Shown here one piece after another: positions 1-64,000 of a stretch of DNA of 64,000 nt. Under the pieces are notes generated by a model. That model ran no database searches, had not been told where the DNA came from, and was given only the letters and a program-made list of their open reading frames with translations. Positions within the stretch are counted from its first letter, which is position 1. Each line of letters begins with the position of its first letter. The stretch comes from an uncultured Nesterenkonia sp. (lineage in GTDB: Bacteria; Actinomycetota; Actinomycetes; Actinomycetales; Micrococcaceae): positions 372,001 through 436,000 of the forward strand of contig CANLUC010000003.1 in assembly GCA_947494195.1 (NCBI GenBank). Direction: 5' to 3'. Made by a program: the position numbers and the translations under genes.

Positions 1-333
1 GAAGGTGTCCCCGGCCTCCACGATGGTGCGCGCCAGCAGACCCGCGGCGGCAGCCTCCACCGTGATGTTGATGAACCCGGGGCCGGCGATCTCGATGCGC
101 TCCACGCCGGAGACCTGCTCGAGGCGTGCGGCGAGGATCTCGGCGAACTGGCGCGGGGCCATGCCGGCCTTCTTGGCCAGCTGCAGGGAGATCGCGGTGG
201 ACCAGTCCCCGTGCTCGCGATTCTTGGGGCGTTCGACGACGACGGTCTCGGGGAGGTCGACGCTCAGCTCACCGGCTTCGACAGCTTCGGCGAGCACGCT
301 CTTGACAACGGCGGAGAGTTCTTCAGGAGTCAC
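1..333 (-). CDS. argS: Arginyl-tRNA synthetase, N-terminal part (runs off window)
   Basis: Translation from a GTG at 333 gives 111 residues that read as the additional N-terminal domain of class I arginyl-tRNA synthetase: VTPEEL start, the VERPKNREHGDW stretch, the LAKKAGMAPRQFAEIL helix and IAGPGFINI just before the catalytic core. The HIGH and KMSKS parts lie beyond the left edge. ArgS charges tRNA-Arg in the cytoplasm. A tRNA-Arg(CCG) gene lies upstream on the same strand at 4.7 kb, an arrangement common in Actinobacteria but here separated by several unrelated genes. Family assignment is firm; the start could be another nearby codon. Confidence 0.9.
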   Translation of the reverse strand, partial: MTPEELSAVVKSVLAEAVEAGELSVDLPETVVVERPKNREHGDWSTAISLQLAKKAGMAPRQFAEILAARLEQVSGVERIEIAGPGFINITVEAAAAGLLARTIVEAGDTF

Positions 334-461
334 CGGAACAGTCTACGGGGTATGCCCCATCGGCCTCATTCGCCCGTCCGGATCATCCGTTGGGCGAGAA
401 TCGTCGGAATAACCGAGCGACGGCGCCCCAGAACGACGATTTCGGCCCACTGGATGTGGGG

Positions 462-1190
462 TCAGCCGAGGAGCCCGAGCACTCCGGTGACGCTGAGGTA
501 GATGCCCAGTCCGGCCAGGATCACGCCGCTGCCCATCTCGATCCGCCCGGTGACCACCGGGTTGGAGAGCCAGGTGTTCGCCGCATCGACCAGCAGGACG
601 ACGCCGACCAGGAAGATCAGCATGCTCATCGCGACGGTTCCGCCGAGCACGCCGATCGCGAAGGCCGGTGACGCTCCGACCGGGGTGAACTGGGGGAAGA
701 GCGCCAGGAAGAACAGCCCCACCTTGGGATTGGTCATACAGCTGGCCAGTCCGATCAGGAACGTGCCTCGAAAGGTCGTCGCGCCACGCCGGGACCGCGG
801 CTGCGCGGCTGGGGCGCCTGGGGCGACCTCGGGTGCGTGCGGAGCGTAGGGTCCGCCCACCAGGGCTGGAACGCCCGCGGCGGTGCGCACGCGCGACTTG
901 AGCAGGACCCGGGCGCTGCGCATGGCGCGCGCTCCGAGGAAGATCACGTAGAGCCCACCGATCAGGCTGAGCAGCTCATAGGCGATCGGTGAGGCCTGGA
1001 ACAGCGCTGCCAGACCCGTGGCCGCGAGCGCCGCCCAGATCAGCGCCGCCAAGGAGGATCCGGTCGCCGCCCCCAGCCCCGCCCGGCGCGAGACGAGCGC
1101 GTTGCGCAGCGCGAGCATCGTGTCCTGCCCCGGGGTGACCGCCAGGACGGCGGACACGGCGAGCAGAGCGAGGTAGCTGGAGAGCGTCAT
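462..1190 (-). CDS. LysE/RhtB-family amino-acid exporter
   Basis: A 242-residue hydrophobic protein with about six membrane helices. It opens with the family signature VTPGQDTMLALRNAL near residues 18-32, followed by GLGAATGSSLAALIW, typical of LysE/RhtB translocators, which export amino acids or small metabolites by proton exchange. A Pro/Ala/Arg-rich cytoplasmic linker of about 40 residues between the third and fourth helices (residues ~103-143) is longer than usual. It is transcribed divergently from a LysR regulator 90 bp away, the standard exporter/regulator pairing. The substrate cannot be read from the sequence. Confidence 0.88.
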   Translation of the reverse strand: MTLSSYLALLAVSAVLAVTPGQDTMLALRNALVSRRAGLGAATGSSLAALIWAALAATGLAALFQASPIAYELLSLIGGLYVIFLGARAMRSARVLLKSRVRTAAGVPALVGGPYAPHAPEVAPGAPAAQPRSRRGATTFRGTFLIGLASCMTNPKVGLFFLALFPQFTPVGASPAFAIGVLGGTVAMSMLIFLVGVVLLVDAANTWLSNPVVTGRIEMGSGVILAGLGIYLSVTGVLGLLG

Positions 1191-1280
1191 GCATCCATCC
1201 TGGTGGACACCACTAGTCAGGACAAGCAGATAAAAGCTAACGACCGTTCGTCACTGCCGAATCCGCGGCATACTGGTGGC

Positions 1281-2201
1281 ATGTTGAATCCGCACCGGCT
1301 CCGCGTGCTGCAATCGGTCATCGCCACCGGTTCCATCCAGGGCGCTGCGCGCAGCCTCCACTATTCCCCCGCCACCGTGAGCCAGCACATGAACACGCTC
1401 AGCCAGGAGACGGGTCTGACGCTGTTCGAACGCACCGGACGCGGACTTCGCCCGACCCAGGCCGGACTGTCTCTGGCCGAAGCGAGCGCCGGAGTTCTTC
1501 AGGGTCTGGATGAATTGGACCGCCTGGTGCAGAACATGCGTCATGGACACTCCCGACACCTGGTGATCGCGAGCTTCACCTCGGCGGCCAAGGAGTGGCT
1601 TCCTCGCGTGGTGGCGGCTCTTCGCTCCAGCGAACCGGAGCTGACGGTGCAGATCAGCCTGAACGAGCCCTACACCGAGAAGACCAGCAATGCAGTGGAC
1701 ATCGACATCCGCAATGAATCCCCGCTGGAACCCGAAGAGCACTTCGAGGGGTACCTGCGTCACCGGCTGCGGGACGAGGACTTCGCCGTCGTCCTGCCCG
1801 CCGATCACCCGCTCTGCGCGAGCGAGATCGTGGAGGTTCATCAGCTTGCGGACCAGATGTGGGTGGATCATGACATCAAGGACAGCCCCAACGGGCGCAT
1901 GATTCGCACCGCCTGCCAGGCGGCTGGCTTCGTGCCCCAGTTCGCCGCGCGGCTCGATGACCACACTGCCGCGCTCGCGCTGGTGGCTGCCGGACTGGGC
2001 ATCACGGTCCTCCCCCACCTGGCGCTGCGTGATCTTTCTCCCGGAACCGTGCTGCGCCCGCTGCGCAACCCTGCGGTGACGCGCCGCATCGTGGCGCACG
2101 TGAGGCAGGACCGGGCGGCTGATCCGCTGGTCGCCACCGCGCTGGAGATCCTGCGCCGAGAATCCGAAGATTCGCAGAATCGGTCACCCCAGAGCTCTTG
2201 A
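1281..2201 (+). CDS. LysR-family transcriptional regulator
   Basis: A 306-residue LysR-type regulator: an N-terminal winged helix (LRVLQSVIATGSIQGAARSL, then TVSQHMNTLSQETGLTLFER) and a C-terminal periplasmic-binding-protein-like effector domain. The open frame extends to 1203, but the ATG at 1281 places the HTH at the usual distance from the N-terminus. It also lies 6 nt after a -10-like CATACT (1269-1274), so a leaderless start is likely. It is divergent from the LysE exporter and is the obvious candidate to control it in response to an exported amino acid. Confidence 0.88.
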   Translation: MLNPHRLRVLQSVIATGSIQGAARSLHYSPATVSQHMNTLSQETGLTLFERTGRGLRPTQAGLSLAEASAGVLQGLDELDRLVQNMRHGHSRHLVIASFTSAAKEWLPRVVAALRSSEPELTVQISLNEPYTEKTSNAVDIDIRNESPLEPEEHFEGYLRHRLRDEDFAVVLPADHPLCASEIVEVHQLADQMWVDHDIKDSPNGRMIRTACQAAGFVPQFAARLDDHTAALALVAAGLGITVLPHLALRDLSPGTVLRPLRNPAVTRRIVAHVRQDRAADPLVATALEILRRESEDSQNRSPQSS

Positions 2202-2240
2202 CCCGGTGCCGACCCAGGCCTAATGTACAACCAAATGGTT
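2198..2240 (+). promoter_or_regulatory. arsR promoter with operator palindrome at the start codon
   Basis: TTGACC (2198-2203), a 17-bp spacer and TAATGT (2221-2226) form a good sigma-70-type promoter whose predicted start falls on or next to the ATG at 2235. The perfect inverted repeat AACCA-AA-TGGTT (2229-2240) covers that position, so ArsR bound there would block its own promoter. The -35 box overlaps the LysR stop codon. Confidence 0.6.
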
Positions 2241-2603
2241 ACGCATTCTGAGGAGTCTCAGACCGTCGGTGACGCCGCGGTGGACCGGATCTTCCGGGCG
2301 CTGGCTGACGCCACCCGCAGGGACATCGTGAGACGCACGCTGGGCGAAGAGGCCACGATCTCCGCCCTGGCTGCGCTCTATGAGATGTCCTTCGCCGCCG
2401 TGCAGAAGCACGTCAGCGTCCTTGAGGCCGCCGATCTGGTCATCAAGCGCCCACAGGGGCGCGAACGGCTGGTCCGCGGAAACCCCGACACCCTTCGCGC
2501 GGCCCAGACTCTGCTGGATGACTTCGAGCTCATCTGGCTGGGCCGCATCTCCCGCCTGGACACCCTCCTGCAGGAAGACCCAGGCGATTCCCCCCCCCCA
2601 TAA
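2235..2603 (+). CDS. ArsR-family winged-helix repressor
   Basis: A small winged-helix protein: DRIFRALADATRRDIVRRTL opens the fold, SFAAVQKHVSVLEAADLV is the recognition helix and GRERLVRGNP the wing. No thiol metal site is visible. This subfamily is usually paired with SRPBCC/AHSA1 proteins, and two follow directly downstream. An upstream in-frame ATG at 2223 exists. The ATG at 2235 is preferred because a near-consensus promoter would start the transcript there, and because residues encoded before it come from operator DNA. Probably autoregulatory; the inducer is unknown. Confidence 0.85.
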   Translation: MVTHSEESQTVGDAAVDRIFRALADATRRDIVRRTLGEEATISALAALYEMSFAAVQKHVSVLEAADLVIKRPQGRERLVRGNPDTLRAAQTLLDDFELIWLGRISRLDTLLQEDPGDSPPP

Positions 2604-2637
2604 GCATTGAGCAGCACAGAGACGAAGAAGGCCTGCC

Positions 2638-3145
2638 ATGCCCATCACCTCAGTCACCAAGGACACCGATGCATTGACCATGACCGTGGTCGCCGATTTT
2701 CCGGTCACGGTCCAGCGCCTCTGGGACGCCTACGCGGATCCCAGGCAGCTCGAGAAGTTCTGGGGGGCCGCCGGAATGGCCCGCCACGTTCTCCCGCCAC
2801 GACCTGTTCCCCGGAGGACGTTCCCACTATTGGATGACCGGTCCGGACGGGACTCGATCGGCAGGCTACTGGGAGTTTCTCGCGGTGGACCCTGGCCGAT
2901 CCTTCGAAGTCACGGACGGCTTCGCGGACGAGCACGGGGCGCCGAGCCAGGAGATGCCCCATATGCGAATGCGGCTGACCTTCGAGGAGACGCCCGACGG
3001 CGCGCGGGTCACCACCACCACATGGTTCAACTCTGCGGCGGACTACCAGCAGCTGATCGAGATGGGCATGGAAGAGGGCATGGCCGCCGCCATGGGGCAG
3101 ATCGACGGGGTCTTGGAGGACCTGTCCTTCTTCGCGAACCGGCAA
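2638..3145 (+). pseudogene. SRPBCC/AHSA1-domain protein, frameshifted
   Basis: Reading from the ATG at 2638 gives an AHSA1-type start (TMTVVADFPVTVQRLWDAYADPRQLEKFWG). At a run of six G (2762-2767) the family similarity jumps to another frame, where PPEWPATFSRHDLFPGG, HYWMTGPDG and the TWFNSAADYQQLIEMGMEEGM helix continue the fold. One G fewer would restore a normal protein of about 165 residues. The second frame then runs open to 3655 without a natural stop, overlapping the next gene, so the 3' end given is only the extent of recognisable similarity. It is either a real disruption or a homopolymer sequencing error. Confidence 0.7.
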
Positions 3146-3161
3146 GGGAGTCGAGACCCAG

Positions 3162-3626
3162 GTGCTCAGCGAGACTCAGGTGTGGTTCACGCGGATCATT
3201 CGAGGCACGCCGGAACAGGTTCGGCAGGCCCACCGAGATCCAGACCTGCTGCGCCGGTGGCTGCTCGGTCCCGACGGTTGGCGAATGTCCGAGTGCCAGG
3301 TCGCGCACCAGGTCGGGGACCCCTACCGGTTCGCCTGGGAGAAGGAGGAGGCCGGCTCGGACGGCTTCGCGCTCTACGGCGAGCTCAAGGAACTGGACGA
3401 GCCGCACCGCGAAGTCACCACGGAGTCCATGGAGGGCGTCGTCGGAGAGCCGAACCTCAACGAACAGACGCTGCGAGCGGTCGACGGCGGCACGCTGCTC
3501 ACCCTGGTCGTCACCTATCCCAACGCAGAGGTGCGGGACATGATCCTGAACACCGGGATGACCGACGGCATGGAGACCAGCTATGCGCGGCTCGAGGAGG
3601 TGCTGAGCGCTTCGTCGCGCAGCTAG
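3162..3626 (+). CDS. SRPBCC/AHSA1-domain protein
   Basis: A 154-residue protein of the activator-of-Hsp90-ATPase-like (AHSA1/SRPBCC) fold. VWFTRIIRGTPEQVRQAHRD is the first strand and helix, LLRRWLLGPDGW the typical tryptophan turn, and a C-terminal helix MTDGMETSYARLEEVL closes the cavity. The GTG at 3162 is the first good start, but the frame is open further upstream, so translation may begin earlier or be coupled to the preceding frameshifted paralogue. Proteins of this kind bind small hydrophobic ligands; no specific function is deducible. The arsR-SRPBCC-SRPBCC order suggests one regulated unit. Confidence 0.72.
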   Translation: MLSETQVWFTRIIRGTPEQVRQAHRDPDLLRRWLLGPDGWRMSECQVAHQVGDPYRFAWEKEEAGSDGFALYGELKELDEPHREVTTESMEGVVGEPNLNEQTLRAVDGGTLLTLVVTYPNAEVRDMILNTGMTDGMETSYARLEEVLSASSRS

Positions 3627-3736
3627 CGACTCCATCTGGTCAGCCGGGGAAGTGATGTGAGCCGATTCGTGTTGTCAGTGACCAGACGCGCGGACAGCAC
3701 GCCCGCGCCACGGACGACCGATCGAAGGAGCACCTC

Positions 3737-4381
3737 ATGTCACACATCACGGTTCTGGGCGGTACAGGCTACGCAGGTTCCCACATCGCAGCCGAGGCCG
3801 CGTCCCGAGGCCACGACGTCGTCGCCGTCTCCCGTCACGCACCGGAGAACCCCCTGGAGGGTGTGAAATACGTGACCGGCGATGCGACGAGCCGGGAGCT
3901 GCTCAGCGACCTGGTCTCCACGACGGACGTGGTGCTCCTGACGCTGGCCCCACGCGCAGACATGCTCGGCAAGGTGGTCCAGGTCGCCGCTGCACTGGTC
4001 CCCCTCGCCGCCCGGCACGGCGTGCGGGTGGGCGTGCTCGGCGGCGCCGGCTCGCTGAAGGTCTCCGAGGATGGCCCCCGGCTGATCGATACCGACGCGT
4101 TCCCCGCGGAGTTCAAGCCTGAGTCGATCGAGATGATCGAGGTGCTCGAGGACCTCCGGGCGGCCGATGAATCGCTGGAGTGGTTCTACATCAGCCCCGC
4201 CGCCGGCTTCGGCGGATACAACCCGGGCGAGCGAAAAGGCACGTACCGCACCGGCGGCGATGTGCTGATCAACGACGACGCCGGCAATTCCGAGCTCTCC
4301 GGCGCGGATCTGGGCATCGCGTTCATCGACGAGGTGGAGAAGCCCAAGCACCGGAATGAGCGCTTCGCCGTGGCGTACTGA
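3737..4381 (+). CDS. NAD(P)H-binding SDR-like protein
   Basis: A 214-residue Rossmann protein beginning ITVLGGTGYAGSHIAAEA, the GxxGxxG dinucleotide motif of atypical (NmrA/YwnB-like) short-chain dehydrogenases. GVRVGVLGGAGSL lies mid-protein and EWFYISPAAGF near the usual cofactor-proximal position. No canonical Tyr-x-x-x-Lys is evident, so it may be a redox-sensing or atypical reductase. The SD AAGGAG (3727-3732) precedes the ATG. It lies downstream of the ArsR/SRPBCC genes on the same strand and may be co-regulated. Confidence 0.82.
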   Translation: MSHITVLGGTGYAGSHIAAEAASRGHDVVAVSRHAPENPLEGVKYVTGDATSRELLSDLVSTTDVVLLTLAPRADMLGKVVQVAAALVPLAARHGVRVGVLGGAGSLKVSEDGPRLIDTDAFPAEFKPESIEMIEVLEDLRAADESLEWFYISPAAGFGGYNPGERKGTYRTGGDVLINDDAGNSELSGADLGIAFIDEVEKPKHRNERFAVAY

Positions 4382-4648
4382 GGGCGATCACCCCCGGCCA
4401 GGCACGCCAGGAAATGGGGTGACGCTGCGACCAGGGATGCGCTCAGGCGTTCATTGAGTGTAATGTAGGTCACCTAGTCCTCCCCCTGTGGACTAGCGCG
4501 GCCCGTCTGGTGAACTGCCCCAGGCGGGCTTATCTCGTCTCCGGCCCTTGGGATTCAGCAGAGAACACAGCGCTGTCTCCAACTCTGATGGCACGCGCCG
4601 AGCATGCGCGAAAGTTCCCTAGAGGACATGGAGTTCATGGAGGACACG
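4382..4648. other. Intergenic region, no gene recognised
   Basis: About 270 bp between the NAD(P)-binding protein and the tRNA-Arg terminator. I see no supported reading frame, RNA or repeat. Apparent frames covering the tRNA are translation artefacts. Confidence 0.5.
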
Positions 4649-4692
4649 AAAAAGGTCCGCATCCCTGCGTGCAGCAGGATGCGGACCTTTTT
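4649..4692 (-). terminator. Intrinsic terminator of tRNA-Arg
   Basis: An inverted repeat with stem AAAAGGTCCGCATCC / GGATGCGGACCTTTT around a short loop, ending on the minus strand in a T-run 10 nt past the tRNA 3' end. It is symmetric enough to act in both directions. Confidence 0.85.
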
Positions 4693-4701
4693 CTCGTACT
4701 G

Positions 4702-4774
4702 TGCCCCCGGCGGGAATCGAACCCACGACCTTTGGTACCGGAAACCAACGCTCTATCCCCTGAGCTACGGAGGC
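4702..4774 (-). tRNA. tRNA-Arg (anticodon CCG)
   Basis: The minus strand folds into a full cloverleaf of 73 nt. The acceptor stem is GCCTCCG/CGGGGGC, the anticodon stem TTGGT/ACCAA encloses loop TTCCGGT, giving anticodon CCG, and the T arm GTGGG/CCCGC holds TTCGATT. CCA is not encoded. It reads CGG codons. A strong terminator follows immediately. Confidence 0.96.
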
Positions 4775-4853
4775 CCGTCAGCTGTGCAATTCGAAGAAGC
4801 TGGTTCCTCGAGCAACTGACCGATTTAGATTACCAGCACGGCGACGGTTCCAC

Positions 4854-5180
4854 CTAGCCGGTCACGGAGACGGTGTAGCTCCAGAGCTCGGAGGACATGC
4901 CCACGGGCTTCTTCGGCTTCTCCTCGGAGGACGCCTCCCGCTCCCCGGACCCGTGGGACTTCTGGAAGTCCTGCGAGGTCCGCCAGTTCTCAAAGTCCTC
5001 CTCACTGGCCCAGCGCGTGACGACCAGCCAGGTGGTCCGCTCGTCCGTGGGCTGGAGCAGTTCAAAGCCTTCGAATCCGGACGTGCCGACCATGGAGTCG
5101 CGGCGCGCAGCGAACCGCTTGCCCAGTTCGTCGCCGGAGTTCTCAGGGACCGTGATCGCATTGATCTTGATGACTGTCAT
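4854..5180 (-). CDS. Antibiotic biosynthesis monooxygenase-domain protein, MhuD/IsdG-like heme oxygenase
   Basis: A 108-residue ABM-fold protein close in pattern to mycobacterial MhuD: VIKINAITVP at the N-terminus, RFAARR, GFEGFELLQP and WLVVTRWASEEDFENW. The residues important in MhuD-type heme degradation are at matching places: Asn7, Trp66 and a histidine at 76. Such enzymes bind heme as a ferredoxin-like dimer and cleave it, releasing iron. The C-terminal third is rich in Lys/Glu. It is a single gene on the minus strand with no heme-uptake genes beside it. Heme oxygenase activity is inferred from family residues only. Confidence 0.78.
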   Translation of the reverse strand: MTVIKINAITVPENSGDELGKRFAARRDSMVGTSGFEGFELLQPTDERTTWLVVTRWASEEDFENWRTSQDFQKSHGSGEREASSEEKPKKPVGMSSELWSYTVSVTG

Positions 5181-5241
5181 GGGCTCATCCTCTCAAACCG
5201 CGCCTCGAGCCGACACCGCGGCGTCGGCAGGTCTGCCGAGT

Positions 5242-7032
5242 TCACCGCCCTGCGGCGTAGCCCTGCGCGCCGCGGGCGTTGGCGGCCGCACCGAGTCGCC
5301 CGGTCTGCGGATCCCGGGTCACGCAGGAGAGACGACCCAGCACCCAGTCCCCGGCAAGAGTCACACGGTGGCCCCGGGCGCGCAGTCCGGCGATGACCGT
5401 CTCCCCGAGACGATCCTCCACGACCGCCCCGCCTGGCTCCCAGGCGCGCGGCCAGAAGGACCCTGGCATCGACGTCGTATGCAGGGTGGGAGCATCAATG
5501 GCCTGCTGGGCGGTGTGTCCGCCGATGAGCATGCGCAGCAGCATCGGCAGCTGCCACTGGTCCTGCTGATCTCCTCCGGGTGTGCCCACCGCCATGACGG
5601 GCTCCCCGGCCCGAAGAACGAGCGTGGGGGTCAGCGTGGTGCGCGGGCGCCGACCAGGCTCAAGCCGCGAGGGCGAGCGCTCATCGAGCCAGGTCATCTG
5701 CAGCCGGGTGCCCAGGCAGAAGCCCAGCCCGGGAATCGTGGGGGAAGATTGCAGCCACCCACCCGAGGGCGTTGCTGAGACGATGTTGCCCCAACGGTCC
5801 ACCACGTCGAGATGACAGGTGTCGCCCTTCGTCTCCCCCGACCTCGACACCGTGGGCTCTCCCGCCCCCGCTCCGCTGGTCGCCTCACTCACGTCTACCA
5901 GCGGCGGCAGCACCTCGTCCGCACCGGGGACGACACCCGGGCGGAACGCGGTAGAAGCCCGTTCGCCGATCTGCTCCCGCCTCTGGGCGGCATACTCCGT
6001 GGAAAGCAGATGCGTCAGGTACACCTCTGTGTCCCCGTAATAGGTGTCCCGATCTGCCAGCGCCAGCTTCTGCGCCTCCAGAAGCAGGTGGGCGCCAGTC
6101 TCGGTCCCGGGGTCCAGATCCTCGTCCGGGTACCCCTCAAGGACCTTGAGCGTCTGCAACAGGGCGGGGCCCTGGCCCCACGGACCGGACTTGGCAATCG
6201 TATGGCCACGAAACTCGATGGAGACCGGCGCTTCGTACCCTGCCTCGTGAGAGACGAAGTCCTGAGCAGTGATCACTCCCGGGTAGTCGCCACCGTCGGA
6301 ATGCCGGTGCGGAGTCTTCACGAAGGCCTCCGTGGCCTGGGCAACTCGTCCGGTCTTCCACTGCGTTCGAGCTGCCTCGATCCGCTGCACCCGATCCTCA
6401 GCCTTCTCTCCCGCGGCGACGAGCTCACGCAGGACGCCTGCGTATTCCGGGTTTGTCATGATCTGACCCGGTTCGGGCACTCGCCCGCCGGGCATCCAGA
6501 GCTTGGCGGAGGAAGGCCAGTGCTCGGTGAAGAGCTGAGCGATGGCGCGGATCGCCTTGACTGCCCCGGGAAGGATCGCATGGCCGTCCTCGGCGTATCC
6601 GATCGCGAACTCGAGCGCGTCGCTGAGCTCCCAGGTGCCGTGATCGCGCAGCAGCACCAACCAGGCGTCGACGGCGGCCGGAATCGCCGCGGCGAGGGCC
6701 CCAGCTCCGGGGACGCTGTCCAGTCCGAGATCTCGGAAGTGCCGAATGCTGGCCCCCGCGGGGGCCGGGCCCTGGCCCATCAGCACTTGCGGCGAAGCAG
6801 GATCCTCGGCTGTGGCGAAGATTCCCACCATGTCTCCGCCCGGGCCATTGAGGTGTGGCTCCACCACGTGCAGCACGAACCCGGCGGCCACGGCGGCGTC
6901 GAAGGCATTGCCCCCGCGCTCCAAGACTGCTTGAGCCGATGCTGTGGCGAGCCAGTGGGTGGAGGCGCTCATCCCGAAGTGGCCCTCGAGGGTGGGTCGG
7001 GTGGTGAAGGTTTCGGCGTGGCTGAAGGTCAT
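5242..7032 (-). CDS. Gamma-glutamyltransferase-family (Ntn-hydrolase) protein
   Basis: A protein of about 596 residues with the GGT layout: ASTHWLATASAQAVLERGGNAFDAAVAA, HLNGPGGDMVG, and the autoprocessing site near KGDTCHLDVVDRWGN, where the conserved Thr would be the N-terminal nucleophile of the small subunit. PSGGW and GTPGGDQQDQWQ follow as in the family. No secretion signal is visible, so it is probably cytoplasmic. It belongs to the broad GGT/acylase-like group and may hydrolyse gamma-glutamyl or other amide bonds; the true substrate is unknown. An ATG at 7050 is possible, but the AGGAG just before 7032 favours the second ATG. Confidence 0.85.
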   Translation of the reverse strand: MTFSHAETFTTRPTLEGHFGMSASTHWLATASAQAVLERGGNAFDAAVAAGFVLHVVEPHLNGPGGDMVGIFATAEDPASPQVLMGQGPAPAGASIRHFRDLGLDSVPGAGALAAAIPAAVDAWLVLLRDHGTWELSDALEFAIGYAEDGHAILPGAVKAIRAIAQLFTEHWPSSAKLWMPGGRVPEPGQIMTNPEYAGVLRELVAAGEKAEDRVQRIEAARTQWKTGRVAQATEAFVKTPHRHSDGGDYPGVITAQDFVSHEAGYEAPVSIEFRGHTIAKSGPWGQGPALLQTLKVLEGYPDEDLDPGTETGAHLLLEAQKLALADRDTYYGDTEVYLTHLLSTEYAAQRREQIGERASTAFRPGVVPGADEVLPPLVDVSEATSGAGAGEPTVSRSGETKGDTCHLDVVDRWGNIVSATPSGGWLQSSPTIPGLGFCLGTRLQMTWLDERSPSRLEPGRRPRTTLTPTLVLRAGEPVMAVGTPGGDQQDQWQLPMLLRMLIGGHTAQQAIDAPTLHTTSMPGSFWPRAWEPGGAVVEDRLGETVIAGLRARGHRVTLAGDWVLGRLSCVTRDPQTGRLGAAANARGAQGYAAGR

Positions 7033-7117
7033 GGCACTCCTGGACGTCATCGTGGCCGAAACGTCGCCCCATGCGCCACATTAGTTGCTCTGTAGAACCA
7101 TCTTAGAGCAGACGTAC

Positions 7118-8692
7118 TCAGAACAGCGCGGGCTGAGCAGGGGCGGAGGCGGCATCCAGGGCGCCCTGACCACTCCCGGGAGCCTGAGACAGCGGGGAGT
7201 CAGGATCGTTGCGCTCGCGCCACATCAGATCCGTCGGCTTGTCGAACCCATGGCGACGCCGCGCCGCCCGTGCCGAATCCGCGAGCCAATGCCGGTATTC
7301 CTTGGAGGCATACGAGCCGCCCCCGTAGATGCGGCGGTACTTGCCCACCAGGCCGGGGTACTCCCGCGCCAGCCACTGCATGAACCATTCCCGAGCACCC
7401 GGGCGAAGATGCAGGGCGCCGGTGGTCACGTAGCTGGCTCCTGCTTCGGCCAGCGCGGCGTGAAGAGCGTTGATTCGCTCGTCGCCGTCGGTGAGCCAAG
7501 GCAGAATCGGCATCGCCAGCACGGAACAGTCCAGCCCAGCATCGGTGATGGATCGGATGAGGTTGAGCCGAGCACGCGGATCCGGGGTGCCCGGCTCCAC
7601 TTTCTGCTGCAGCTCTGGGTCCAGCACCGCCAGTGAGACCGCGACGGACACCGGCACCTGCTGTGCGGCCTCCTGGAGCAGCGGCAGATCCCGTTTGAGC
7701 AAGGGCCCCTTGGTCAGGATCGAGAACGGAGTCCCGGAATCGGCCAGCTCCCTGATGATCCCGGGCATCAGTTGATATCTGCCTTCAGCACGCTGATAGG
7801 GATCGGTGTTGGTTCCCAGCGCCACGTGCTCGCGCTTCCAGGAGGGGCGGTTCAGCTCGGCCCGGAGCACCTGAGCCACATTGGTCTTCACGATGATCTG
7901 CGTATCGAAGTCCCGACCGGCGTCGAGGTCCAGATATTCATGCGTCTTCCGCGCGAAGCAGTTGTGACTGACCACTCCATTTGCGATGAAGTCGCCTGTG
8001 CTCGTGGTGATATCGATCAGCTTCTGGACTCCATCGAGCGGCTCGATGCTCAGAATCTCGAGCTCCCGCGAGGTGGAGACTTCCTCACCAAGGCAGGACG
8101 CCGTCTGATCCGTTTCGCGAGGTGCTTCGTAGGCCTCAGGTGCCATGCCGAGACCGAAGCCCATCATCCTGTTGTTCACCGTCAGATGAGGACGCTGACC
8201 GCTTCTCTCAGTCGAGGACTCCGAAGACGTGACGTACTTCCACCCCCGATCGGTCAGGAACCGGTGGTCCCCGCTCGCCACGATCTCTGTGCCGTCGCGC
8301 AGCGTCACCCGGAATGCTGGCTTCTCCGTACCCCATTTCGCCTGCACCTCAGACTCCACGAAGCGCCGATACTTGCCGTCCAACTGGGTTCCGACCACGC
8401 GGTCACCGACCACGACGTCGCGGAGCAGCTTCTGCCTGCCGTTGGCCATCAGGATCAGCGTCTCGGGACTCAGGCAGTACACACACTGGTGGAGGCATCC
8501 CCGGGTGGGGTTCACCGTCCAGGAGAAGGGCATGTTCGACTGCCCGGGCACCTTGTTCAACGCAGTCTTCGCTGCCACCTCATGGAAGGTCACGCCCTCG
8601 AATTCGGGGGTGCGCACCGAGCGCATCAAACCCTTGAGCGGAATGAGCGCGGCGCCGTCGCTCTCCTGCACTGCCTGTCCCTGCCACCTCAT
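7118..8692 (-). CDS. Rv2578c-family radical SAM protein interrupted by an intein
   Basis: A radical SAM protein of the Rv2578c type, related to spore-photoproduct-lyase-like enzymes. The CX3CX2C motif is split: RGCLHQCVY (Cys66, Cys70) is followed by 172 foreign residues and then CFARKTHEYLDLD, whose Cys245 supplies the third cluster ligand after splicing. ILTKGPLLKRDLPLL and LGTNTDPYQRAEGRY are typical of the family. Mature length would be about 352 residues. A LexA-type box lies just upstream of the ATG, consistent with a DNA-damage role; the substrate is not established. The neighbours (GGT, YeiH) appear unrelated. Confidence 0.92.
   Translation of the reverse strand: MRWQGQAVQESDGAALIPLKGLMRSVRTPEFEGVTFHEVAAKTALNKVPGQSNMPFSWTVNPTRGCLHQCVYCLSPETLILMANGRQKLLRDVVVGDRVVGTQLDGKYRRFVESEVQAKWGTEKPAFRVTLRDGTEIVASGDHRFLTDRGWKYVTSSESSTERSGQRPHLTVNNRMMGFGLGMAPEAYEAPRETDQTASCLGEEVSTSRELEILSIEPLDGVQKLIDITTSTGDFIANGVVSHNCFARKTHEYLDLDAGRDFDTQIIVKTNVAQVLRAELNRPSWKREHVALGTNTDPYQRAEGRYQLMPGIIRELADSGTPFSILTKGPLLKRDLPLLQEAAQQVPVSVAVSLAVLDPELQQKVEPGTPDPRARLNLIRSITDAGLDCSVLAMPILPWLTDGDERINALHAALAEAGASYVTTGALHLRPGAREWFMQWLAREYPGLVGKYRRIYGGGSYASKEYRHWLADSARAARRRHGFDKPTDLMWRERNDPDSPLSQAPGSGQGALDAASAPAQPALF
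7961..8476 (-). other. Mini-intein (residues 73-244 of the radical SAM precursor)
   Basis: The insertion starts with Cys (CLSPETLILMANG, splicing block A), has GDHRFLT with the block B histidine (His143), and ends GVVSHN followed by Cys as +1 extein residue. Penultimate His243 and terminal Asn244 are the standard splicing residues. At 172 residues it has no room for a homing endonuclease, and no LAGLIDADG motif is visible. It is inserted at the most conserved point of the host protein, the [4Fe-4S]-binding cysteines, so the enzyme cannot work until splicing occurs. Confidence 0.92.
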
Positions 8693-8700
8693 GAAGCTAT

Positions 8701-8716
8701 TCGAACATAGTTTCGA
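8701..8716 (-). promoter_or_regulatory. LexA-type SOS box upstream of the radical SAM gene
   Basis: TCGAAC-ATAG-TTTCGA matches the Gram-positive/actinobacterial LexA consensus TCGAAC-N4-GTTCGA at 11 of 12 defined positions, and the palindrome extends one base pair further on each side. It ends 8 bp before the ATG at 8692, where LexA would overlap the transcription or translation start. Confidence 0.7.
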
Positions 8717-8761
8717 ATGGGTGTCGAGACCGGCTCGCCGAACCGCCTGCCAGCCAGCTGC

Positions 8762-9829
8762 TCAGCCCAGCAGGAGCACACCCGCCAGGGCAGTGCCGAC
8801 CGCCACCACCGTTCCCGCTCCGCCCAGAAGCAGCGCCGGTCCGCCCTGGCGCAGGAGCCGCCGCAGATCCACTGCGGCGCCCACGCCGACCATCGCCGTG
8901 GTGAGCAGCATCGTGGTCACGTCCGCGGTGAAGTCCAGCGTGCTCTGCGGCAGATCGGTGACCGAGCGCAGGGCCATCATCGCAAGGAACCCCAGCACGA
9001 ACAGCGGAACCAGCGGCGGCCTGCGGCCAGCAGTCGACTCCGCCTCGGTGGACCGGCCGCGTCGTCCGGCAAGACTGATCCCGGCGACCACCGGTGCCAG
9101 CAGCACCACTCGGGCGAGCTTCACCAGCGTCGCCGTCGCCAGCGCCACCGCGCCGATCACTCCCCCGGCGGCGACCACCTGACCGACTTCGTGGACGCTG
9201 GACCCGATCCAGACGCCCATCTGCTCCTGGTCGAATCCCAGGACGCCGCCCAGGGCGGGCAGCGCAAGCATGGCCACGGTGCCGTAGAGGGTGACCACGG
9301 CGACGGCGGCCGCGGCGGCGGACTGCACCGGGGCGCCGTCGTCGTCCTTGCCGTCTCCACGATCGATCGCCGCAGCTGCGGCGGCCACCGCCGAGGCGCC
9401 GCAGATCGCCGTGCCGGTGGCCAGCAATATGGTGGTTCCGCGCGGGGTCCCGAACAGCCGGCCCATCCCGAGCATGCCGAAGAAGGTCACCGAGACCGTG
9501 ACGGCGACGACGGCCAGCACCTCCCAGCCGAGACCCAGCAGATCACCCAGTGCCAGCTGGAGCCCCAGCAGCACGATTCCGGCGCGCAGCAGCTTTTTGG
9601 CCGCCCAGCCGAAGCCGCTCTCGGCCCACCACGGCACCCAGCCCAGGGTGCGCAGGGCGATGCCGGCGAGCACCGCCACCAGCAGTCCGGAGATCACCTG
9701 CGTGAGCTCGGCGATGATCCGATGCGCGGCGATGGCGATGATGAGCGCGAGCGCCACACCGGGGAGGATCTCCGCGGTGCGATGCCAGAGGCGCGACAGC
9801 GAGGGGGTCAGAGTCTGCAGAAAGGGCAC
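8762..9829 (-). CDS. YeiH-family putative membrane transporter
   Basis: About 355 residues with ten or so membrane helices and the YeiH/UPF0324 signatures: LRAGIVLLGLQLALGDLLGLG, the conserved ATGTAICGASAVAAAAAA segment, and IGSSVHEVGQVVAAG. The family is annotated as putative sulfate exporters, but function is poorly supported experimentally. The frame is open to 9922, inside tgt. The GTG at 9829 leaves 38 bp to the divergent tgt start and is a more plausible N-terminus. An acidic cytoplasmic stretch (GDGKDDDG) sits between two helices. Confidence 0.83.
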   Translation of the reverse strand: MPFLQTLTPSLSRLWHRTAEILPGVALALIIAIAAHRIIAELTQVISGLLVAVLAGIALRTLGWVPWWAESGFGWAAKKLLRAGIVLLGLQLALGDLLGLGWEVLAVVAVTVSVTFFGMLGMGRLFGTPRGTTILLATGTAICGASAVAAAAAAIDRGDGKDDDGAPVQSAAAAAVAVVTLYGTVAMLALPALGGVLGFDQEQMGVWIGSSVHEVGQVVAAGGVIGAVALATATLVKLARVVLLAPVVAGISLAGRRGRSTEAESTAGRRPPLVPLFVLGFLAMMALRSVTDLPQSTLDFTADVTTMLLTTAMVGVGAAVDLRRLLRQGGPALLLGGAGTVVAVGTALAGVLLLG

Positions 9830-9855
9830 CGGATAAGCATAGGACCCGCCTGCCC

Positions 9856-9861
9856 TACACT
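9856..9861 (+). promoter_or_regulatory. -10 element of a leaderless tgt transcript
   Basis: TACACT lies 6 nt before the GTG at 9868, so the predicted transcription start is the start codon itself, and no Shine-Dalgarno is present. I see no convincing -35. Confidence 0.4.
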
Positions 9862-9867
9862 GATCGG

Positions 9868-11169
9868 GTGCCGAATCAGCCGAACGACGAGCCCCAGTCC
9901 ACCGCCGAAGAGCAGGCGTCACGCCACCCGCAGGCGGACCGGGAGTCCTTCGGCTTCACCGTAGAGTCCCGGATCGAGGGGGCGCTGGGCCGCACCGGCA
10001 CCATCCGCACCCCCCACGGCGACATCCACACGCCGGCATTCATCCCGGTGGCCACCAAGGCCACCATCAAGTCGGTCCGTCCCGAGGAGATCCTCGAGGT
10101 CGGCGCGCAGGCCACACTGGCCAACGCCTACCACCTGAACCTGCAGCCCGGCACCGACGTGCTCGACGCCGCGGGCGGGCTGGGCAAGTTCATGAACTGG
10201 CCCGGGCCCACCTTCACCGACTCCGGCGGATTCCAGGTGATGAGCCTGGGCGCCGGCTTCAAGAAGGTCATCACCATGGACTCTTCCGTGGTCCCCGACG
10301 ACGCCGCGGTCGCCCCGGACAAGGAGCGGCTCGCGCTGGTCGACGACGACGGCGTGACGTTCAAGTCCCACATCGACGGCTCCACCCACCGGTTCACCCC
10401 CGAGATCTCGATGAAGCTGCAGCATGAGATCGGCGCGGACATGATCTTCGCCTTCGACGAGCTGACCACCTTGTTCAACACCCGCAGCTACCAGGAGACG
10501 TCGCTGGAGCGCACCCGGCTCTGGGCCGAACGCTGCCTCGCGGCGCACCGCAGCCTCACCGAGGAACGCAGCCACCGCCCCTACCAGGCGCTCTTCGGCG
10601 TCCTGCAGGGAGCGCAGTACGAGGACCTGCGCCGCAAGGCCGCCCAGGACCTGGGGTCCATGGAGATCGACGGTCAGAGCTTCGACGGGTTCGGGATCGG
10701 TGGCGCGCTGGACAAGGAGAACCTCGGGACCATCGTGGGGTGGATGGCGGAGGAGCTCCCTGACGACAAGCCACGGCACCTGCTGGGCATCTCCGAACCG
10801 GAGGACATGTTCACCGCGATCGAGAACGGCGCGGACACCTTCGACTGCGTCTCCCCCTCCCGCGTGGCGCGCACGGGGCGGGTGTATCACCCGGATGGTC
10901 GGTTCAACATCCCGCAGGCGCGGTTCAAGAAGGACTTCTCCCCGATCGACGCCGACTGCACCTGCTACACCTGCACGAACTACACCCGCGCCTATCTGCA
11001 TCACCTCTTCAAGGCCAAGGAGATGCTCTACAACACGCTGTGCACCATCCATAACGAGCACTACACGATCAAGCTCGTCGATGCCATCCGCGCCAGCATC
11101 GAGCAGGGCCGGTTCTATGAGTTCCGCGATGCCGTGCTGGGCCGCTACCAGGCAGGCTCCACGCCCTAG
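9868..11169 (+). CDS. tgt: tRNA-guanine transglycosylase
   Basis: A 433-residue Tgt. It has the catalytic TFTDSGGFQVMSLG segment (proton-shuttle Asp), FGVLQGAQYEDLR and GFGIGGALDKEN substrate loops, FDCVSPSRVARTGRVY with the nucleophilic Asp, and the zinc site DADCTCYTCTNY with a downstream LCTIHN histidine. Tgt exchanges the wobble guanine of GUN-anticodon tRNAs for queuine or preQ1. A charged N-terminal extension of about 30 residues precedes the barrel. No queuosine synthesis genes are nearby, so the cell may salvage the base or encode the pathway elsewhere. The GTG start is supported by the adjacent -10 box. Confidence 0.95.
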   Translation: MPNQPNDEPQSTAEEQASRHPQADRESFGFTVESRIEGALGRTGTIRTPHGDIHTPAFIPVATKATIKSVRPEEILEVGAQATLANAYHLNLQPGTDVLDAAGGLGKFMNWPGPTFTDSGGFQVMSLGAGFKKVITMDSSVVPDDAAVAPDKERLALVDDDGVTFKSHIDGSTHRFTPEISMKLQHEIGADMIFAFDELTTLFNTRSYQETSLERTRLWAERCLAAHRSLTEERSHRPYQALFGVLQGAQYEDLRRKAAQDLGSMEIDGQSFDGFGIGGALDKENLGTIVGWMAEELPDDKPRHLLGISEPEDMFTAIENGADTFDCVSPSRVARTGRVYHPDGRFNIPQARFKKDFSPIDADCTCYTCTNYTRAYLHHLFKAKEMLYNTLCTIHNEHYTIKLVDAIRASIEQGRFYEFRDAVLGRYQAGSTP

Positions 11170-11196
11170 GGCACCTTTGGTTTCCGGTGCCAAAGG
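11170..11196. terminator. Hairpin between convergent tgt and the downstream minus-strand gene
   Basis: Two alternative stems, GGCACC/GGTGCC and CCTTTGG/CCAAAGG, occupy the 34 bp between the convergent stop codons. There is no clear T-run, so terminator function is only likely from position. Confidence 0.35.
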
Positions 11197-11203
11197 GTCC
11201 AGC

Positions 11204-11749
11204 CTAGAGACTGGTCAGCAGCTCACGCCAGATGAGCTTCCAGCGCTCGACCTCTTCCGGGGAGCTCAGCTTGGTGTGCCCGACCCCGACCGAAGACTTG
11301 CCGCCGGGCTTCTCCGAGATGGTCACCGCGACGCTACTGCCGTCGGCGAGCAACGCGCGCCAGTACCTCCAGCGCTCCGAGCTCGTGGACTCCGGTTCAC
11401 CGTGGAGCGGCACTCCCCCGAAGGAGTCCTGACCCTCCACCCGCTGGACCCAGGCTTGCAGCGCCGCGTCCATGTCTCCCGGGTAGGTCTTCGAGACCGA
11501 GGCCTGGAACTCCCCGGCCCGCGATTCCCCCGGGCGGCGCAGCCCATGGTGCTGCTCGTAGGCCACGGCCACACTCTGCGCCCACCATCCGGGATTGTCG
11601 ATGTCGGAGGGCATGTGGTCATAGACGATTCCGACGATCTCGCGATGCGGCAGGGCGTCAGCTCCGGCGTCGTCGAGGACCTGCACCCATTGCGCCCAGG
11701 CGCGCCGGGTGGTCCGTTCGATGGCGGCGGTGCTGTGCTTTCTGACCAT
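11204..11749 (-). CDS. Conserved hypothetical protein, DUF4287-like with SRPBCC-like C-terminus
   Basis: A 181-residue soluble protein. The N-terminal half (RRAWAQWVQVLDDAGADALPHREI, then NPGWWAQSVAVAYEQHHGLR) resembles DUF4287 proteins. The C-terminal half (RWRYWRALLADGSSVAVTISEKPGG, then GVGHTKLSSPEEVERWKLIW) resembles the end of AHSA1-type domains, which are often fused to it. Function is unknown. It is convergent with tgt; no operon partner is evident, although the DUF2795 gene lies about 40 bp upstream on the same strand. Confidence 0.72.
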   Translation of the reverse strand: MVRKHSTAAIERTTRRAWAQWVQVLDDAGADALPHREIVGIVYDHMPSDIDNPGWWAQSVAVAYEQHHGLRRPGESRAGEFQASVSKTYPGDMDAALQAWVQRVEGQDSFGGVPLHGEPESTSSERWRYWRALLADGSSVAVTISEKPGGKSSVGVGHTKLSSPEEVERWKLIWRELLTSL

Positions 11750-11787
11750 TCTTCGAGCCTACGCCGCGGCCCGGAGACGGGACAGGG

Positions 11788-12021
11788 TCAGCGGGTCGGG
11801 GAGGACCCGTCGACGGGCATGTGCGGGAAGTGCTCCCACAGATCGCGGACCTTGCGGAACTGGAGATCATCCTGCAGCTGTTCCAGCTCCAGGACCAGGG
11901 CCGGGTGTGCTCCTGCCGACTGAGCAGCGATCACCAGATCCTTCGGCAGTGTCGGTGTGGCGGTGTGATCGAACGCGGTCCTGACCGCTTCGACGAGTTC
12001 GACTCGTGTGACAACGTGCAT
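11788..12021 (-). CDS. Small DUF2795-like protein
   Basis: A 77-residue protein starting MHVVTRVELVEAVRTAFDH, preceded by a good SD (GGAAGGA, 5 nt from the ATG). It contains LPKDLVIAAQSAGAHPALVLELEQL and ends with an acidic/proline tail. The pattern matches small DUF2795 proteins of Actinobacteria, which are of unknown function. Longer frames upstream overlap prfC and lack a ribosome site. It sits just downstream of prfC and is probably transcribed with it or alone. Confidence 0.7.
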   Translation of the reverse strand: MHVVTRVELVEAVRTAFDHTATPTLPKDLVIAAQSAGAHPALVLELEQLQDDLQFRKVRDLWEHFPHMPVDGSSPTR

Positions 12022-12074
12022 GGTGTTCCTTCCAAGAGGGTTCTGCATGGGTGCCCGCAGCCCTCGGCGATCGG

Positions 12075-13685
12075 TCACATCCGTGCTGCGACCGAACCGC
12101 TTGTTCTGCTGCCCGGAGGATCCGGGAGCAGGTGCGGATGGTCGCGCTGGACGGTGCGCAACCTCCACGGGTCTCTGAACAGCGCCACGGGGGTCCCGTC
12201 GCTGCGATACAGCACTTCACAGTCCTGACGCTCGCGCAGGATCTCTGCGGCGTCGTCGTCGATGTCTCGGGCCACCGAATAGTCCAGCGGCTCGAAGGAG
12301 ACCGAGGCCCCGAAGTCTGACTCCATCCGGGCGGAGACCACCTCGAACTGCATCGGACCGACGGCGCCGAGCACCGGACGCTGCTGACCGCGGCGCTCGG
12401 AGAAGAACACCTGGATGACGCCTTCGCGGTCCAGCTGCTCGATGCCCTTGCGGAACTGCTTGTGCTTGCTGGCGTCTCCGGTCTTGCCCACCCTGAAATG
12501 CTCCGGGGCGAAGGGCTTGAACGGCGGGAACATCACGCGCTGACCGGCGTAGAGGGTGTCCCCCGGACGCAGCGAGGAGGCATTGACCAGCCCGACGACG
12601 TCGCCGGGCCAGGCTGTGTCCACGGTGGTGCGGTCGCGGCCGAAGACCTGCTGCGAGTACTTCGTGGGGAACGGCTTCTCGGACTGCGCGTGGGTGGCAA
12701 CCATGCCGCGCTCGAAGACGCCGGAACAGATGCGCATGAAGGCGATGCGGTCGCGGTGGGCCTTGTCCATGCCGGTCTGCACCTTGAAGACGTAACCGCT
12801 GAAGTCCGAGGTGATCTCGTGCGGTGCGCCCTCGGCATCTTCACGGGCCTGCGGGTGCGGACCTTCCTTCATCAGGAAGTGCAGCAGCTCCTCGACGCCT
12901 ATGTTCTGCACGGCGGAAGCGAAGAACAGCGGGGTGGCTTCCTGGGCCAGGAAGGCCTCCCGATCGTAGAAGCGGTCCTCGACTTCCAGCAGCGAGGATT
13001 CCTCCACCGCGGTCTGCCAGGCCTCGGGGTATTCGGTCTCGGCCACCTCGGCGGAGAGCGGCTCCGCGAGGACCTTCTTCGCGCCGCCGGGGGCACGGAC
13101 GTAGCGGTTCATCGTCATCGCATCCGGGTGGAGCAGGCCGAGCATGTGCCCGGAGTCCCCGACGGGCCAATTGCGCGGCATGGAGCGCATACCGGTGCGA
13201 GTGAGGATCTCGTCGACCAGCTCCAGGGCGTCCTGCCCGGGGCGGTCCCATTTGTTGATCACGGTGATGACCGGCAGCTTCCGGGCCCGGCAGACCTCGA
13301 AGAGCTTCATGGTCTGGGCTTCCATGCCCTTGGCGGCATCGATGAGCATGATCACGGCGTCCACGGCGGCCAGCACGCGGAAGGTGTCCTCGGAGAAGTC
13401 GGCGTGCCCGGGGGTGTCCACCAGGTTCACGACGGCGTCCCCCACCGTGAACTGCAGGACCGCCGAGCTCACGGAGATCCCGCGCGCCTTTTCCATGTCC
13501 ATCCAGTCCGAGACCGTGCCGCGGCGTCCGGCCTTGCCATGGACCGCGCCAGCCTCGGTGATCGCGTCCGAGTGCAGCAGCAGGGCCTCACTCAACGTGG
13601 ACTTGCCCGCATCGGGATGCGAGATCACCGCGATGGTGCGGCGAGACAGGGCCTCCCCTAAAATCTGCTTGGTGTCTGCTTCCAT
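12075..13685 (-). CDS. prfC: Peptide chain release factor 3
   Basis: A 536-residue translational GTPase. It has P-loop ISHPDAGKSTLSEALL, switch I with DWMDMEKARGISVSS, VDTPGHADFSEDTFR, and the NKWD base-recognition motif, followed by the RF3-specific middle and C-terminal domains (VGDSGHMLGLLHPD, FMRICSGVFERGM, GPMQFEVVSARMESDFG). RF3 uses GTP to release RF1/RF2 after termination. The frame extends upstream to 13772, but the ATG at 13685 gives the standard start MEADTKQIL. The C-terminal 20 residues are divergent. Confidence 0.95.
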   Translation of the reverse strand: MEADTKQILGEALSRRTIAVISHPDAGKSTLSEALLLHSDAITEAGAVHGKAGRRGTVSDWMDMEKARGISVSSAVLQFTVGDAVVNLVDTPGHADFSEDTFRVLAAVDAVIMLIDAAKGMEAQTMKLFEVCRARKLPVITVINKWDRPGQDALELVDEILTRTGMRSMPRNWPVGDSGHMLGLLHPDAMTMNRYVRAPGGAKKVLAEPLSAEVAETEYPEAWQTAVEESSLLEVEDRFYDREAFLAQEATPLFFASAVQNIGVEELLHFLMKEGPHPQAREDAEGAPHEITSDFSGYVFKVQTGMDKAHRDRIAFMRICSGVFERGMVATHAQSEKPFPTKYSQQVFGRDRTTVDTAWPGDVVGLVNASSLRPGDTLYAGQRVMFPPFKPFAPEHFRVGKTGDASKHKQFRKGIEQLDREGVIQVFFSERRGQQRPVLGAVGPMQFEVVSARMESDFGASVSFEPLDYSVARDIDDDAAEILRERQDCEVLYRSDGTPVALFRDPWRLRTVQRDHPHLLPDPPGSRTSGSVAARM

Positions 13686-13743
13686 CACACCTCTGACTCT
13701 ACGCTGAGCCGCAGGCAGAGTTGAATCCCGGGTGAGCCGCGCT

Positions 13744-15822
13744 CTAGCTGGCTCCAGCATCTGGGGCAGCACCGGGAAGGGCCTCTCGGGTGAAGCAGGC
13801 CCTCAGGCCGGAGCTCGAGACGACCAGCAGCTCCTGGTGCAGCCGTGTCCTTGAGGTGGAGATCTTCCCGCTGAAACTGCCTGGTGCTGTCGCGTCTGGT
13901 GACAGCAGATGTCCGTCCGCCCACACGCTGAGCGTGGGTCCGGCTCCCTGTACCCGGACGCTCACGTGGAAGAAGCGGCCCGACCGCTCGATCGTCACGC
14001 TGTGGCGGATCTCGGCGCTTTCTGCCTCGCCAGGGACGCCGGCTGAGACATCGCCTCCGCCTGACAGCTCGTCCCGTGGCTGCCCGCCACCCCCTCCGGG
14101 CACCGGGATCTGCCCGCTGGGCAGCGGCGGGGTGAGAAACGCTCGCTGCCGGTTCCGCGTGGCCTGCTCGTAGGCCCAGGCGTGGCTGAGCAGCGTGTCG
14201 TCACTGTAGGCGGGGCCCGCGAAGGTCAGTCCCACGGGCATCTGGATATCGGACATGAAGCCCATGGGCACCGTCACGGTGGGGATGCCCAGATGGCGGA
14301 TCACCCGGTTGCCGTTGGAGTAGGCGACACCGTTGCGCGAGGCGTGCTCCAGGCTCTCCGGCCGGGTGAAGAGGTCATCACGTCCGACGTCGCCGGCCGC
14401 CGGGAAGACGATCCCGTCCAGGCCCTCCCGCTGCATCCATTCCTCGAAGTCCTGGCTGCGAGCGGCCTCGAGTCCGCGCAGCAGCTGCGCGGCGCCCTCG
14501 ACCTCGTCGTAGGAGTCGGGCAGGCCGGCCTTGACCAGTTCGGCCAGCCGCTGCCAGTCGAATCCGCCGCGCGCACGAGTGATCCAGACGTGAACCGGCG
14601 CGTCCTCGGTGGGAAAGACCGTGTCGCCGTCCACCTCGGCCCAGGTCGCGGGCGCGGCGTCTCCGCCCGGCTCGGCTGACCCGCCGTCGGGAGCGCCCGA
14701 GCTGTTCTCGCGCAGGAACTGGTCCAGCGCCATCGCGGTGATGACTCCCCCCTCGAGGTCCCGCCAGTTCGTCGGGACCAGCCCACGAGCGGCGAGTCCC
14801 TCGGAGTCGGGATGGGACTCCTCATAGTTGGTCACGGCCGGGAGGTCCACCTCCACGACCTCGGCGCCGAGGCTGCGCAGCTCCTGCGCGGCCTTGTCCC
14901 AGAGCGCCTTCACGGTCGGACGGATCAGCGGCGGGTCCAGCAGCAGCTCGTCCTCGCCGATGTACATCTTGGGCACGCCGAGACGCACCCCGTCGAGACG
15001 CTCGCTGCGCGCCCGGGCGATCTTCTCCGGGAAGACTTCCGCCGGGGCGGGCAGCTCCACGGCGCTCTGCTGGCGCCAGAAGTCGCCGGTGGTCTCGGGG
15101 TCCTCGGTGACGAGCGCCTCCAGCAGGCGCAGCATGTCGTCCATGGTGCGGGTATGTGGAGCGACGACGTCGCAGGTCGGGCGCAGCGGCCAGTTCCCGC
15201 GGATGGAGAGCACCCCGCGCGAGGGGGTGTAGGTCACCAGTGCGTTGTTCGAGGCTGGGGAGCGGCCCGAGGAGACGGTCTCCTCCGCCATGCCGAAGGC
15301 CGCGAAGCTCGCCGCCGTGGAGGTGGCCGACCCATTGGAGGAGCCTGAGCCGTAGGCGGCGGTGAGGTACTGCGGGTTGTATGGGCTGCGCGCGTAGCCA
15401 TAGACACCGGGCTGAATCCCGCCCGCCGCCATGGGCGGCATGTTCGTCTTGCCCAGCAGCACTGCCCCGGCGGCACGCAGCTGTTCCACGGTGGCGGCAT
15501 CACGGGTGGCGATGAGGTCTTTCAGCGCGGGGCTCCCCGAGGCCACGGTCAGCCCCTTGACCATATAACTGTCCTTGACGGTGAAGGGCACCCCCTCCAG
15601 CCGGCCTGCCTCGCCGCGGCGGCGACGCTCGTCCGAGGCGGCTGCCTCCTGCAGCGCGTCGGGGTTCAGCACCGGCACGGCGTTGAGGCACAGCCCCGTG
15701 CGGTCGTAGTAGGCGATGCGATTGAGATAGGCGCATGTCAGCTGCACGCTGGTGAACCGCCCGGCGTCGAGCGCCGCACACATCTCGGAGATGCTCATCT
15801 CCACCACATCGTCGTACCGCAC
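13744..15822 (-). CDS. Amidase-signature hydrolase with C-terminal extension
   Basis: A 692-residue protein. Residues 1-~560 form an amidase-signature domain: VPFTVKDSYMVKG contains the catalytic Lys, AAYGSGSSNGSATSTAA the cis-Ser, and GMAEETVSSGRSPASNN the nucleophilic Ser region. A Gly/Pro linker leads to an extra domain of about 110 residues that looks beta-rich (SVTIERSGRFFHVSVRVQG) and is not part of the usual enzyme. It is the last gene of the leftward pyrimidine operon, 42 bp after the binding-protein gene. It may release ammonia from an amide or ureide substrate (biuret-, malonamide- or allophanate-like); the substrate is inferred from context only. Start is GTG with SD GAGAGGAG. Confidence 0.85.
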   Translation of the reverse strand: MRYDDVVEMSISEMCAALDAGRFTSVQLTCAYLNRIAYYDRTGLCLNAVPVLNPDALQEAAASDERRRRGEAGRLEGVPFTVKDSYMVKGLTVASGSPALKDLIATRDAATVEQLRAAGAVLLGKTNMPPMAAGGIQPGVYGYARSPYNPQYLTAAYGSGSSNGSATSTAASFAAFGMAEETVSSGRSPASNNALVTYTPSRGVLSIRGNWPLRPTCDVVAPHTRTMDDMLRLLEALVTEDPETTGDFWRQQSAVELPAPAEVFPEKIARARSERLDGVRLGVPKMYIGEDELLLDPPLIRPTVKALWDKAAQELRSLGAEVVEVDLPAVTNYEESHPDSEGLAARGLVPTNWRDLEGGVITAMALDQFLRENSSGAPDGGSAEPGGDAAPATWAEVDGDTVFPTEDAPVHVWITRARGGFDWQRLAELVKAGLPDSYDEVEGAAQLLRGLEAARSQDFEEWMQREGLDGIVFPAAGDVGRDDLFTRPESLEHASRNGVAYSNGNRVIRHLGIPTVTVPMGFMSDIQMPVGLTFAGPAYSDDTLLSHAWAYEQATRNRQRAFLTPPLPSGQIPVPGGGGGQPRDELSGGGDVSAGVPGEAESAEIRHSVTIERSGRFFHVSVRVQGAGPTLSVWADGHLLSPDATAPGSFSGKISTSRTRLHQELLVVSSSGLRACFTREALPGAAPDAGAS

Positions 15823-15864
15823 GGGGCTGCTCCTCTCTCGGGGTGCTGTGGATCCTGGCTCTGG

Positions 15865-17025
15865 CTACTCGGTCGCGGCCGCCTCGTCGAAGGTGACCTC
15901 GGTCGGCTCCCAGTTCTCGCCGGTCAGGTCGAGGTCCTCGCCCTCCAGGTCCGCGAGCGCCTGTTCAATGTACTCGTTGCTCCATGCCGAGTCAGAGGGT
16001 TCTTCGGAGATCGGTGAGGCGCCCTGCTCGTTGACGGCCGCCATGGCCCCGGCGACGGTGTCATCCCAGGCTTGCTCGTTGATCACGCCGAAGCCCTCCT
16101 CGGCGGGCCAGATGAGCTTGTTCGTCTCGTTGACCATCCACAGCTCGTGCGGCTGGTCCCAGCCGGAGCCGGCGTTCATGGTGAACTCGGCGGCCTCCTC
16201 CGGGGTCTCCGCGGCGGCGATCCACCCGCGGATCACGGCGCGCAGGAAGGCGACCGTGGTCTCGGCGTATTCCTCGTCGCTCTCCAGTCGTTCGGTGTCC
16301 GCCCAGATGGCGTCCTGGAGCATGGCCCCTCCGGTCTCCTCGTATTCGATGACCGTGAAGTCGTCCTCCGTGTAGAGCTCGCCGGTGTCGGGATCAGTGG
16401 ACTGGAGCAGCTGGGCGTACTCGTTGTAGGTCATCGCCTGCGCTGCGTCGATGTCGCCTTCCAGGAAGGCGTTCATGTTGAAGTCCTGGGTGATGATCTC
16501 CACGGTGGAGGCGTCGAGGTCCTCCTCGGCCATCGCGGCGAAGATCTCCCATTCATTGCCGAAGCCCCAGGAGCCGATCCGCTTGCCCTCGAAGTCCGCC
16601 ACGGATTCGATGTCCGAATCGGCCCAGGAGACCTGCAACGTCCCGGAGCGCTGGAAGGTCTGTGCGATGTTGGTCAGTTCGACGCCGGTGGCCTCCATGG
16701 TCTCCAGAACCTTGGGGACCCACGCGATCGCGTAGTCGACCTCCCCGTTGCCCAGGGCATCCTGCGGCACGATGTCGCCGCCGGATTCAAGGATCTCAAC
16801 CTCCAGCCCCTCATCCTCGAAGTACCCCAGCTCTTGGGCCGCAAAATACCCGGCGAACTGACCCTGCGGCAGCCACTGCAGCTGCAGCGAGACCGGGGTC
16901 AGCTCATCCTCCCCTCCCCCGCCACCTTCGCTGTCACCCCCGCAGGCTGCGAGCAGCGTCATGGAACCGATCGCTCCGGCTGCCATGAGCCGGCGGCGAG
17001 CGTGATGCGTGATCTTCTGATTCAT
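15865..17025 (-). CDS. NMT1/THI5-type ABC transporter substrate-binding lipoprotein
   Basis: A 386-residue exported lipoprotein: Arg-rich start, hydrophobic helix and lipobox LLAACGG. The mature part begins LQLQWLPQGQFAGYFAA, a hallmark of NMT1/THI5-like proteins that bind pyrimidines such as the thiamine precursor HMP, riboflavin or related rings. GLEVEILESGGDIVPQDAL and VDYAIAWVPKVLE match the family ligand cleft. The mature protein is strongly acidic. The ATG at 17025 has SD GAAGGA; the longer upstream frame is not supported. With two permeases and an ATPase next to it, and pyrimidine-catabolic enzymes upstream, import of uracil, thymine or a related base is the likely job. Confidence 0.88.
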   Translation of the reverse strand: MNQKITHHARRRLMAAGAIGSMTLLAACGGDSEGGGGGEDELTPVSLQLQWLPQGQFAGYFAAQELGYFEDEGLEVEILESGGDIVPQDALGNGEVDYAIAWVPKVLETMEATGVELTNIAQTFQRSGTLQVSWADSDIESVADFEGKRIGSWGFGNEWEIFAAMAEEDLDASTVEIITQDFNMNAFLEGDIDAAQAMTYNEYAQLLQSTDPDTGELYTEDDFTVIEYEETGGAMLQDAIWADTERLESDEEYAETTVAFLRAVIRGWIAAAETPEEAAEFTMNAGSGWDQPHELWMVNETNKLIWPAEEGFGVINEQAWDDTVAGAMAAVNEQGASPISEEPSDSAWSNEYIEQALADLEGEDLDLTGENWEPTEVTFDEAAATE

Positions 17026-17119
17026 GGTGATTCCTTCTTCGTGTCGGTGCGAGTGGACGGTGGAACGTGTGGGATGAAACGTGTGCGGCGCAGCCGGGGC
17101 TGACGCCGGCGGGCTGAGC

Positions 17120-17899
17120 TCAGCCCGCGGCCGCGGCGCGGGAGCGGTTGGCCAGCCGCTCCAGCGCGAGGGTGGTGAGGTAGAACAGCAGACCCAGCAC
17201 GATCGAAGCCAGCACATAGGCCCAGGCTCGCGGGTACTGGCTGGAGGCCGCAGCCGTGGAGATGATGCCGCCGAGCCCCCCGCGCGGGCCGCCGAAGTAC
17301 TCGGCGACCAGGGCTGAGATCACGGCCAGCGACGAGGCGATCCGCACGCCGGTGAAGACGTAGGGCACAGCAGTGGGCAGCGTGATGGTCCGGAAGACCT
17401 GCACACCCGAAGCCGCGTAGGAGCGCATCAGGTCCCGGTGCTCCGGGTTGGTCTGCCGCAGCCCGCGCAGCGTGGAGACGAAGACCGGCACGAAGGAGGC
17501 CAGCCCGGCGATGGCCTGGCGCGGGAACTCGGTGGTGCCGAACATGGTGTTCAGGATGGGCGCCAGTGCCACGATCGGGATCACCGCGAGCGCCGCCACG
17601 AAGGGGTTGACCATGTCATGCACCGGCTTCAGCGAAGCGGCCAGCGCGGCGAACACCACGCCCAGCAGGCTGCCGGCCACCAGTCCCACCAGGGAGTTCC
17701 ATCCGGTGATCAGCCCTGCCTCCACGATGGAGTCGGAGAACTGCTGCGCCTCGGAGAAGATCGCCATCGGGGTCGGCAGCAGGTACCCGCTGACGCCGAC
17801 CACTCCCACCAGGATCTGCCAGACGGCCAGCCCGAGCAGCCCCAGGGCTATAGGAGCCAGGATCCTTCCGGCCGTCGTCGTCGTCGTTGTTGTCTCCAT
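17120..17899 (-). CDS. ABC transporter permease (pyrimidine-type importer)
   Basis: A 259-residue inner-membrane protein with about six helices and the EAA-type loop (MRSYAASGVQVFRTITLPTAVPYVFTGVRIASS) of the SsuC/TauC/ThiX-like permease family. VVGVSGYLLPTPMAIFSEAQ follows the first helix as is typical. Its start overlaps the ATPase stop (TGATG), showing translational coupling. It pairs with the second permease at 18842-19762 to form a heterodimeric channel. A 94-bp gap separates it from the binding-protein gene downstream. Confidence 0.9.
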   Translation of the reverse strand: METTTTTTTAGRILAPIALGLLGLAVWQILVGVVGVSGYLLPTPMAIFSEAQQFSDSIVEAGLITGWNSLVGLVAGSLLGVVFAALAASLKPVHDMVNPFVAALAVIPIVALAPILNTMFGTTEFPRQAIAGLASFVPVFVSTLRGLRQTNPEHRDLMRSYAASGVQVFRTITLPTAVPYVFTGVRIASSLAVISALVAEYFGGPRGGLGGIISTAAASSQYPRAWAYVLASIVLGLLFYLTTLALERLANRSRAAAAG

Positions 17900-18756
17900 C
17901 AGCGCGTCTCCACGCCGCGCCCGCTGGGGGCTCCCCCGTGCAGGGCTTCCCGCACCGCGGTGATCATGCGGAAGTACGAGGCGTCTTCGCGCAGGTCGTC
18001 CCCGCGGGCGGCCGGGTCCTCGAGCTCCATGTCCACCACCTCAGAGATCCGTCCTGGCCGGGGCGACATCACCACCACGCGGTCGGAGAGGTAGACGGCC
18101 TCCGGGATGGAGTGGGTCACGAACACCACGGATGCTCCGGTCTCGGTGCAGATGCGCAGCAGCTCGGTCTGCATGCGCTCGCGGGTCATCTCATCCAGCG
18201 CGCCGAAAGGCTCGTCCATCAGCAGCAGCCGGGGCTTCTCGGCCAGCGAGCGTGCGATGGCCACGCGCTGCTGCATGCCGCCGGAGAGCTGGTCGGGATG
18301 ATGATCGCCGAAGTCCTCCAGCGAGACCATCTCCAGCAGCCCCTGCACGCGCGCCTTGCGCTGCGCGGAGCTGACTCCGTGCAGCTGCAGCGGCAGACCG
18401 ATGTTGTCGCTCACCGTGCGCCACGGCAGCAGTCCCGCCTTCTGGAAGGCAATGCCGTAGTCCTGGTCCCTGCGCGCCTGTCGGGCATCCTTGCCGAAGA
18501 CCTGCAGCTCACCGCTGCTCGGCTGGTCCAGGTCAGCGATCAGCCGCATGAGCGTGGACTTTCCACAGCCGGAGGGCCCGATCAGCGAGACGAACTCCCC
18601 AGGTCGCACGCTGAGGCTGATGTCGGAGAGCGCATGGACCTCACCGCCGGAGGTGGGAAAGATCTTCTCGATGTGCGCGGCCGCAACGGCGGGGGCGGAG
18701 TCACCGGCGGGCGGCGACTGCTCCCGGGCGGGGCTCGTGGTGTGAGGTGTGCTCAT
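17899..18756 (-). CDS. ABC transporter ATP-binding protein
   Basis: A 285-residue ATPase of the SsuB/TauB/ThiY-partner family. It has Walker A IGPSGCGKSTLMR, signature LSGGMQQRVAIARSL, Walker B LLLMDEPFGALD, and the VVFVTHSIPEAVYLSDRVVVM switch region. About 25 disordered residues precede the core. It energises the importer formed with the flanking permeases and the NMT1/THI5 lipoprotein. Confidence 0.92.
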   Translation of the reverse strand: MSTPHTTSPAREQSPPAGDSAPAVAAAHIEKIFPTSGGEVHALSDISLSVRPGEFVSLIGPSGCGKSTLMRLIADLDQPSSGELQVFGKDARQARRDQDYGIAFQKAGLLPWRTVSDNIGLPLQLHGVSSAQRKARVQGLLEMVSLEDFGDHHPDQLSGGMQQRVAIARSLAEKPRLLLMDEPFGALDEMTRERMQTELLRICTETGASVVFVTHSIPEAVYLSDRVVVMSPRPGRISEVVDMELEDPAARGDDLREDASYFRMITAVREALHGGAPSGRGVETR

Positions 18757-18841
18757 CAGTGCTTCGTCTCCCCTGGTGTGCTGCGACGTGGGCGTGCCTT
18801 GCGGTGCGGTCCGGCGGCGGCGTGCGGGCCGGCTGGGATGG

Positions 18842-19762
18842 TCATTTCTCTTCCGTTCGCCGGTACTTGCTCAGGATCACGCCCAGCATCGCCACCGATC
18901 CGGCGGCGACCAGGCCCAGGGCCACGGCGCCGAAGATCGGGCCCCAGGCCTTGGCGGGATCGCTGCTGGCCTGGCCGGCGAACTGGATCAGGAGCCGGCC
19001 GATGCCTCCGCGCTGACCCGTGGAGATCTCCGCGACGACGGCGCCGATCACCGCGTTCGCCGCCCCGAGTCGCAGCGCCGCGAGCAGGTACGGCACGGCC
19101 GCGGGCAGCCGGAGACGCAGCAGCGTGGTCCACCATCCGACGGAGTAGGTGTGCATGAGCTCCACATGCGCGGTCTCCGGGGACTGCAGGCCCTTGAGTG
19201 CCCCGACGGCGATCGGGAAGAAGGCCAGCCAGGAGGCGATCAGCGCCACCGACATCCAGCCCTCCCACTGGATCGGGCCGAGCTCCAGCTGCGCTCCCCA
19301 GGACCGGACCACCGGAGCGAACGCGATGATCGGCACGGTCTGGGAGAGCACGATCCAAGGCAGCAGCGCCCATTCTGCGATCTTCCAGCGCAGCATCACC
19401 AGGGCCAGCCCCACCCCGACGACGACGCCGGCCAGCCAGCCCGCCGCCGCGATGCCCAGCGTGAACGCCGAGGCCGAGACCACGGTCACCCACAGCGGCG
19501 AGGCGTTGCGCGCCTGGGTCTCGCCTTCGAAGAGGCGCGTCACCATGTCCCAGGTGTGCGGCATGGCGAGGTCCGAGGTGCGCGGCAGCAGCCGGGTGTC
19601 CCCGAGCACCACCCCTGCCTCGGGTCCGATCGCCTTGTATCCCTCCCAGAGCAGCAGCAACAGCAGGATCCCGATCACGCCCCAGAGCCAGGTCGCCCGG
19701 GAACCGGGTGGACCGGTGCGGGAGAACAATCCGGTGTTCGGCGTGCTCGGCGCTGCCGTCAT
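18842..19762 (-). CDS. ABC transporter permease, second subunit
   Basis: A 306-residue membrane protein with about six helices. The EAA loop reads [47 protein letters not shown], and a periplasmic insertion of about 50 residues follows the first helix ([19 protein letters not shown]). It is more divergent than the other permease, as expected for a heterodimer. Its ATG overlaps the fgd stop codon (ATGA), linking uptake and F420 reduction in one operon. Confidence 0.87.
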
Positions 19763-20847
19763 GCTCTGGACTCCGTAGGCGCCGGTCCCGTGGGGGCCAC
19801 GGGAAGCGGAGCCGGCACGAGTGCGCGGATGCCCTCGGCGAGGTCGCGTTCGAAGACCTCGAGGAAACGCCGCTGGTCGTGGCCCGGGCCGTGGAAGATC
19901 AGGTGGTTGAAGCCGGCGTCGGTGTACTGCTTCACGGCGGCCACGATCTCCTCTGGGTCTGATCCGACGATCCAGCGCTTGGCGACCTGGTCCAGGGGCA
20001 GCGCGTCGGCTGCCTGCTCCATCTCCACGGGATCATCGATCGAGTGCTTCTGCTCTGCACTCAGGGACAGCGGCGCCCAGAAGCGCGTGTTCTCCAGCGC
20101 CGCCTGCGGATCCGGATCGTAGGAGAGCTTGATCTCGATCATCCGGTCGATCCGCTGCGGATCACGCTCATTGACCTCCGCCCCCGCCACCACAGCAGGC
20201 AGCAGCTTCTCCGTGTAGAGCTCCATGCCCTTGCCCGAGGTGCAGATGAACCCGTCTCCGGCTCGACCGGCGTACTTCGCCACGGTGGGGCCGCCGGCCG
20301 CGATGTAGATGGGGACCTCCTGCTCCGGCTTGTCGTAGATCGAGGCGTCCTGGGTGGTGTAGTACTCGCCATCGAAGCTGACGCGCTCCTCGCGCCACAG
20401 TGCGCGGATCAGCCGGACCGACTCGCGCAGCCGGGCGAAGCGCTCCTTGAACGCCGGCCACTCCTGGTCCTCGCTCTTGCCACGAGCTCCGTTCCACCCG
20501 GTGGCGATCTCGTTGAGCGCCTCGCCGGATCCGACACCGAGCATGATTCGGCCCGGATACAACGACCCGAGAGTCCCGAAGGCCTGCGCGATCACTGCTG
20601 GGTTGTAGCGGTAGTGCGGGGTCATCACCGAGGTGCCCAGCATGATGCGTTCGGTGCGCTCTCCCGCCGCCGCCATCCAGGCGATGGAGAACGGCGCGTG
20701 TCCCCCGGTGTGGCGCCAGGGCTGAAAATGGTCCGAGACGACGGCGGAGTCGAACTGGTGCTTCTCCGCCAGGACGGCGTATTCGACCAGCTCGCGGGCG
20801 CCGAACTGCTCCGCCGAGGCCTTATAGCCGATTCTGAGTTCTGTCAT
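19759..20847 (-). CDS. fgd: F420-dependent glucose-6-phosphate dehydrogenase
   Basis: A 362-residue luciferase-like barrel that reads almost residue for residue like mycobacterial FGD1: [97 protein letters not shown]. The FGD1 substrate and catalytic residues are all present: Asp39, His40, Trp44, Glu109, and after an 8-residue insertion Lys206, Lys267 and Arg291 bind phosphate. It oxidises glucose 6-phosphate and reduces F420 to F420H2. Its position between the oxidoreductase gene and the transporter points to a supply role for the catabolic pathway. The C-terminal Pro/Ala tail is extra. Confidence 0.95.
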
Positions 20848-20867
20848 GGCGCTGTGCTCCCTCGGTC

Positions 20868-21896
20868 TCAGGACTTCGCCTGGATCTGCTCGGCGAAGGC
20901 CGGGATGACCGTCTCGCCGTAGACCCGCAGGGTCTCTTCCTTGTTGTCATGGGCGAGGTACCCGGCGAACTGCGTCATGCCGATCGCCTGGAGGCGGCGC
21001 AGCTTCTCCTCGTGTTCGGCGGCGGTGCCGATCATGCAGAAGCGTTCGACGATCTCGTCCGGGACGAAGTCCACATGGGAGTTCCCGGCCCGTCCGTGCT
21101 CGTTGTAGTCATAGCCTTCACGGCCCGCGATGTAATCGGTCAGCGCTTTCGGCACTGCGGAGTCGGTGCCGTAGCGGGTGACGATGTCGGCGACGTGATT
21201 GCCCACCATCCCGCCGAACCAGCGGCACTGCTCGATGGCATGGCGGCGGTGCTCCTCGCTGCCGTCGGTGATGTAGAACGGCGCCGCGACACAGAAGGCG
21301 ATGTCATCCGGGTTGCGCCCGACGTTCGCCGCCGCCTCACGGACCGTGGTGATCATCCATTCCGCGATCTCCACGTCCCCGCACTGCAGGATGAATCCGT
21401 CCCCGGTCTCCCCGGCGATGGTCAGCGCGCGGGGCCCGTAGGCGGCCACCCAGACGTCGAGCTGGGAGCCGGTGGACCACGGGAAGCGGATCGTGGCCTC
21501 GTTGATCTCCGCAGACCTTGAGTTGGCAAGCTCTTTGATGACCTCGATGGCGCGACGGAAGTCCTTGAGCGTGACCGGTTTGCCGTTCATCACCCGCACG
21601 GCGGAGTCGCCGCGGCCGATCCCACAGATCGTCCGGTTTCCGAAGTGGTGGTTGAGCGTGGCGTAGGTGGAGGCGGTCACGGTCCAGTCCCGGGTCGCCG
21701 GGTTGGTGACCATGGGGCCGACCTTGATCCTGGTGGTCTGGTCCAGGATCAGGGAGTAGAGCACATACGGCTCCTGCCACAGGATGTGGGAGTCGTAGGT
21801 CCAGAAGTAGTCGAAATTGTGCTCCTCGGCGCGCCGGGCGAGGGCGAGCGTGCGGGCGGCCGGGGGGTTCGTCTGGGTGACGACGCCGAATTCCAT
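20868..21896 (-). CDS. Luciferase-like F420-dependent oxidoreductase (CPS_4043 type), candidate pyrimidine reductase
   Basis: A 342-residue LLM-superfamily barrel: [44 protein letters not shown] at the N-terminus (shown in pieces: [20 protein letters not shown]), [34 protein letters not shown] and [20 protein letters not shown]. This pattern matches the CPS_4043 family of predicted F420-dependent oxidoreductases. It lies between dihydropyrimidinase and fgd, exactly where dihydropyrimidine dehydrogenase would be expected; no iron-sulfur DPD is encoded here. I infer reduction of uracil/thymine to the 5,6-dihydro base with F420H2. The alternative is a RutA-like monooxygenase or another ring substrate. 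Family call firm, reaction inferred. Confidence 0.85.
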
Positions 21897-21942
21897 GGGA
21901 TCTCCTAGGGGTGCAGGGGTGCGCGGACCGGGCAGGTCGGGC

Positions 21943-23400
21943 TCAGATGAGGTACTGGCTGAGTCCGCGCTTGACGAACTGCCCGTGACTCTTGCTTCCG
22001 TGGTACTGCCCCTCCGCCACCAGGACGCGGCCTCGGGAGATGGTCACGTCCACATGGCCCTGGATCTCGAAGCCCTCCCAGGCGGAGTAGTCCATGTTCA
22101 TGTGGTGGGTCTTGCCGGTGGGGCCGCCGGAGGCATCGAAGGGAAGTCCGATGCTGGTGTGCCCCTGGGGGTCGTAGATGACGATGTCTGCATCGGCTCC
22201 GGGCTGGACCACGCCCTTCTTCCCGTACATGCCGAACATCCGCGCCGGGGTCGTGGAGATGAGCTCCACCCACCGCGAGAGCGAGATTCGTCCGTCGACC
22301 ACACCTTGGTAGAGCAGGTCCACGCGGTGCTCCACCGAGCCGATGCCGTTGGGGATGGCCCGGAAGTCGTCCTTGCCGAGCTCCTTCTGGTCCTTCATGC
22401 AGAAGGGGCAGTGGTCGGTGGAGACCATCTGCAGATCATTGGTCCGGAGTCCCTGCCACATGGCCTCGAGGTGGCCCTCCTCCTCGGAGCGCAGCGGCGT
22501 GGAGCAGACCCATTTGGCGGCTTCGAATTCGCCCCACTGCTCGGAGCGTGCGCCGAGCTGCTTCTCCAGCGAGAGGTACAGGTACTGCGGGCAGGTCTCG
22601 CCGAAGACGTTCTTCGCCTTGTCCCGGGCCCAGGCGACCTGTTCCACCGCCTGTTTGGCGCTCATGTGCACGATGTAGAGCGGCGCATCGGTGAGGTCGG
22701 CCAGCATGATGGCTCGATGGGTGGCCTCCTCCTCCATCTGCCAGGCTCGGGCGATCCCGTGGAAATACGGGGTCTTCTTGCCCTGGGCGACCAGCTGCTC
22801 GGCCAGCACATCGATGGCGGGACCGTTCTCGGCGTGCATCATGGTCATCAGCCCGAGCTCGCGGGCCTTCTGCATGGCACGCAGGATCTGCGCGTCATCG
22901 GCGTAGAAGACCCCCGGGTAGGCCATGAACATCTTGTAGGAGGTGATGCCCTCGTCGACGAGGGTCTCCATGGCCTTGAGCGAGTCGTCGTCGACCCCGC
23001 CGATGATCTGGTGAAAGCTGTAATCGATGGCGCAGTTGCCGCCGGCGAGCTCATGCCATTTCGCGAGACCGTCCTGGACGCGTTCGCCCTGCTTCTGGAT
23101 GGCGAAGTCGATGATCGTGGTGGTGCCGCCCCAGGCCGCGGCGCGGGTGCCGGTCTCGAAGGTGTCGGAGGCGTTGGTGCCGCCGAAGGGCATCTGCATG
23201 TGCGTGTGGGCGTCGATTCCACCGGGGATCACGTACTTGCCTGCGGCGTCGATGACCGTGTCCGCGGTGACTCCGCCGCCGGAGTCGATCGAGGCGCCGG
23301 GGCTGAAGAGCGCGACGATCTTCTCTCCCTCGATGAGCACGTCGGCCTGCGCCGTGCCGGTGGCGTTGACGACGGTGCCGTTGGTGATCAGGGTCTTCAT
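21943..23400 (-). CDS. hydA: Dihydropyrimidinase / hydantoinase
   Basis: A 485-residue amidohydrolase of the D-hydantoinase/dihydropyrimidinase group. Metal ligands are all in place: His65 and His67 in DAHTHMQM, the carboxylated lysine Lys156 in SYKMFMAYPG, His189 (MHAENG), His245 (HMSAKQ) and Asp329 (STDHCPF). It opens 5,6-dihydrouracil or dihydrothymine to N-carbamoyl-beta-amino acids. The ATG at 23400 (MKTLITNGTVV) is the standard family start; the longer frame has no family similarity before it. It is followed by the F420-type oxidoreductase and preceded by the ureidopropionase, the order of steps in reductive pyrimidine breakdown. Confidence 0.95.
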   Translation of the reverse strand: MKTLITNGTVVNATGTAQADVLIEGEKIVALFSPGASIDSGGGVTADTVIDAAGKYVIPGGIDAHTHMQMPFGGTNASDTFETGTRAAAWGGTTTIIDFAIQKQGERVQDGLAKWHELAGGNCAIDYSFHQIIGGVDDDSLKAMETLVDEGITSYKMFMAYPGVFYADDAQILRAMQKARELGLMTMMHAENGPAIDVLAEQLVAQGKKTPYFHGIARAWQMEEEATHRAIMLADLTDAPLYIVHMSAKQAVEQVAWARDKAKNVFGETCPQYLYLSLEKQLGARSEQWGEFEAAKWVCSTPLRSEEEGHLEAMWQGLRTNDLQMVSTDHCPFCMKDQKELGKDDFRAIPNGIGSVEHRVDLLYQGVVDGRISLSRWVELISTTPARMFGMYGKKGVVQPGADADIVIYDPQGHTSIGLPFDASGGPTGKTHHMNMDYSAWEGFEIQGHVDVTISRGRVLVAEGQYHGSKSHGQFVKRGLSQYLI

Positions 23401-23444
23401 CGGGTTCCTCCTAGAGTCCAGGATGTGCGGGATGACTGAGCGCC

Positions 23445-24293
23445 TCACGGGGCGGTGAGAGCACCATAGGCATCCGGGCGACGGTCGCGATAGAACTGCC
23501 ACTCGTTGCGCACCTCGCGGACCAGGTCCAGGTCCAGGTCGCGGATCAGCAGCTCCTCGGCGGAGGACGAGCCGCGCTCCCCCACGTAGTTCCCGCGCGG
23601 ATCCGCCACATACGAGGTGCCGTAGAAGTCCACGGCCAGCTCCCCGTACTCGTTGTCCTCGCGACCCACCCGGTTGGGCACCACGACGAAATACCCGTTG
23701 GCGGCGGCGGCTGTCGGCTGCTCCAGGTCCCAGAGCCGGTTGGACAGGCCGGGTTTGGAGGCGTTGGGGTTGAACACGATCTCCGCGCCACCCAGACCCA
23801 GCATCCTCCACCCCTCGGGGAAGTGGCGGTCGTAGCAGATGGTGACCCCGATCTTGCCGATGGCGGTGTCGAAGACGGGCCAGCCCAGGTTGCCGGGACG
23901 GAAGTAGAACTTCTCGTAGAAGTTGTCGACATGGGGGATGTGGTTCTTGCGGTACTTGCCAGCGATCGACCCGTCCGCGTCCACGACGACGGCGGTGTTG
24001 TAGTAGACCCCCGGCATGTCTTCCTCGTAGATCGGCAGGATCATGACCAGCTGCAGCTCACGGGCCAGGGCGGCGAACCGGGTGACCACGGGCCCATCGG
24101 CGGGCTCCGCGAAGGAGTAGTACTTCCGTTCCTCGGTGATGCCGAAGTAGGGACCGTAGAACAGTTCCTGGAAGCAGATGGCTTGGGCTCCCTCGGCGGC
24201 GGCGCTGCGCGCGAACTCCTCGTGCTTGAGCACCATCGACTCTTGGTCTCCGGTCCAGGTCGTCTGGCTCAACGCCACGCGAACTGTGGTCAT
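23445..24293 (-). CDS. Nitrilase-superfamily N-carbamoyl-beta-alanine amidohydrolase (beta-ureidopropionase)
   Basis: A 282-residue C-N hydrolase with the Glu-Lys-Cys triad: Glu43 in CFQELF, Lys116 in YRKNHIP and Cys153 in ICYDRHFPEG. The loop NHIPHVDNFYEKFYFRPGN and NRVGRE match beta-ureidopropionase and N-carbamoylputrescine amidase; the dihydropyrimidinase beside it favours ureidopropionase. It would cleave N-carbamoyl-beta-alanine or N-carbamoyl-beta-aminoisobutyrate to the beta-amino acid, CO2 and ammonia. It is the first gene of the leftward operon; its ATG faces a 344-bp divergent control region. Confidence 0.9.
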   Translation of the reverse strand: MTTVRVALSQTTWTGDQESMVLKHEEFARSAAAEGAQAICFQELFYGPYFGITEERKYYSFAEPADGPVVTRFAALARELQLVMILPIYEEDMPGVYYNTAVVVDADGSIAGKYRKNHIPHVDNFYEKFYFRPGNLGWPVFDTAIGKIGVTICYDRHFPEGWRMLGLGGAEIVFNPNASKPGLSNRLWDLEQPTAAAANGYFVVVPNRVGREDNEYGELAVDFYGTSYVADPRGNYVGERGSSSAEELLIRDLDLDLVREVRNEWQFYRDRRPDAYGALTAP

Positions 24294-24637
24294 GATGCGG
24301 GTCCTTCCGGTCGAGACAGGTACCGAATCTATGCAAGTCGCTGGCTAACCAGATTTCCCTGCGTAAAATCCAAGTAAATTTCCTGTAACTGTGTGTGAAG
24401 AGTCGCCAGATCAATCTCATGGCGCAATTGAAGCTTCCGTCGATGTCAATCGATATTTCCCCAGCGGCGACCCCGAGGACAGGTGCACAGTGTCAAAGTT
24501 TCAGCACAGATTCTTACACGGTGTAAACCCTCCCGCGAGGGGGTCTGGAGCGTGAAAAAACCAGTCTGTAGAGTGACCAGTTACCACCACCGGCCGATCA
24601 CCATCGGTAGGAGAATTCCCAGGTCAAAGGAGGGGCT
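24294..24637. promoter_or_regulatory. Divergent control region between the catabolic and F420 operons
   Basis: This 344-bp stretch has no gene and is noticeably richer in A+T than its surroundings. It must hold the promoters of the leftward pyrimidine operon and rightward cofC operon. A weak -10 (TAGAGT, 24569-24574) faces cofC, whose SD AAAGGAGG (24626-24633) is strong. Two palindromic operator-like elements lie at 24483-24526. No riboswitch fold was recognised. Confidence 0.6.
24483..24526. promoter_or_regulatory. Paired candidate operators (TKACAC-N-GTGTMA)
   Basis: TTACAC-G-GTGTAA (24514-24526) is a perfect 6-1-6 palindrome. A half-conserved copy, GTGCAC-A-GTGTCA, lies at 24483-24495. 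The centres are 31 bp apart, about three helical turns. Matching 13-mers occur inside cofC and at the pucR promoter, so one regulator, most simply the PucR protein, may bind all of them. Confidence 0.55.
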
Positions 24638-25357
24638 ATGCGTCTCAGCGGCGGCAACCAAGGGTGGCGGCTCGTGGTCCCGGTGCGTGACCCGCGCACG
24701 GGAAAGAGTCGCCTCGGCGAGGGACCAGAGCTGAACCTCGCCATCGCTTATGACACAGTGTCAGCGGCCCTGGGCTGCCCTGAGGTCGAGGAGCTGCTCC
24801 TGGTGACCGATGCTCAGTGGTGGATCGGTCCCGACCTGCTGGACGCCGAGAAGCTGAACGTCCTCACCGATCGTGGAGCAGGCCTGAACCCGGCCGTGAC
24901 GGCAGCACTGCACCAAGTCGGACCGCACCCCGCCGGGCTGCACCACGTCCCAGCGCCAGTCGCCGTCATGCTCGGAGACCTGCCGTGCCTGCGCCCAGAC
25001 GACCTCTCCCGAGCCCTGCACGCTGCCGCCCATCTCCCCTCGGGCATGGTGACGGATCGCCAAGGCACCGGCACCACTCTGCTGACCGGTCCGACACGCG
25101 GAGTGCAGTTCGGCCCGGACTCCGCGCAGCGGCACCGGCAGTCCGGCTATCGGGAGCTCGAACTCGCACTGGAATCCACGGTGCGCCGCGACCTGGATAC
25201 ACCGGAGGATCTCGTCGTGGCCCTCCGGGAAGGCGGCCTCGGACCTCATACCCGCCGCGTCCTCGACCAGACGGAGCCTGTACAGGCTCACCCGCAGAGG
25301 AAGGGCTCACAGCTTCCGATCGGAGCGCGGGCCCTGGAAGAGGTGGCCTACGCATGA
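24638..25357 (+). CDS. cofC: F420 biosynthesis guanylyltransferase (CofC/FbiD)
   Basis: A 239-residue nucleotidyltransferase. WRLVVPVRDPRTGKSRL near the start matches the family GTP-binding loop, and VAVMLGDLPCLRPDDLSRAL holds the catalytic aspartate region. QGTGTTLL and RRDLDTPEDLVVAL close the fold. It activates 2-phospholactate or phosphoenolpyruvate with GTP, giving the donor used by CofD. A perfect TGACAC-A-GTGTCA palindrome lies within the coding sequence at 24751-24763. The stop overlaps the fbiC ATG (ATGA), so translation is coupled. Which phosphate substrate it uses cannot be told from sequence. Confidence 0.9.
   Translation: MRLSGGNQGWRLVVPVRDPRTGKSRLGEGPELNLAIAYDTVSAALGCPEVEELLLVTDAQWWIGPDLLDAEKLNVLTDRGAGLNPAVTAALHQVGPHPAGLHHVPAPVAVMLGDLPCLRPDDLSRALHAAAHLPSGMVTDRQGTGTTLLTGPTRGVQFGPDSAQRHRQSGYRELELALESTVRRDLDTPEDLVVALREGGLGPHTRRVLDQTEPVQAHPQRKGSQLPIGARALEEVAYA
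24751..24763. promoter_or_regulatory. Internal operator-like palindrome in cofC
   Basis: TGACAC-A-GTGTCA, a perfect 13-bp palindrome of the same type as the elements at 24514 and 34250, about 230 bp downstream of the former. It could support DNA looping or a roadblock, or be a coincidence of coding sequence. Confidence 0.4.
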
Positions 25358-27816
25358 GCGTCGTCAGCGTCACCCTGGGACGCACCCCGCCCTCCGAGAC
25401 ACAGCCCTCGGCGGCGGGTGCACACACCCTCTCGACAGGAGCACAGCCCCCGGCCGCCGAGCAGATCCCGGAACACCACGTGGCGCGTGCACTGAACCGC
25501 GTGAACCGGGGTGAGGCACTGGACCTCGAGACCGCGACAGCCCTGCTGGGGGCTCGCGGCGAGAATCTCCAGCAGCTGCTCACGCTGAGTTCGGCCCAGC
25601 GCGACGCCGGTGCGGCCGCCCGGGGAGATTCCGCGGGAAACTCCATCACCTACTCTCGCAAAGTCTTCATTCCGCTGACCACGCTGTGCCGCGACCGCTG
25701 CCACTACTGCGTCTTCGTCGACACGCCCGGCGGGCTGCGAGCCCAGGGACGGCAGGCCTATCTGAGCGCCGAGGAGGTCCTCGACATCGCCCGCCGCGGC
25801 GCTCAGATGGGGTGCAAGGAGGCGCTGCTGACCCTGGGTGATCGCCCCGAGGACCGTTGGGAAGCCGCTGGCGAGTGGCTGCAGCGGCACGGCTACAGCT
25901 CCACGCTGGAGTACGTGGCTGCCATGGCCGAGCTGATCACTCGCGAGACGGGTCTGCTCGCACACCTGAACCCTGGGGTCATGAGCTGGCCGGAGCTGCA
26001 GCGGCTGCGCCGCACCGCCCCCTCGATGGGAATGATGCTGGAGACCACCTCGACCGCGCTCCACACCGAGCGCGGCGGCGCGCACTACGGCTCACCGGAC
26101 AAGGATCCGGCGCTGCGGCTGCAGGTCATCGAGGATGCCGGGCGCAGCAGGATTCCATTCACCACCGGCATCCTGCTGGGCATCGGAGAGACCCTGCAGG
26201 ATCGAGCGGAATCGCTCTTCGCGCTGCGCGAGGCGCATAACCGGTGGGGCCACGTGCAGGAGGTGATCGTGCAGAACTTCCGCGCCAAGCCACGCACAGC
26301 CATGCAGAATGAGCCTGATCTGGGCATGGACCAATACATTGCGGCTGTGGCCGTGGCCCGTCTGGTGATGGGCGCCGAGGCCCATATCCAGGCCCCGCCG
26401 AATCTGACCGACCCGCGGGAGCTGCACCTGCTGATCCGCGCCGGCGTCGACGACTGGGGCGGCATCAGTCCGCTGACCCCAGACCATGTGAATCCCGAAC
26501 GGCCGTGGCCGCATCTCGACGATCTGGCCAGCATCACCGCCGAGGCCGGATTCACTCTCCGCGAGCGGCTCACCGCGCAGCCCCGCTGGGCGCTGGACCC
26601 GGAGTATTGGATCGATCCGGCCCTGCACGGTCCGACCGCGGCACTGCGCGATGAACACGGCCGCGCCGCGGTGGAGAGTCTGCCGCACCCTGCGCTGCAG
26701 CCGACGACGCCGGAGGCCCCGTCGGCAGACGACCCCGGAGCCGCTCCGACGCTGGAGTCCCCGACTCACCGCCTGCTGCGCCGCGCGGAGGCGGACCCGG
26801 CGGGGCTGGCCGACGCCGACTACGCCGCGCTGCTCGAGCTCCGCGGAGAGGACCTGGAGCAGCTGACCACTCTGGCGGATGAGCTGCGCCGGGACCGGCT
26901 GGGCGAGAGGCTGACCTACGCGGTCAACCGCAATCTGGACTCCGGCCGCTACGATCCGCAGGCGCTGCACGGGGGGTTCGATGACACCGACCTGTCGGCC
27001 GTCGCGGCAGAGGCCGCGGCCTCCGGCGCCACCGAGCTCTGCATCCAGGGACAGCTCAGCGCAGAACTCCCGGGAGAGGCGTACCTCCAGCTCATCGATA
27101 CCCTGCGCACGGAGCAACCACAGCTGCACCTCCACGCCTACCGGCCCGCCGAGGTCCTGGACGCTTCACGACGGCTGGGCACCAGCCCCGCCGAGCTGCA
27201 TCGGCTGATGTTGGAGCGCGGGGTGGGATCGGTCCCCGGCACCGCGGCCCGCGTGCTGGATGACAGGATTCGATCGGCGCTCTCCGGGGGCACGGACATG
27301 CCCGCGGCGCAGTGGCTGGAGCTGATCCGCAGCGCCCACCGAGCGGGCCTGCGCTCCACCGCCACGCTCGTCTACGGGCACATCGAGACACCCGCAGACG
27401 TGGTGGCCCATCTGCGCCGGATCACGGCCCTGCAGGATCAGACCGGCGGGTTCACCGAGTTCATCCCGATGCCCTTTATCGCGCAGGACTCCCCGGTGGC
27501 GATCCCCGGCCTGGACGGACGAATCGCCTCGCGCGGGTACAGCCGCGCGCTGCATGCGGTCGCGCGGCTGCTGCTGCACGGGCGGATCCATCACCTCCAG
27601 GCAGCATGGACCAAGCTGGGGCTCTCCGGAGCAGAAGAGGTCCTGCGCGGCGGCGCCGACGATCTCGGCGGCATCCTGCTCGATGGTGCCACCCGCCCCG
27701 AGACCGATCCGGAGGCCGGGCGCTGCCTCACGTTGGATGATGTGCAGTCCATGGCGGCGCGGCTGGCTCGGACGCCGGTGCAGCGCACGACCCTCTACGC
27801 GGAGGTCTCCCCGTGA
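25354..27816 (+). CDS. fbiC: FbiC-type Fo synthase with an intact CofG half and a cysteine-less CofH half
   Basis: An 820-residue fusion. Residues ~90-430 form the CofG radical SAM domain with its cluster motif CRDRCHYC (Cys112, 116, 119), GCKEALLTLGDRPE and APPNLTDPRELHLLIRAGVDDWGG. Residues ~500-820 align with CofH, yet after NRN (525-527) the NFTN-C-x3-C-x2-C segment of normal FbiC is absent and replaced by a shorter cysteine-free stretch (LDSGRYDPQALHGG). Neighbouring active-site positions have also drifted: MQGG became IQGQ and PFVHQN became PFIAQD. No other frame restores the motif. The frame stays open and the fold seems kept. CofH normally adds the tyrosine-derived group, so Fo production would need another CofH. 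Confidence 0.9.
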   Translation: MSVVSVTLGRTPPSETQPSAAGAHTLSTGAQPPAAEQIPEHHVARALNRVNRGEALDLETATALLGARGENLQQLLTLSSAQRDAGAAARGDSAGNSITYSRKVFIPLTTLCRDRCHYCVFVDTPGGLRAQGRQAYLSAEEVLDIARRGAQMGCKEALLTLGDRPEDRWEAAGEWLQRHGYSSTLEYVAAMAELITRETGLLAHLNPGVMSWPELQRLRRTAPSMGMMLETTSTALHTERGGAHYGSPDKDPALRLQVIEDAGRSRIPFTTGILLGIGETLQDRAESLFALREAHNRWGHVQEVIVQNFRAKPRTAMQNEPDLGMDQYIAAVAVARLVMGAEAHIQAPPNLTDPRELHLLIRAGVDDWGGISPLTPDHVNPERPWPHLDDLASITAEAGFTLRERLTAQPRWALDPEYWIDPALHGPTAALRDEHGRAAVESLPHPALQPTTPEAPSADDPGAAPTLESPTHRLLRRAEADPAGLADADYAALLELRGEDLEQLTTLADELRRDRLGERLTYAVNRNLDSGRYDPQALHGGFDDTDLSAVAAEAAASGATELCIQGQLSAELPGEAYLQLIDTLRTEQPQLHLHAYRPAEVLDASRRLGTSPAELHRLMLERGVGSVPGTAARVLDDRIRSALSGGTDMPAAQWLELIRSAHRAGLRSTATLVYGHIETPADVVAHLRRITALQDQTGGFTEFIPMPFIAQDSPVAIPGLDGRIASRGYSRALHAVARLLLHGRIHHLQAAWTKLGLSGAEEVLRGGADDLGGILLDGATRPETDPEAGRCLTLDDVQSMAARLARTPVQRTTLYAEVSP

Positions 27817-29321
27817 GCGAGCATCGGCGGGTCGTCGTCGTCGGCGCGGGGTTCGCCGGGCTGGGGGCCGCGATGCGGCTGGCGGAGTCAGGCGAGCGTT
27901 CCTTCACCGTGCTCGAGCAGGCCGCGGAGATCGGCGGGACCTGGCGCGACAACGTCTACCCGGGGGTGGCCTGCGACGTTCCCTCGCACCTGTACTCCTT
28001 CTCCTTCGCGCCCCGGGCTGACTGGTCCCGCCGGTACGCCGAGGGCCCGGAGATCCTGCGCTACCTGCGCAGCTGTGCCGAGACCCCAGGGGTCCGCGAG
28101 CGCCTGCGCACCGGGACGGGGCTCCGGGAAGCTCACTGGTCGCAGCAACGCGGGCTGTGGGAGCTGAGCACCACCACCGGGGCGCTGACGGCAGAGTTTC
28201 TGGTGCTGGCCACGGGACGGTTCAACGAGCCGCATATTCCCGCCATGACCGGCCTTGCCGACTTCGCGGGACCGATCATGCACACTGCACGCTGGCGGAG
28301 CGGGATGGAACTTGCCGGACGGCGTATGGGCGTGGTGGGCACCGGGGCTTCGGCTGTGCAGCTGGTGCCCGAGCTGGTGGCAGCGGGTGCGGCGGTGACG
28401 GTCTTCCAGCGCAGCGCCCCCTGGGTGATCCCCAAAGCAGACACGGCCTACAGCGCCTCCGAACAAGAGCTGTTCGCCCGCCGGGACGCAGCGCGCCGGG
28501 CCCACCGGCAGGAGATCTTCGCAGAGCTCGACCAGGGCTTCCCGGCCCGGCTGCGCGGCTCAGCGGAGAACACCGAGCTGCGCGACCGCGCACTGCGGCA
28601 TCTGCACGACCAGATCAGCGAGCCCGAGCTGCGCGCTCGGCTGACCCCCGACTACGCGATCGGCTGCAAGCGTGTGCTGCTCTCGGACGCCTGGTACCCC
28701 GCGCTGAGCTCCGGGAGCGTCACCGTGGAGGACAGCGCCCTCGCCTCGCTCTCCCCGACGACGGCGACCGCCGAGTCCGGGAACCAGCATCGCCTGGACG
28801 CGCTGGTGCTCGCCACCGGGTTCCAGGCCTCCCGGCCGGGCATCGCGCAGCGAGTGCGCGGTCGGCTCGGAGTGCTGCTCAGCGACCATTGGGAGCAGGG
28901 CATGAGCTCCTACGCCTCCACTGCGGTGAGCGGATTCCCGAACTGTTTCCTGCTCGGCGGACCCAACGCCGCGCTGGGGCACAACTCTGCGCTGACCATG
29001 CTGGAGACCCAGATCAATCACCTGCTCAGCGCCCTGGAGCAGCTTCCTCCGGGAAGCATCTGTGAGGTGCGCGGCGCCGCGGAGCGCGGATACACCGCCA
29101 TGCTGGACTCGCGGGCGGCGCAGACCGTCTGGACCGCCCAGGGATGTTCCAGCTGGTACCGCGATCCCGCCACCGGCCGGGTCACGCTGCTCTGGCCGGG
29201 CAGTGCGGCTGAGTATTCGCGCCGCTACGCCAAGTTCGATCCCGCCGCCTACCACCTGCAGGCACGGTCGGACACGGCTGTCGGGCCTGCCCGTGGGGCC
29301 GAGGAGATGAGCCTTCTATGA
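27813..29321 (+). CDS. FAD/NADPH monooxygenase of the Baeyer-Villiger/FMO type
   Basis: A 502-residue flavoprotein: N-terminal FAD Rossmann motif VVVVGAGFAGLGAA, a second NADPH motif MGVVGTGASAVQ, and FAGPIMHTARW, which fits the type I Baeyer-Villiger fingerprint FxGxxxHxxxW. EIGGTWRDNVYPGVACDVPSHLYSFSF is the standard flavin-side stretch. Such enzymes insert oxygen into ketones or oxidise heteroatoms. The GTG start overlaps the fbiC stop and its own stop overlaps the cofD ATG, so it is locked into the F420 operon although no F420 pathway step needs it. Function in this context is unknown. Confidence 0.87.
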   Translation: MSEHRRVVVVGAGFAGLGAAMRLAESGERSFTVLEQAAEIGGTWRDNVYPGVACDVPSHLYSFSFAPRADWSRRYAEGPEILRYLRSCAETPGVRERLRTGTGLREAHWSQQRGLWELSTTTGALTAEFLVLATGRFNEPHIPAMTGLADFAGPIMHTARWRSGMELAGRRMGVVGTGASAVQLVPELVAAGAAVTVFQRSAPWVIPKADTAYSASEQELFARRDAARRAHRQEIFAELDQGFPARLRGSAENTELRDRALRHLHDQISEPELRARLTPDYAIGCKRVLLSDAWYPALSSGSVTVEDSALASLSPTTATAESGNQHRLDALVLATGFQASRPGIAQRVRGRLGVLLSDHWEQGMSSYASTAVSGFPNCFLLGGPNAALGHNSALTMLETQINHLLSALEQLPPGSICEVRGAAERGYTAMLDSRAAQTVWTAQGCSSWYRDPATGRVTLLWPGSAAEYSRRYAKFDPAAYHLQARSDTAVGPARGAEEMSLL

Positions 29322-30343
29322 AGATCACGATGTTGGCCGGCGGTGTCGGCGGAGCCAAGTTCGCGCTCGGGCTGCGCGCCCTGCTCCAGGCCCGACACCC
29401 GGATCATGAGCTGCGCATCATCGCCAATGTCGGCGACGACATGTGGCTGACCGGCCTGAAGGTCTGCCCGGATCTGGATTCACTGATGTACGCGCTGGCC
29501 GGGGTCAACGATGCCCAGCGCGGCTGGGGTCGCGAGGACGAGAGCACCCGGGTCAGCGCTGAGCTCTCCGAGTTCGGGGTGGGCTGGCCCTGGTTCACGC
29601 TCGGAGATCTCGATCTCGGCACGCACATCGCCCGGTCGGCGCTGCTGCGGGAGGGGCTGCCGCTCTCGGATGTCACCCGCAGGCTCAGCGCCCGCTGGGA
29701 CCTGGGGGCACGGCTGCTGCCGGCGGCCGAGACCGATCTCGAGACCTGGGTGGAGCTCGAGGCGGGCTGCGCGGAGACCGGGACGGTCCACTTCGAGGAA
29801 TGGTGGGTCCGTCTGCGAGCCGGGATCCCGGCACACCGGTTCCACCAGCGCGGGACGCAGCCGGTGCAGCCTGGCGCGGGTGTGCTCGAGGCCATCGCCG
29901 ATGCTGATGCGGTGCTGTTCGCGCCCTCGAACCCGGTGGTCTCCATCGGCACCATCTGCGGCTTCCCCGCCGCCGACGGGCCCGGGATCGCGGGCATCCC
30001 TGAGATCGCCGATGCTTTGCGCTCCACGCGGGCTCCGGTGGTCGGGGTCTCCCCCATCATCGATTCCGCTCCGCTGCGCGGCATGGCACGGCAATGTCTT
30101 CAGAGCCTCGGCTGGGAGTGTTCGGCCCGCGCGGTGGGGCTCGCGTACGGGGCGCGCAGCGCCGGGGGGCTTCTGGACGGGTGGCTGGTCGATGAGGCCG
30201 ACGCGTCCGCGGTGCCCGAGCTGCGCAGCGCCGGGCTTCATGCGCAGGCCGCTCCGCTGTGGATGACCGACGCCGCGACGTCGCAGGACCTCGCCGCGGC
30301 GGCCCTGCAGCTGGCCGACCTGGTCTCCTCATCACCTCGTTGA
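29318..30343 (+). CDS. cofD: 2-phospho-L-lactate transferase (FbiA)
   Basis: A 341-residue CofD-family protein starting ITMLAGGVGGAKFALGLRALL, followed by IIANVGDDMWLTGLKVCPDLDSLMY, TWFTLGDLD-type segment (WFTLGDLDLGTHIARS), FAPSNPVVSIGTI and APVVGVSPIIDSAPLRGMA. It joins Fo to the GTP-activated phosphoacid to form F420-0 or dehydro-F420-0. It is the last gene of the rightward operon and its ATG overlaps the monooxygenase stop. It ends 1 bp from the convergent cofE stop. Confidence 0.93.
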   Translation: MKITMLAGGVGGAKFALGLRALLQARHPDHELRIIANVGDDMWLTGLKVCPDLDSLMYALAGVNDAQRGWGREDESTRVSAELSEFGVGWPWFTLGDLDLGTHIARSALLREGLPLSDVTRRLSARWDLGARLLPAAETDLETWVELEAGCAETGTVHFEEWWVRLRAGIPAHRFHQRGTQPVQPGAGVLEAIADADAVLFAPSNPVVSIGTICGFPAADGPGIAGIPEIADALRSTRAPVVGVSPIIDSAPLRGMARQCLQSLGWECSARAVGLAYGARSAGGLLDGWLVDEADASAVPELRSAGLHAQAAPLWMTDAATSQDLAAAALQLADLVSSSPR

Positions 30344-30344
30344 G

Positions 30345-31163
30345 CTAGCTCAGCGGTTCCCCGGCGAGCGCGCGCCGATACCCCTCTGCCATGGCCTCCT
30401 CGGTGCCGAGCCGAAACATGTCCTGGTCTCCGGTGCGCACCAGAGTCCTGGCCCCGGGCGTCGGCCCGGGGTGCACCAGGTGGGCCGCTCCGCGGATCAC
30501 TGCCACCGGGTGTCCCGACGCTTTGCCCTTGACCAGGTCCCCCATGGCCGCAAGCTCGTCGGCGACGGCGATCTGTGTGGCTTCCAGGGCGCGGCCGTGG
30601 CCGTCGGTGCCTCCGCGGTGATCGTGCACCGTGCGCACCCCGGCTGCACCGATCGCGATGTCCGTCTGTCCGGTGCGCCACGCCCGGCCCAGCGTGTCCG
30701 AGATGATCACACCGAGCGCGGCGTCGAACGTCTCACTGAGTGTGCGGCGGATCATTTCCGCGGAGGCGTCGGGATCCTCGGGCAGGAGCAGCACGGTCCC
30801 TGCGGCGGTGTTGCTGGCGTCCACTCCGGCTGCGGCACCCACGATGCCGAGCCGGTTCTCCACGATCCTGGTCCGTCCCGCCCCGTCGGCGCGAGGCCGG
30901 CTTGCCACCTCCCGGATGGTCTCCCGGGTGATCGCGTCCTCGCGGTCCGCGGCCTGCACGATCCGTCCTTCGGCCTTGGAGAGGATCTTGCTCGTGATCA
31001 CCAGGACATCGCCGGGCTGGGGCCTCCGCTCGGGGCGCAGCCCAGCATGGGTGACGAGCGCCCGGCTGATCAGCTCCGCGACGTCATCGCCGGGATGGAT
31101 CTCCGGCAGCCCAGGGAGCGCCCAGGCCTGCAGGCCGTCCTCGGAGGCGTGGTGATCCGTCAT
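30345..31163 (-). CDS. cofE: F420-0:gamma-glutamyl ligase, single-domain form
   Basis: About 272 residues matching the CofE ligase: [76 protein letters not shown] and [25 protein letters not shown]. It adds glutamates to F420-0 with GTP. Mycobacterial FbiB is longer because of a C-terminal FMN-binding reductase domain that converts dehydro-F420-0 to F420-0; that domain is missing here. The gene reads leftward, opposite to cofC-fbiC-cofD, and lies 51 bp downstream of the aminotransferase stop. An ATG at 31172 is also possible; 31163 is better spaced from an AGG-rich SD. Confidence 0.9.
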
Positions 31164-31214
31164 CCGGCCCATCCTAGAACCGACCTGTCAGCCGGGTGGA
31201 CGCCACGCGCCAGA

Positions 31215-32606
31215 TCAGGCGTCGCGGATGAACTCGTCGGCGAGGTCAAGCACTTCGTCGAGCACGCCGATCCCGAAGCTCAGCTCCTCTGCCGTGGTGT
31301 TCAGCGGCGGGCAGATGTGCAGCCGGGTCATGTTCATGAAGGGAAGCACTCCCCGGGCTTTGCACGCCGCGACGAGTTCACCCATCAGCGCCGGGGTCTG
31401 CCCATAGGGGGCCAGCGGTTCCCTGGTGGTCTTGTCCTTGACCAGCTCGATGGCCCAGAACATGCCGACGCCGCGCACATCCCCGACGCTGGGGTGGCGT
31501 TCCTTGAGCTGCTGCAGCCGCGGCGCGATCACCTCTTTCCCGAGGTGCAGTGCGTTCTCCACCATGCCCTCGTCCCGCATGGCATTGATCGCGGCCACTG
31601 CGGCGGCCGCGGCGAGGGGGTGACCCGAGTAGGTCAGGCCCCCCGGGTAGAGGCGCTGGGCGAAGGTGGCGTAGATCGCGTCGTCCATGGCCACGCCGCC
31701 CATCGGCACGTAGCCGGAGTTCACGCCCTTCGCGAAGGTGACGATGTCCGGCTCGATCCCGAAGTGCTCATGGGCGAACCACTTGCCGGACCGTCCGAAG
31801 CCTGCCATCACCTCATCGATGATCAGCACCAGCCCGAACTCGTCGCAGAGCGCACGCACGCCCTGCATATATCCCTCGGGCGGCAGATAGATCCCGGCGG
31901 TTCCCGGGATCGCCTCCAGGATGATCGCCGCGACCTGCGCGGGGCCCTCGAGGGTCAGCGTGTCGCGCAGATGCGCCAGCGCCCGCTCGGTCTCCCGCTG
32001 CTCGCTCCACCGGTCCGCCTCCGCCGGACGGAAATGCGAGCGGTAGGTGTAGGCCGGGAGGAAATGGACCACCCCGGCGTCGTCGTCGTTGGCTATCCGA
32101 CGGGGGTCTCCGGTGAGATTCACCGCCAGGTGTGATCCGCCGTGGTAGGAGCGGTAGGCGGAGAGGATCTTGCGCCGACCGGTGTGCAGCCGCGCCATGC
32201 GGACCGCGTGCTCATTGGCGTCGGCGCCTCCTGCGGTGAAGAAGACGTGGTTGATGTCCTCGGGCAGCAGCTCGGTGATCAGCCGAGCGGCTTCGGACCG
32301 GGCGTCATTGGCGTGCTGCGGCGCGACGGTGCAGAGCTTCTCCGCCTGGTCCTTGATCGCCGCGATGATCTTGGGGTGCTTGTGTCCCGCGTTGGTGAAG
32401 ATCAGCTGGGAGGTCAGGTCGAGGAGCTTGTTGCCCTCCCCGTCCCAGATCCAGGAGCCTTCCGCATCCAGCACGGTCATCGGGGTCAGCGACTCCTGGG
32501 CGCTCCAGGAGTGGAACACGTGCTGGCGGTCTAGGTCATAGCCGGTCCGCCCGGCCTCGATCGTCTCGGGGCTGATTCGGGTGCTCGCGCTGGTCTCGGT
32601 GGTCAT
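31215..32606 (-). CDS. Class III (omega) aminotransferase, likely beta-alanine/beta-aminoisobutyrate transaminase
   Basis: A 463-residue fold-type I PLP enzyme. It has LLDLTSQLIFTNAGHKHPKI, FFTAGGADANEHAVRMAR, YRSYHGGSHLA, IIDEVMAGFGRSGKWFA with the PLP-nitrogen aspartate (Asp264), and the Schiff-base lysine Lys293 in TFAKGVNSGYVPMG. In context it would move the amino group of beta-alanine or beta-aminoisobutyrate to pyruvate or 2-oxoglutarate, making (methyl)malonate semialdehyde for the adjacent dehydrogenase. The ATG at 32606 has a good family N-terminus; the upstream extension is spurious. The beta-amino-acid substrate is inferred from neighbours. Confidence 0.88.
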   Translation of the reverse strand: MTTETSASTRISPETIEAGRTGYDLDRQHVFHSWSAQESLTPMTVLDAEGSWIWDGEGNKLLDLTSQLIFTNAGHKHPKIIAAIKDQAEKLCTVAPQHANDARSEAARLITELLPEDINHVFFTAGGADANEHAVRMARLHTGRRKILSAYRSYHGGSHLAVNLTGDPRRIANDDDAGVVHFLPAYTYRSHFRPAEADRWSEQRETERALAHLRDTLTLEGPAQVAAIILEAIPGTAGIYLPPEGYMQGVRALCDEFGLVLIIDEVMAGFGRSGKWFAHEHFGIEPDIVTFAKGVNSGYVPMGGVAMDDAIYATFAQRLYPGGLTYSGHPLAAAAAVAAINAMRDEGMVENALHLGKEVIAPRLQQLKERHPSVGDVRGVGMFWAIELVKDKTTREPLAPYGQTPALMGELVAACKARGVLPFMNMTRLHICPPLNTTAEELSFGIGVLDEVLDLADEFIRDA

Positions 32607-32661
32607 GGATCTCTCCTGGTCGTCTCGTGCTGGTCGATCTGCGCCGGTCAGTCCTGCCTGG

Positions 32662-34182
32662 TCAGTCGTTCTGTGGGAAGCCCAGCTGCAGGCCGCTCTC
32701 GGCGGGATCGCCCCAGCGGGTGGTGACGACCTTGCCGCGGGTGTAGAAGTGCACGCCCTCGGCGCCATGGGCGTGGCTGTCGCCAAAGAGGGAGTTCTTC
32801 CACCCGCCGAAGGAGTAGTACGCCATCGGCACCGGAATCGGAACGTTGACCCCCACCATGCCCACCGAGACCTCCATCTCGAAGCGACGTGCGGCGGCCC
32901 CGTCCCGGGTGAAGATCGCGGTGCCGTTGCCGTAGGGGTTGGTGTTGATCAGCTCCAGCGCCTGCTCATAGGTCTCGGCACGCACCACGGAGAGCACGGG
33001 CCCGAAGATCTCATCCTGGTAAGCCTTCATCGCCGGGGTGACGTGGTCCAGCAGGGTCGGACCGAGGAACGCAGCTTCGCTGACATCGGCCTCGGCCCAG
33101 CTGCGACCATCGACGACGATGCTCGCGCCCTCGGCCTCGGCACCGTCCACATAGCTGCGCACCTTGTCCCGATGACCGCGGTTGATGAGCGGCCCCAGAT
33201 CAGGGTTCTCGCCCCCGAGGGAGAGTCCGCGGGTGCGCTCGGCGATCTTCTCGACCAGCTGATCGGCGATGTCCCCGACGGCGACCACCACGGAGATCGC
33301 CATGCAGCGCTCACCCGCGGAGCCGTAGCCGGCCGAGACCGCGCTGTCTGCGGCGCGCTCGAGATCAGCATCGGGCAGGACCATCATGTGGTTCTTCGCC
33401 CCGCCGAGGGCCTGGACTCGCTTGCCGGCCTTCGTCCCGGTCTCGTACACGTATTTGGCCACCGGCGTGGAGCCGACGAAGGAGACCGCCTGGATGTCCG
33501 GGTGGTTCAGCAGACCGTCGACGGCGACCTTGTCCCCGTGCAGGACGTTGACCACGCCGTCGGGCAGCCCCGCCTCCTGCCAGAGCTCGGCCTGCCAGTT
33601 CACCGCGCTGGGATCCTTCTCACTGGGTTTGATCACGACCGTGTTGCCCGAGGCCACCGCGATGGGGGTGAACCACATGGGCACCATCGCCGGGAAGTTG
33701 AACGGGGTGATGATCGCGACCGGGCCGAGCGGGTGCCGGGCCGAGTGCACGTCGACATCCGTGGAGGCGTTGATGGTCAGCGAACCCTTGAGCTGATGCG
33801 GAATGCCGCAGGCAAACTCCACGACCTCGAGTCCGCGCTGGACCTCGCCGAGCGCGTCGGAGAACACCTTGCCGTGCTCCCGGGAGATGATCTGCGCCAG
33901 CTCCTTCTTCCGAGCGTTCAGCAGCTCGCGGTAGCGGAAGAGTATCTGTGTGCGCTTCGACAGCGACGCCGTCTTCCACGTGGAGAAGGCCTCCTTCGCC
34001 GTGTCCACCACGTGATCCACGTCGGCCTGGGCCGCCAGCGGAATCTCGGTGACGACCTCACCGGTGGCGGGGTTCTCCACGGGGATCCGTGAGGCGGACT
34101 CCGAGGCGACGGTCCTGCCTCCGATCCAGTGGCCGGTGGCGGCGGTGGTCAGGGTCTGCGGAGCTGAGGAGATCTCGGTCAT
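32662..34182 (-). CDS. mmsA: CoA-acylating (methyl)malonate-semialdehyde dehydrogenase
   Basis: A 506-residue aldehyde dehydrogenase of the MMSDH subfamily. ITPFNFPAMVPMWFTPIA is the NAD-binding stretch, VQALGGAKNHMMVLPDAD shows Asn where ordinary ALDHs have the general-base Glu, and GYGSAGERCMAIS holds the nucleophile Cys293. FTRDGAAARRFEMEVSVGMVGVNVPIPVP is subfamily-typical. It converts methylmalonate or malonate semialdehyde with CoA and NAD to propionyl- or acetyl-CoA plus CO2, the last step of thymine/uracil breakdown. It is the first gene of the mmsA-aminotransferase-cofE unit and divergent from pucR. Confidence 0.94.
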   Translation of the reverse strand: MTEISSAPQTLTTAATGHWIGGRTVASESASRIPVENPATGEVVTEIPLAAQADVDHVVDTAKEAFSTWKTASLSKRTQILFRYRELLNARKKELAQIISREHGKVFSDALGEVQRGLEVVEFACGIPHQLKGSLTINASTDVDVHSARHPLGPVAIITPFNFPAMVPMWFTPIAVASGNTVVIKPSEKDPSAVNWQAELWQEAGLPDGVVNVLHGDKVAVDGLLNHPDIQAVSFVGSTPVAKYVYETGTKAGKRVQALGGAKNHMMVLPDADLERAADSAVSAGYGSAGERCMAISVVVAVGDIADQLVEKIAERTRGLSLGGENPDLGPLINRGHRDKVRSYVDGAEAEGASIVVDGRSWAEADVSEAAFLGPTLLDHVTPAMKAYQDEIFGPVLSVVRAETYEQALELINTNPYGNGTAIFTRDGAAARRFEMEVSVGMVGVNVPIPVPMAYYSFGGWKNSLFGDSHAHGAEGVHFYTRGKVVTTRWGDPAESGLQLGFPQND

Positions 34183-34248
34183 GCGGCAATTCTGATCCAG
34201 CGACGCTCCGGCGGCCAGGTACAGATTGTCAGGTCCCCGGCCCTGATT

Positions 34249-34285
34249 CTGACACTGTGTAAAGACGACCGGTAGGCTGGGTCCG
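34249..34285 (+). promoter_or_regulatory. pucR promoter with overlapping operator
   Basis: CTGACA (34249-34254), an 18-bp spacer and TAGGCT (34273-34278) place transcription start at the GTG 34285, so the transcript would be leaderless. TGACAC-T-GTGTAA (34250-34262) is the same 6-1-6 palindrome found upstream of cofC and covers the -35 box, which suggests repression of pucR and possibly control of the divergent mmsA. Confidence 0.6.
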
Positions 34286-35637
34286 TGACTGACTCCCCCG
34301 CTGATTCCAGGTTCACGGTGCAGGACGCGCTGGAGCTCTTCGCGCTGGCCGCTGGCCGTCCGCGCCTGCTCAATGCCTCTGCCTCGCTGGATCGCACCGT
34401 CCGGTGGAGCCACATCATCGGTCAGGACCATCCGGGCAGCATGCTGCGCGGCGGGGAGCTGGTGCTCTCCACGCTCCCCCGGCTCGACGAGGGCCGCGAG
34501 AATCTCGAAGAGGTCCTCCGGGTCTATCTGCGGGACCTCGACGCCGTGGACGCGGCCGCGCTCGCCGTCGAGGTGCTCCCGGACCGGCCTCGTCTGCTCT
34601 CCGCCCTCCATGCGGTGGTCCAGGAGCGGGAGACCGCGGAGGGCGTGGCTCGGGCAATGCCGGTGCTGCTCTTCGAACGCGTGGTCCGGTTCGTGGAGAT
34701 CACCGAGGCGGTGCACCGCCAGCTGGTCTCACGCCAGATGGGGATCCGGCAGACTGACGCCCTGGAACGGGATCCGCTGCTCAGCGCCACCACCAACCTG
34801 TTCGATGATCTCGCCGCTCCCGGCGGCCTGCCGGAGACCGAGGTCTCGGCGCGCGCCTTGGCGCTGGGCATGCCGGCGGAGAGCCTCACCGGCCGTGGGA
34901 ATGCTCCGTCGGTCGCTCCGGCTGCCTTCACCGCGCTGGTCTTTCACGTGGAGGAAAGCCCCGGAGCTGACACCGGTGCGCGACCTCCGATGGCCCTGGC
35001 CGCACTCATCCGGGAGACGGCAGCGCGGATGCACGCCCCCACCCTGGTGGGTTCCCGCGCCGGGGACAGGCTCTCGGTCTTGGTGGCACAGGCGGACCCG
35101 GCCCGGCTGTGCCTCGCGGTCCGTGAGGAGGCCGCACGGCGGCGCAGCCGCGAGCTCGTCCCGCGCTATCTCGTCGCGGCGGGCCAGCTCGCCGGACGAG
35201 ACCAGGTCACCCTGCAGGAGTCCCCGGTGGCACTGGCGCACGCAGCCGAGGTCGCCGCCACGGCGTCGATGGTCATGGAGCGCTCGACGACGGGCGGCAG
35301 CGGCCAGCGGGGGTACTGGCGGGCAGACGATCTGGGACTGAAGGGGCTTCTGGTCCACCTGGCGTCCCATCAGCAGAGCCGGAGCTCCGTGGAGTGGTTC
35401 CTCGATCACCACCTGGCGCCGCTGCGTGGACGAGATCGCGAGGAGATGCGCGCCCTGGTCCGGGCCATGTCGCGCACCGGCGGAAACAAAGCCGGCCTCG
35501 CCCGAGAGCTGGGCATCAGCCGCCCGACCCTCTACGCGCGCATCGAGCGCCTAGAGCGGTCGGTGGGTCGGCCTCTCGAGGGTGAGACTCTGACTCTGCT
35601 GCAGACGGCCTTACTGCTCGAGGAGCTCCAGGGCTGA
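34285..35637 (+). CDS. PucR-family transcriptional regulator
   Basis: A 450-residue PucR-type protein: N-terminal PucR ligand domain (VQDALELFALAAGRPRLLNA, then RTVRWSHIIGQDHPGSMLRGGELVLST), a middle GGDEF-like CdaR region, and a C-terminal helix-turn-helix with GGNKAGLARELGISRPTLYARIERLE. Family members respond to purine, allantoin or other nitrogen-ring metabolites. It lies between mmsA and the alcohol dehydrogenase, and its promoter carries the palindrome shared with the cofC region. It is the natural candidate regulator for the pyrimidine/F420 genes. The GTG start is supported by the promoter position. Confidence 0.88.
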   Translation: MTDSPADSRFTVQDALELFALAAGRPRLLNASASLDRTVRWSHIIGQDHPGSMLRGGELVLSTLPRLDEGRENLEEVLRVYLRDLDAVDAAALAVEVLPDRPRLLSALHAVVQERETAEGVARAMPVLLFERVVRFVEITEAVHRQLVSRQMGIRQTDALERDPLLSATTNLFDDLAAPGGLPETEVSARALALGMPAESLTGRGNAPSVAPAAFTALVFHVEESPGADTGARPPMALAALIRETAARMHAPTLVGSRAGDRLSVLVAQADPARLCLAVREEAARRRSRELVPRYLVAAGQLAGRDQVTLQESPVALAHAAEVAATASMVMERSTTGGSGQRGYWRADDLGLKGLLVHLASHQQSRSSVEWFLDHHLAPLRGRDREEMRALVRAMSRTGGNKAGLARELGISRPTLYARIERLERSVGRPLEGETLTLLQTALLLEELQG

Positions 35638-35815
35638 TCCGATCACTGCGCAGGGCCTGGCAGTTCCCCAGGCGACACGTCCAGCAGAGGTGGAAGACAT
35701 GGGCGTAACGTGGCAAGTGGAACACACCCCTGTCGCCTCGAGTCGCCTCAGGGGGCCATGACCCAGAACTTTTCGAGCACGAGTCACCGTTCTGACACCC
35801 TTCGAAAGGAACAAC

Positions 35816-36916
35816 ATGAAGACGAGAGCAGCAGTCGCCGTCGCCCCGGAGACGGATCTGGAGATCCGCGAACTGAACCTTGACGAACCCCGCCCAGACG
35901 AGCTGCAGGTGAAGATGATCGCCTCGGGCGTGTGCCATACCGACGCGATCGTCCGAGACCAGTGGTACCCCGTGCCGCAGCCCGTGGTCCTCGGCCACGA
36001 GGGCGCGGGTATCGTGGAACAGGTCGGGTCCGCCGTCGTCGGCTTCGAGGTCGGCGACAAGGTCGTCGTCGGACCCTCCTTCTGCGGCCAGTGCGAGCAG
36101 TGCCTCTCGGGGCACCCGATGTACTGCGTCGACTTCTATGACCGCAACTTCGGCGGGAAGCGCGGGGATGACTCCACCGCGTTCAGCACCGACGACGGCG
36201 AGGCGGTCGGCTCCCACTTCTTCGGCCAGTCCTCCTTCGCCGAGTACACCAATCTGCCGGCCCACGGTGCCGTGAAGGTCCCGGAGGATGCCCCGCTGGA
36301 GCTGCTCGGCCCGCTGGGCTGCGGCATCATGACCGGCGCGGGCGCCGTGCTGAACGTCCTGCGCCCGAAGGCCGGCTCCTCCGTCGTCATCTTCGGCACC
36401 GGCGCAGTGGGCATGGCCGGCATGCTCGCGGCCAAGGCCGCCGGCGCGACGACGATCATCATGGTCGACATCGTGCCCGAGCGCCTCGAGTTCGCCAAGG
36501 AGCTCGGCGCCACCCACACGGTGAACTCCAAGGAGACCGACCCGGTGGAGGCCGTGAAGGAGATCACCGGCGGCGGCGCGCAGTTCGCGCTGGACACCAC
36601 GGGCATACCCGCGGTCTTCTCGCAGATGACCAAGTCACTCGCGGTACAGGGCCACGGAGCCCTGGTCGGCGCGGCGAAGCTCGGCACCGAGGCGCCCTTC
36701 GACATCGGCACGCTGCTGGTCTCCGGCATCACCGTGAGCATGGTCGTCGAGGGCGACGCAGTGCCCAAGGAGTTCATCCCGCGCATGATCGCGCTCTACC
36801 AGGAGGGCAAGTTCCCCTTCGACAAGCTCACCAAGACCTACCCGTTCGATGAGATCAACACTGCCTTCGCGGATTCCGCCGCAGGCACCACCCTGAAGCC
36901 CATCATCACCTTCTGA
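35816..36916 (+). CDS. Zinc-dependent NAD(P) alcohol dehydrogenase (aryl-alcohol type)
   Basis: A 366-residue medium-chain dehydrogenase. The catalytic zinc site is built from SGVCHTD and GHEGAG, the structural zinc site from CGQCEQCLSGHPMYC, and the cofactor motif GTGAVGMAG is followed by VDIVPERLEFAKELGA, indicating NAD preference by the acidic residue. It resembles benzyl/aryl-alcohol dehydrogenases. SD AAAGGA lies 7 nt before the ATG. It may interconvert semialdehydes with 3-hydroxy acids in the pathway, but no direct link is shown; a strong terminator isolates it from the iron operon. Confidence 0.88.
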   Translation: MKTRAAVAVAPETDLEIRELNLDEPRPDELQVKMIASGVCHTDAIVRDQWYPVPQPVVLGHEGAGIVEQVGSAVVGFEVGDKVVVGPSFCGQCEQCLSGHPMYCVDFYDRNFGGKRGDDSTAFSTDDGEAVGSHFFGQSSFAEYTNLPAHGAVKVPEDAPLELLGPLGCGIMTGAGAVLNVLRPKAGSSVVIFGTGAVGMAGMLAAKAAGATTIIMVDIVPERLEFAKELGATHTVNSKETDPVEAVKEITGGGAQFALDTTGIPAVFSQMTKSLAVQGHGALVGAAKLGTEAPFDIGTLLVSGITVSMVVEGDAVPKEFIPRMIALYQEGKFPFDKLTKTYPFDEINTAFADSAAGTTLKPIITF

Positions 36917-36949
36917 TCAACACCCGCTGATCAACACCCTCTGATCAAC
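36914..36949 (+). repeat. Three tandem 14-bp repeats at the ADH stop codon
   Basis: TGATCAAC occurs at 36914, 36928 and 36942 with a 14-bp period (unit TGATCAACACCCNC). The first unit contains the dehydrogenase TGA stop, so added copies extend only the untranslated tail and bring further in-phase or out-of-phase stops. Confidence 0.6.
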
Positions 36950-36954
36950 CTGAC

Positions 36955-36992
36955 AAGGGCGGCGCTCCACATCACGTGGGGCGCCGCCCTTT
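36955..36992 (+). terminator. Intrinsic terminator after the alcohol dehydrogenase
   Basis: A GC-rich inverted repeat, AAGGGCGGCGC / GCGCCGCCCTT, around a short loop followed by TTCG. It separates the pyrimidine block from the iron operon. Confidence 0.85.
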
Positions 36993-37088
36993 CGCATGTC
37001 TAGGCCCTCATGCTGCGCCAGCAGCCGGCGGTCCTTACTTCATCCCAGGTCAGCGCGACCCTCCGCGGAACCTTGCGCGGCGGACACA

Positions 37089-37122
37089 TTAGGCATTTAG
37101 CCAACATTTGTATAGGTTAATT
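37089..37122 (+). promoter_or_regulatory. A+T-rich promoter with possible iron-regulator half-sites
   Basis: TTAGGCATTTAGCCAAC (37089-37105) and TATAGGTTAATT (37111-37122) stand out in otherwise GC-rich sequence about 110 bp before the siderophore-binding gene. They carry TTAGG and AGGTTA half-sites of the DtxR/IdeR iron box, but neither is a full palindrome. TATAGG may be the -10. Iron repression is expected from gene content; the site is tentative. Confidence 0.35.
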
Positions 37123-37222
37123 CTGCAAGGGCCCCCTTGCCCGAGAAGCAGACCTGTCGGCAGCGCTGAGCGCCCCCGCGGGAGAAGCTCTCACCCTCGA
37201 CTGTGAAGGAGAACCCCCTCTC

Positions 37223-38266
37223 GTGCGTACCCCAGGTGTGACGTGGATTCTGGCGCTGACCGCGTCAAGCGCTCTGGTCCTCTCCGGCTGTGGCGGGGAC
37301 ACCGCCGCGGCCCCCGAAGAGACCGACTCGCCGTCTTCGGCCGCCACGGATGAGTTCCCGGTGACCGTGGAGCATGCCTTCGGCGAGACCGAGATCCCCG
37401 AGGCCCCCGAACGTGTGGCCACCGTCGCCTGGGCCAACCACGAGGTGCCGCTGGCCCTGGGCATCGTGCCCGTGGGCATGGCGGAGGCGAACTTCGGCGA
37501 CGACAACGGTGACGGCGTCCTCCCCTGGGTGGAGGAGCGGCTGGAAGAGCTCGACGCCGAGACCCCGGTCCTCTTCGACGAGACCGACGGCATCGACTTC
37601 GAGGCCGTGGCGGACACGGACCCGGACGTCATCCTTGCCCCGTATTCCGGCCTGACCCAGGAGGATTACGACACGCTCTCGGAGATCGCCCCCGTGGTGG
37701 CGTTCCCCGAATCGGCCTGGGCCACGGAATGGCGCGACGTCATCTCGCTGGGCGCGCAGGGGCTGGGCATGTCCGAAGCCGGAGACGAGCTGATCGCCGA
37801 GCTCGAGACGGAGATCGACGAGGCCGTCGCCGAGCACCCCGCGCTCGAGGGCAAGTCGACCATGTTCCTGACCCACGTGGACACCACGAACCTCAGCGAA
37901 GTGAACTTCTACACCTCTCACGACACCCGGACGGCGTTCTTCGAGGACCTCGGGATGACGATGCCGCAGAGCATCGAGGAGGCCTCGGCCGAGACCGACC
38001 AGTTCTCCGGCACGATCAGCGCTGAAGAGGTGGACACCTTCTCCGACGTGGACATCATCGTCACCTACGGCGACGAGGAGCTCGTCACCATTCTCGAAGA
38101 GGATCCGCTGCTCTCGCAGATGCCCGCAGTGGCCGACGGCGCCATCGTCCCGCTGCCCAGCGACGGTCCCATCGGCACCGCGTCGAACCCCACCCCGCTT
38201 GCCATCTCCTGGGTGCTCGATGACTACCTCGACCTGCTGGATGAGGCAGCAGCCCGCTCCGAGTGA
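37223..38266 (+). CDS. Iron-siderophore ABC transporter substrate-binding lipoprotein
   Basis: A 347-residue exported lipoprotein (hydrophobic helix, lipobox VLSGCGG) of the FecB/FepB class. PERVATVAWANHEVPLALGIVPVG opens the first lobe, DPDVILAPYSGLTQEDYDTLSEIAPVV is the typical hinge segment, and SWVLDDYLDLL closes the second lobe. The mature protein is very acidic. It captures ferric siderophores for the FecCD-type permeases immediately downstream; the stop overlaps the next start. GTG start, with SD GAAGGAG somewhat far upstream. Confidence 0.9.
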   Translation: MRTPGVTWILALTASSALVLSGCGGDTAAAPEETDSPSSAATDEFPVTVEHAFGETEIPEAPERVATVAWANHEVPLALGIVPVGMAEANFGDDNGDGVLPWVEERLEELDAETPVLFDETDGIDFEAVADTDPDVILAPYSGLTQEDYDTLSEIAPVVAFPESAWATEWRDVISLGAQGLGMSEAGDELIAELETEIDEAVAEHPALEGKSTMFLTHVDTTNLSEVNFYTSHDTRTAFFEDLGMTMPQSIEEASAETDQFSGTISAEEVDTFSDVDIIVTYGDEELVTILEEDPLLSQMPAVADGAIVPLPSDGPIGTASNPTPLAISWVLDDYLDLLDEAAARSE

Positions 38267-39306
38267 GCACGACGACGGCGGCGGGGACGCTTCGCAGCAC
38301 CACCTTTGGACGCGCTCGGCGCAGACGCATCGCGTATCTGCTCGCGATCACGGGTCTGCTTGTGGTGCTCGCCGCAGCCTCGGTCGCCGTCGGCGTCAGG
38401 ACCATCCCGCTGCAGGAGGTGTTCTCCGGCGTCCAGGGGTCGGCTGAGGACCTGCAGCAGGCGATCATCGACAAACGCCTCATCAGGACCGTGCTGGCGA
38501 TCCTCCTCGGCGCTGCCCTGGGGGTCGCCGGGGCCGTGATGCAGGGAGTCACCCGCAACCCTCTGGCCGATCCCGGCATTCTCGGAGTGAACATGGGAGC
38601 CGCACTGGCGGTGGTGATCGGCATCGCCTGGTTCGGGATGTACCAGCCGGCGAGCTTCGTCTGGGTGGGGATCCTCGGAGCCGGGGTGACCGCTGTATTC
38701 GTCTACGTGGTGGGCTCGCTCGGCCGCGGCGGCGCCACCCCGTTGAAGCTGGCCCTCGCCGGCGCGGCGACCACGGTCGCGTTCTCCTCCTTCATCAGCG
38801 CGGTCGTGCTGCCACGCAACGACATCGCCGACGGCGTCCGCTCCTGGCAGATCGGCAACGTCTCCGGAGCGACGACGGACAATGTGCTCACGTTCCTGCC
38901 GTTCTTCCTCGTCGGCATGGTCCTCTGCTGGGCCTCGGCCCGCGGGCTGAACTCCCTGGCGCTGGGCGATGACCTCGCGGCAGGACTGGGCGAACACGTG
39001 GTGCTGACCCGCGCAGCGGCCTCGGCAGGCGCCGTCATCCTCTGCGGAGCCGCCACGGCGATCGCCGGTCCGATCGGATTCGTGGGGCTCGTCATACCGC
39101 ACGTCGTGCGGCTCATGGTGGGTGTGGATCACCGCTGGATGATGCCGTTCTCCGCCCTGGGCGGGGCCGTGCTGCTCAGCGCGGCTGACATCCTCGGACG
39201 GGTCGTCGCCCGGCCGGCAGAGATCGATGTCGGCATCATCACCGCTCTGATCGGCGGGCCGTTCTTCATCTACATCGTCCGAAAGCACAGGGTGCGTGAA
39301 CTGTGA
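38263..39306 (+). CDS. FecCD-family iron-siderophore permease
   Basis: A 347-residue membrane protein with about nine or ten helices and FecCD hallmarks: RLIRTVLAILLGAALGVAGAVMQGVTRNPLADPGILGVNMGAAL (in parts: AVMQGVTRNPLADP, ILGVNMGAAL), the GPIGFVGLVIPHVVR motif and the C-terminal GGPFFIYIVRKHR. It starts with GTG overlapping the binding-protein stop and ends overlapping the next permease, so all four genes are coupled. It forms half of the heterodimeric channel. Confidence 0.93.
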   Translation: MSTTTAAGTLRSTTFGRARRRRIAYLLAITGLLVVLAAASVAVGVRTIPLQEVFSGVQGSAEDLQQAIIDKRLIRTVLAILLGAALGVAGAVMQGVTRNPLADPGILGVNMGAALAVVIGIAWFGMYQPASFVWVGILGAGVTAVFVYVVGSLGRGGATPLKLALAGAATTVAFSSFISAVVLPRNDIADGVRSWQIGNVSGATTDNVLTFLPFFLVGMVLCWASARGLNSLALGDDLAAGLGEHVVLTRAAASAGAVILCGAATAIAGPIGFVGLVIPHVVRLMVGVDHRWMMPFSALGGAVLLSAADILGRVVARPAEIDVGIITALIGGPFFIYIVRKHRVREL

Positions 39307-40400
39307 ATCAGCCCTCCTCCACCACCTGCGCCCCTCCGCTCGGTCGGACCGCACCTGCCGCCTCGGCCTCGAGTGTCGCCGCCGAGACCATCGCGGCCTC
39401 CCGACGTCGGCGCGCGCGTCGCCGCCGCAGGGTGATCCTCGCGCTCGCCCTGGCAGCTGTTGCCATGTATCTGCTCTCCTTGATGGTGGGCCGCACGTTC
39501 TATCCGTTGACCGATGTGATCCAGGTGGCACTCGGAGGCGAGGTCGAGGGAGCGAACTTCACGCTGGGCACCATCAGGCTGCCGCGGGCGACCTTGGCGG
39601 TCCTGGTCGGATTCTGCTTCGGCCTCGCCGGGGTCACCTTCCAGACGATGCTGCGCAACCCGCTGGCGAGCCCGGACATCATCGGCATCAGCTCGGGAGC
39701 CAGCGCCGCCGCCGCGATCGCGATCATCTTCTTCTCGGCCAGCGGCGCAACGGTCTCCCTGGTCGCGATCAGCGCGGGTCTCGCCGTCGCCCTGCTCATC
39801 TATCTCCTGGCTTACCGTGACGGGGTCTCCGGGACGCGTCTGATCCTGATCGGCATCGGCATCACCGCGATGCTGGACAGCCTCATCGCCTATGCCCTCT
39901 CGCAGGCCGCGGAATGGGACCTGCAGGCCGCCATGCGGTGGCTCTCCGGCAGTCTCAACGGGGCCAGCTGGGAGGCTGCCGTCCCGGTGGCCATCGCACT
40001 GCTGGTGCTTGGGCCGGTCCTGCTCGGCCAGGCGAAGAACATCGGTGCGCTCCAGCTGGGCGACGACACGGCCTCCGGCCTGGGCGTGCACGTGGAGCGG
40101 ACCCGGCTCTCGCTGATCCTCTGCGCCGTGGGGCTGATCGCCTTCGCCACGGCGGCGGCAGGACCCATCGCGTTCGTCGCGTTCCTCTCGGGTCCGATCG
40201 CCGCCCGGCTCATCGGACCGCACGGTTCGCTGCTGCTGCCCTCGGCGCTGGTGGGGACGCTGCTGGTGCTGGTGGCTGACTTCACGGGTCAGTACCTCTT
40301 CGGGACGCGCTACCCGGTCGGCGTCGTGACCGGGGTGCTCGGCGCCCCCTATCTGATCTATCTGATCGTCCGCGCACACCGTTCTGGAGGCTCCATATGA
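39303..40400 (+). CDS. FecCD-family iron-siderophore permease, second subunit
   Basis: A 365-residue FecCD permease: TIRLPRATLAVLVGFCFGLAG, TFQTMLRNPLASPDIIGIS, GAAGPIAFVAFLSGPIA-type motif (AAGPIAFVAFLSGPIAARL) and ending GVLGAPYLIYLIVR. It has a longer, Arg-rich cytoplasmic N-terminus than its partner (SRRRRARRRRRV). Overlapping start and stop codons on both sides show operon coupling with the first permease and the ATPase. Confidence 0.93.
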   Translation: MNQPSSTTCAPPLGRTAPAASASSVAAETIAASRRRRARRRRRVILALALAAVAMYLLSLMVGRTFYPLTDVIQVALGGEVEGANFTLGTIRLPRATLAVLVGFCFGLAGVTFQTMLRNPLASPDIIGISSGASAAAAIAIIFFSASGATVSLVAISAGLAVALLIYLLAYRDGVSGTRLILIGIGITAMLDSLIAYALSQAAEWDLQAAMRWLSGSLNGASWEAAVPVAIALLVLGPVLLGQAKNIGALQLGDDTASGLGVHVERTRLSLILCAVGLIAFATAAAGPIAFVAFLSGPIAARLIGPHGSLLLPSALVGTLLVLVADFTGQYLFGTRYPVGVVTGVLGAPYLIYLIVRAHRSGGSI

Positions 40401-41203
40401 CCGCGGCCCATACGCTCTCGGTGCACTCACTGTCGCTGGGATACGGCGAGCAGTCCGTGATCGAGGGACTGGATCTGAACGTCCTTCCCGGCAGGATCAC
40501 CGCCGTGGTGGGGGCCAACGCCTGCGGCAAATCCACGCTGCTGCGCTCCATGGCACGGCTGCTGCGGCCGACGTCGGGCCAGGTTCTCCTGGATGGCAAG
40601 AAGGTCCACCACACTCCGGCCCGAGAGCTCGCCCGCACCATGGGGCTTCTACCCCAGTCCCCCATCGCGCCCGACGGCATCACCGTGGTGGACCTGGTCA
40701 GCCGAGGCCGTCACCCCCACCAGGGCTTCCTCTCGCGCTGGTCCAAAGAGGATGACCTGGCGGTGGCCGAGGCGCTGAACACGACGCAGACCGCCGACCT
40801 GGCCGAACGCGCGGTCGACGAGCTCTCCGGCGGACAGCGCCAGAGGGTCTGGATCGCCATGGCGCTGGCGCAGAAGACCGATGTGCTGCTCCTGGATGAG
40901 CCCACCACGTTCCTCGACGTCAGCCACCAGATCGAGGTGCTGGATCTGCTGACGGATCTCAATCGGACGCGGGGCACCACGATCGTCATGGTGCTGCACG
41001 ATCTCAACCTGGCAGCACGCTATGCGGACCACATCGCCGCGCTGGTGGAGAAGAATCTCTACGCGCTGGGGACGCCGCAGGAGGTGCTCACCGCGGAGAT
41101 GGTCCGTGAGGTCTTCAAGCTGGAGAGCCGGATCATCACCGACCCGATCTCCGAGAAGCCGCTGATGCTGCCGATCGGACGCCACCACGGCGCACCGGTC
41201 TAG
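40397..41203 (+). CDS. Iron-siderophore ABC transporter ATPase
   Basis: A 268-residue FecE/FepC-type ATPase. Walker A is GANACGKSTLLR (a Cys where most have Gly), signature LSGGQRQRVWIAMAL, Walker B VLLLDEPTTFLD, switch VMVLHDLNLAARYADHI. It drives ferric-siderophore import with the two preceding permeases. The stop lies in a CTAG palindrome that is also the stop of the convergent esterase gene, leaving no space for a separate terminator. Confidence 0.94.
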   Translation: MTAAHTLSVHSLSLGYGEQSVIEGLDLNVLPGRITAVVGANACGKSTLLRSMARLLRPTSGQVLLDGKKVHHTPARELARTMGLLPQSPIAPDGITVVDLVSRGRHPHQGFLSRWSKEDDLAVAEALNTTQTADLAERAVDELSGGQRQRVWIAMALAQKTDVLLLDEPTTFLDVSHQIEVLDLLTDLNRTRGTTIVMVLHDLNLAARYADHIAALVEKNLYALGTPQEVLTAEMVREVFKLESRIITDPISEKPLMLPIGRHHGAPV

Positions 41204-42096
41204 GAGGCGAACACGGCCCGCACCGACTCCGCGATCTGCTCATAGACCGGAAGCACCACCGCGCGTCGCGCACCGAGCATGTTGAACCCGTGGCCGACTC
41301 CCATGAGGTCCACATGATCCATCAGCGCACCGGCCTGCCGCAGCCGCTGCGCGTAGCGAGCGGCCTCCTCCCGGAGGATGTCCTTCTCCGCGGAGACGAC
41401 CAGCGCCGGGGCGATTCCCTCCAGCGCGGCGGTGTCCGAGGCTCCCGCCGGTGAGGCGAGCCGGTCCTTTCGCAGGCCGATGTTCGGGCAGTAGGCGCCG
41501 TTGAACACCGGACCCATCCTGACGAGGAACTTCTCCTGACCCGGGGACCATTTCTGCGACGAGGGGATCGTCAGGTCCAGCGCGGGGTACATCAGCACCT
41601 GCAGCGCGATGGACGGCGAGCCGTGTTCCAGCGCGAGCCGCGCCACGCCCGCCGCAAGGGCTCCACCCGCAGACTGGCCTCCCACGGCGATGCTGGCGCC
41701 CTCCCACGGACGCTCGGGGGAAGCCGCCCAGGCAGTGACGTCGTAGGCCTGCTCCACCGGTCCCGGGAAGCGGGATTGCGGGGCCGGGATGTAGTCCACG
41801 TTGAGCACGGTGACCTGCGCGTGGTAGGCGATGAACCGGCACAGCGGGTCGTCCTGCTCCGGATGGCGCATCACGAATCCACCGCCGTGGAAGTTCACGT
41901 AGACACCTCTCCCGTCGGCACCACCCGACGGCGTGTAGGCGATGGCGCGCAGCTCGCCGTGCCGAGTGGGAACAGTGAGCTCCTCGGTGACGGCGGGGAT
42001 CTCGGTGAAGCTGACGTCGGCCGGCCGCCGCGAGGGGCCTGGCGCCTTCTGCATCAGCCGAGCGAGCCCGTCGGCGAGCCACAGGGGAAGTGCCAT
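41200..42096 (-). CDS. HSL-family alpha/beta-hydrolase (esterase)
   Basis: A 298-residue hydrolase of the hormone-sensitive-lipase group: oxyanion motif NFHGGGFVM, nucleophile GGQSAGGAL with serine, and the histidine in MGVGHGFNML. The acid is probably in SAEKDILREE. No signal peptide, so cytoplasmic. Acts on short-chain esters, by family. Convergent with the iron operon, which is probably not functionally related, although some siderophore esterases share the fold. Confidence 0.85.
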   Translation of the reverse strand: MALPLWLADGLARLMQKAPGPSRRPADVSFTEIPAVTEELTVPTRHGELRAIAYTPSGGADGRGVYVNFHGGGFVMRHPEQDDPLCRFIAYHAQVTVLNVDYIPAPQSRFPGPVEQAYDVTAWAASPERPWEGASIAVGGQSAGGALAAGVARLALEHGSPSIALQVLMYPALDLTIPSSQKWSPGQEKFLVRMGPVFNGAYCPNIGLRKDRLASPAGASDTAALEGIAPALVVSAEKDILREEAARYAQRLRQAGALMDHVDLMGVGHGFNMLGARRAVVLPVYEQIAESVRAVFAS

Positions 42097-42124
42097 CTCA
42101 GGACCTCTCAGTCGGTGGTGCTTC

Positions 42125-42889
42125 TCATTCTGCCGCAGTGCACACCCAGACGGTCCGGTTGGCTCGGGGCGACAGCGTCAGATCCGCGACGGAGACCTCC
42201 ACCAGGTGAGCGAGTGCGGCCCGATCTTCTGCCGAAAGATTCTCCAACCGGAGCAGGCGTGCAAGCCAGTGCTGCGCGTTCTCCCGCGCGGCGGCCGTGA
42301 CAGGGGCCTGGGTGCTCAGTGCAGTCTTGGTGACCGTGAAACCTGCGGCCTCGAGGGTGTTGGTCCAGTCGGGGTGCTGGTTCCACCCCTGGGCATCCGC
42401 GGCCTCATGGCACCGCTGCTCAAGTGCGGCCTGTTCGGGGTCGCTGAGAAACGTCGGGAGACTCGCAAGTTCGACGACGACCAGAGTCCCTCCCGGCGCG
42501 AGCCCGTGCCGGATCCCTGAGAGCAGCTGAGTGGGGTCGGCCACGTGGTGCAACGAGGAGGCGGCCCAGACCATATCGATGGGCTGCTCGGAGACCTGCG
42601 GGAATCCTTCGTCCAGGTCAGCGGCCACTGCGCTGAAGCCCTGAGACTGCAGCAGGTGGAGCATCTCGGGGTCGTTGTCCACCGCGATCACGGCGGCCTC
42701 GGGGAATCGTTCGTGCAGGAGCCTGCTTCCCGTGCCGGTACCGGCTCCGAGATCGACGACGACGCGGGCGTCGGTCACGCCGGAAAACTCGAGCGCTGCG
42801 GCGAGCCCAGCCCCGAAGACCTCCGCGTCCAGATCGAGGGAGCGGCGGAGTTCATGATTCGGTGACTGAGCGTGAGTGTGGTGGTTCAT
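42125..42889 (-). CDS. Class I SAM-dependent methyltransferase
   Basis: A 254-residue Rossmann methyltransferase: VVVDLGAGTGTGSRLL (motif I), VIAVDNDPEML (acidic ribose-binding residue), DMVWAASSLHHVADPTQLL (motif IV) and LAPGGTLVVVELA. The C-terminal half has LSTQAPVTAAARENAQHWLARLLR. The ATG at 42889 gives a normal N-terminus; the longer frame upstream lacks support. Substrate unknown. It lies 28 bp upstream of the esterase on the same strand and may be co-transcribed. Confidence 0.83.
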   Translation of the reverse strand: MNHHTHAQSPNHELRRSLDLDAEVFGAGLAAALEFSGVTDARVVVDLGAGTGTGSRLLHERFPEAAVIAVDNDPEMLHLLQSQGFSAVAADLDEGFPQVSEQPIDMVWAASSLHHVADPTQLLSGIRHGLAPGGTLVVVELASLPTFLSDPEQAALEQRCHEAADAQGWNQHPDWTNTLEAAGFTVTKTALSTQAPVTAAARENAQHWLARLLRLENLSAEDRAALAHLVEVSVADLTLSPRANRTVWVCTAAE

Positions 42890-43203
42890 GCTCTTACGGT
42901 AGGCGCGCGCCCCGCGATCAGCAGGCCGACTTGCTGTTCCTGCAAGAATGGGTGGGCAATGCGATGCTCGAAGAGGGCGACTAGTGCCCTCCCTGCTGAG
43001 CCTTCTTCGCTGCCGCGTGCTCGGGAAAATCCTCTTCGCCAATGCCGCCCTGCGGACCTTTTCGTTCACCCGAAACCTCTCATCGAGGATCAGCAGCACG
43101 AATACTCCAGAGGCATATCGTCTTCACACTTTGCAGCGGCGCTCGGCCCATTCGACGCTGCGCCCTGCCTCGCTGGTTCGAAGTGATTCTCGTATTATCC
43201 GTC
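42890..43203. other. Intergenic region with a leaderless promoter at its right end
   Basis: 314 bp with no convincing gene; two overlapping Arg/Ser-rich frames on the plus strand have neither a ribosome site nor family similarity. TATTAT at 43193-43198 lies 5 nt before the ATG at 43204, a good -10 for a leaderless transcript of the lipoprotein. Confidence 0.45.
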
Positions 43204-43623
43204 ATGTGTAAGCATGGAGGTACGAGACAAAAACTCATACGCATCGGCGCATTGTTCTCAGCACTTGTTCTGACGACCTTCGCGACGGCGTCCTGTGCAG
43301 GCGTGGAGCCGGATGACACCTACGACAAAGTCGAAGACTTCCGCGCGGCCCTGGATTCCGAGGGATTCTCCTGTGAAGTTCTCCTGACTCAGCACGAATT
43401 CGATGGCTATGGCGAAAGCGCCAGCTGTGCCGAGGGGCATTCGATCATCGTGTGGGATCGGGAGCTTCCGACTGGAATGCAGGATCTCAGCGAAGGGGAG
43501 ATCGGCACCACGCAGCATCTTCGTGGGGAGAATTGGGATGTCTCCTCATCCAACTCCGCTCTGCTCGACGACATGCAGGAGACCGTCGGCGGTGAGCGGA
43601 CAGCCCGAGGGCTCGAGTATTAA
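43204..43623 (+). CDS. Small secreted lipoprotein, function unknown
   Basis: 139 residues with a positively charged start, a hydrophobic segment (LIRIGALFSALVLTTFATAS) and a lipobox ending ATASC, so probably a lipid-anchored exported protein. The mature part is acidic with two further cysteines (FSCEVLL and SASCAEGH) that could form a disulfide. No family recognised. The following gene is another small lipoprotein on the same strand, 111 bp away, with a comparable mixed mature domain. A larger upstream frame was not used. Confidence 0.65.
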   Translation: MCKHGGTRQKLIRIGALFSALVLTTFATASCAGVEPDDTYDKVEDFRAALDSEGFSCEVLLTQHEFDGYGESASCAEGHSIIVWDRELPTGMQDLSEGEIGTTQHLRGENWDVSSSNSALLDDMQETVGGERTARGLEY

Positions 43624-43734
43624 TCGAGTGCGTCCCACGGCAATAGGCCCCGGGAAGATGGTTACCAGCCCCGGTGAGCATGCAAAGCCCGACAGATCTA
43701 GCGAAACTCATTTCAGCTATGCCACGATCAAGTG

Positions 43735-44229
43735 ATGGTTTCCAAATATTCCATTTCCATGCTCGCCGCGGCCGGCGTCGTCCTCGCTTCTGCCTCCGGC
43801 TGCGCGGCGGAGTCTGGGCCAGGCAGCGATGTGGAGTCCGGGTCGGCCGACAGCGTGGATCAGAGAGCCGAGAAGGAACGAAGCGCCCCTGAATCCCAGA
43901 CCTTCACTGACTTGGAACAGGACACCGAGACTCAACGCGCCGTGCCCGACTTGGTGCCCGAGCGCGCACTGGATCATTTTGATCGCGACACCACGCGTTG
44001 GATCGGAGAGTACAAAGGCACCCAGCTGTGGCTCGGCATAGCGAAAGATCTCCAGGGCCCGTGCCTCCTCTCGGTCCCGCGCAACGAGGATTGGATCTCC
44101 GGGTGCGGAGGAGGACAGTTGGAGCTCCGCGGGGGCGACCGGCGGGCATATATCGCCGTGCCCGACGATGCAGAGCAGCCCCGCAATTCGACACCCGTCT
44201 CCACGAACGTCTTCGCCCGAGGCGACTGA
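43735..44229 (+). CDS. Small secreted lipoprotein, function unknown
   Basis: 164 residues. The signal peptide MVSKYSISMLAAAGVVLASASGC ends in a lipobox (ASGC). A Ser/Glu-rich linker follows, then a compact domain with RWIGEYKGTQLWLGIAKD, GPCLLSVPRNEDWISGCGG (a likely disulfide) and AYIAVPDD. Overall a small surface protein of unrecognised family. An overlapping GTG at 43732 is an alternative start. Probably related in role to the preceding lipoprotein, but the sequences are not clearly homologous. Confidence 0.68.
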   Translation: MVSKYSISMLAAAGVVLASASGCAAESGPGSDVESGSADSVDQRAEKERSAPESQTFTDLEQDTETQRAVPDLVPERALDHFDRDTTRWIGEYKGTQLWLGIAKDLQGPCLLSVPRNEDWISGCGGGQLELRGGDRRAYIAVPDDAEQPRNSTPVSTNVFARGD

Positions 44230-44298
44230 CCGAGTCCCTGAACCGGTCGATGTGCCTGGCCTGCACGAGCCACCTGCAGACGCGCACTCCTCCGCCGC

Positions 44299-45399
44299 TC
44301 AGCCCTCAGCTGGTGCCTGCACCCTCGCAATATCCGCCACGACCGGTCGGTGATCACTGCGAGCGGCCTGTTCGTCCGGCAGGACAGCGAAGCTGGTCGT
44401 CTCCCAGTTGGCCCCCGTCAGCACATGATCAATAGGGGCCCCGAGGAGTTTCGGCACGCCGGTGGGCCAGGTGCCGACGGAACCTGATCCGACGGCTGCT
44501 GCGGAATCCTCACAGGCCCCGAGCTGACCGCGGCGCTCGGCGCCGTCGTCGGCCCAGTGGTCGAGGGTGGAGTTGAAGTCGCCGGCCATCACCACATGCG
44601 GGCCGCACTGTTGGGCCGCCCACCCGAGGCCGCCGCGCCAGTCACCCATCATCTCAAGCAGCGGAGGCGCTGCGTGCACGGCGACGAACACCGGCAGCGA
44701 GGCGTCCTCCGACCGCCAGACGCCGCTGGGCAGCCTGGGCGTGCTGCCCGCTTCGGGATCGTGGTGGTACTCCCCCAGTTCCGCGCCGAGGATCAGCGCG
44801 GTGGGGGTGCTTCCGTGGTCCATGTCTCCTTCGGCCACATCCCAGGAGTAGTCGTGCCCAGCGTCCGCCAGCAGCCTCGCCACCTCACTGGCCGTCTCCG
44901 GCGTGGTCTCTGGAAGCATGGCCGCGTCCACGCTGTGATCGAGGATCACGCCGGCGACCTGCGCAGCTGAGGCGCCACCGCCCTGGGTGTTCCACCCCAG
45001 AACCGTGAGATGCGCGTCAGTGCGGTCTGGCTCAGCGACACCGGCCTCGCTGTCCGGAGCGTCCGTAGCTGTGGCGACGGTGATTCCGCGTTCCAGGACA
45101 ACACTGAGATTCCACATATTGCCTGCCACTAACACCGTGAGCACCACAAGCAGCGGGACGCGGAATCTCGCGAACACGAGGCAGTGCCCTCCGATGAGCA
45201 GGATCAGCGCGCCGAGCACGAGGGCGAGCGCGCCGCGGAAGGAGATCATCTGCGCAGGACCCAGCACCTGCTGGAGTTCAAAGAGTCGCGGTTCCACCGC
45301 GAGCGCCACCAGCAGCGCAGCAACCCCTCCCACCGCAACGGCGATGATCCAACGGGAACGCTGAGAGCCCGGTTGGGTCGAGGATGCCGGAGCAGACAT
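44299..45399 (-). CDS. Membrane-anchored endonuclease/exonuclease/phosphatase-family protein
   Basis: About 366 residues: three N-terminal membrane helices (WIIAVAVGGVAALLVALAV; LVLGALILLIGG; VPLLVVLTVLVAGNMWNL) and an exposed EEP domain with LTVLGWNTQGGG, MLPETTPE (metal-binding Glu), VMAGDFNSTLDHW and SDHRPVVADI. Similar actinobacterial proteins are annotated as EEP hydrolases without known substrate; phosphodiester or sphingomyelin-like head groups are possible. The ATG at 45399 is preferred over the upstream one. Divergent from ndnR. Confidence 0.8.
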   Translation of the reverse strand: MSAPASSTQPGSQRSRWIIAVAVGGVAALLVALAVEPRLFELQQVLGPAQMISFRGALALVLGALILLIGGHCLVFARFRVPLLVVLTVLVAGNMWNLSVVLERGITVATATDAPDSEAGVAEPDRTDAHLTVLGWNTQGGGASAAQVAGVILDHSVDAAMLPETTPETASEVARLLADAGHDYSWDVAEGDMDHGSTPTALILGAELGEYHHDPEAGSTPRLPSGVWRSEDASLPVFVAVHAAPPLLEMMGDWRGGLGWAAQQCGPHVVMAGDFNSTLDHWADDGAERRGQLGACEDSAAAVGSGSVGTWPTGVPKLLGAPIDHVLTGANWETTSFAVLPDEQAARSDHRPVVADIARVQAPAEG

Positions 45400-45469
45400 T
45401 GCGCACAGCCTATCTCCGCTGACCAGCGGCGGGGTATGCGGAGTCAACTGAAACAGGCCACCCTTCAGG

Positions 45470-45499
45470 TTGACGTGACCTTATGAACTGGCCCATAGT
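45470..45499 (+). promoter_or_regulatory. ndnR-nad operon promoter with overlapping repeats
   Basis: TTGACG (45470-45475), an 18-bp spacer and CATAGT (45494-45499). AGGTTGACGTGACCT (45468-45482), an imperfect palindrome, covers the -35, and a related GTCACCTTA recurs at 45506-45514, just past the predicted start. These are candidate NdnR operators for NAD-dependent autorepression. Confidence 0.5.
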
Positions 45500-45527
45500 G
45501 TCACTGTCACCTTAAGGAGTCTCAGTC

Positions 45528-46235
45528 ATGGCCGCGCCGTCGAACCTGCAGATCGAACTCGCCGTGAGCACGGTCGTCTTCGCGCTGCGCCCACATCCCG
45601 AGACGGGCGAGCTGACCCTCTGGCTGCCTCTGGTGCGCCGCATCCGTGAACCTTTTCTCGGGCAATGGGCTCTTCCCGGCGGACCGTTGCAGCCGGACCA
45701 GGACCTGGTCAGCTCTGCTCGCGCCACACTGTTGGACACCACCGGCCTCGCGCCACGGCACCTGGAGCAGCTCTACGCCTTCGGCAACGTGGACCGCTCC
45801 CCCGCCAGCACCCGCGTGGTCTCCATCGTCTACTGGGCCCTGGTCCGCGCGGATGAGGACACCGCAGCGGTGGAGGGCGAGAACCTCGAATGGTTCCCGG
45901 CCGACGACATCGCCGAGGAGGCCGGAGTGCTGGCCTTCGATCACGGCGTGATCCTGGCCTACGCGCTGGACCGGCTGCGCGCGAAGGTCACCTACTCCCC
46001 CATCGCGCACGCCTTCCTCCCGGAACGCTTCCCGCTGGCCGAGCTGCGGCGGGTCTATGAGGCCATCCTGAACCGAGCGCTGGACCCGTCGAACTTCCGC
46101 CGCCAGATCCTCGCGCAGGCCACCGTGGAGGACACCGGCGAGCGGATGACGGGCACCGCGCACCGCCCGCCGAAGCTCTACCGTTCAACTCCGCACCGCA
46201 CCCGCTACACCCTCACCATCCAGGAGACGCCATGA
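45528..46235 (+). CDS. ndnR: Nudix-domain transcriptional regulator of NAD synthesis (NrtR/NdnR family)
   Basis: A 235-residue protein: a Nudix-like domain (IELAVSTVVFALRPHPETGEL, then LGQWALPGGPLQPDQDL) whose Nudix box has lost the catalytic REXXEE glutamates (ARATLLDTTGL), and a C-terminal winged helix (RFPLAELRRVYEAILNRALDPSNFRRQIL). This is the architecture of NrtR-type regulators that sense NAD-related metabolites. The order ndnR-nadA-nadC-nadS is the one I know from Corynebacterium glutamicum, where NdnR represses its own operon. Its stop overlaps the nadA start. Confidence 0.87.
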   Translation: MAAPSNLQIELAVSTVVFALRPHPETGELTLWLPLVRRIREPFLGQWALPGGPLQPDQDLVSSARATLLDTTGLAPRHLEQLYAFGNVDRSPASTRVVSIVYWALVRADEDTAAVEGENLEWFPADDIAEEAGVLAFDHGVILAYALDRLRAKVTYSPIAHAFLPERFPLAELRRVYEAILNRALDPSNFRRQILAQATVEDTGERMTGTAHRPPKLYRSTPHRTRYTLTIQETP

Positions 46236-47494
46236 CCGCCTCGGTCAACGACCTGATCACCCTGACCCCCAAGGACAGCTGCAACACCCAGCTGGCCGCG
46301 GGCCCCTGGGACTTCGACACCGTGCCCGGCTATGGTCCCGGCTCCTCCCAGGCCGACCAGCTCCCCGACCCGGTCTCCCGCCCCGGACAGCTGCCCGAGC
46401 GCTACCAGCTGATGAGCGACACCGAGCTGGACGAGCGAATCGCCGCCGCCAAGGCCACCCTCGGTGAAGAACTGGTCATCCTGGGCCACTTCTACCAGCG
46501 CGATGAGGTCGTGAAGTACGCCGACTTCGTCGGGGACTCCTTCCAGCTGGCCAAGGCCGCGCTGAGCCGGCCGGAGGCGAAGACCATCGTCTTCTGCGGA
46601 GTGCACTTCATGGCCGAGACCGCGGACATCCTCTCCGATACAGACCAGTCGGTGATCCTGCCCAACCTCGCCGCGGGCTGCTCCATGGCCGATATGGCCG
46701 ATGAGTCCTCGGTGGAGACCGCCTGGGAAGAGATCTGCGAGATCTATGGCGTGGACCCGGACGCTGAGGGCAAGCTGCCCATCCTCCCGGTGACCTATAT
46801 GAACTCCTCCGCCGCACTGAAGGCCTTCTGCGGACGCCACGGAGGGATCGTGTGCACCTCCTCCAACGCCGCCACCGTGCTGGAATGGGCGTTCGAGCGC
46901 GCCCACCGGGTGCTCTTCTTCCCGGACCAGCACCTGGGACGCAACACCGCCAAGGCCATGGGCGTGCCGCTGGAGCAGATGCCGCTGTGGAACCCGCGCA
47001 AGGCCCTCGGCGGGAACACCGAGGACCAGCTGCGCGAGGCGAAGGTCCTGCTGTGGCACGGATTCTGCTCGGTGCACCGCCGCTTCACGGTGGATCAGAT
47101 CACCCAGGCTCGGGCGGCGGATCCACAGGTGAAGATCATCGTGCACCCCGAGTGCCCGATGGAGGTCGTCGACGCCGCCGACGCGTCCGGCTCCACCGAC
47201 GCGATCCAGAAGTTCATCGCCGCCGCCTCCCCCGGAGACAGCATCGGGATCGGCACCGAGATCAACATGGTCAACCGGCTCGCCGCCCAATACCCGGACC
47301 GCAGCATCTTCTGCCTGGACCCGGTGATCTGCCCCTGCTCCACCATGTATCGCATCCACCCGGGCTACCTCGCCTGGGTGCTCGAGGAACTGGTCGAGGG
47401 CCGCGTGAACAACCAGATCAGCGTGGATCCGCAGGTCGCGAGCCACGCGAAGATCGCGCTGGACCGGATGCTCGCCGCGAAGCCGAAAGCCTGA
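46232..47494 (+). CDS. nadA: Quinolinate synthase A
   Basis: A 420-residue NadA with the [4Fe-4S] cysteine positions NLAAGCSMAD, GGIVCTSSNA and DPVICPCSTMY, plus the substrate motifs ILGHFYQRDEVVKYADFVGDS, PVTYMNSSAA and VHPECPMEVVDAAD. It condenses iminoaspartate with dihydroxyacetone phosphate to quinolinate. A 50-residue N-terminal extension precedes the core. No nadB (aspartate oxidase) is in the operon; iminoaspartate must come from elsewhere. Confidence 0.95.
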   Translation: MTASVNDLITLTPKDSCNTQLAAGPWDFDTVPGYGPGSSQADQLPDPVSRPGQLPERYQLMSDTELDERIAAAKATLGEELVILGHFYQRDEVVKYADFVGDSFQLAKAALSRPEAKTIVFCGVHFMAETADILSDTDQSVILPNLAAGCSMADMADESSVETAWEEICEIYGVDPDAEGKLPILPVTYMNSSAALKAFCGRHGGIVCTSSNAATVLEWAFERAHRVLFFPDQHLGRNTAKAMGVPLEQMPLWNPRKALGGNTEDQLREAKVLLWHGFCSVHRRFTVDQITQARAADPQVKIIVHPECPMEVVDAADASGSTDAIQKFIAAASPGDSIGIGTEINMVNRLAAQYPDRSIFCLDPVICPCSTMYRIHPGYLAWVLEELVEGRVNNQISVDPQVASHAKIALDRMLAAKPKA

Positions 47495-47503
47495 AGGGAC
47501 ACA

Positions 47504-48436
47504 GTGGACACCCAGCTCTCAGCCCGTGAGATCGATGCGGTCATCACCCTCGCGCTGGCCGAGGACATGCCCTTCGGCGATCTCACCAGCACAGCCTTCG
47601 TGCCTGCCGACGCCACCGCCCACGCCCAGCTGGTGGCGCGGGAGCCCGGCGTCCTGGCCGGCGGGGAGATCTTCGCGCGCACCTTCGCCGCGGTGGATCC
47701 GAGCGTCGTCGTGAGTCTCGAAACCGACGACGGCGCACGGTTCGGTCCTGGGGATGTTCTGGCCACCGTGCAGGGCCCCGCGCGGGCGGTCCTCGGCGCC
47801 GAACGGGTGGCGCTGAACCTGATCCAGCGGCTCTCTGGGGTGGCCACGCTGACCAGCGAGTACGTGGCGGCCGTCGCCGGCACCGGTGTCCGGGTCACCG
47901 ATACGCGCAAGACGACTCCCGGGCTGCGCGCCCTGGAGCGTCATGCCGTGCGGTGCGGCGGCGGACACAACCACCGGTTCTCCCTCTCCGACGCGGTCAT
48001 GGCCAAGGACAACCACCTGGCGCTGGTGGGAGATTCCCCGAAGGCGCTGACGGCGTCGATCAGGGCTGCCCGCGAGCGCCTGCCGCACACGACCCATATC
48101 GAGGTGGAGGTGGACCGGGTCGAGCAGATCCACGCCGTGCTGGCCGGTGGGGCGGACACCATCATGCTGGACAACTTCTCCCTGGAGGAGCTGCGTCGTG
48201 GGGTGGCGCTCATCGGGGATCGGGCTCGGGTGGAGGCCTCCGGCGGAGTGAGCCTGGAGACCATCGGCGCGATCGCGGCCACTGGGGTGGACATCATCAG
48301 TGTCGGGGCGCTGACCCACGGGGCTCGAGCGCTGGACCTGGGCCTTGATATGGGTGTGGGTGAGGCAGCCCGGGCCTCGCTCGATCCGCGACCGGCAGGC
48401 CAGGAGTCTCCGGACCAGGAGTCATCCCGCCCATGA
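47504..48436 (+). CDS. nadC: Quinolinate phosphoribosyltransferase (decarboxylating)
   Basis: A 310-residue NadC: LAEDMPFGDLTSTAFVP, ALNLIQRLSGVATLTSEYV, VTDTRKTTPGLRALERHAVRCGGGHNHRFSLSD (in parts: DTRKTTPGLR, CGGGHNHR), MAKDNHLAL, IEVEVDRVEQ, IMLDNFSLEEL and SGGVSLETIGAIAATGVDIISVG. These give the usual substrate and PRPP site. It makes nicotinate mononucleotide from quinolinate. GTG start 9 bp after nadA; its stop overlaps the nadS ATG. Confidence 0.95.
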   Translation: MDTQLSAREIDAVITLALAEDMPFGDLTSTAFVPADATAHAQLVAREPGVLAGGEIFARTFAAVDPSVVVSLETDDGARFGPGDVLATVQGPARAVLGAERVALNLIQRLSGVATLTSEYVAAVAGTGVRVTDTRKTTPGLRALERHAVRCGGGHNHRFSLSDAVMAKDNHLALVGDSPKALTASIRAARERLPHTTHIEVEVDRVEQIHAVLAGGADTIMLDNFSLEELRRGVALIGDRARVEASGGVSLETIGAIAATGVDIISVGALTHGARALDLGLDMGVGEAARASLDPRPAGQESPDQESSRP

Positions 48437-49551
48437 TCTACCTGGATGAGTCCGCCTCCGCTCCGGTCCGCCGCGAGGTCCTCGAGGCGATGTGGCCCCA
48501 TCTCACCGGCTACGCCAACCCCTCCAGCGTGCATGAGCCCGGGGCTGCGGCCTCCCGGGCGTTGGAGGCTGCCCGCGCGGAGGTCGCCCAGCACCTCAAC
48601 GCCTGCCCGGCCGAGATCATCTTCACCTCCGGCGGCACCGAGTCGGACAATGCCGCGGTGAAAGGCATCGCGCTCGCAGACCCCCGCGGGCGTCATGTGC
48701 TGGTCTCCGCGCTGGAGCACCCAGCGGTGAGCGAGTCGGCGGCCTGGCTGGGGAGGATGGGCTATGAGGTGGAGACGGTCCCGGTGGACCGGGACGGGCT
48801 CGTCTCCCCCGCGGCGCTCGCGGAACGGCTGCGCGAGGACACCACCCTGGTCTCCATCCACTATGCGAACAACGAGGTCGGCACGGTCCAGGACGTCGCG
48901 GCACTGGCCGCGCTGTGCGCGGAACACCGCATCCCCTTCCATACCGACGCCGTGCAGGCGGCCGGCACGCTCTCCCTGGATGTGCAGGGTCTCGGGGTCA
49001 GTGCGATGAGCCTTGCCGGACACAAGCTCGGCACACCCAAGGGCAGCGGCGTGCTGTACCTGCGCCGTCGGACGCCTTTTGAACCGCTGATCCACGGTGG
49101 CGGCCAGCAGCGAGACCTGCGCTCCGGGACCGAGAACGTCGCAGGGGCCGTGGGGATCGCCACCGCCCTGCGACTGGCTGCCGCTTCAGAGGTGGAGGTT
49201 TTGGCGCGGAAGCGGGATGGGTTCATCGCGGCGGTCGAGTCCGGCGTGCCGGGTGCGCGGCTCACCGGTCACCGGTCCCAGCGGCTGGCCGGGCACGCCT
49301 CCTTCGTGCTGCCCGGACGCAGCGGAGAGTTCACACTGCTGGATCTGGAGCGCCACGGCATCTTCTGTTCCTCCGGCTCGGCCTGTGCCGCAGGGTCTGG
49401 TGAGCCCAGTCCGGCGCTGCGCGCTATGGGGTACTCCGATGCCGAGGCCCAGACGGCGGTGCGGTTCAGCTTCGGTGAGGGCGTGAGTGCTGCCGAGCTG
49501 GACCTGGCCGCGCGAGCGCTTGCTGGTCATGGAGTCGCGGCACAGGCGTAA
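48433..49551 (+). CDS. nadS: NifS/IscS-like cysteine desulfurase of the NAD operon
   Basis: A 372-residue PLP enzyme: IYLDESASAPVRREV, TSGGTESDNAAVKG, the PLP lysine in LAGHKLGTPKGSG, and the catalytic cysteine loop GIFCSSGSACAAGSGEPS. It supplies sulfur to assemble or repair the NadA iron-sulfur cluster, as shown for nadS in corynebacteria. The first residues show DESASAP where most NifS proteins have DNAATTP. It is the last gene of the NAD operon and its ATG overlaps the nadC stop. Confidence 0.9.
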   Translation: MIYLDESASAPVRREVLEAMWPHLTGYANPSSVHEPGAAASRALEAARAEVAQHLNACPAEIIFTSGGTESDNAAVKGIALADPRGRHVLVSALEHPAVSESAAWLGRMGYEVETVPVDRDGLVSPAALAERLREDTTLVSIHYANNEVGTVQDVAALAALCAEHRIPFHTDAVQAAGTLSLDVQGLGVSAMSLAGHKLGTPKGSGVLYLRRRTPFEPLIHGGGQQRDLRSGTENVAGAVGIATALRLAAASEVEVLARKRDGFIAAVESGVPGARLTGHRSQRLAGHASFVLPGRSGEFTLLDLERHGIFCSSGSACAAGSGEPSPALRAMGYSDAEAQTAVRFSFGEGVSAAELDLAARALAGHGVAAQA

Positions 49552-49633
49552 GGTGATCGAGGGCCTGCCTCCTGTGCTGATCGGCGGGCTTCGCGATCTT
49601 TGAACACCGACACCTCGAATTCCAGGAGCCACC

Positions 49634-50671
49634 ATGTACGTTCCCGCTGAAGACCGCTACGACAACGCGGAGTACCGCCGCGTGGGCCGCTCCGGCCTGG
49701 TGCTTCCCCCGCTCTCGCTGGGGCTGTGGCACAACTTCGGTGATGACTTCGCCCTGGAGAATCAGCGCGAGATCATTCACACGGCATTCGACCACGGGAT
49801 CACCCACTTCGATCTGGCCAACAACTACGGGCCGCCTCCAGGCTCGGCGGAGATCAACTTCGGCCGGATCCTGCGCGAGGACTTCGCGGGGCTGCGCGAT
49901 GAGCTGATCATCTCGACGAAGGCCGGCTGGACGATGTGGCCCGGCCCCTACGGCGGCCCCACCGGCAGCCGGAAGCACCTGCTCTCCAGCCTGGACCAGT
50001 CACTGAGCCGCATGGGCCTGGACTACGTGGACATCTTCTACTCCCACCGTCCCGACGCGGACACCCCGCTGGATGAGACCATGTCCGCGCTGGACACGGC
50101 CGTCCGTTCCGGCAAGGCGCTCTATGCGGGCATCTCTTCCTACTCCGCCGAGGACACCCGCAAGGCGGCGGCGATCCTGAAGGACCTGGGCACGCCGCTG
50201 CTGATCCACCAGCCCTCCTACTCGATGCTGAACCGCTGGATCGAGACCGAAGGTCTGCTCGACGCGGTCGAGGAGGTCGGCGCGGGAGTGATCGGCTTCA
50301 GCGCCCTGGCGCAGGGAATGCTGACCGATAAGTACCTCAACGGGGTGCCCTCGGATTCCCGCGCGGCCACCAAGGGGTCCTTCCGCGATGACTTCCTGAC
50401 CGAGGAGAACCTCCAGCACATCCGTGCGCTCAACGACATCGCCTCAGCTCGTGGACAGAGCCTGGCTCAGATGGCGCTGGCCTGGGCGCTGCGCGATGAG
50501 CGCGTGACCTCCCTGGTCATCGGCGCCAGCCGCGCCGAACAGCTCAAGAGCAACCTTGCGGCACTGGAGCAGCGCAGCTTCTCCCAGGAGGAGCTCGACG
50601 CGATCGACAAGCATGCTGTCGACGGCGGCATCGATATCTGGGGATCGGCTCGCAAGAGCACCTCAGGCTGA
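49634..50671 (+). CDS. Aldo-keto reductase, YghZ/L-glyceraldehyde-3-phosphate reductase type
   Basis: A 345-residue TIM-barrel AKR. GITHFDLANNYGPPPGSAEINFGR holds the catalytic Asp and Tyr, ISTKAGWTMWPGPYGG the catalytic Lys, and VDIFYSHRPDADTPLDETM the His. LVIGASRAEQLKSNLAAL is the NADPH-binding end. YghZ-type enzymes reduce toxic aldehydes such as methylglyoxal and glyceraldehyde 3-phosphate enantiomers. SD AGGAG lies before the ATG. Single gene, between nadS and the tRNA-Pro prophage site. Confidence 0.92.
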   Translation: MYVPAEDRYDNAEYRRVGRSGLVLPPLSLGLWHNFGDDFALENQREIIHTAFDHGITHFDLANNYGPPPGSAEINFGRILREDFAGLRDELIISTKAGWTMWPGPYGGPTGSRKHLLSSLDQSLSRMGLDYVDIFYSHRPDADTPLDETMSALDTAVRSGKALYAGISSYSAEDTRKAAAILKDLGTPLLIHQPSYSMLNRWIETEGLLDAVEEVGAGVIGFSALAQGMLTDKYLNGVPSDSRAATKGSFRDDFLTEENLQHIRALNDIASARGQSLAQMALAWALRDERVTSLVIGASRAEQLKSNLAALEQRSFSQEELDAIDKHAVDGGIDIWGSARKSTSG

Positions 50672-50837
50672 TGTCTCGCTGAGGCCGGGTCGGTGGATGG
50701 GGTGCGGCGTAGGCTGCGCCCCACCCGCCGACCCACTCCAGGTGGGCTTGCCTGAAGCGACCGAAGCCGATGCGGCTCCGAGCCAGATCATGCGGTAGAC
50801 TTTCCTGGTGCTTCCGGCGGCTTCGCTGGAAGGATTT

Positions 50838-50914
50838 CGGGCTATAGCGCAGCTTGGTAGCGCGTCCGTCTGGGGGACGGAAGGTCGTGGGTTCAAATCC
50901 CGCTAGCCCGACCA
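50838..50914 (+). tRNA. tRNA-Pro (anticodon GGG), prophage attachment gene
   Basis: Complete 77-nt cloverleaf with encoded CCA. The acceptor stem is CGGGCTA/TAGCCCG, the anticodon stem TCCGT/ACGGA around loop CTGGGGG gives GGG, and the T loop is TTCAAAT. It reads CCC codons. A phage integrase starts 96 bp downstream, so the 3' half is probably the att core and remains intact after integration. Confidence 0.96.
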
Positions 50915-50959
50915 AACAGGCCCGGAATACCGGGGATGCAGGCAGGGAACACCGGCAGA

Positions 50960-50989
50960 TGTTACCTAATTCGCCGAAAGTGTTACCTA
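50960..50989 (+). repeat. Paired TGTTACCTA direct repeats before the integrase
   Basis: TGTTACCTA at 50960-50968 and 50981-50989, 21 bp apart (two helical turns), just before a -10-like TAGAAT (50997-51002). They may be integrase arm sites, excisionase sites or an operator for the integrase promoter. Confidence 0.45.
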
Positions 50990-51009
50990 GAAACGATAGA
51001 ATGCCCCTC

Positions 51010-52149
51010 ATGGCTAGCATTCAGACCCGCTCGGGTCCCAAGGGAACCTCATTCCGCGTCACCTGGCGCGAAGATGGCTCGCAGAAAGTCGCGACCTACC
51101 GCTCCGAGGAAGCCGCGCTCAACTGGAAGCGGTTGATCGAGGCCGTCGGCAGCGCCGACGAGGCCGACCGCATCCTAGAGAAGCAGAACTCCACCTCCCC
51201 CACCGTCGATGAGGTGGCCGAGCACAGGCTCGAACTGCTGCGCGCCACGAGGGGCACCAAGGCCACCTACCGGCAGTACATGCGCACCCACATCTCCCCC
51301 GCCTTCGGCTCCTGGCCGGTAGACACAGTCAGCCCCGACGACTGTCGTCGGTTCGTCATAGCACTGGAGAACAAGGGGCGGGCGCCGAAGATGATCCACA
51401 ACATCTGCGGATGGCTGACCAGCCTCATGCTCCACGCTGAGGAACGCGGCTGGCGATCCGGCAACCCGATGAAGGCCGACATGCTCCCTCCCGTCGAGCG
51501 TTCGGACGCCACCGAGGCGAGCATGTTCCTCACCAAGAAGGAGGCTGACGCGATCATCGGCCGCGTGCGCCAGCCCTACCAGGACTTCTGTCTACTGATG
51601 CTCTCTACTGGGATGCGTCCATCAGAGATCCGCGCACTCACCGTGGCGGACGTTCTGTTGGATCAGCCACAGCCGGTCATCCGTGTCACCAAGGCGATGA
51701 AGAACAGCCGCGAGAAGGGAGGCTACGAGTACGTCGGGCCACCGAAGTCCAAGGCGTCGCGGCGTTCCGTGGGACTGCCGCCCTCAGCCGTGCGGATGCT
51801 CCGACCACACCTCGCAGGGCGACCCTCAACCGAGCCGCTGTTCCCCGGCGTGCGCACCGAGTACATGTCCCACAGCGCACCAGGCCGAGCGTTCAACAAG
51901 GGCGCCGCAGAGGCACGAGCATCGGGCAAGCTGCACAAGGACCCAGACCTGTACAGCCTGCGCCACACGCACGCCTCGCTCATGCTCGCTGCGGGCATGG
52001 AGACGTGGAAGCTCGCGAACCACCTCGGCCACGACGAGACGATGACACGGAAGGTCTACGGACACCTCATGCCAGAAGCCCAGTTCGAGGCGGCCACCTT
52101 CGCAGCAAAGGCGCTCGACGCCGGTATCGTGCTCGAGCATGCCCACTAG
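51010..52149 (+). CDS. int: Phage tyrosine recombinase (integrase)
   Basis: About 379 residues: an AP2-like N-terminal arm-binding domain (IQTRSGPKGTSFRVTWRED), a SAM-like core-binding domain (TVDEVAEHRLELLRATRG to NICGWLTSLMLHAEERGWRSGNP), and the catalytic domain with Arg in STGMRPSEIRAL, HTHAS after LYSLR (His and Arg of RHxH), LGHDE and the nucleophile Tyr in TRKVYGHLMP. It inserts and excises the prophage at tRNA-Pro. The frame runs back into the tRNA; the ATG at 51010 is chosen because TAGAAT sits 7 nt upstream and the AP2 domain starts there. Confidence 0.94.
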   Translation: MASIQTRSGPKGTSFRVTWREDGSQKVATYRSEEAALNWKRLIEAVGSADEADRILEKQNSTSPTVDEVAEHRLELLRATRGTKATYRQYMRTHISPAFGSWPVDTVSPDDCRRFVIALENKGRAPKMIHNICGWLTSLMLHAEERGWRSGNPMKADMLPPVERSDATEASMFLTKKEADAIIGRVRQPYQDFCLLMLSTGMRPSEIRALTVADVLLDQPQPVIRVTKAMKNSREKGGYEYVGPPKSKASRRSVGLPPSAVRMLRPHLAGRPSTEPLFPGVRTEYMSHSAPGRAFNKGAAEARASGKLHKDPDLYSLRHTHASLMLAAGMETWKLANHLGHDETMTRKVYGHLMPEAQFEAATFAAKALDAGIVLEHAH

Positions 52150-52383
52150 ACGCTGACTATCGGCGAGCGCCCCCCACTTCAAAACGTTCTGCGTCAAGTC
52201 AAAGCAGCCACACCTGATGCACTTCTACATTCGTTGAACCTGAACGCTTGCAAGGCACGGGTCAACTGCCCACCCCCGACCGAGACGAGGACCATCGCCG
52301 TTCAGCTTCGAGAATCGATGCAGCCACAGGCAGAAGGACGCACGGCCAGCTTCACGCAACAACAGGTGCGCGCAGGGTCCCCA

Positions 52384-52761
52384 CTAGCCTTGCGTGCCGC
52401 CTGATGTTGAGAAGTACGTCAGAACCGGTTTACGATCCACTCCCACCCACATCGCATTCTCGCCGCGGAGGAGAGCTCCGCTGCGGACGATGTGTATGAG
52501 TCCATTTCTTTGCTTCTCCTGCATGATCATCAAGACGAGGTCGTCGTCTGACCCGTAGTACTCGGGACGGCCGTGCACTTCGCCAACAGTGGCAGTCATC
52601 GGGACACCCCTGCGTTCGTATCGCACGCGATAGATGGGGAACTCCCCCTCCATCTCGGCGTCTCTGTCGGCCATCGTTTTCGCATAATCCCTGTACACAT
52701 TCAGCGCCTGCGTCTTGCTGCTAGCAGCAGGCACAAAGAAGCTTGGCGTATCGCTCGACAT
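52384..52761 (-). CDS. Hypothetical prophage protein
   Basis: 125 residues from the ATG at 52761, which has a GAAGGG SD 7 nt upstream. The sequence (SKTQALNVYRDYAKTMADRDAEM, FPIYRVRYERRGVPMTATVGE, DDLVLMIMQEKQRNGLIHIVRSG, MWVGVDRKPVLTYFS) looks like a mixed alpha/beta soluble protein; no family recognised. It is the only leftward gene between the integrase and the plus-strand accessory genes, a position often occupied by lysogeny-expressed cargo. No helix-turn-helix is seen, so it does not look like the repressor. Confidence 0.55.
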   Translation of the reverse strand: MSSDTPSFFVPAASSKTQALNVYRDYAKTMADRDAEMEGEFPIYRVRYERRGVPMTATVGEVHGRPEYYGSDDDLVLMIMQEKQRNGLIHIVRSGALLRGENAMWVGVDRKPVLTYFSTSGGTQG

Positions 52762-52932
52762 GTCAGTACCCTTCGTTGCGGTCAGCGCAGACCCTGCGCC
52801 TGCTCCGATAGTCACTCAGGACCGGCACAAATTGTGGGATGACCACTACTGTGATCTTGGCCGCACCGTGCCGATTTTGACGATGAATGCATGTTCACGA
52901 GTGATGTCCCTGCCCTGTGGCACTCTCGCCCT

Positions 52933-53214
52933 ATGAAGGCACCCCGCCCGCTCCCGGAGATGCTGATCTACGGAGAGCACAGCGTCACGCCGGAGGAGGT
53001 TCAGTCGGCGCCCTACCGGCGCGAACCCTACGTCCGCGTGGAGCTCCCCGACCTGGGCACAGTGGACGCGAAAGCCACCCGCTGGACCAAGACGCGAGTG
53101 CTGCTCCTGTGGGTGAACGCCGACCACGACAACCAATCGGCCTGGGTGCCGGCTGAATGGGTGAAGCGGATCGACCGGAGCGAGTCGAGCTGGCGAGATC
53201 CCTACGATCTGTAG
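52933..53214 (+). CDS. Hypothetical small prophage protein
   Basis: 93 residues, compact and charged: PRPLPEMLIYGEHSVTPEEV, APYRREPYVRVELPDLGTVDAK, WTKTRVLLLWVNADHDNQSAWVPAEWVKRI. The pattern suggests an SH3-like or small beta domain with a tryptophan-rich face. No family recognised with confidence. An ATG at 52891 would add 14 residues; the chosen start begins the conserved-looking region. It precedes the membrane protein gene by 30 bp on the same strand. Confidence 0.55.
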   Translation: MKAPRPLPEMLIYGEHSVTPEEVQSAPYRREPYVRVELPDLGTVDAKATRWTKTRVLLLWVNADHDNQSAWVPAEWVKRIDRSESSWRDPYDL

Positions 53215-53244
53215 GGACACATTCTGATTGGAAGAGGCTCGACC

Positions 53245-53769
53245 ATGGAAGCAGTGTGGCAAATAGTTGCATCTCTAACCGGGGCATTCATCGGTGGACT
53301 GATGGCACTTTGGGCAGGGCGTCGCTCTCAACAGAGAGCCGAATCCGCAGCTATCGAGCGGCTGAAAATCGAGCCGCTGTCTAAAGCGTGCAGCGATCTT
53401 GCGTCCCTAATAGACGCCACCGAGGCGAGCGTTTTTCTACGTGGAGACTCTTTCGACCCCGAGCGTGGAAGTGACGCCTTGCCTGCTGGAAGATTCATGG
53501 CCCACTCGCGCCGCATTGGGTACTGGTTGCCAGACAAGCGCGCTTTCGAGGCCCGCATGGAGGAGGCCTACTTCGAACTGGTACATGGATGGCACGTGGC
53601 ACCGACCAACGCGCCCGCTTATCTCGCCCGGCTCGACGCCATCATTGCCTATCGCCGAGCAGTTATAGATGCGCTCGCCCGGTTGCCTTTTGACGGCCAG
53701 CCGGAGTTCGACAGCTCAATGAGCTCGGCAGCTTCCGCCGCACGCATCGCAAAAGGAGAGCCTGAATAG
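53245..53769 (+). CDS. Hypothetical prophage protein with N-terminal membrane anchor
   Basis: 174 residues. A single N-terminal transmembrane helix (VWQIVASLTGAFIGGLMALWAG) is followed by a basic stop-transfer stretch (RRSQQRAE) and a mostly helical cytoplasmic domain (LKIEPLSKACSDLASLIDA; RAFEARMEEAYFELVHGWHV). SD GGAAGAGG precedes the ATG. Anchored helical proteins beside integrases are often superinfection-exclusion or defence cargo, but nothing here proves that. A strong bidirectional terminator follows. Confidence 0.6.
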   Translation: MEAVWQIVASLTGAFIGGLMALWAGRRSQQRAESAAIERLKIEPLSKACSDLASLIDATEASVFLRGDSFDPERGSDALPAGRFMAHSRRIGYWLPDKRAFEARMEEAYFELVHGWHVAPTNAPAYLARLDAIIAYRRAVIDALARLPFDGQPEFDSSMSSAASAARIAKGEPE

Positions 53770-53804
53770 TTCCGTCCGAGGCCTTCAAAGAGCGGCGACA
53801 CACA

Positions 53805-53847
53805 AAAACCGCCCCGCCCTGCCAGCTAAGGCAGTGCGGGGCGGTTC
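53805..53847. terminator. Bidirectional terminator between accessory and lysis genes
   Basis: A long hairpin, AACCGCCCCGC / GCGGGGCGGTT with inner CTGCC/GGCAG, preceded by an A-run and followed by TTCTG. It serves the plus-strand accessory genes and the convergent late operon. Confidence 0.85.
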
Positions 53848-53862
53848 TGTGTGGTGGCGAGT

Positions 53863-54147
53863 TCAGCCGCCGCGAGGTGCGGCGGCGGTCTCACGGTTGC
53901 CGGACGACGGGTTGCCGTCCCTGCGGCCGGAGCGCAGAGACATCAGCACGGACGCCACGGCAGCGATGGTCGAGGTGCCGACGATGTTGATCGCGGTGAT
54001 GCCGATGCTCGACCAGTTCAGTTCGAGCACGTTGATGAGTCCGGTGACCTCGCCGCCGAACGTCGCGAGGACGAGTGCGGCGAGGGTCTGCTCGAACGTC
54101 TTGAGTGCGCGCTCTCGGGCGGCGCTCCAGAATGCAGCGGTGTACAT
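53863..54147 (-). CDS. Phage holin, r1t-like
   Basis: 94 residues with two membrane segments (LAALVLATFGG; IGITAINIVGTSTIAAVASVLMSL) after an amphipathic start MYTAAFWSAARERALKTFEQT, then a charged Arg-rich tail. This is the layout of r1t-type holins, which make membrane lesions that release endolysin. It sits at the end of the late operon, next to the lysin, as in many actinophages. Confidence 0.82.
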   Translation of the reverse strand: MYTAAFWSAARERALKTFEQTLAALVLATFGGEVTGLINVLELNWSSIGITAINIVGTSTIAAVASVLMSLRSGRRDGNPSSGNRETAAAPRGG

Positions 54148-54150
54148 GGG

Positions 54151-54369
54151 TCAGTTCTCCTCTCGGTTGGCGACTGCCGCCCGGACGGCGCAGTCTTTGG
54201 ACTCCAGCAGCTTGCGCAGCCCGGCGGTGAGCTCGGGGCTGTCGGGTAGCTGCGCGAGCAACGTGTTTGCCAGCTCCTTGTATGGGCCGGAGACGGCTTG
54301 CAGGTCGGCGGCCTGGTGTTCGTTGTCGAACCACCGGACAACCTGCTCAGTGGACGCACGGCGAGCCAT
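54151..54369 (-). CDS. Small protein resembling Acb2/Tad1 hairpin-domain anti-defence proteins
   Basis: 72 residues, predicted all-helical. The segment YKELANTLLAQLPDSPELTA followed by GLRKLLESKDCAVRAAVAN fits the remembered pattern K-x-LA-x-x-L-x-x-x-xP-x-x-x-E-x-x-x-x-L-x-KL-x-E-x(5)-A-x-x-A-x-A of Acb2/Tad1-like hairpins. Those short phage proteins form helical-hairpin oligomers that sequester cyclic nucleotides and block CBASS or Thoeris. The N-terminus (VVRWFDNEHQAADLQAV) would be the first helix. It sits 12 bp upstream of holin start codon side and downstream of the endolysin on the same strand. Alternative: an unrelated lysis accessory protein. Confidence 0.55.
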   Translation of the reverse strand: MARRASTEQVVRWFDNEHQAADLQAVSGPYKELANTLLAQLPDSPELTAGLRKLLESKDCAVRAAVANREEN

Positions 54370-54381
54370 GACGTGCCCCTC

Positions 54382-55542
54382 TCAGTAGTGGGAGTAGTGC
54401 TTCGGTGCGACGTCGAGGAACTGGCGCTGCCAGTTGAGCCAGTCGATCTCGGCGTTGAGCTGGATCGGGCCCTGATGGCCGTCGATCCGGCCCTGGTAGA
54501 AGGGCTCACCGTTCGGCGCCTTGCGATCCGCGAGCGCCTGTTGCATCCGTGCGTGGCCGTTGCCGGACTTGTAGCTGCGTGCGGCGAGCCAGTCGAGCTT
54601 GGCGGTCCACACGTTGCTCGCGTCGTGGCCGACCTGCGTGAGCAGCTCGCGCCAGGCGTAGTCGAGCTCGTCGGAGTCGCGGCCGGTGCGAGGCATATCT
54701 CGCATGGGCCAGTCGCCGGGCAGCAGTCCGCGACGCTTGACGCCGTTGGACTTCTCGACGCGGCGGTTCGGGAACCAGTAGTCCCCGACCTTTGTGTGCC
54801 AGTCGGACTCCCCCTCGGATGCGTTGAGCACCTGGCCTGCCTTGACGTCGATCACTGCGCGGTAGGACGAGTTCGGGCCCATGCGCAGCGCCCCGTCCTC
54901 GGTGGCGACGATGAAGCCGGAGAATGGGCCGGGGCCCTGTGTGCCGTTCTGCGGCTCCCCGGCGCTCGCGGTGCTGTACTCGCCCGCAACCTTGCGTGCG
55001 GCGATCTCGTTGATGTCCTGCCGGGCGGCACAGCCGAACCGACCAGGGCAGGTCGTCCCGTTCAGGTCGTGATGGCAGTGAGTCCAGCGCGGCGCGGCCA
55101 CGATGCCCTCGTGCCAGGCCGAGACGATGGCGTCGGCCATCGACTCTTTCTGCTCCTGGTTGATGTCGTACACGTCGGCGTTGCCGACCAGGACGAACGC
55201 GAATGCTCGCGTGTTGTAGCCGCCTGTGTGTGCGCCGAGCCGGGAGAACCCGAGGCCCTGGTAGCAGCGCGCCGAGGGGAAGCAGGCGCCGGTATAGCTG
55301 ATGCCACCGCCGAACCTGTTCTGCCCGATCTGCTCCAGTGCCCGCATAGCGGAGTGCTCACGGGAGAACGGGATCTCGACGGGGAGCTGCTCGGTCACCG
55401 AGTGGTGGATCACCGCAATCGGTAGCGGGTAGGCGTGGAGTCTGGAGCCGAACCCGTTGCGATAGCGGGCGCCCCACTCGTCGCGGGTGACCAGTGCTTC
55501 GAACCATCGTGCCGCGATCTGTGCGACTGTCTCTCCGCTCAT
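54382..55542 (-). CDS. Endolysin: N-acetylmuramoyl-L-alanine amidase with C-terminal domains
   Basis: 386 residues. Residues ~15-175 form an amidase_2/PGRP-type zinc amidase: first zinc His in VIHHSVTEQ, GGISYTGACFPSARCYQGLGF, HTGGYNTRAFAFVLVGN, and HCHHDLNGTTCPG with the second His and the Cys ligand. A linker leads to an SH3b-like part (GALRMGPNSSYRAVIDVKAG) and a tryptophan-rich C-terminal region (DYAWRELLTQ, WTAKLDWLAAR). It cuts the peptide from the glycan in the host wall. Its ATG overlaps the stop of a 46-residue upstream gene. Confidence 0.9.
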   Translation of the reverse strand: MSGETVAQIAARWFEALVTRDEWGARYRNGFGSRLHAYPLPIAVIHHSVTEQLPVEIPFSREHSAMRALEQIGQNRFGGGISYTGACFPSARCYQGLGFSRLGAHTGGYNTRAFAFVLVGNADVYDINQEQKESMADAIVSAWHEGIVAAPRWTHCHHDLNGTTCPGRFGCAARQDINEIAARKVAGEYSTASAGEPQNGTQGPGPFSGFIVATEDGALRMGPNSSYRAVIDVKAGQVLNASEGESDWHTKVGDYWFPNRRVEKSNGVKRRGLLPGDWPMRDMPRTGRDSDELDYAWRELLTQVGHDASNVWTAKLDWLAARSYKSGNGHARMQQALADRKAPNGEPFYQGRIDGHQGPIQLNAEIDWLNWQRQFLDVAPKHYSHY

Positions 55543-55679
55543 CGTCCGGCCTCCTGATCGTGGTAGCGAGGTGCATCGTCGGCGTCTGCCGCGAAGATGC
55601 CCTCGGCCTGTTCGTCTGTGATGTCGTCATCGAGATCGACCTGCACCCCGCAGAAGGGGTCTTCCTTTTTCCAGCCCAT
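55539..55679 (-). CDS. Small acidic prophage protein upstream of the endolysin
   Basis: A 46-codon gene: start MGWKKEDPFCGVQVDLDDD, then an acidic stretch and ending in EAGR. The SD GGAGGT is 4 nt before the ATG, and the TGA overlaps the endolysin ATG, so it is translated and coupled. Function unknown; it may set endolysin expression. A GC-rich hairpin (AGGCCCCG/CGGGGCCT, 55711-55737) lies just upstream. Confidence 0.65.
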   Translation of the reverse strand: MGWKKEDPFCGVQVDLDDDITDEQAEGIFAADADDAPRYHDQEAGR

Positions 55680-55754
55680 AGCAACCTCCAGGTGTGTTCG
55701 GGCATGAGTAAGGCCCCGTCCATGTGGATCGGGGCCTGGTGTCGTCGTGTTGGT

Positions 55755-56258
55755 TTATTGGCGCTGTCGTCGGCGCATCCGCTCGATGTGCCTGCGGATC
55801 TTGTGCGGAGAGTCGGTGTCCGGCGCGGGCGGCTTGGAGCCGCGTGCGCGCCAGTCATCGAGAACGAATCCCGCGACCTCTTCGATGAGTAGCTGCTGGT
55901 CTTGGTTCTGCGCCTGCTGCGTGCGGTTCTCCTCGCGCAGCTCACGGTTCACCTTCCACAGCGCCTCGTGCTTGCGATTGAGCTCCGCATAGGCCGAACG
56001 CAGGTCCTTGACCTCGGCGTCGAGGCGCGCCATCCATTCGGTCGCCTGCGCCCACGTCGCCCCGGAGAGATCCGCCTGACGATCCTGCGCAGCTTGCTCC
56101 AGGATCGCCTGCCGGTCGGCCTCTGCCTTAGCCGCGTCCGCCGACCGTTGCGCAGCCGCACGCTTAGCGGCCGTCCTGCTCTTGTGAACCCCCAGCAGCC
56201 ACGCGAAAAGGCCCGTGACGGCGGCGGCTAGCACCGGGTCGGGTACGGCGTCCATCAT
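55755..56258 (-). CDS. Prophage coiled-coil protein with N-terminal membrane anchor
   Basis: 167 residues. A hydrophobic segment near the start (VLAAAVTGLFAWLLGVHKS) precedes an Ala/Gln/Glu-rich helical region with heptads (AKRAAAQRSADAAKAEADRQ; YAELNRKHEALWKVNRELRE) and an arginine-rich C-terminus. Probably a membrane-tethered coiled coil; spanin-like or lysis-accessory roles are possible, but Gram-positive phages rarely need spanins. Its ATG overlaps the stop of the preceding gene. Confidence 0.65.
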   Translation of the reverse strand: MMDAVPDPVLAAAVTGLFAWLLGVHKSRTAAKRAAAQRSADAAKAEADRQAILEQAAQDRQADLSGATWAQATEWMARLDAEVKDLRSAYAELNRKHEALWKVNRELREENRTQQAQNQDQQLLIEEVAGFVLDDWRARGSKPPAPDTDSPHKIRRHIERMRRRQRQ

Positions 56259-56452
56259 CCGGTCGCACCCTCCTCCGGCGTGGACTCCAGCTCCGCGACC
56301 CGAGCGTTGGCCTGTTCGAGCTCGGCCCGAACCTGTTCGAGCTCAGCCCGGACCTGTTCGAGCTCCAGCTCTGTGAACGTGAGTTGCAAGTCGGCGTCTG
56401 CGAACTTCATGGTTTGCCGCCGGATCACCGACTCATTGGTTTTCTGATCCAT
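56255..56452 (-). CDS. Small prophage coiled-coil protein with exact heptad repeats
   Basis: 65 residues, of which the middle consists of three near-identical heptads (LEQVRAE, LEQVRAE, LEQANAR) encoded by 21-bp DNA repeats, giving an ideal leucine-register coiled coil. Ends in VAELESTPEEGATG. It lies between the chitin-binding-like protein and the anchored coiled-coil gene, all translationally linked. A structural linker is likely; exact role unknown. Confidence 0.62.
   Translation of the reverse strand: MDQKTNESVIRRQTMKFADADLQLTFTELELEQVRAELEQVRAELEQANARVAELESTPEEGATG
56311..56365 (-). repeat. Three 21-bp repeats encoding heptads
   Basis: CCTGTTCGAGCTC recurs at 56311, 56332 and 56353 with a 21-bp period, matching one coiled-coil heptad per unit. 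Slippage here would change coil length without breaking the frame. Confidence 0.75.
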
Positions 56453-56463
56453 GTGTGTGCCTC

Positions 56464-56955
56464 CTAGAGCTTTGTATAGAGCGACGTGACGACGTCTGGC
56501 GTCCAGTCCGGTTGCGAGGTGTGCGCCTGCCGCACCTCGTAGGGCTCCCCCTCATAGGTGAGCGGGTCGCCCACCGCGTAGGCGTGGCCGTTCGGATCCC
56601 ACTCGCCGTCGCCCGAGCCGCCCTCCGGCGCGACCTCCTCCCACCAGCGATAAGACTGCGGATCGTCGGGGTCGCCCGGCATGGCCGTGTTCGCGTTGAC
56701 CTTGCTCCGGTAGAGCGCCCCCTCGCGGGTCGCCGTCCACCCTTTCGGGTAGGCATCGTGGGCGCCGGAGGGCTCATCCCACTCGGCGCCCATCACGCGA
56801 CCCGTCGCTGCGAGGTATTCCCGATTCAGCTTGTCCATCCTTTTCGGGATCTCCTCGGCCGTCTTGCGCTGCCGCATTTCTGCGCTGATGATGCCGAAGC
56901 TCTCACTGAGCTCGGCAGGGCTCATCGCCTGCGCCTCCTCCTGCGTGACGTTCAT
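56464..56955 (-). CDS. Phage tail-associated protein with carbohydrate-binding (ChiA1/CBM5-12-like) module
   Basis: 163 residues. An N-terminal helical part (NVTQEEAQAMSPAELSESFG) is followed by a C-terminal WDPNGHAYAVGDPLTYEGEPYEVRQAHTSQPDWTPD segment (in parts: GHAYAVGDPLTYEG; QAHTSQPDWTP) that matches chitin-binding modules of the CBM5/12 type, often found on phage tail fibres. A further aromatic block (YPKGWTATREGALYRS) may be a second module. Its stop side and start overlap neighbours; it would help surface binding. Confidence 0.75.
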   Translation of the reverse strand: MNVTQEEAQAMSPAELSESFGIISAEMRQRKTAEEIPKRMDKLNREYLAATGRVMGAEWDEPSGAHDAYPKGWTATREGALYRSKVNANTAMPGDPDDPQSYRWWEEVAPEGGSGDGEWDPNGHAYAVGDPLTYEGEPYEVRQAHTSQPDWTPDVVTSLYTKL

Positions 56956-59900
56956 TCCACTCCTCCCAGCGCCTTGACTTGCGCCTCTAGATCGTCCAGC
57001 CGTGTTTCCTGCTCTCTGTTCCAGAGGATCAGCGCCTCGGGGACACGGTCATAAGCGACGCCGAGCAGCGAGCCGTCCTCGTCCCAGGTGTTGAGCACAG
57101 TGAGCCCGAGCTCCTCGACGTCCTGCGCGATCAGGCCAAGCTGCACGGGCGGGTTGCCGCCCCGCTCCATCTCTCCACGGTCGCGGAAAGTCGTCGGGTT
57201 GAGCCGCTTGATCGCGTCCAGATCCAGCAACGGATCCCGATCGATGTCGATCTTTCCTCCCTCCAGAGAGGACGACCGATACATGATGTAGTTGCCGTCC
57301 TGGTAGACATTCGGGGAGTACGAACCGCTGCGGGTGTACACCTTGGAATAGGCACCATTGGACGAATGGCGCCCCGTGATGAATCCCTCGGTGGCATCCG
57401 AGTTACTGGCATTCGTGCCGATCCGCACCTCGCCACCGGGATCACGGGTCTCCAGGATGAGATCCTGTCGAGCCGAAACCCTCGTGGTGTGCCGGTCACT
57501 GTGAATGCCCTCAATCTGGTCACGCCCGATGCTGAATCGGCCGTCCTGCCAGAGCGCCACACGAGTGCGGTCGTGCCCACCGTCCTCGCGGGACGATGCG
57601 AACACCGTGAGCCCGCCGTCGGCCTCCCCCTCAGCGCCCGTGCCCATGCCGAGGTAAGCCGGGTCCAGGCCTCCCCCAGACAGGATCTCCAGGCGAGGGA
57701 ATGAGAAGTTCGAGTCAGGGCCTTTCAGCCACACGTACCGCGATTCGGTGCCCGACCGGATCGTGCCGATGGCCTCGACGTCACCAGCGAAAAAGGCGCC
57801 GCGATAGCCTGCGCGGAACACCGTGTCGCCGTTCTGCGTCGCCGCGAACTCGCCACCGTCCGCGCCGCCCGACATTCGCGCCCCGCCGGGACTATCGCCA
57901 TAGATGCTGTCTGCCGTCGAGACGTTGCCGCCGATGACGTCGGCGCCCTCGACGCGGCCGCCCATAATGACGGCGCCCTCGATCTGCTTGAACTTGGCGC
58001 TGTTGCCGAGCAGAGTGTCGATCTGCGCCTCGGAGAACTTCGCCATGCCAGCGAACAGGATCTCCATACGAGCCTCGCTCGCGGCGAGGTCGTCCACGTC
58101 GATCTTCGGCGCCTTGACTGCGCCGTCCTCGATCTGGACGGCGCCGACTTTCTCGTAGAGCTGCCAGCCGGTGAACCACTGGTAGCCGTCCGTGGTGTCG
58201 CCGTTCTGGTGGTTGGCGTACACCTGAATGCCCGCCTCGGTGGCTCCCCCTGGCGCCGTGAATGAGCCTCTAAACTCCTCCCACTCGTAGCTCAGGGTTT
58301 CCGCGCCACTGATCGGGTAGGGGTTGGAGGCCCCATCCGTCAGCATCTGAATGTAGAACCGTTTGCCCGCGTTGTCCCCGCGCACGAGGACTCGGAGGTG
58401 GTACTGCTGACCTGCTTCCAGGGGCACGACGCCCTCGGACTTCGTGGTGGTTCGGCCCTCGACCCATAGCGAGGGTTGGCCGTCGGGTCCGTTGCCGTCG
58501 TTGCGCCCAAAGTTGGAGTCGCCGCCCCAGAACGCCTCGTGCCCCTTGTCCCCCTGTGTGAGTGAGGCATTAGGGATGAGGTTCGAGCCGCGACCGACGA
58601 CCAGCTTCTCCAGAGAGATCGCGTGGTCCTTGATGAGCACGCCGCCGATCAGGGCCTCATCAAACTCGGCCAGCCGACCCCGGATCAGGTTCACCATTGC
58701 CGAGTCGAGGAATGCCTTAGAGGCAGTGAAGTCCTCCATGTCGGCGTGGCGGGCCTTGATCCCTCCGTCCTCCAGCGCGACGCCGCCGATCCAACCCTCA
58801 CGAGCATCGAGTCGGTCGTACACGCCGAGGTTCGCGAAAATGCGGTCGGCCACGACGCGGCCGAATGCCGCGTTGTCGGTGACGAGCAGCCAATCCTGCT
58901 CCTCGTGATCCCACCAGTAGCGAGCGTTGTTCTCGGCGGTGTTGATCCAGATGCCCGACTCCGCAGCGGCATTCGGCGTGTCGCCGTCCCAATAGCTATC
59001 AACCGCCGCGTGGGCCTCGGCCTCGGTATCGGCCACCGCGATGACGACGCGGTCTACCCAAAGACGAGAGCCCACGTTGTCACCGGAGTCGATCTGGATA
59101 TCCAGGTCGCCTCGATCACGGTCTGCACCGGCCTGCGTGACCCATTTGTACTCGGCGCCCGTGTACCAAGGCGCATCGATCCACTCGCCATTGGCAAACC
59201 CCGACGTGTCGCCAAAGGTTCCCCAGCGGAATTGCACTTTGCGCGACTGCTCGGTGGCGACCAGGGCGCGGGCCGCGAGCCACTGCCCACCGTTGAAGTA
59301 AACACGGCCGGATCGGACTCGTGCGTCTCCGGTCCCGTCTGAGGTGAGCTCGATGAGATCACCGCTGCCGCGATGCCCCCAAAATGCTTCCCAATCCGTA
59401 GTGCGCCAGTCTGCGAACCCGACATGCCACCATGAGTCGCCGTCCTCAAAGGACGGATTTTGCGCGAGGTTTCGCGCCACCTCCACGCCGTTCACACGCT
59501 TGATCGACTCGGAGGCGTGTGCGCCGTAGGCCCACTCATAGGTGGCGGCGCCCTGCGGGGCCGGGGGTGGCGTGTCTTGCGTCCACGTCTTTGCGTTCGT
59601 CCCCGTCAGCGCCGCGACTCCGCTCGTGACGGCGTCCAGCTCTGACGTTGACGCCTTGGCCTCTAGGTCGTCCTCCAGTTCGCCCTGCCGCTTCTCCAGC
59701 GCGCTCATAGCCTCGGGATCCCACTCTGAGTCCCACTCGTCGCGGAACTCCTGGAGGTTCGCCATCGTGGACGTCAGCGCCGCAGTCAGCGTGGTCTGTA
59801 GACCCTCGCCCACGCGGTCGGATATCGATGCGACCTCACTGCGAATCTCCTCGGAGTCCACGAGCTCGGGCGCGTCGATCACCAGGGCCTCCGACCATTC

Positions 59901-61274
59901 CGAGATCGTCTGCCCATTCCAGCTCACGAGCCGGAACCACACTGCATACTCGCCAGCCACACCGAATGAGACCGAGGAGACGCCGCCCCCGCGAGTGTCG
60001 ATCACCGTGCCCGAGAATGACTCCTCACTCTCCGGCGACGGGATCGATCCATCCGCCAGCAGCTTCGCAGCCCTGGTCTCCAGGGTGCCGAACCGCTCCG
60101 GGATCGTCTCGAAGACACCGTGCTCGTCCTGCCCGTTCCACCGCACCTTGCCGTTGCCGAGGTTGTTGATCGACACGAGGATCGGCATCGACGGGCGAGG
60201 CTGCGGCACCGAGATCGACTGGTCGGGTCCATCGGCCGGCCGACCCGAGTCACCGAAATAGGAAGACTCGACGCCGTTGTCCAGCGACGGCGGCAGGTAG
60301 GCCAGCGTCAGGCGGTTGACGGTGGCATCCGAAGACGTCGTGACCTCTGTGACCTCGGCGCGCAGCTTCGCGGGGATCACGTTGTCCCACACGTAGACCT
60401 GATCGCCCAGGTGCAGCGTGCCGAGGTCGAAGTCGTCGGCACCTTCGACGGAGGTCGTGGCCGCAGCGGTCAGCGTGTAGCTGATCTGCGGGTAGGCCTC
60501 CTCCGCCAGCCGCTTCTGCGTATCGCGCAGCAGATTCTCCGCCACCGTGTAGCGCGAGTCCTCCCAGTACTCCTCCTTGCGGTGCTGGCGAGCCTCGGCC
60601 AGGCTCATTCCCTGGGCGAGGTAGTAGCCGTAGTCCTCGACGGAGGTCTCGCCACCGTTCACCGAGGCCACCGTCAGCCCGTCCGCGCCGGTCGGGTGAA
60701 TGACCGTCGTGCGCGGAGCCTTCTCCACCTTGCGGATATTGGTGAGCTGGCGGCCGTAGGTGAAGACGATCTCGTGGACCTTGCCCGCCTGCGGCGTGAT
60801 GTTCACACGACGCCGCAGCGAATCGAAGGTCAGCCGCGAATCCTGGTGACTCGCGAGGAACTTGAGTGCATCGAGCACGGTGATGTCCTCGAAGTCCGAC
60901 CGGCCGTAGCGGACGTGCTGCACCTCGCCCATTGACCAGCGGGTGCCCTCCAGCGCCACGCCCACAGCCTGCGGCAGCGTCCACGAGTTCACCTTGTAGG
61001 ACTCCAGCACGTGCCCCTTGAGCTCGGCCTGCACCTCGTCGGCCTTGAACTCCGCCAGACCATCGGCGCGCTCGCTGTCGATCTCATCGATGGCGAACCG
61101 GCGGCCCTTGAAAATGACCTGCTGTTCAGACCGCACGCCCTTCGCCTCCGCGAGCGACGTGGTCACCGTCAGCCGGTTGGTCGAATCGCCCCGGTCGCGC
61201 AGCTTCCAATCGGCCGCCTGGAACACGCGCAGCGGGGTCTCGTCCCAATCCAGCAGCATCGTGGGTCTAGACAT
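56952..61274 (-). CDS. Large phage tail/receptor-binding protein with S74-type C-terminal chaperone region
   Basis: 1440 residues. The N-terminal ~350 residues (LLDWDETPLRVFQAADWKL; FTYGRQLTNIRKVEKAPRTT) resemble siphovirus baseplate/tail-endopeptidase hubs. Fibronectin-like and coiled regions follow, then two jelly-roll-like carbohydrate-binding segments (VARNLAQNPSFEDGDSWWH; SNLIPNASLTQGDKGHEAFWGG). The last ~110 residues (LLDLDAIKRLNPTTFRDRG; VQLGLIAQDVEELGL; RLDDLEAQVKAL) match peptidase_S74 intramolecular chaperones. The domain lies at the extreme C-terminus, where such domains trimerise fibres. Its ATG overlaps the distal-tail stop. Confidence 0.85.
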   Translation of the reverse strand: MSRPTMLLDWDETPLRVFQAADWKLRDRGDSTNRLTVTTSLAEAKGVRSEQQVIFKGRRFAIDEIDSERADGLAEFKADEVQAELKGHVLESYKVNSWTLPQAVGVALEGTRWSMGEVQHVRYGRSDFEDITVLDALKFLASHQDSRLTFDSLRRRVNITPQAGKVHEIVFTYGRQLTNIRKVEKAPRTTVIHPTGADGLTVASVNGGETSVEDYGYYLAQGMSLAEARQHRKEEYWEDSRYTVAENLLRDTQKRLAEEAYPQISYTLTAAATTSVEGADDFDLGTLHLGDQVYVWDNVIPAKLRAEVTEVTTSSDATVNRLTLAYLPPSLDNGVESSYFGDSGRPADGPDQSISVPQPRPSMPILVSINNLGNGKVRWNGQDEHGVFETIPERFGTLETRAAKLLADGSIPSPESEESFSGTVIDTRGGGVSSVSFGVAGEYAVWFRLVSWNGQTISEWSEALVIDAPELVDSEEIRSEVASISDRVGEGLQTTLTAALTSTMANLQEFRDEWDSEWDPEAMSALEKRQGELEDDLEAKASTSELDAVTSGVAALTGTNAKTWTQDTPPPAPQGAATYEWAYGAHASESIKRVNGVEVARNLAQNPSFEDGDSWWHVGFADWRTTDWEAFWGHRGSGDLIELTSDGTGDARVRSGRVYFNGGQWLAARALVATEQSRKVQFRWGTFGDTSGFANGEWIDAPWYTGAEYKWVTQAGADRDRGDLDIQIDSGDNVGSRLWVDRVVIAVADTEAEAHAAVDSYWDGDTPNAAAESGIWINTAENNARYWWDHEEQDWLLVTDNAAFGRVVADRIFANLGVYDRLDAREGWIGGVALEDGGIKARHADMEDFTASKAFLDSAMVNLIRGRLAEFDEALIGGVLIKDHAISLEKLVVGRGSNLIPNASLTQGDKGHEAFWGGDSNFGRNDGNGPDGQPSLWVEGRTTTKSEGVVPLEAGQQYHLRVLVRGDNAGKRFYIQMLTDGASNPYPISGAETLSYEWEEFRGSFTAPGGATEAGIQVYANHQNGDTTDGYQWFTGWQLYEKVGAVQIEDGAVKAPKIDVDDLAASEARMEILFAGMAKFSEAQIDTLLGNSAKFKQIEGAVIMGGRVEGADVIGGNVSTADSIYGDSPGGARMSGGADGGEFAATQNGDTVFRAGYRGAFFAGDVEAIGTIRSGTESRYVWLKGPDSNFSFPRLEILSGGGLDPAYLGMGTGAEGEADGGLTVFASSREDGGHDRTRVALWQDGRFSIGRDQIEGIHSDRHTTRVSARQDLILETRDPGGEVRIGTNASNSDATEGFITGRHSSNGAYSKVYTRSGSYSPNVYQDGNYIMYRSSSLEGGKIDIDRDPLLDLDAIKRLNPTTFRDRGEMERGGNPPVQLGLIAQDVEELGLTVLNTWDEDGSLLGVAYDRVPEALILWNREQETRLDDLEAQVKALGGVE

Positions 61275-61999
61275 CAGGCGTACCTCGCTTCATATGTGAT
61301 GGAAAGGCTGCCGCCCGGCGAGGTCTCGATGGTCGAGCCGTCGCGCATCTGCGGGTAGACGCCGTTGATGTTCTCCACGTTCAGCACACCGCCGACGCGG
61401 GTCTCCTGCCGCGAGCAGTCGATACGGATCTGCTGCCCGCTGGAGATCCCCGTGTCGATGGTCAGGCGCTCGCCGTCCACCTCGACCCATGCGGCGCCGA
61501 CATCGGCGTCCAGCGTCCAGAGGATCACCGGCTCGACGTAGCGGTTGGTCTCGACCTCGACGACGCCGCCCGCTGGCGACGTGGTGCGCTCCTCGCCGTA
61601 GAGGAATGGCTGCGGGCAGTAAAGCAGCAGCTCCCCTCGGACCGAGCGCGGTGTCCTCGATCGATCATCTGGACGGTGACGCACGAGGGCCTGATAGTGC
61701 CCGTCCTGGTCAGAGAACTCGCACCGCTGGACGCCGTACCCGATGAGCTTGCCCAGCAGCCGGGCCGCCCGCTGCTGGTCGGCGCTGTCGGTGAACTCCA
61801 GCCGGTAGGAGACCGCCACCTCCCTTGCTGGGAGGTAGTGGTCCACCAGGCGCACCCCATCAGCGCCGGGCCTGCCGTCCGATTCGATCTCCTCCTCCAC
61901 GGGATCTCGCCCAGCGACGTTGGTGATCTTGATCGCGTGCCCCTCGGCCGCCATCGCGGCCGCGAGATCCACGCCACCGATCCAGCATGTGACAGACAT
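61274..61999 (-). CDS. Distal tail protein (Dit-like)
   Basis: 241 residues matching siphovirus tail proteins of the Sipho_tail/Dit group: a beta-rich N-terminal domain (YLPAREVAVSYRLEFTDSADQQRAARLLGKLIGYGVQ) and a C-terminal galectin-like part (PVILWTLDADVGAAWVEVDG; GGVLNVENINGVYPQMRDGSTIE). It connects the tail tube to the baseplate hub. Position between tape measure and hub is the conserved one. Confidence 0.85.
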   Translation of the reverse strand: MSVTCWIGGVDLAAAMAAEGHAIKITNVAGRDPVEEEIESDGRPGADGVRLVDHYLPAREVAVSYRLEFTDSADQQRAARLLGKLIGYGVQRCEFSDQDGHYQALVRHRPDDRSRTPRSVRGELLLYCPQPFLYGEERTTSPAGGVVEVETNRYVEPVILWTLDADVGAAWVEVDGERLTIDTGISSGQQIRIDCSRQETRVGGVLNVENINGVYPQMRDGSTIETSPGGSLSITYEARYA

Positions 62000-64000
62000 T
62001 TAGCTCCTCCGATCTTGGCGCTTCTGCGAAGCCAGCCCCTTGGACATCGTGCGGACGACGTCGTCGTCCTCGACCGCCATCCGCACCTGGCCGAGCAGCG
62101 CACCGTTTTCCAGGTAGAGCGTGCCGGTCATGGACGACGGGCCAGCCGGAGATGGAGCTGATGCGGGTGCGCTGCCCTGTACTGGGTAGTGGTTGCTGAC
62201 CGACGCGGCCTCTCCGTCGCTCACTGGGCCATTACCCGCGAGCGCCAGGACGTCGTCCCCAGCGAGCACTGCCTGCCGCATCGCGAACATGGCGTCGTGT
62301 CCACCGGCCGCGTTCACCTCGGCGGTGGACCACATGTGCTCACCGTTGGACGCCATGATCGGCACGTCGTCCGAGGTGCCAGAGCCGGGCCCGTAGATCG
62401 GCCCACCAGTCGCCCTCGTCACGCCGCCGTTGGTCCGGCTATCGCCAGCATTGAGAGCGCCGATGGTGTGCACGGTGATGTAGGAATCACGGTTGCGGGC
62501 CGCGTAGTTGATGCTGCTTTCCGCGTCCCACGTCGCTGCGTCCACGCTGATACTCGCTCCCGAGCGACTCACAGCGCCCAGCAAATTTCGTCTCGCGACG
62601 TCTGCTGGGTAGGTGTTGCCGTCAATGGTGATGTTCTCGCGACCGTTCCGAACGGCGCGCATCAGGCTCCACAGCACGGACGACGCTGGGTAGTCGTTGG
62701 CCCCCATCGTCACGTCCTCAGACGAGCTGCTGATCTGACCCCGTAGCTGCTGGAGAACGCGGTCCGCAGGGACCTTATTGCCGTCGATGTTGACGTTCTC
62801 CCACGAGTTCTCGACAGACCGCAGCAGCGACTCCAACGCCGCGTCTGCGGGCGCCCGCGTTGCGTCGATGGTCACGTCCCCCTTGGACGAACCCACGGCA
62901 CCCATAAGGCCGTTCAGTGCCTCGTCTGCGGGGTAGGTCTCGCCGTTGATGGTGACCTCGCCGGTCTCCTCATCGATCATCCCCATCAGGGCTTCCATCG
63001 CCTGCTCGGCGTTCATCGTGTCGCCGTTGATGGTGACGTCGCCCCCGGCCTCATCGATGACCGCGCCAAGCTCTCCGAGTCGTCCAGTCATAGCCGTCAC
63101 CGCGTCATGCACCTTTGCGGACATAATCTGCGGATCGATCTCGTCATTGAACTTGGCGCGGATGTCATCGAGTCCGCCCTGGAGGCCGCGCATATCCTCC
63201 GCCGCATCCTGGCCTGACTCACCCAGCTCGCGTGCGTTCTCTGCCGCGATCTTGAGACCAACCCCGGCGGTCGCCATCTCAGAGTTGTTGGTGATGACTC
63301 CCAACGCCTGTGCCGCGCTGCCGAGCCCATCAAGGAACGGCGGAAGCGTGCCGGAGATGAACCCTGTGAATCCCTCGGTCATCGAGGCTGCTGATTCGAG
63401 GCCCATCTCTGCCAGGTCCAGCACACCGTTCCCGGCTTCCTTGAAGAACTCCATGATCGGGCCACGATTCGCGGCGACCCAGTCCGAGGCCCCGGCGATG
63501 TCATCCGAGAATGCCGAGGCGAGGGCTGCCTTGATGCCGTCCGCTGCGGTCTCGATGTTGCGCTGTGCGCCTTCGATCTCGGTAGCCGAGTTCTCGCCGA
63601 TGGTGTCGAGGAGTCGCTGTGCTGCCCCCTCGGTTTCACCGAGTGCGTCCTGCGCGGTGCCCAGGTCCAGGGCGAACAGTGACGCGCCAAGGTCCTCGCC
63701 GGGCCCACCGAACAGATCCGCGATGACCTGCTGGACGTTGCCGCCTTTGTCCTCGACGGTTCCGAGGGCATCGAACACGATCCCCATAGCCTCGCGTGCC
63801 GCCGGTCCACCCTTGTTGAAGCCCTCGCGCACCTTCTCGACATCGACCCCAAGGATCTCCATAGCCTCGATGGCTGGATCTGTACCCTCGCGGATGCGGA
63901 GGCCCATTTCCTTTACGGCGTCTGCAACCTTGTCGGTATCTCTAGCACCGGCATCCATCGCCTGACGGATCAGGCCCATAGCATCGGCGCCGTCGAGGCC
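62000..64000 (-). CDS. Phage tail tape measure protein, C-terminal part (runs off window)
   Basis: At least 666 residues; the N-terminus lies past the right edge, since the frame stays open through 64000. GLDGADAMGLIRQAMDAG and the AFNKGGPAAREAMGIVFDAL-like segment are typical of tape measures, followed by the hydrophobic region LADFLEFFKEAGNGVLDLAE-like and FTGFISGTLPPFLDGLGSA. Residues ~315-505 hold seven 27-residue repeats. The protein sets tail length and exits to form a DNA channel. It is the first readable gene of the leftward tail block. Confidence 0.9.
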   Translation of the reverse strand, partial: GLDGADAMGLIRQAMDAGARDTDKVADAVKEMGLRIREGTDPAIEAMEILGVDVEKVREGFNKGGPAAREAMGIVFDALGTVEDKGGNVQQVIADLFGGPGEDLGASLFALDLGTAQDALGETEGAAQRLLDTIGENSATEIEGAQRNIETAADGIKAALASAFSDDIAGASDWVAANRGPIMEFFKEAGNGVLDLAEMGLESAASMTEGFTGFISGTLPPFLDGLGSAAQALGVITNNSEMATAGVGLKIAAENARELGESGQDAAEDMRGLQGGLDDIRAKFNDEIDPQIMSAKVHDAVTAMTGRLGELGAVIDEAGGDVTINGDTMNAEQAMEALMGMIDEETGEVTINGETYPADEALNGLMGAVGSSKGDVTIDATRAPADAALESLLRSVENSWENVNIDGNKVPADRVLQQLRGQISSSSEDVTMGANDYPASSVLWSLMRAVRNGRENITIDGNTYPADVARRNLLGAVSRSGASISVDAATWDAESSINYAARNRDSYITVHTIGALNAGDSRTNGGVTRATGGPIYGPGSGTSDDVPIMASNGEHMWSTAEVNAAGGHDAMFAMRQAVLAGDDVLALAGNGPVSDGEAASVSNHYPVQGSAPASAPSPAGPSSMTGTLYLENGALLGQVRMAVEDDDVVRTMSKGLASQKRQDRRS
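62471..63037 (-). repeat. Seven tandem 81-bp (27-residue) repeats in the tape measure gene
   Basis: Starting at VTINGDTMNAEQAM, each unit is exactly 27 residues with the pattern V-T-I-D/N-G-x(3)-P/A-A-D/E-x-x-L-x-x-L-M-x-x-V-x(5)-D/E, for example VTINGETYPADEAL, VTIDATRAPADAAL, VNIDGNKVPADRVL, VTMGANDYPASSVL and ITIDGNTYPADVAR. The spacing is perfectly regular although the units are diverged in sequence. Confidence 0.85.

What the first reader, a model, noticed from the sequence alone, without database searches (positions are those of the whole stretch)
13744..36916. Self-contained F420-linked reductive pyrimidine catabolism island
One block carries an importer of the pyrimidine-binding NMT1/THI5 class, dihydropyrimidinase, beta-ureidopropionase, a beta-amino-acid-type aminotransferase, a (methyl)malonate-semialdehyde dehydrogenase and a PucR regulator, interleaved with fgd, cofC, fbiC, cofD and cofE. 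The only missing classical step is the iron-sulfur/flavin dihydropyrimidine dehydrogenase. An LLM-family F420 oxidoreductase occupies that place. Seen: gene order, overlaps and motifs. Known: reductive pyrimidine pathway and F420 families. Inferred: F420H2 is the ring reductant and cofactor synthesis travels with the pathway.
Basis: partly seen in the sequence, partly recalled or inferred. Interest (0 to 1): 0.92.

Follow-up and report, generated by a model that had tools for sequence, protein, structure and literature searches.

The report
F420-dependent pyrimidine-degrading gene island
This actinobacterium carries a gene set for breaking down uracil and thymine in which the usual iron-sulfur enzyme for the first step appears to be replaced by an unrelated enzyme that uses the rare cofactor F420, made and recharged by genes sitting beside it.

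Summary
Window 13744-36916 carries a CN-hydrolase (predicted beta-ureidopropionase), dihydropyrimidinase, a TIGR03842 luciferase-like (LLM) oxidoreductase, Fgd, an NMT1-type ABC importer, cofC-fbiC-(FMO-like)-cofD, cofE, an aminotransferase, methylmalonate-semialdehyde dehydrogenase and PucR. No PreA was found in the genome (99.91% complete); its one DHO_dh protein is PyrD.

Comparison supports TIGR03842 being an F420H2-dependent uracil/thymine reductase. In 75 of 80 named actinobacterial loci it lies directly downstream of dihydropyrimidinase. Of 296 actinobacterial genomes 62 have it; 59 of those have dihydropyrimidinase, none a detected PreA or RutA. In Leisingera plasmids cofGHDCE-npdG-TIGR03842 accompanies NCS1, HydA, HyuC, aminotransferase and a RutR-like regulator; HydA is 74% identical to one from a PreA cluster of the same order, and the HydA tree forces at least two changes of partner. 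Brevibacterium loci pair the LLM with a RutG-like permease and NpdG.

Five genomes with TIGR03842 keep cofD but show no FO synthase, suggesting FO salvage.

No assay exists; substrate and cofactor are inferred. Eight of 26 LLM genomes checked hold further, unclassified DHO_dh-like proteins. New variant of a known kind: an unrelated enzyme for a known step.

The parts
23445..24293 (-). Carbon-nitrogen hydrolase, predicted beta-ureidopropionase (PydC role)
   Evidence: PF00795 219 bits; PDB relatives include beta-ureidopropionases 8pt4 and 6ftq but also N-carbamoylputrescine amidohydrolase 5h8i; motif stretches with Glu43, Lys116, Cys153 located (their catalytic roles recalled)
21943..23400 (-). 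Dihydropyrimidinase (PydB role)
   Evidence: TIGR02033 532.6 bits over cut-off; start placed; motif stretches with His65/His67, Lys156, His189, His245, Asp329 (numbered from this start; one search shows them one higher) located, ligand roles recalled
20868..21896 (-). TIGR03842 LLM oxidoreductase, predicted F420H2-dependent uracil/thymine reductase
   Evidence: TIGR03842 551.8 bits; AlphaFold model mean pLDDT 82.6, best PDB matches F420-dependent Mer
19759..20847 (-). [quoted passage not shown]
   Evidence: TIGR03554 610.1 bits
18842..19762 (-). ABC importer permease
   Evidence: PF00528; 4-base overlap with fgd
17899..18756 (-). ABC importer ATPase
   Evidence: PF00005; 56% identical to the ATPase of the PreA-type cluster of Deinococcus aquaticus
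17120..17899 (-). ABC importer permease
   Evidence: PF00528
15865..17025 (-). NMT1/THI5-type solute-binding protein, predicted nucleobase binding
   Evidence: PF09084 128.3 bits; 32% identical to the binding protein of the PreA cluster of Qingshengfaniella
13744..15822 (-). Amidase, last gene of the operon; probably not core
   Evidence: NF005127 658.2 bits; found in 1 of 80 related loci
24638..25357 (+). CofC/FbiD-type guanylyltransferase
   Evidence: TIGR03552 95.9 bits, just below cut-off 105
25354..27816 (+). FbiC (CofGH), FO synthase
   Evidence: TIGR03550 465.6 over cut-off, TIGR03551 329.9 below cut-off; start; 4-base overlap with cofC
27813..29321 (+). FMO-like flavoprotein of unknown role, overlapping fbiC and cofD by four bases each
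   Evidence: PF13738/PF00743; homologues in 3 of the 4 related loci that hold fbiC
29318..30343 (+). CofD
   Evidence: TIGR01819 295.2 bits
30345..31172 (-). CofE, single-domain
   Evidence: TIGR01916 222.7 bits; model PRK13294 (NF009810) matched only over 4-258 of 449
31215..32606 (-). Class III aminotransferase, predicted beta-alanine/beta-aminoisobutyrate:2-oxoglutarate (PydD role)
   Evidence: NF004718 706.4 bits; best PDB match taurine:2-oxoglutarate aminotransferase 6jix
32662..34182 (-). CoA-acylating (methyl)malonate-semialdehyde dehydrogenase
   Evidence: TIGR01722 698.4 bits; 58% identical to the one in the PreA cluster of Thalassospira
34285..35637 (+). PucR-family regulator
   Evidence: PF07905 60.9 bits, PF13556

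Best explanation
The island is a reductive pyrimidine catabolic (Pyd) cluster whose first enzyme has been replaced by a non-homologous one. The ABC importer brings in uracil/thymine (inferred). Fgd reduces F420 with glucose 6-phosphate. The TIGR03842 enzyme, a Mer-like LLM hydride transferase, passes the hydride from F420H2 to C6 of the ring to give dihydrouracil/dihydrothymine (inferred). Dihydropyrimidinase opens the ring. The CN-hydrolase cleaves the N-carbamoyl beta-amino acid. The aminotransferase and the CoA-acylating semialdehyde dehydrogenase turn beta-alanine or beta-aminoisobutyrate into acetyl- or propionyl-CoA. CofC/FbiC/CofD/CofE make the cofactor. PucR regulates. Shown by sequence: families, gene order, no PreA or RutA detected, LLM and PreA alternating in related clusters. 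Inferred: substrate, direction and cofactor of the LLM, and the direction of the exchange.
For: (1) No competing first enzyme here: one DHO_dh in the genome, PyrD. PreA at E<=1e-60 in 2 of 296 actinobacterial genomes and 0 of the 62 with TIGR03842 over cut-off. RutA over cut-off in 0 of 296; the one hit at E<=1e-100 is in G247, not among the 62. (2) 59 of the 62 have dihydropyrimidinase against 28 of 234 without the LLM (Fisher p 1.4e-36; within 15 kb in 48 of 62). (3) In 75 of 80 named loci dihydropyrimidinase lies 7-153 bases upstream of the LLM. (4) Leisingera plasmids: NCS1-HydA-HyuC-AT-pntBA and cofGHDCE-npdG-LLM, then a RutR-like regulator. HydA and HyuC of L. caerulea are 74% identical to those of the PreA cluster of Qingshengfaniella, same order; its AT is 70% identical to that of the Thalassospira PreA cluster. 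HydA tree: the two Leisingera rows group with the PreA-linked Qingshengfaniella row at 100/96, at least 2 label changes forced. (5) The PreA cluster of Deinococcus aquaticus has HydA, an ABC importer, HyuC, a PucR-annotated regulator, AT and semialdehyde dehydrogenase, the window's contents with PreA and its partner for the LLM and HyuC for the CN-hydrolase. (6) In Ca. Nesterenkonia stercoripullorum and Brevibacterium (L034-L038) RutG-like permease and npdG genes lie beside the LLM. (7) cofG in 52 of 62 LLM genomes against 96 of 234 others (p 1.4e-9). (8) The other eight LLM-superfamily proteins of this genome: seven are over cut-off for monooxygenase or MsnO8 subfamilies, one unassigned. (9) Foldseek ranks 1-27 are F420-dependent Mer, Fgd, Fgd2 or Adf.
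Against: No assay, no ligand, no expression data. 27 of 87 dihydropyrimidinase genomes have neither LLM nor PreA, so a missing PreA alone does not prove replacement. PreA is so rare in this phylum that its absence from 62 genomes is not telling by itself, and the PreA and RutA searches scored only the best five or six candidates per genome. In 26 LLM genomes searched for DHO_dh with all candidates scored, 8 have a further hit over the Pfam cut-off besides the strong PyrD-like one; these are 21-29% identical to PreA over most of their length where aligned, reach only to about residue 340 of PreA, and the three compared with the PDB match class 1 dihydroorotate dehydrogenases best, two of them dihydropyrimidine dehydrogenase more weakly; their function is unassigned. 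Ten of the 62 LLM genomes show no cofG, and three of these (G119, G259, G160; 96, 90 and 81% complete) also no cofD. Five of 80 named loci show no dihydropyrimidinase; two of these have full 10 kb flanks. In G225 and G237 the LLM gene is split between two frames. The CN-hydrolase is as close to N-carbamoylputrescine amidases as to beta-ureidopropionases. The 80 loci are the best of 550 confirmed and so are biased to close relatives.
Confidence: 0.85

Rival explanations
1. The LLM is F420-dependent but acts on another step, for example reducing malonate semialdehyde to 3-hydroxypropionate (an Adf-like carbonyl reduction), with pyrimidines entering as dihydropyrimidines or through an unknown reductase.
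For: LLM enzymes such as Adf (1rhc) handle carbonyls; PydE-type semialdehyde reductases exist in Pyd clusters (legend passage of PMC7332683); 55 of 80 loci show no semialdehyde dehydrogenase in the DNA held; unassigned DHO_dh-like proteins occur in 8 of 26 LLM genomes.
Against: A CoA-acylating semialdehyde dehydrogenase is present in this window and in 25 of 80 loci, where no reductase is needed; the LLM with its cofactor genes appears in clusters that keep the other steps but lack PreA; the closest characterised relatives are Mer, not Adf.
Confidence: 0.05
2. The LLM reduces a different cyclic ureide or N-heterocycle (hydantoin-, imidazolone- or purine-derived), as proposed for a Chloroflexota F420 enzyme acting on 'yanthine'.
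For: The dihydropyrimidinase family also opens hydantoins (names); PMC12507026 (passages seen) proposes an F420-dependent LLM in uric acid degradation; NCS1 proteins score with allantoin permease models below cut-off; the regulator belongs to PucR, a family named for purine catabolism.
Against: Aminotransferase plus (methyl)malonate-semialdehyde dehydrogenase fit beta-amino acids from six-membered dihydropyrimidines; a RutR-like regulator and a RutG-like permease accompany the LLM elsewhere, both below their equivalog cut-offs; apart from PucR no purine-specific gene was recognised among the proteins of the island that were scanned.
Confidence: 0.07
3. The LLM uses FMN, not F420, and its closeness to F420 genes is incidental.
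For: Ten of 62 genomes with TIGR03842 lack a cofG hit.
Against: Seven of those ten keep cofD; five of the seven show neither cofG nor cofH, as if FO is taken up. In Leisingera and Paracoccus cofG to npdG overlap by a few bases and the LLM follows within about 30 bases on the same strand. Fold and profile neighbours are F420 enzymes.
Confidence: 0.03

Closest known systems
PreT-PreA / PydA dihydropyrimidine dehydrogenase (NAD(P)H- or ferredoxin-dependent)
   Same: Predicted reaction; HydA, HyuC or CN-hydrolase, aminotransferase, semialdehyde dehydrogenase and ABC or NCS1 importers are partners of both
   Different: Fold, cofactor and electron source: PydA works with FMN, FAD and ferredoxin domains (abstract of PMC7332683); the LLM is a 342-residue Mer-like barrel, predicted to use F420
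Mer, F420-dependent methylene-tetrahydromethanopterin reductase
   Same: LLM fold, closest in profile (115.7 bits with TIGR03555) and structure (8qpl, TM 0.75)
   Different: About 26% identity; the block W226-F227...N233-H234...Y262-D263-Y264-H267 invariant in 13 TIGR03842 proteins aligns poorly with Mer
TIGR03842 (F420_CPS_4043), NCBIfam hypothetical equivalog
   Same: Member over cut-off
   Different: The family name gives no reaction; this work proposes one
Proposed F420-dependent yanthine reductase of Chloroflexota (PMC12507026, passages seen)
   Same: Idea of an LLM/F420 ring reductase in a cluster with the dihydropyrimidinase-like HyuA
   Different: Purine-derived substrate, another phylum; called putative there
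RutA pyrimidine monooxygenase
   Same: LLM superfamily and pyrimidine substrate (recalled)
   Different: Oxidative, FMN-dependent (recalled); the LLM does not match TIGR03612 at E<=0.001 and no RutA was found in the genome

Membership tests
TIGR03842 (F420_CPS_4043) | Score over curated cut-off 295.45 bits across the whole model | tested here: met
   551.8 bits, positions 1-329 of 329
F420-dependent LLM hydride transferase | LLM barrel closest to F420-binding members | tested here: met
   Foldseek ranks 1-27 are all Mer, Fgd, Fgd2 or Adf; model mean pLDDT 82.6, with segments 38-40, 97-103 and 268-270 under 50
F420-dependent LLM hydride transferase | Binds and oxidises F420H2 | not testable with these tools
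   needs protein
F420-dependent LLM hydride transferase | Host has genes to make F420 | tested here: met
   cofC, fbiC, cofD, cofE, fgd in the window; CofC and the CofH half are below their cut-offs
Dihydropyrimidine dehydrogenase PreA/PydA | DHO_dh barrel of the PreA type (NF006183) | tested here: not met
   LLM is PF00296; no NF006183 match in the genome at E<=1e-60
Reductive pyrimidine (Pyd) pathway | Dihydropyrimidinase | tested here: met
   TIGR02033 532.6 bits
Reductive pyrimidine (Pyd) pathway | Beta-ureidopropionase | tested here: inconclusive
   CN-hydrolase; relatives include both beta-ureidopropionase and N-carbamoylputrescine amidase
Reductive pyrimidine (Pyd) pathway | Aminotransferase and (methyl)malonate-semialdehyde dehydrogenase of the families used downstream | tested here: met
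   NF004718 and TIGR01722 over cut-off; substrate of the aminotransferase untested
Reductive pyrimidine (Pyd) pathway | Enzyme that reduces uracil/thymine | not testable with these tools
   LLM inferred from context only
RutA | TIGR03612 over cut-off 498.3 | tested here: not met
   no match at E<=0.001 for the LLM; none in G000 at 1e-100

The most novel reading that the evidence does not exclude
TIGR03842 is a second, unrelated dihydropyrimidine dehydrogenase, free of iron-sulfur clusters and driven by F420H2, that has exchanged places with PreT-PreA at least twice (Actinomycetota, Rhodobacterales). Pyrimidine catabolism is then a main reason why some Alphaproteobacteria carry F420 genes at all, and some actinobacteria that lack FO synthase but keep CofD depend on FO from neighbours, as on a vitamin, to degrade pyrimidines.
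Probability: 0.45. Interest if true: 0.92.

Novelty: new variant of a known kind. Interest (0 to 1): 0.82.

Why it matters
It would give a function to a widespread NCBIfam family (over cut-off in 62 of 296 actinobacterial genomes) whose name gives none, add a non-homologous enzyme for the first step of a textbook pathway, and help answer why Proteobacteria make F420, which the 2021 F420 review lists among its unanswered questions (PMC8498797: passages, section 23). The word uracil does not occur in the main text of that review. Ten paper searches ran. Those that join F420 with dihydropyrimidinase, hydantoinase, dihydropyrimidine dehydrogenase, uracil or pyrimidine-catabolism terms listed no title or start of abstract that proposes F420-dependent pyrimidine reduction; two searches listed only 15 of 156 and 15 of 26 papers, and most subscription journals are not held. 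The test is simple and decisive.

Tried and rejected
Rejected: that the canonical dehydrogenase sits elsewhere in this genome; that RutA serves; that the amidase and the alcohol dehydrogenase at the edges are core. Led nowhere or of limited use: PF04075 (F420H2-dependent quinone reductases) gave no hit in the genome, but no control genome rang either, so F420 users of other superfamilies are not excluded. The predicted structure gave fold neighbours only, no coordinates for a pocket analysis. The ORF picker put some starts too far upstream; five were reset. The three genes between cofD and the pyrimidine operon in G268 gave no evident FO transporter: an Ig-domain, an MprF-like and a MocR-like protein. 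In the one passage seen of PMC10143877, F420 and uracil are not connected. PMC6279831: searches of its main text for pyrimidine, hydantoin, CPS and proteobacteria gave nothing. Left unresolved: the further DHO_dh-like proteins in 8 of 26 LLM genomes.


Full report
What is there. The stretch holds a reverse-strand run with gaps of at most 94 bases or short overlaps: CN-hydrolase (23445-24293), dihydropyrimidinase (21943-23400), TIGR03842 LLM enzyme (20868-21896), fgd (19759-20847), ABC permease, ATPase, permease, NMT1-type binding protein (15865-17025) and an amidase (13744-15822). Divergent to it runs cofC-fbiC-FMO-like-cofD (24638-30343), each start overlapping the previous stop by four bases. 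cofE, a class III aminotransferase and a CoA-acylating (methyl)malonate-semialdehyde dehydrogenase follow on the reverse strand, and a PucR gene at 34285-35637. Scores against curated cut-offs are in the observation check; CofC, the CofH half of FbiC and the CN-hydrolase do not reach one. The nearest named relatives are Nesterenkonia and Brevibacterium (LLM 84% in L034, 76% in L039, 78-80% in L035-L038), so the host is probably a member of the Micrococcales near Nesterenkonia (inference).

No conventional first enzyme. The genome (99.91% complete, 27 contigs) has a single DHO_dh match, all nine candidates scored, a quinone-dependent dihydroorotate dehydrogenase; no PreA at E<=1e-60 and no RutA at E<=1e-100. 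Of its ten LLM-superfamily proteins two are Fgd and TIGR03842. The other eight were classified: seven are over cut-off for monooxygenase subfamilies or MsnO8, one is unassigned. So, within the LLM superfamily, TIGR03842 is the only recognised user of the F420 that Fgd would reduce; F420 users of other superfamilies were not excluded.

Distribution among 296 actinobacterial genomes. TIGR03842 over cut-off: 62. Dihydropyrimidinase at E<=1e-100: 87; both: 59; three LLM genomes lack it (G149, G216, G234). On coordinates, dihydropyrimidinase lies within 15 kb of the LLM in 48 of 62 genomes; two more have both farther apart on one contig and nine have them on different contigs. Fisher p for co-occurrence is 1.4e-36; genomes are related, so this is not a count of independent events. 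cofG: 52 of 62 against 96 of 234 without the LLM, p 1.4e-9. PreA: 2 of 296, none in the 62. RutA: one hit at E<=1e-100, none over cut-off, none in the 62. The PreA and RutA searches scored at most five and six candidates per genome. Against the reading: 27 of the 87 dihydropyrimidinase genomes have neither the LLM nor PreA. And of 26 LLM genomes searched for DHO_dh with all candidates scored, 18 have one hit over the Pfam cut-off and 8 (G031, G042, G053, G091, G177, G188, G237, G246) have a further one. Seven of these eight align with PreA or PyrD at low identity, G053 with neither, and none aligns beyond about residue 340 of PreA. Three (G246, G031, G188) were compared with the PDB: all match class 1 dihydroorotate dehydrogenases best, and G246 and G031 also dihydropyrimidine dehydrogenase more weakly. 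What they do is not known.

Neighbourhoods. Of these 80, 75 have the CN-hydrolase, 75 dihydropyrimidinase, 53 the aminotransferase, 54 the binding protein, 25 the semialdehyde dehydrogenase, 34 cofD, 4 fbiC; many loci are cut by contig ends. All 75 dihydropyrimidinase genes lie directly upstream of the LLM, 7-153 bases away by alignment ends. Of the 57 loci with full 10 kb flanks, 32 hold at least one F420 synthesis or reduction gene, counting cofC, cofD, fbiC or npdG at any identity, cofE at 45% or more and fgd at 50% or more. Outside this clade order and partners change while the LLM stays: G188, G177, G042, G111, G023 and G237 show different gene orders, and G023 and G237 an NCS1 symporter beside it; in G237 and G225 the LLM gene is split between two frames. 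In Brevibacterium L036 the LLM is followed by a gene scoring 340.9 bits with RutG (cut-off 758.65) and 237.3 with uracil permease (cut-off 477), and by npdG over cut-off; homologues of the pair follow the LLM in L034 (permease at 39% identity), L035, L037 and L038. None of L034-L038 shows dihydropyrimidinase in the DNA held.

A second phylum. Plasmids hold TIGR03842-like proteins in Alphaproteobacteria: ten Leisingera and one Paracoccus record at about 44% identity; three were read. Leisingera caerulea and L. aquaemixtae: NCS1, HydA, HyuC, aminotransferase and transhydrogenase on one strand, cofG-cofH-cofD-cofC-cofE-npdG-TIGR03842 on the other, then a regulator that scores with RutR below cut-off (194.1 of 368 in L. 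caerulea). Paracoccus alcaliphilus: cofGHDCE-npdG-TIGR03842 followed by an ABC importer with an NMT1-type binding protein, without HydA in the 41 kb read.

The swap. PreA-bearing plasmid clusters were read in Qingshengfaniella, Burkholderia, Thalassospira, two Azospirillum, Klebsiella, Deinococcus and Mycetohabitans (eight of 61 records found). In all eight PreA follows an 'NAD(P)-dependent oxidoreductase', presumably PreT (name recalled). HydA is in seven of the eight stretches, a HyuC-type 'Zn-dependent hydrolase' in all eight, an ABC importer or NCS1 in five, and aminotransferase plus semialdehyde dehydrogenase in two. Deinococcus aquaticus reads PreT-PreA-HydA-ABC importer-HyuC-PucR-aminotransferase-semialdehyde dehydrogenase; its importer, HydA, aminotransferase and dehydrogenase are 31-56% identical to the window's, its PucR-annotated protein gave no match to the window's PucR. 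HydA and HyuC of Leisingera caerulea are 74% identical to those of Qingshengfaniella, a PreA cluster of the same order; its aminotransferase is 70% identical to that of the Thalassospira PreA cluster. A tree of 35 dihydropyrimidinases (27 LLM-linked, 8 PreA-linked; L036 had none to include) places the two Leisingera rows with Qingshengfaniella (100/96); the label needs 3 changes and starred branches force at least 2; which partner came first is not shown, and long branches (L144, L126, L121, L127) make the deep part unsure.

Mechanism. The model of the LLM (mean pLDDT 82.6, 19 sequences) matches Mer best, then Fgd and Adf, before luciferases and FMN monooxygenases. Across 13 members of both phyla 66 columns are invariant, among them W226-F227, V231, N233-H234-V235, D237, Y262-D263-Y264 and H267, a region that aligns poorly with Mer; it is a candidate for the substrate site, but blocks of this region have mean pLDDT of 55-76. 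Hydride transfer from F420H2 to C6 with protonation at C5 is the expected chemistry by analogy with PydA (recalled).

Loss of FO synthesis. Ten of the 62 LLM genomes have no cofG at E<=1e-40. Seven of these ten have cofD over cut-off; three (G119, G259, G160) have none. cofH is over cut-off in G280, below it in G290, a short piece in G119, a trace in G259, and without any match in G268, G225, G188, G177, G227 and G160. So five genomes (G268, G225, G188, G177, G227) hold cofD but no detected FO synthase; G225 is one contig and G268 four, both listed as 100% complete. The simplest reading is uptake of FO; no transporter was identified, and the LLM of G225 itself is split.

Verdict. Observation confirmed; interpretation supported by context in two phyla, by the absence of a detected alternative in this genome and by an apparent exchange with PreT-PreA. 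Function, substrate and cofactor remain unshown. PMC12507026 proposes a similar F420 role for a purine-derived ring in Chloroflexota (passages), so the idea of an F420 ring reductase is in print, for another substrate.

Noticed in passing
window 27813-29321: An FMO/Baeyer-Villiger-like flavoprotein overlaps fbiC and cofD by four bases each; homologues occur in three of the four related loci that hold fbiC (L040, L070, L084, not L046). CofE here lacks the second domain of the FbiB-length model, so this protein may substitute in a late F420 step (a guess); the genome has one nitroreductase-family hit elsewhere.
   Followed up: partly
G268, G225, G188, G177, G227 (loci L119, L120, L123, L124 for four of them): Genomes with TIGR03842 and cofD but no cofG or cofH match: apparent FO auxotrophs.
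   Followed up: partly
L120:13488-14500 and L125:9367-10373: In G225 and G237 the LLM gene is split between two reading frames; pseudogene or sequence error, not resolved.
   Followed up: no
L034-L038: LLM loci of Ca. Nesterenkonia stercoripullorum and Brevibacterium carry a RutG-like NCS2 permease and npdG; no dihydropyrimidinase within the DNA held, although L036 and L038 have full flanks.
   Followed up: partly
L147-L154: Further DHO_dh-like proteins in eight of 26 LLM genomes, without the C-terminal part of PreA in the alignments; function unassigned.
   Followed up: partly
L146 (Mycetohabitans rhizoxinica megaplasmid): A strain of the species known as a 3PG-F420 producer (named so in section 23 of PMC8498797 under its older name) carries a conventional PreA-HydA-HyuC cluster.
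   Followed up: no
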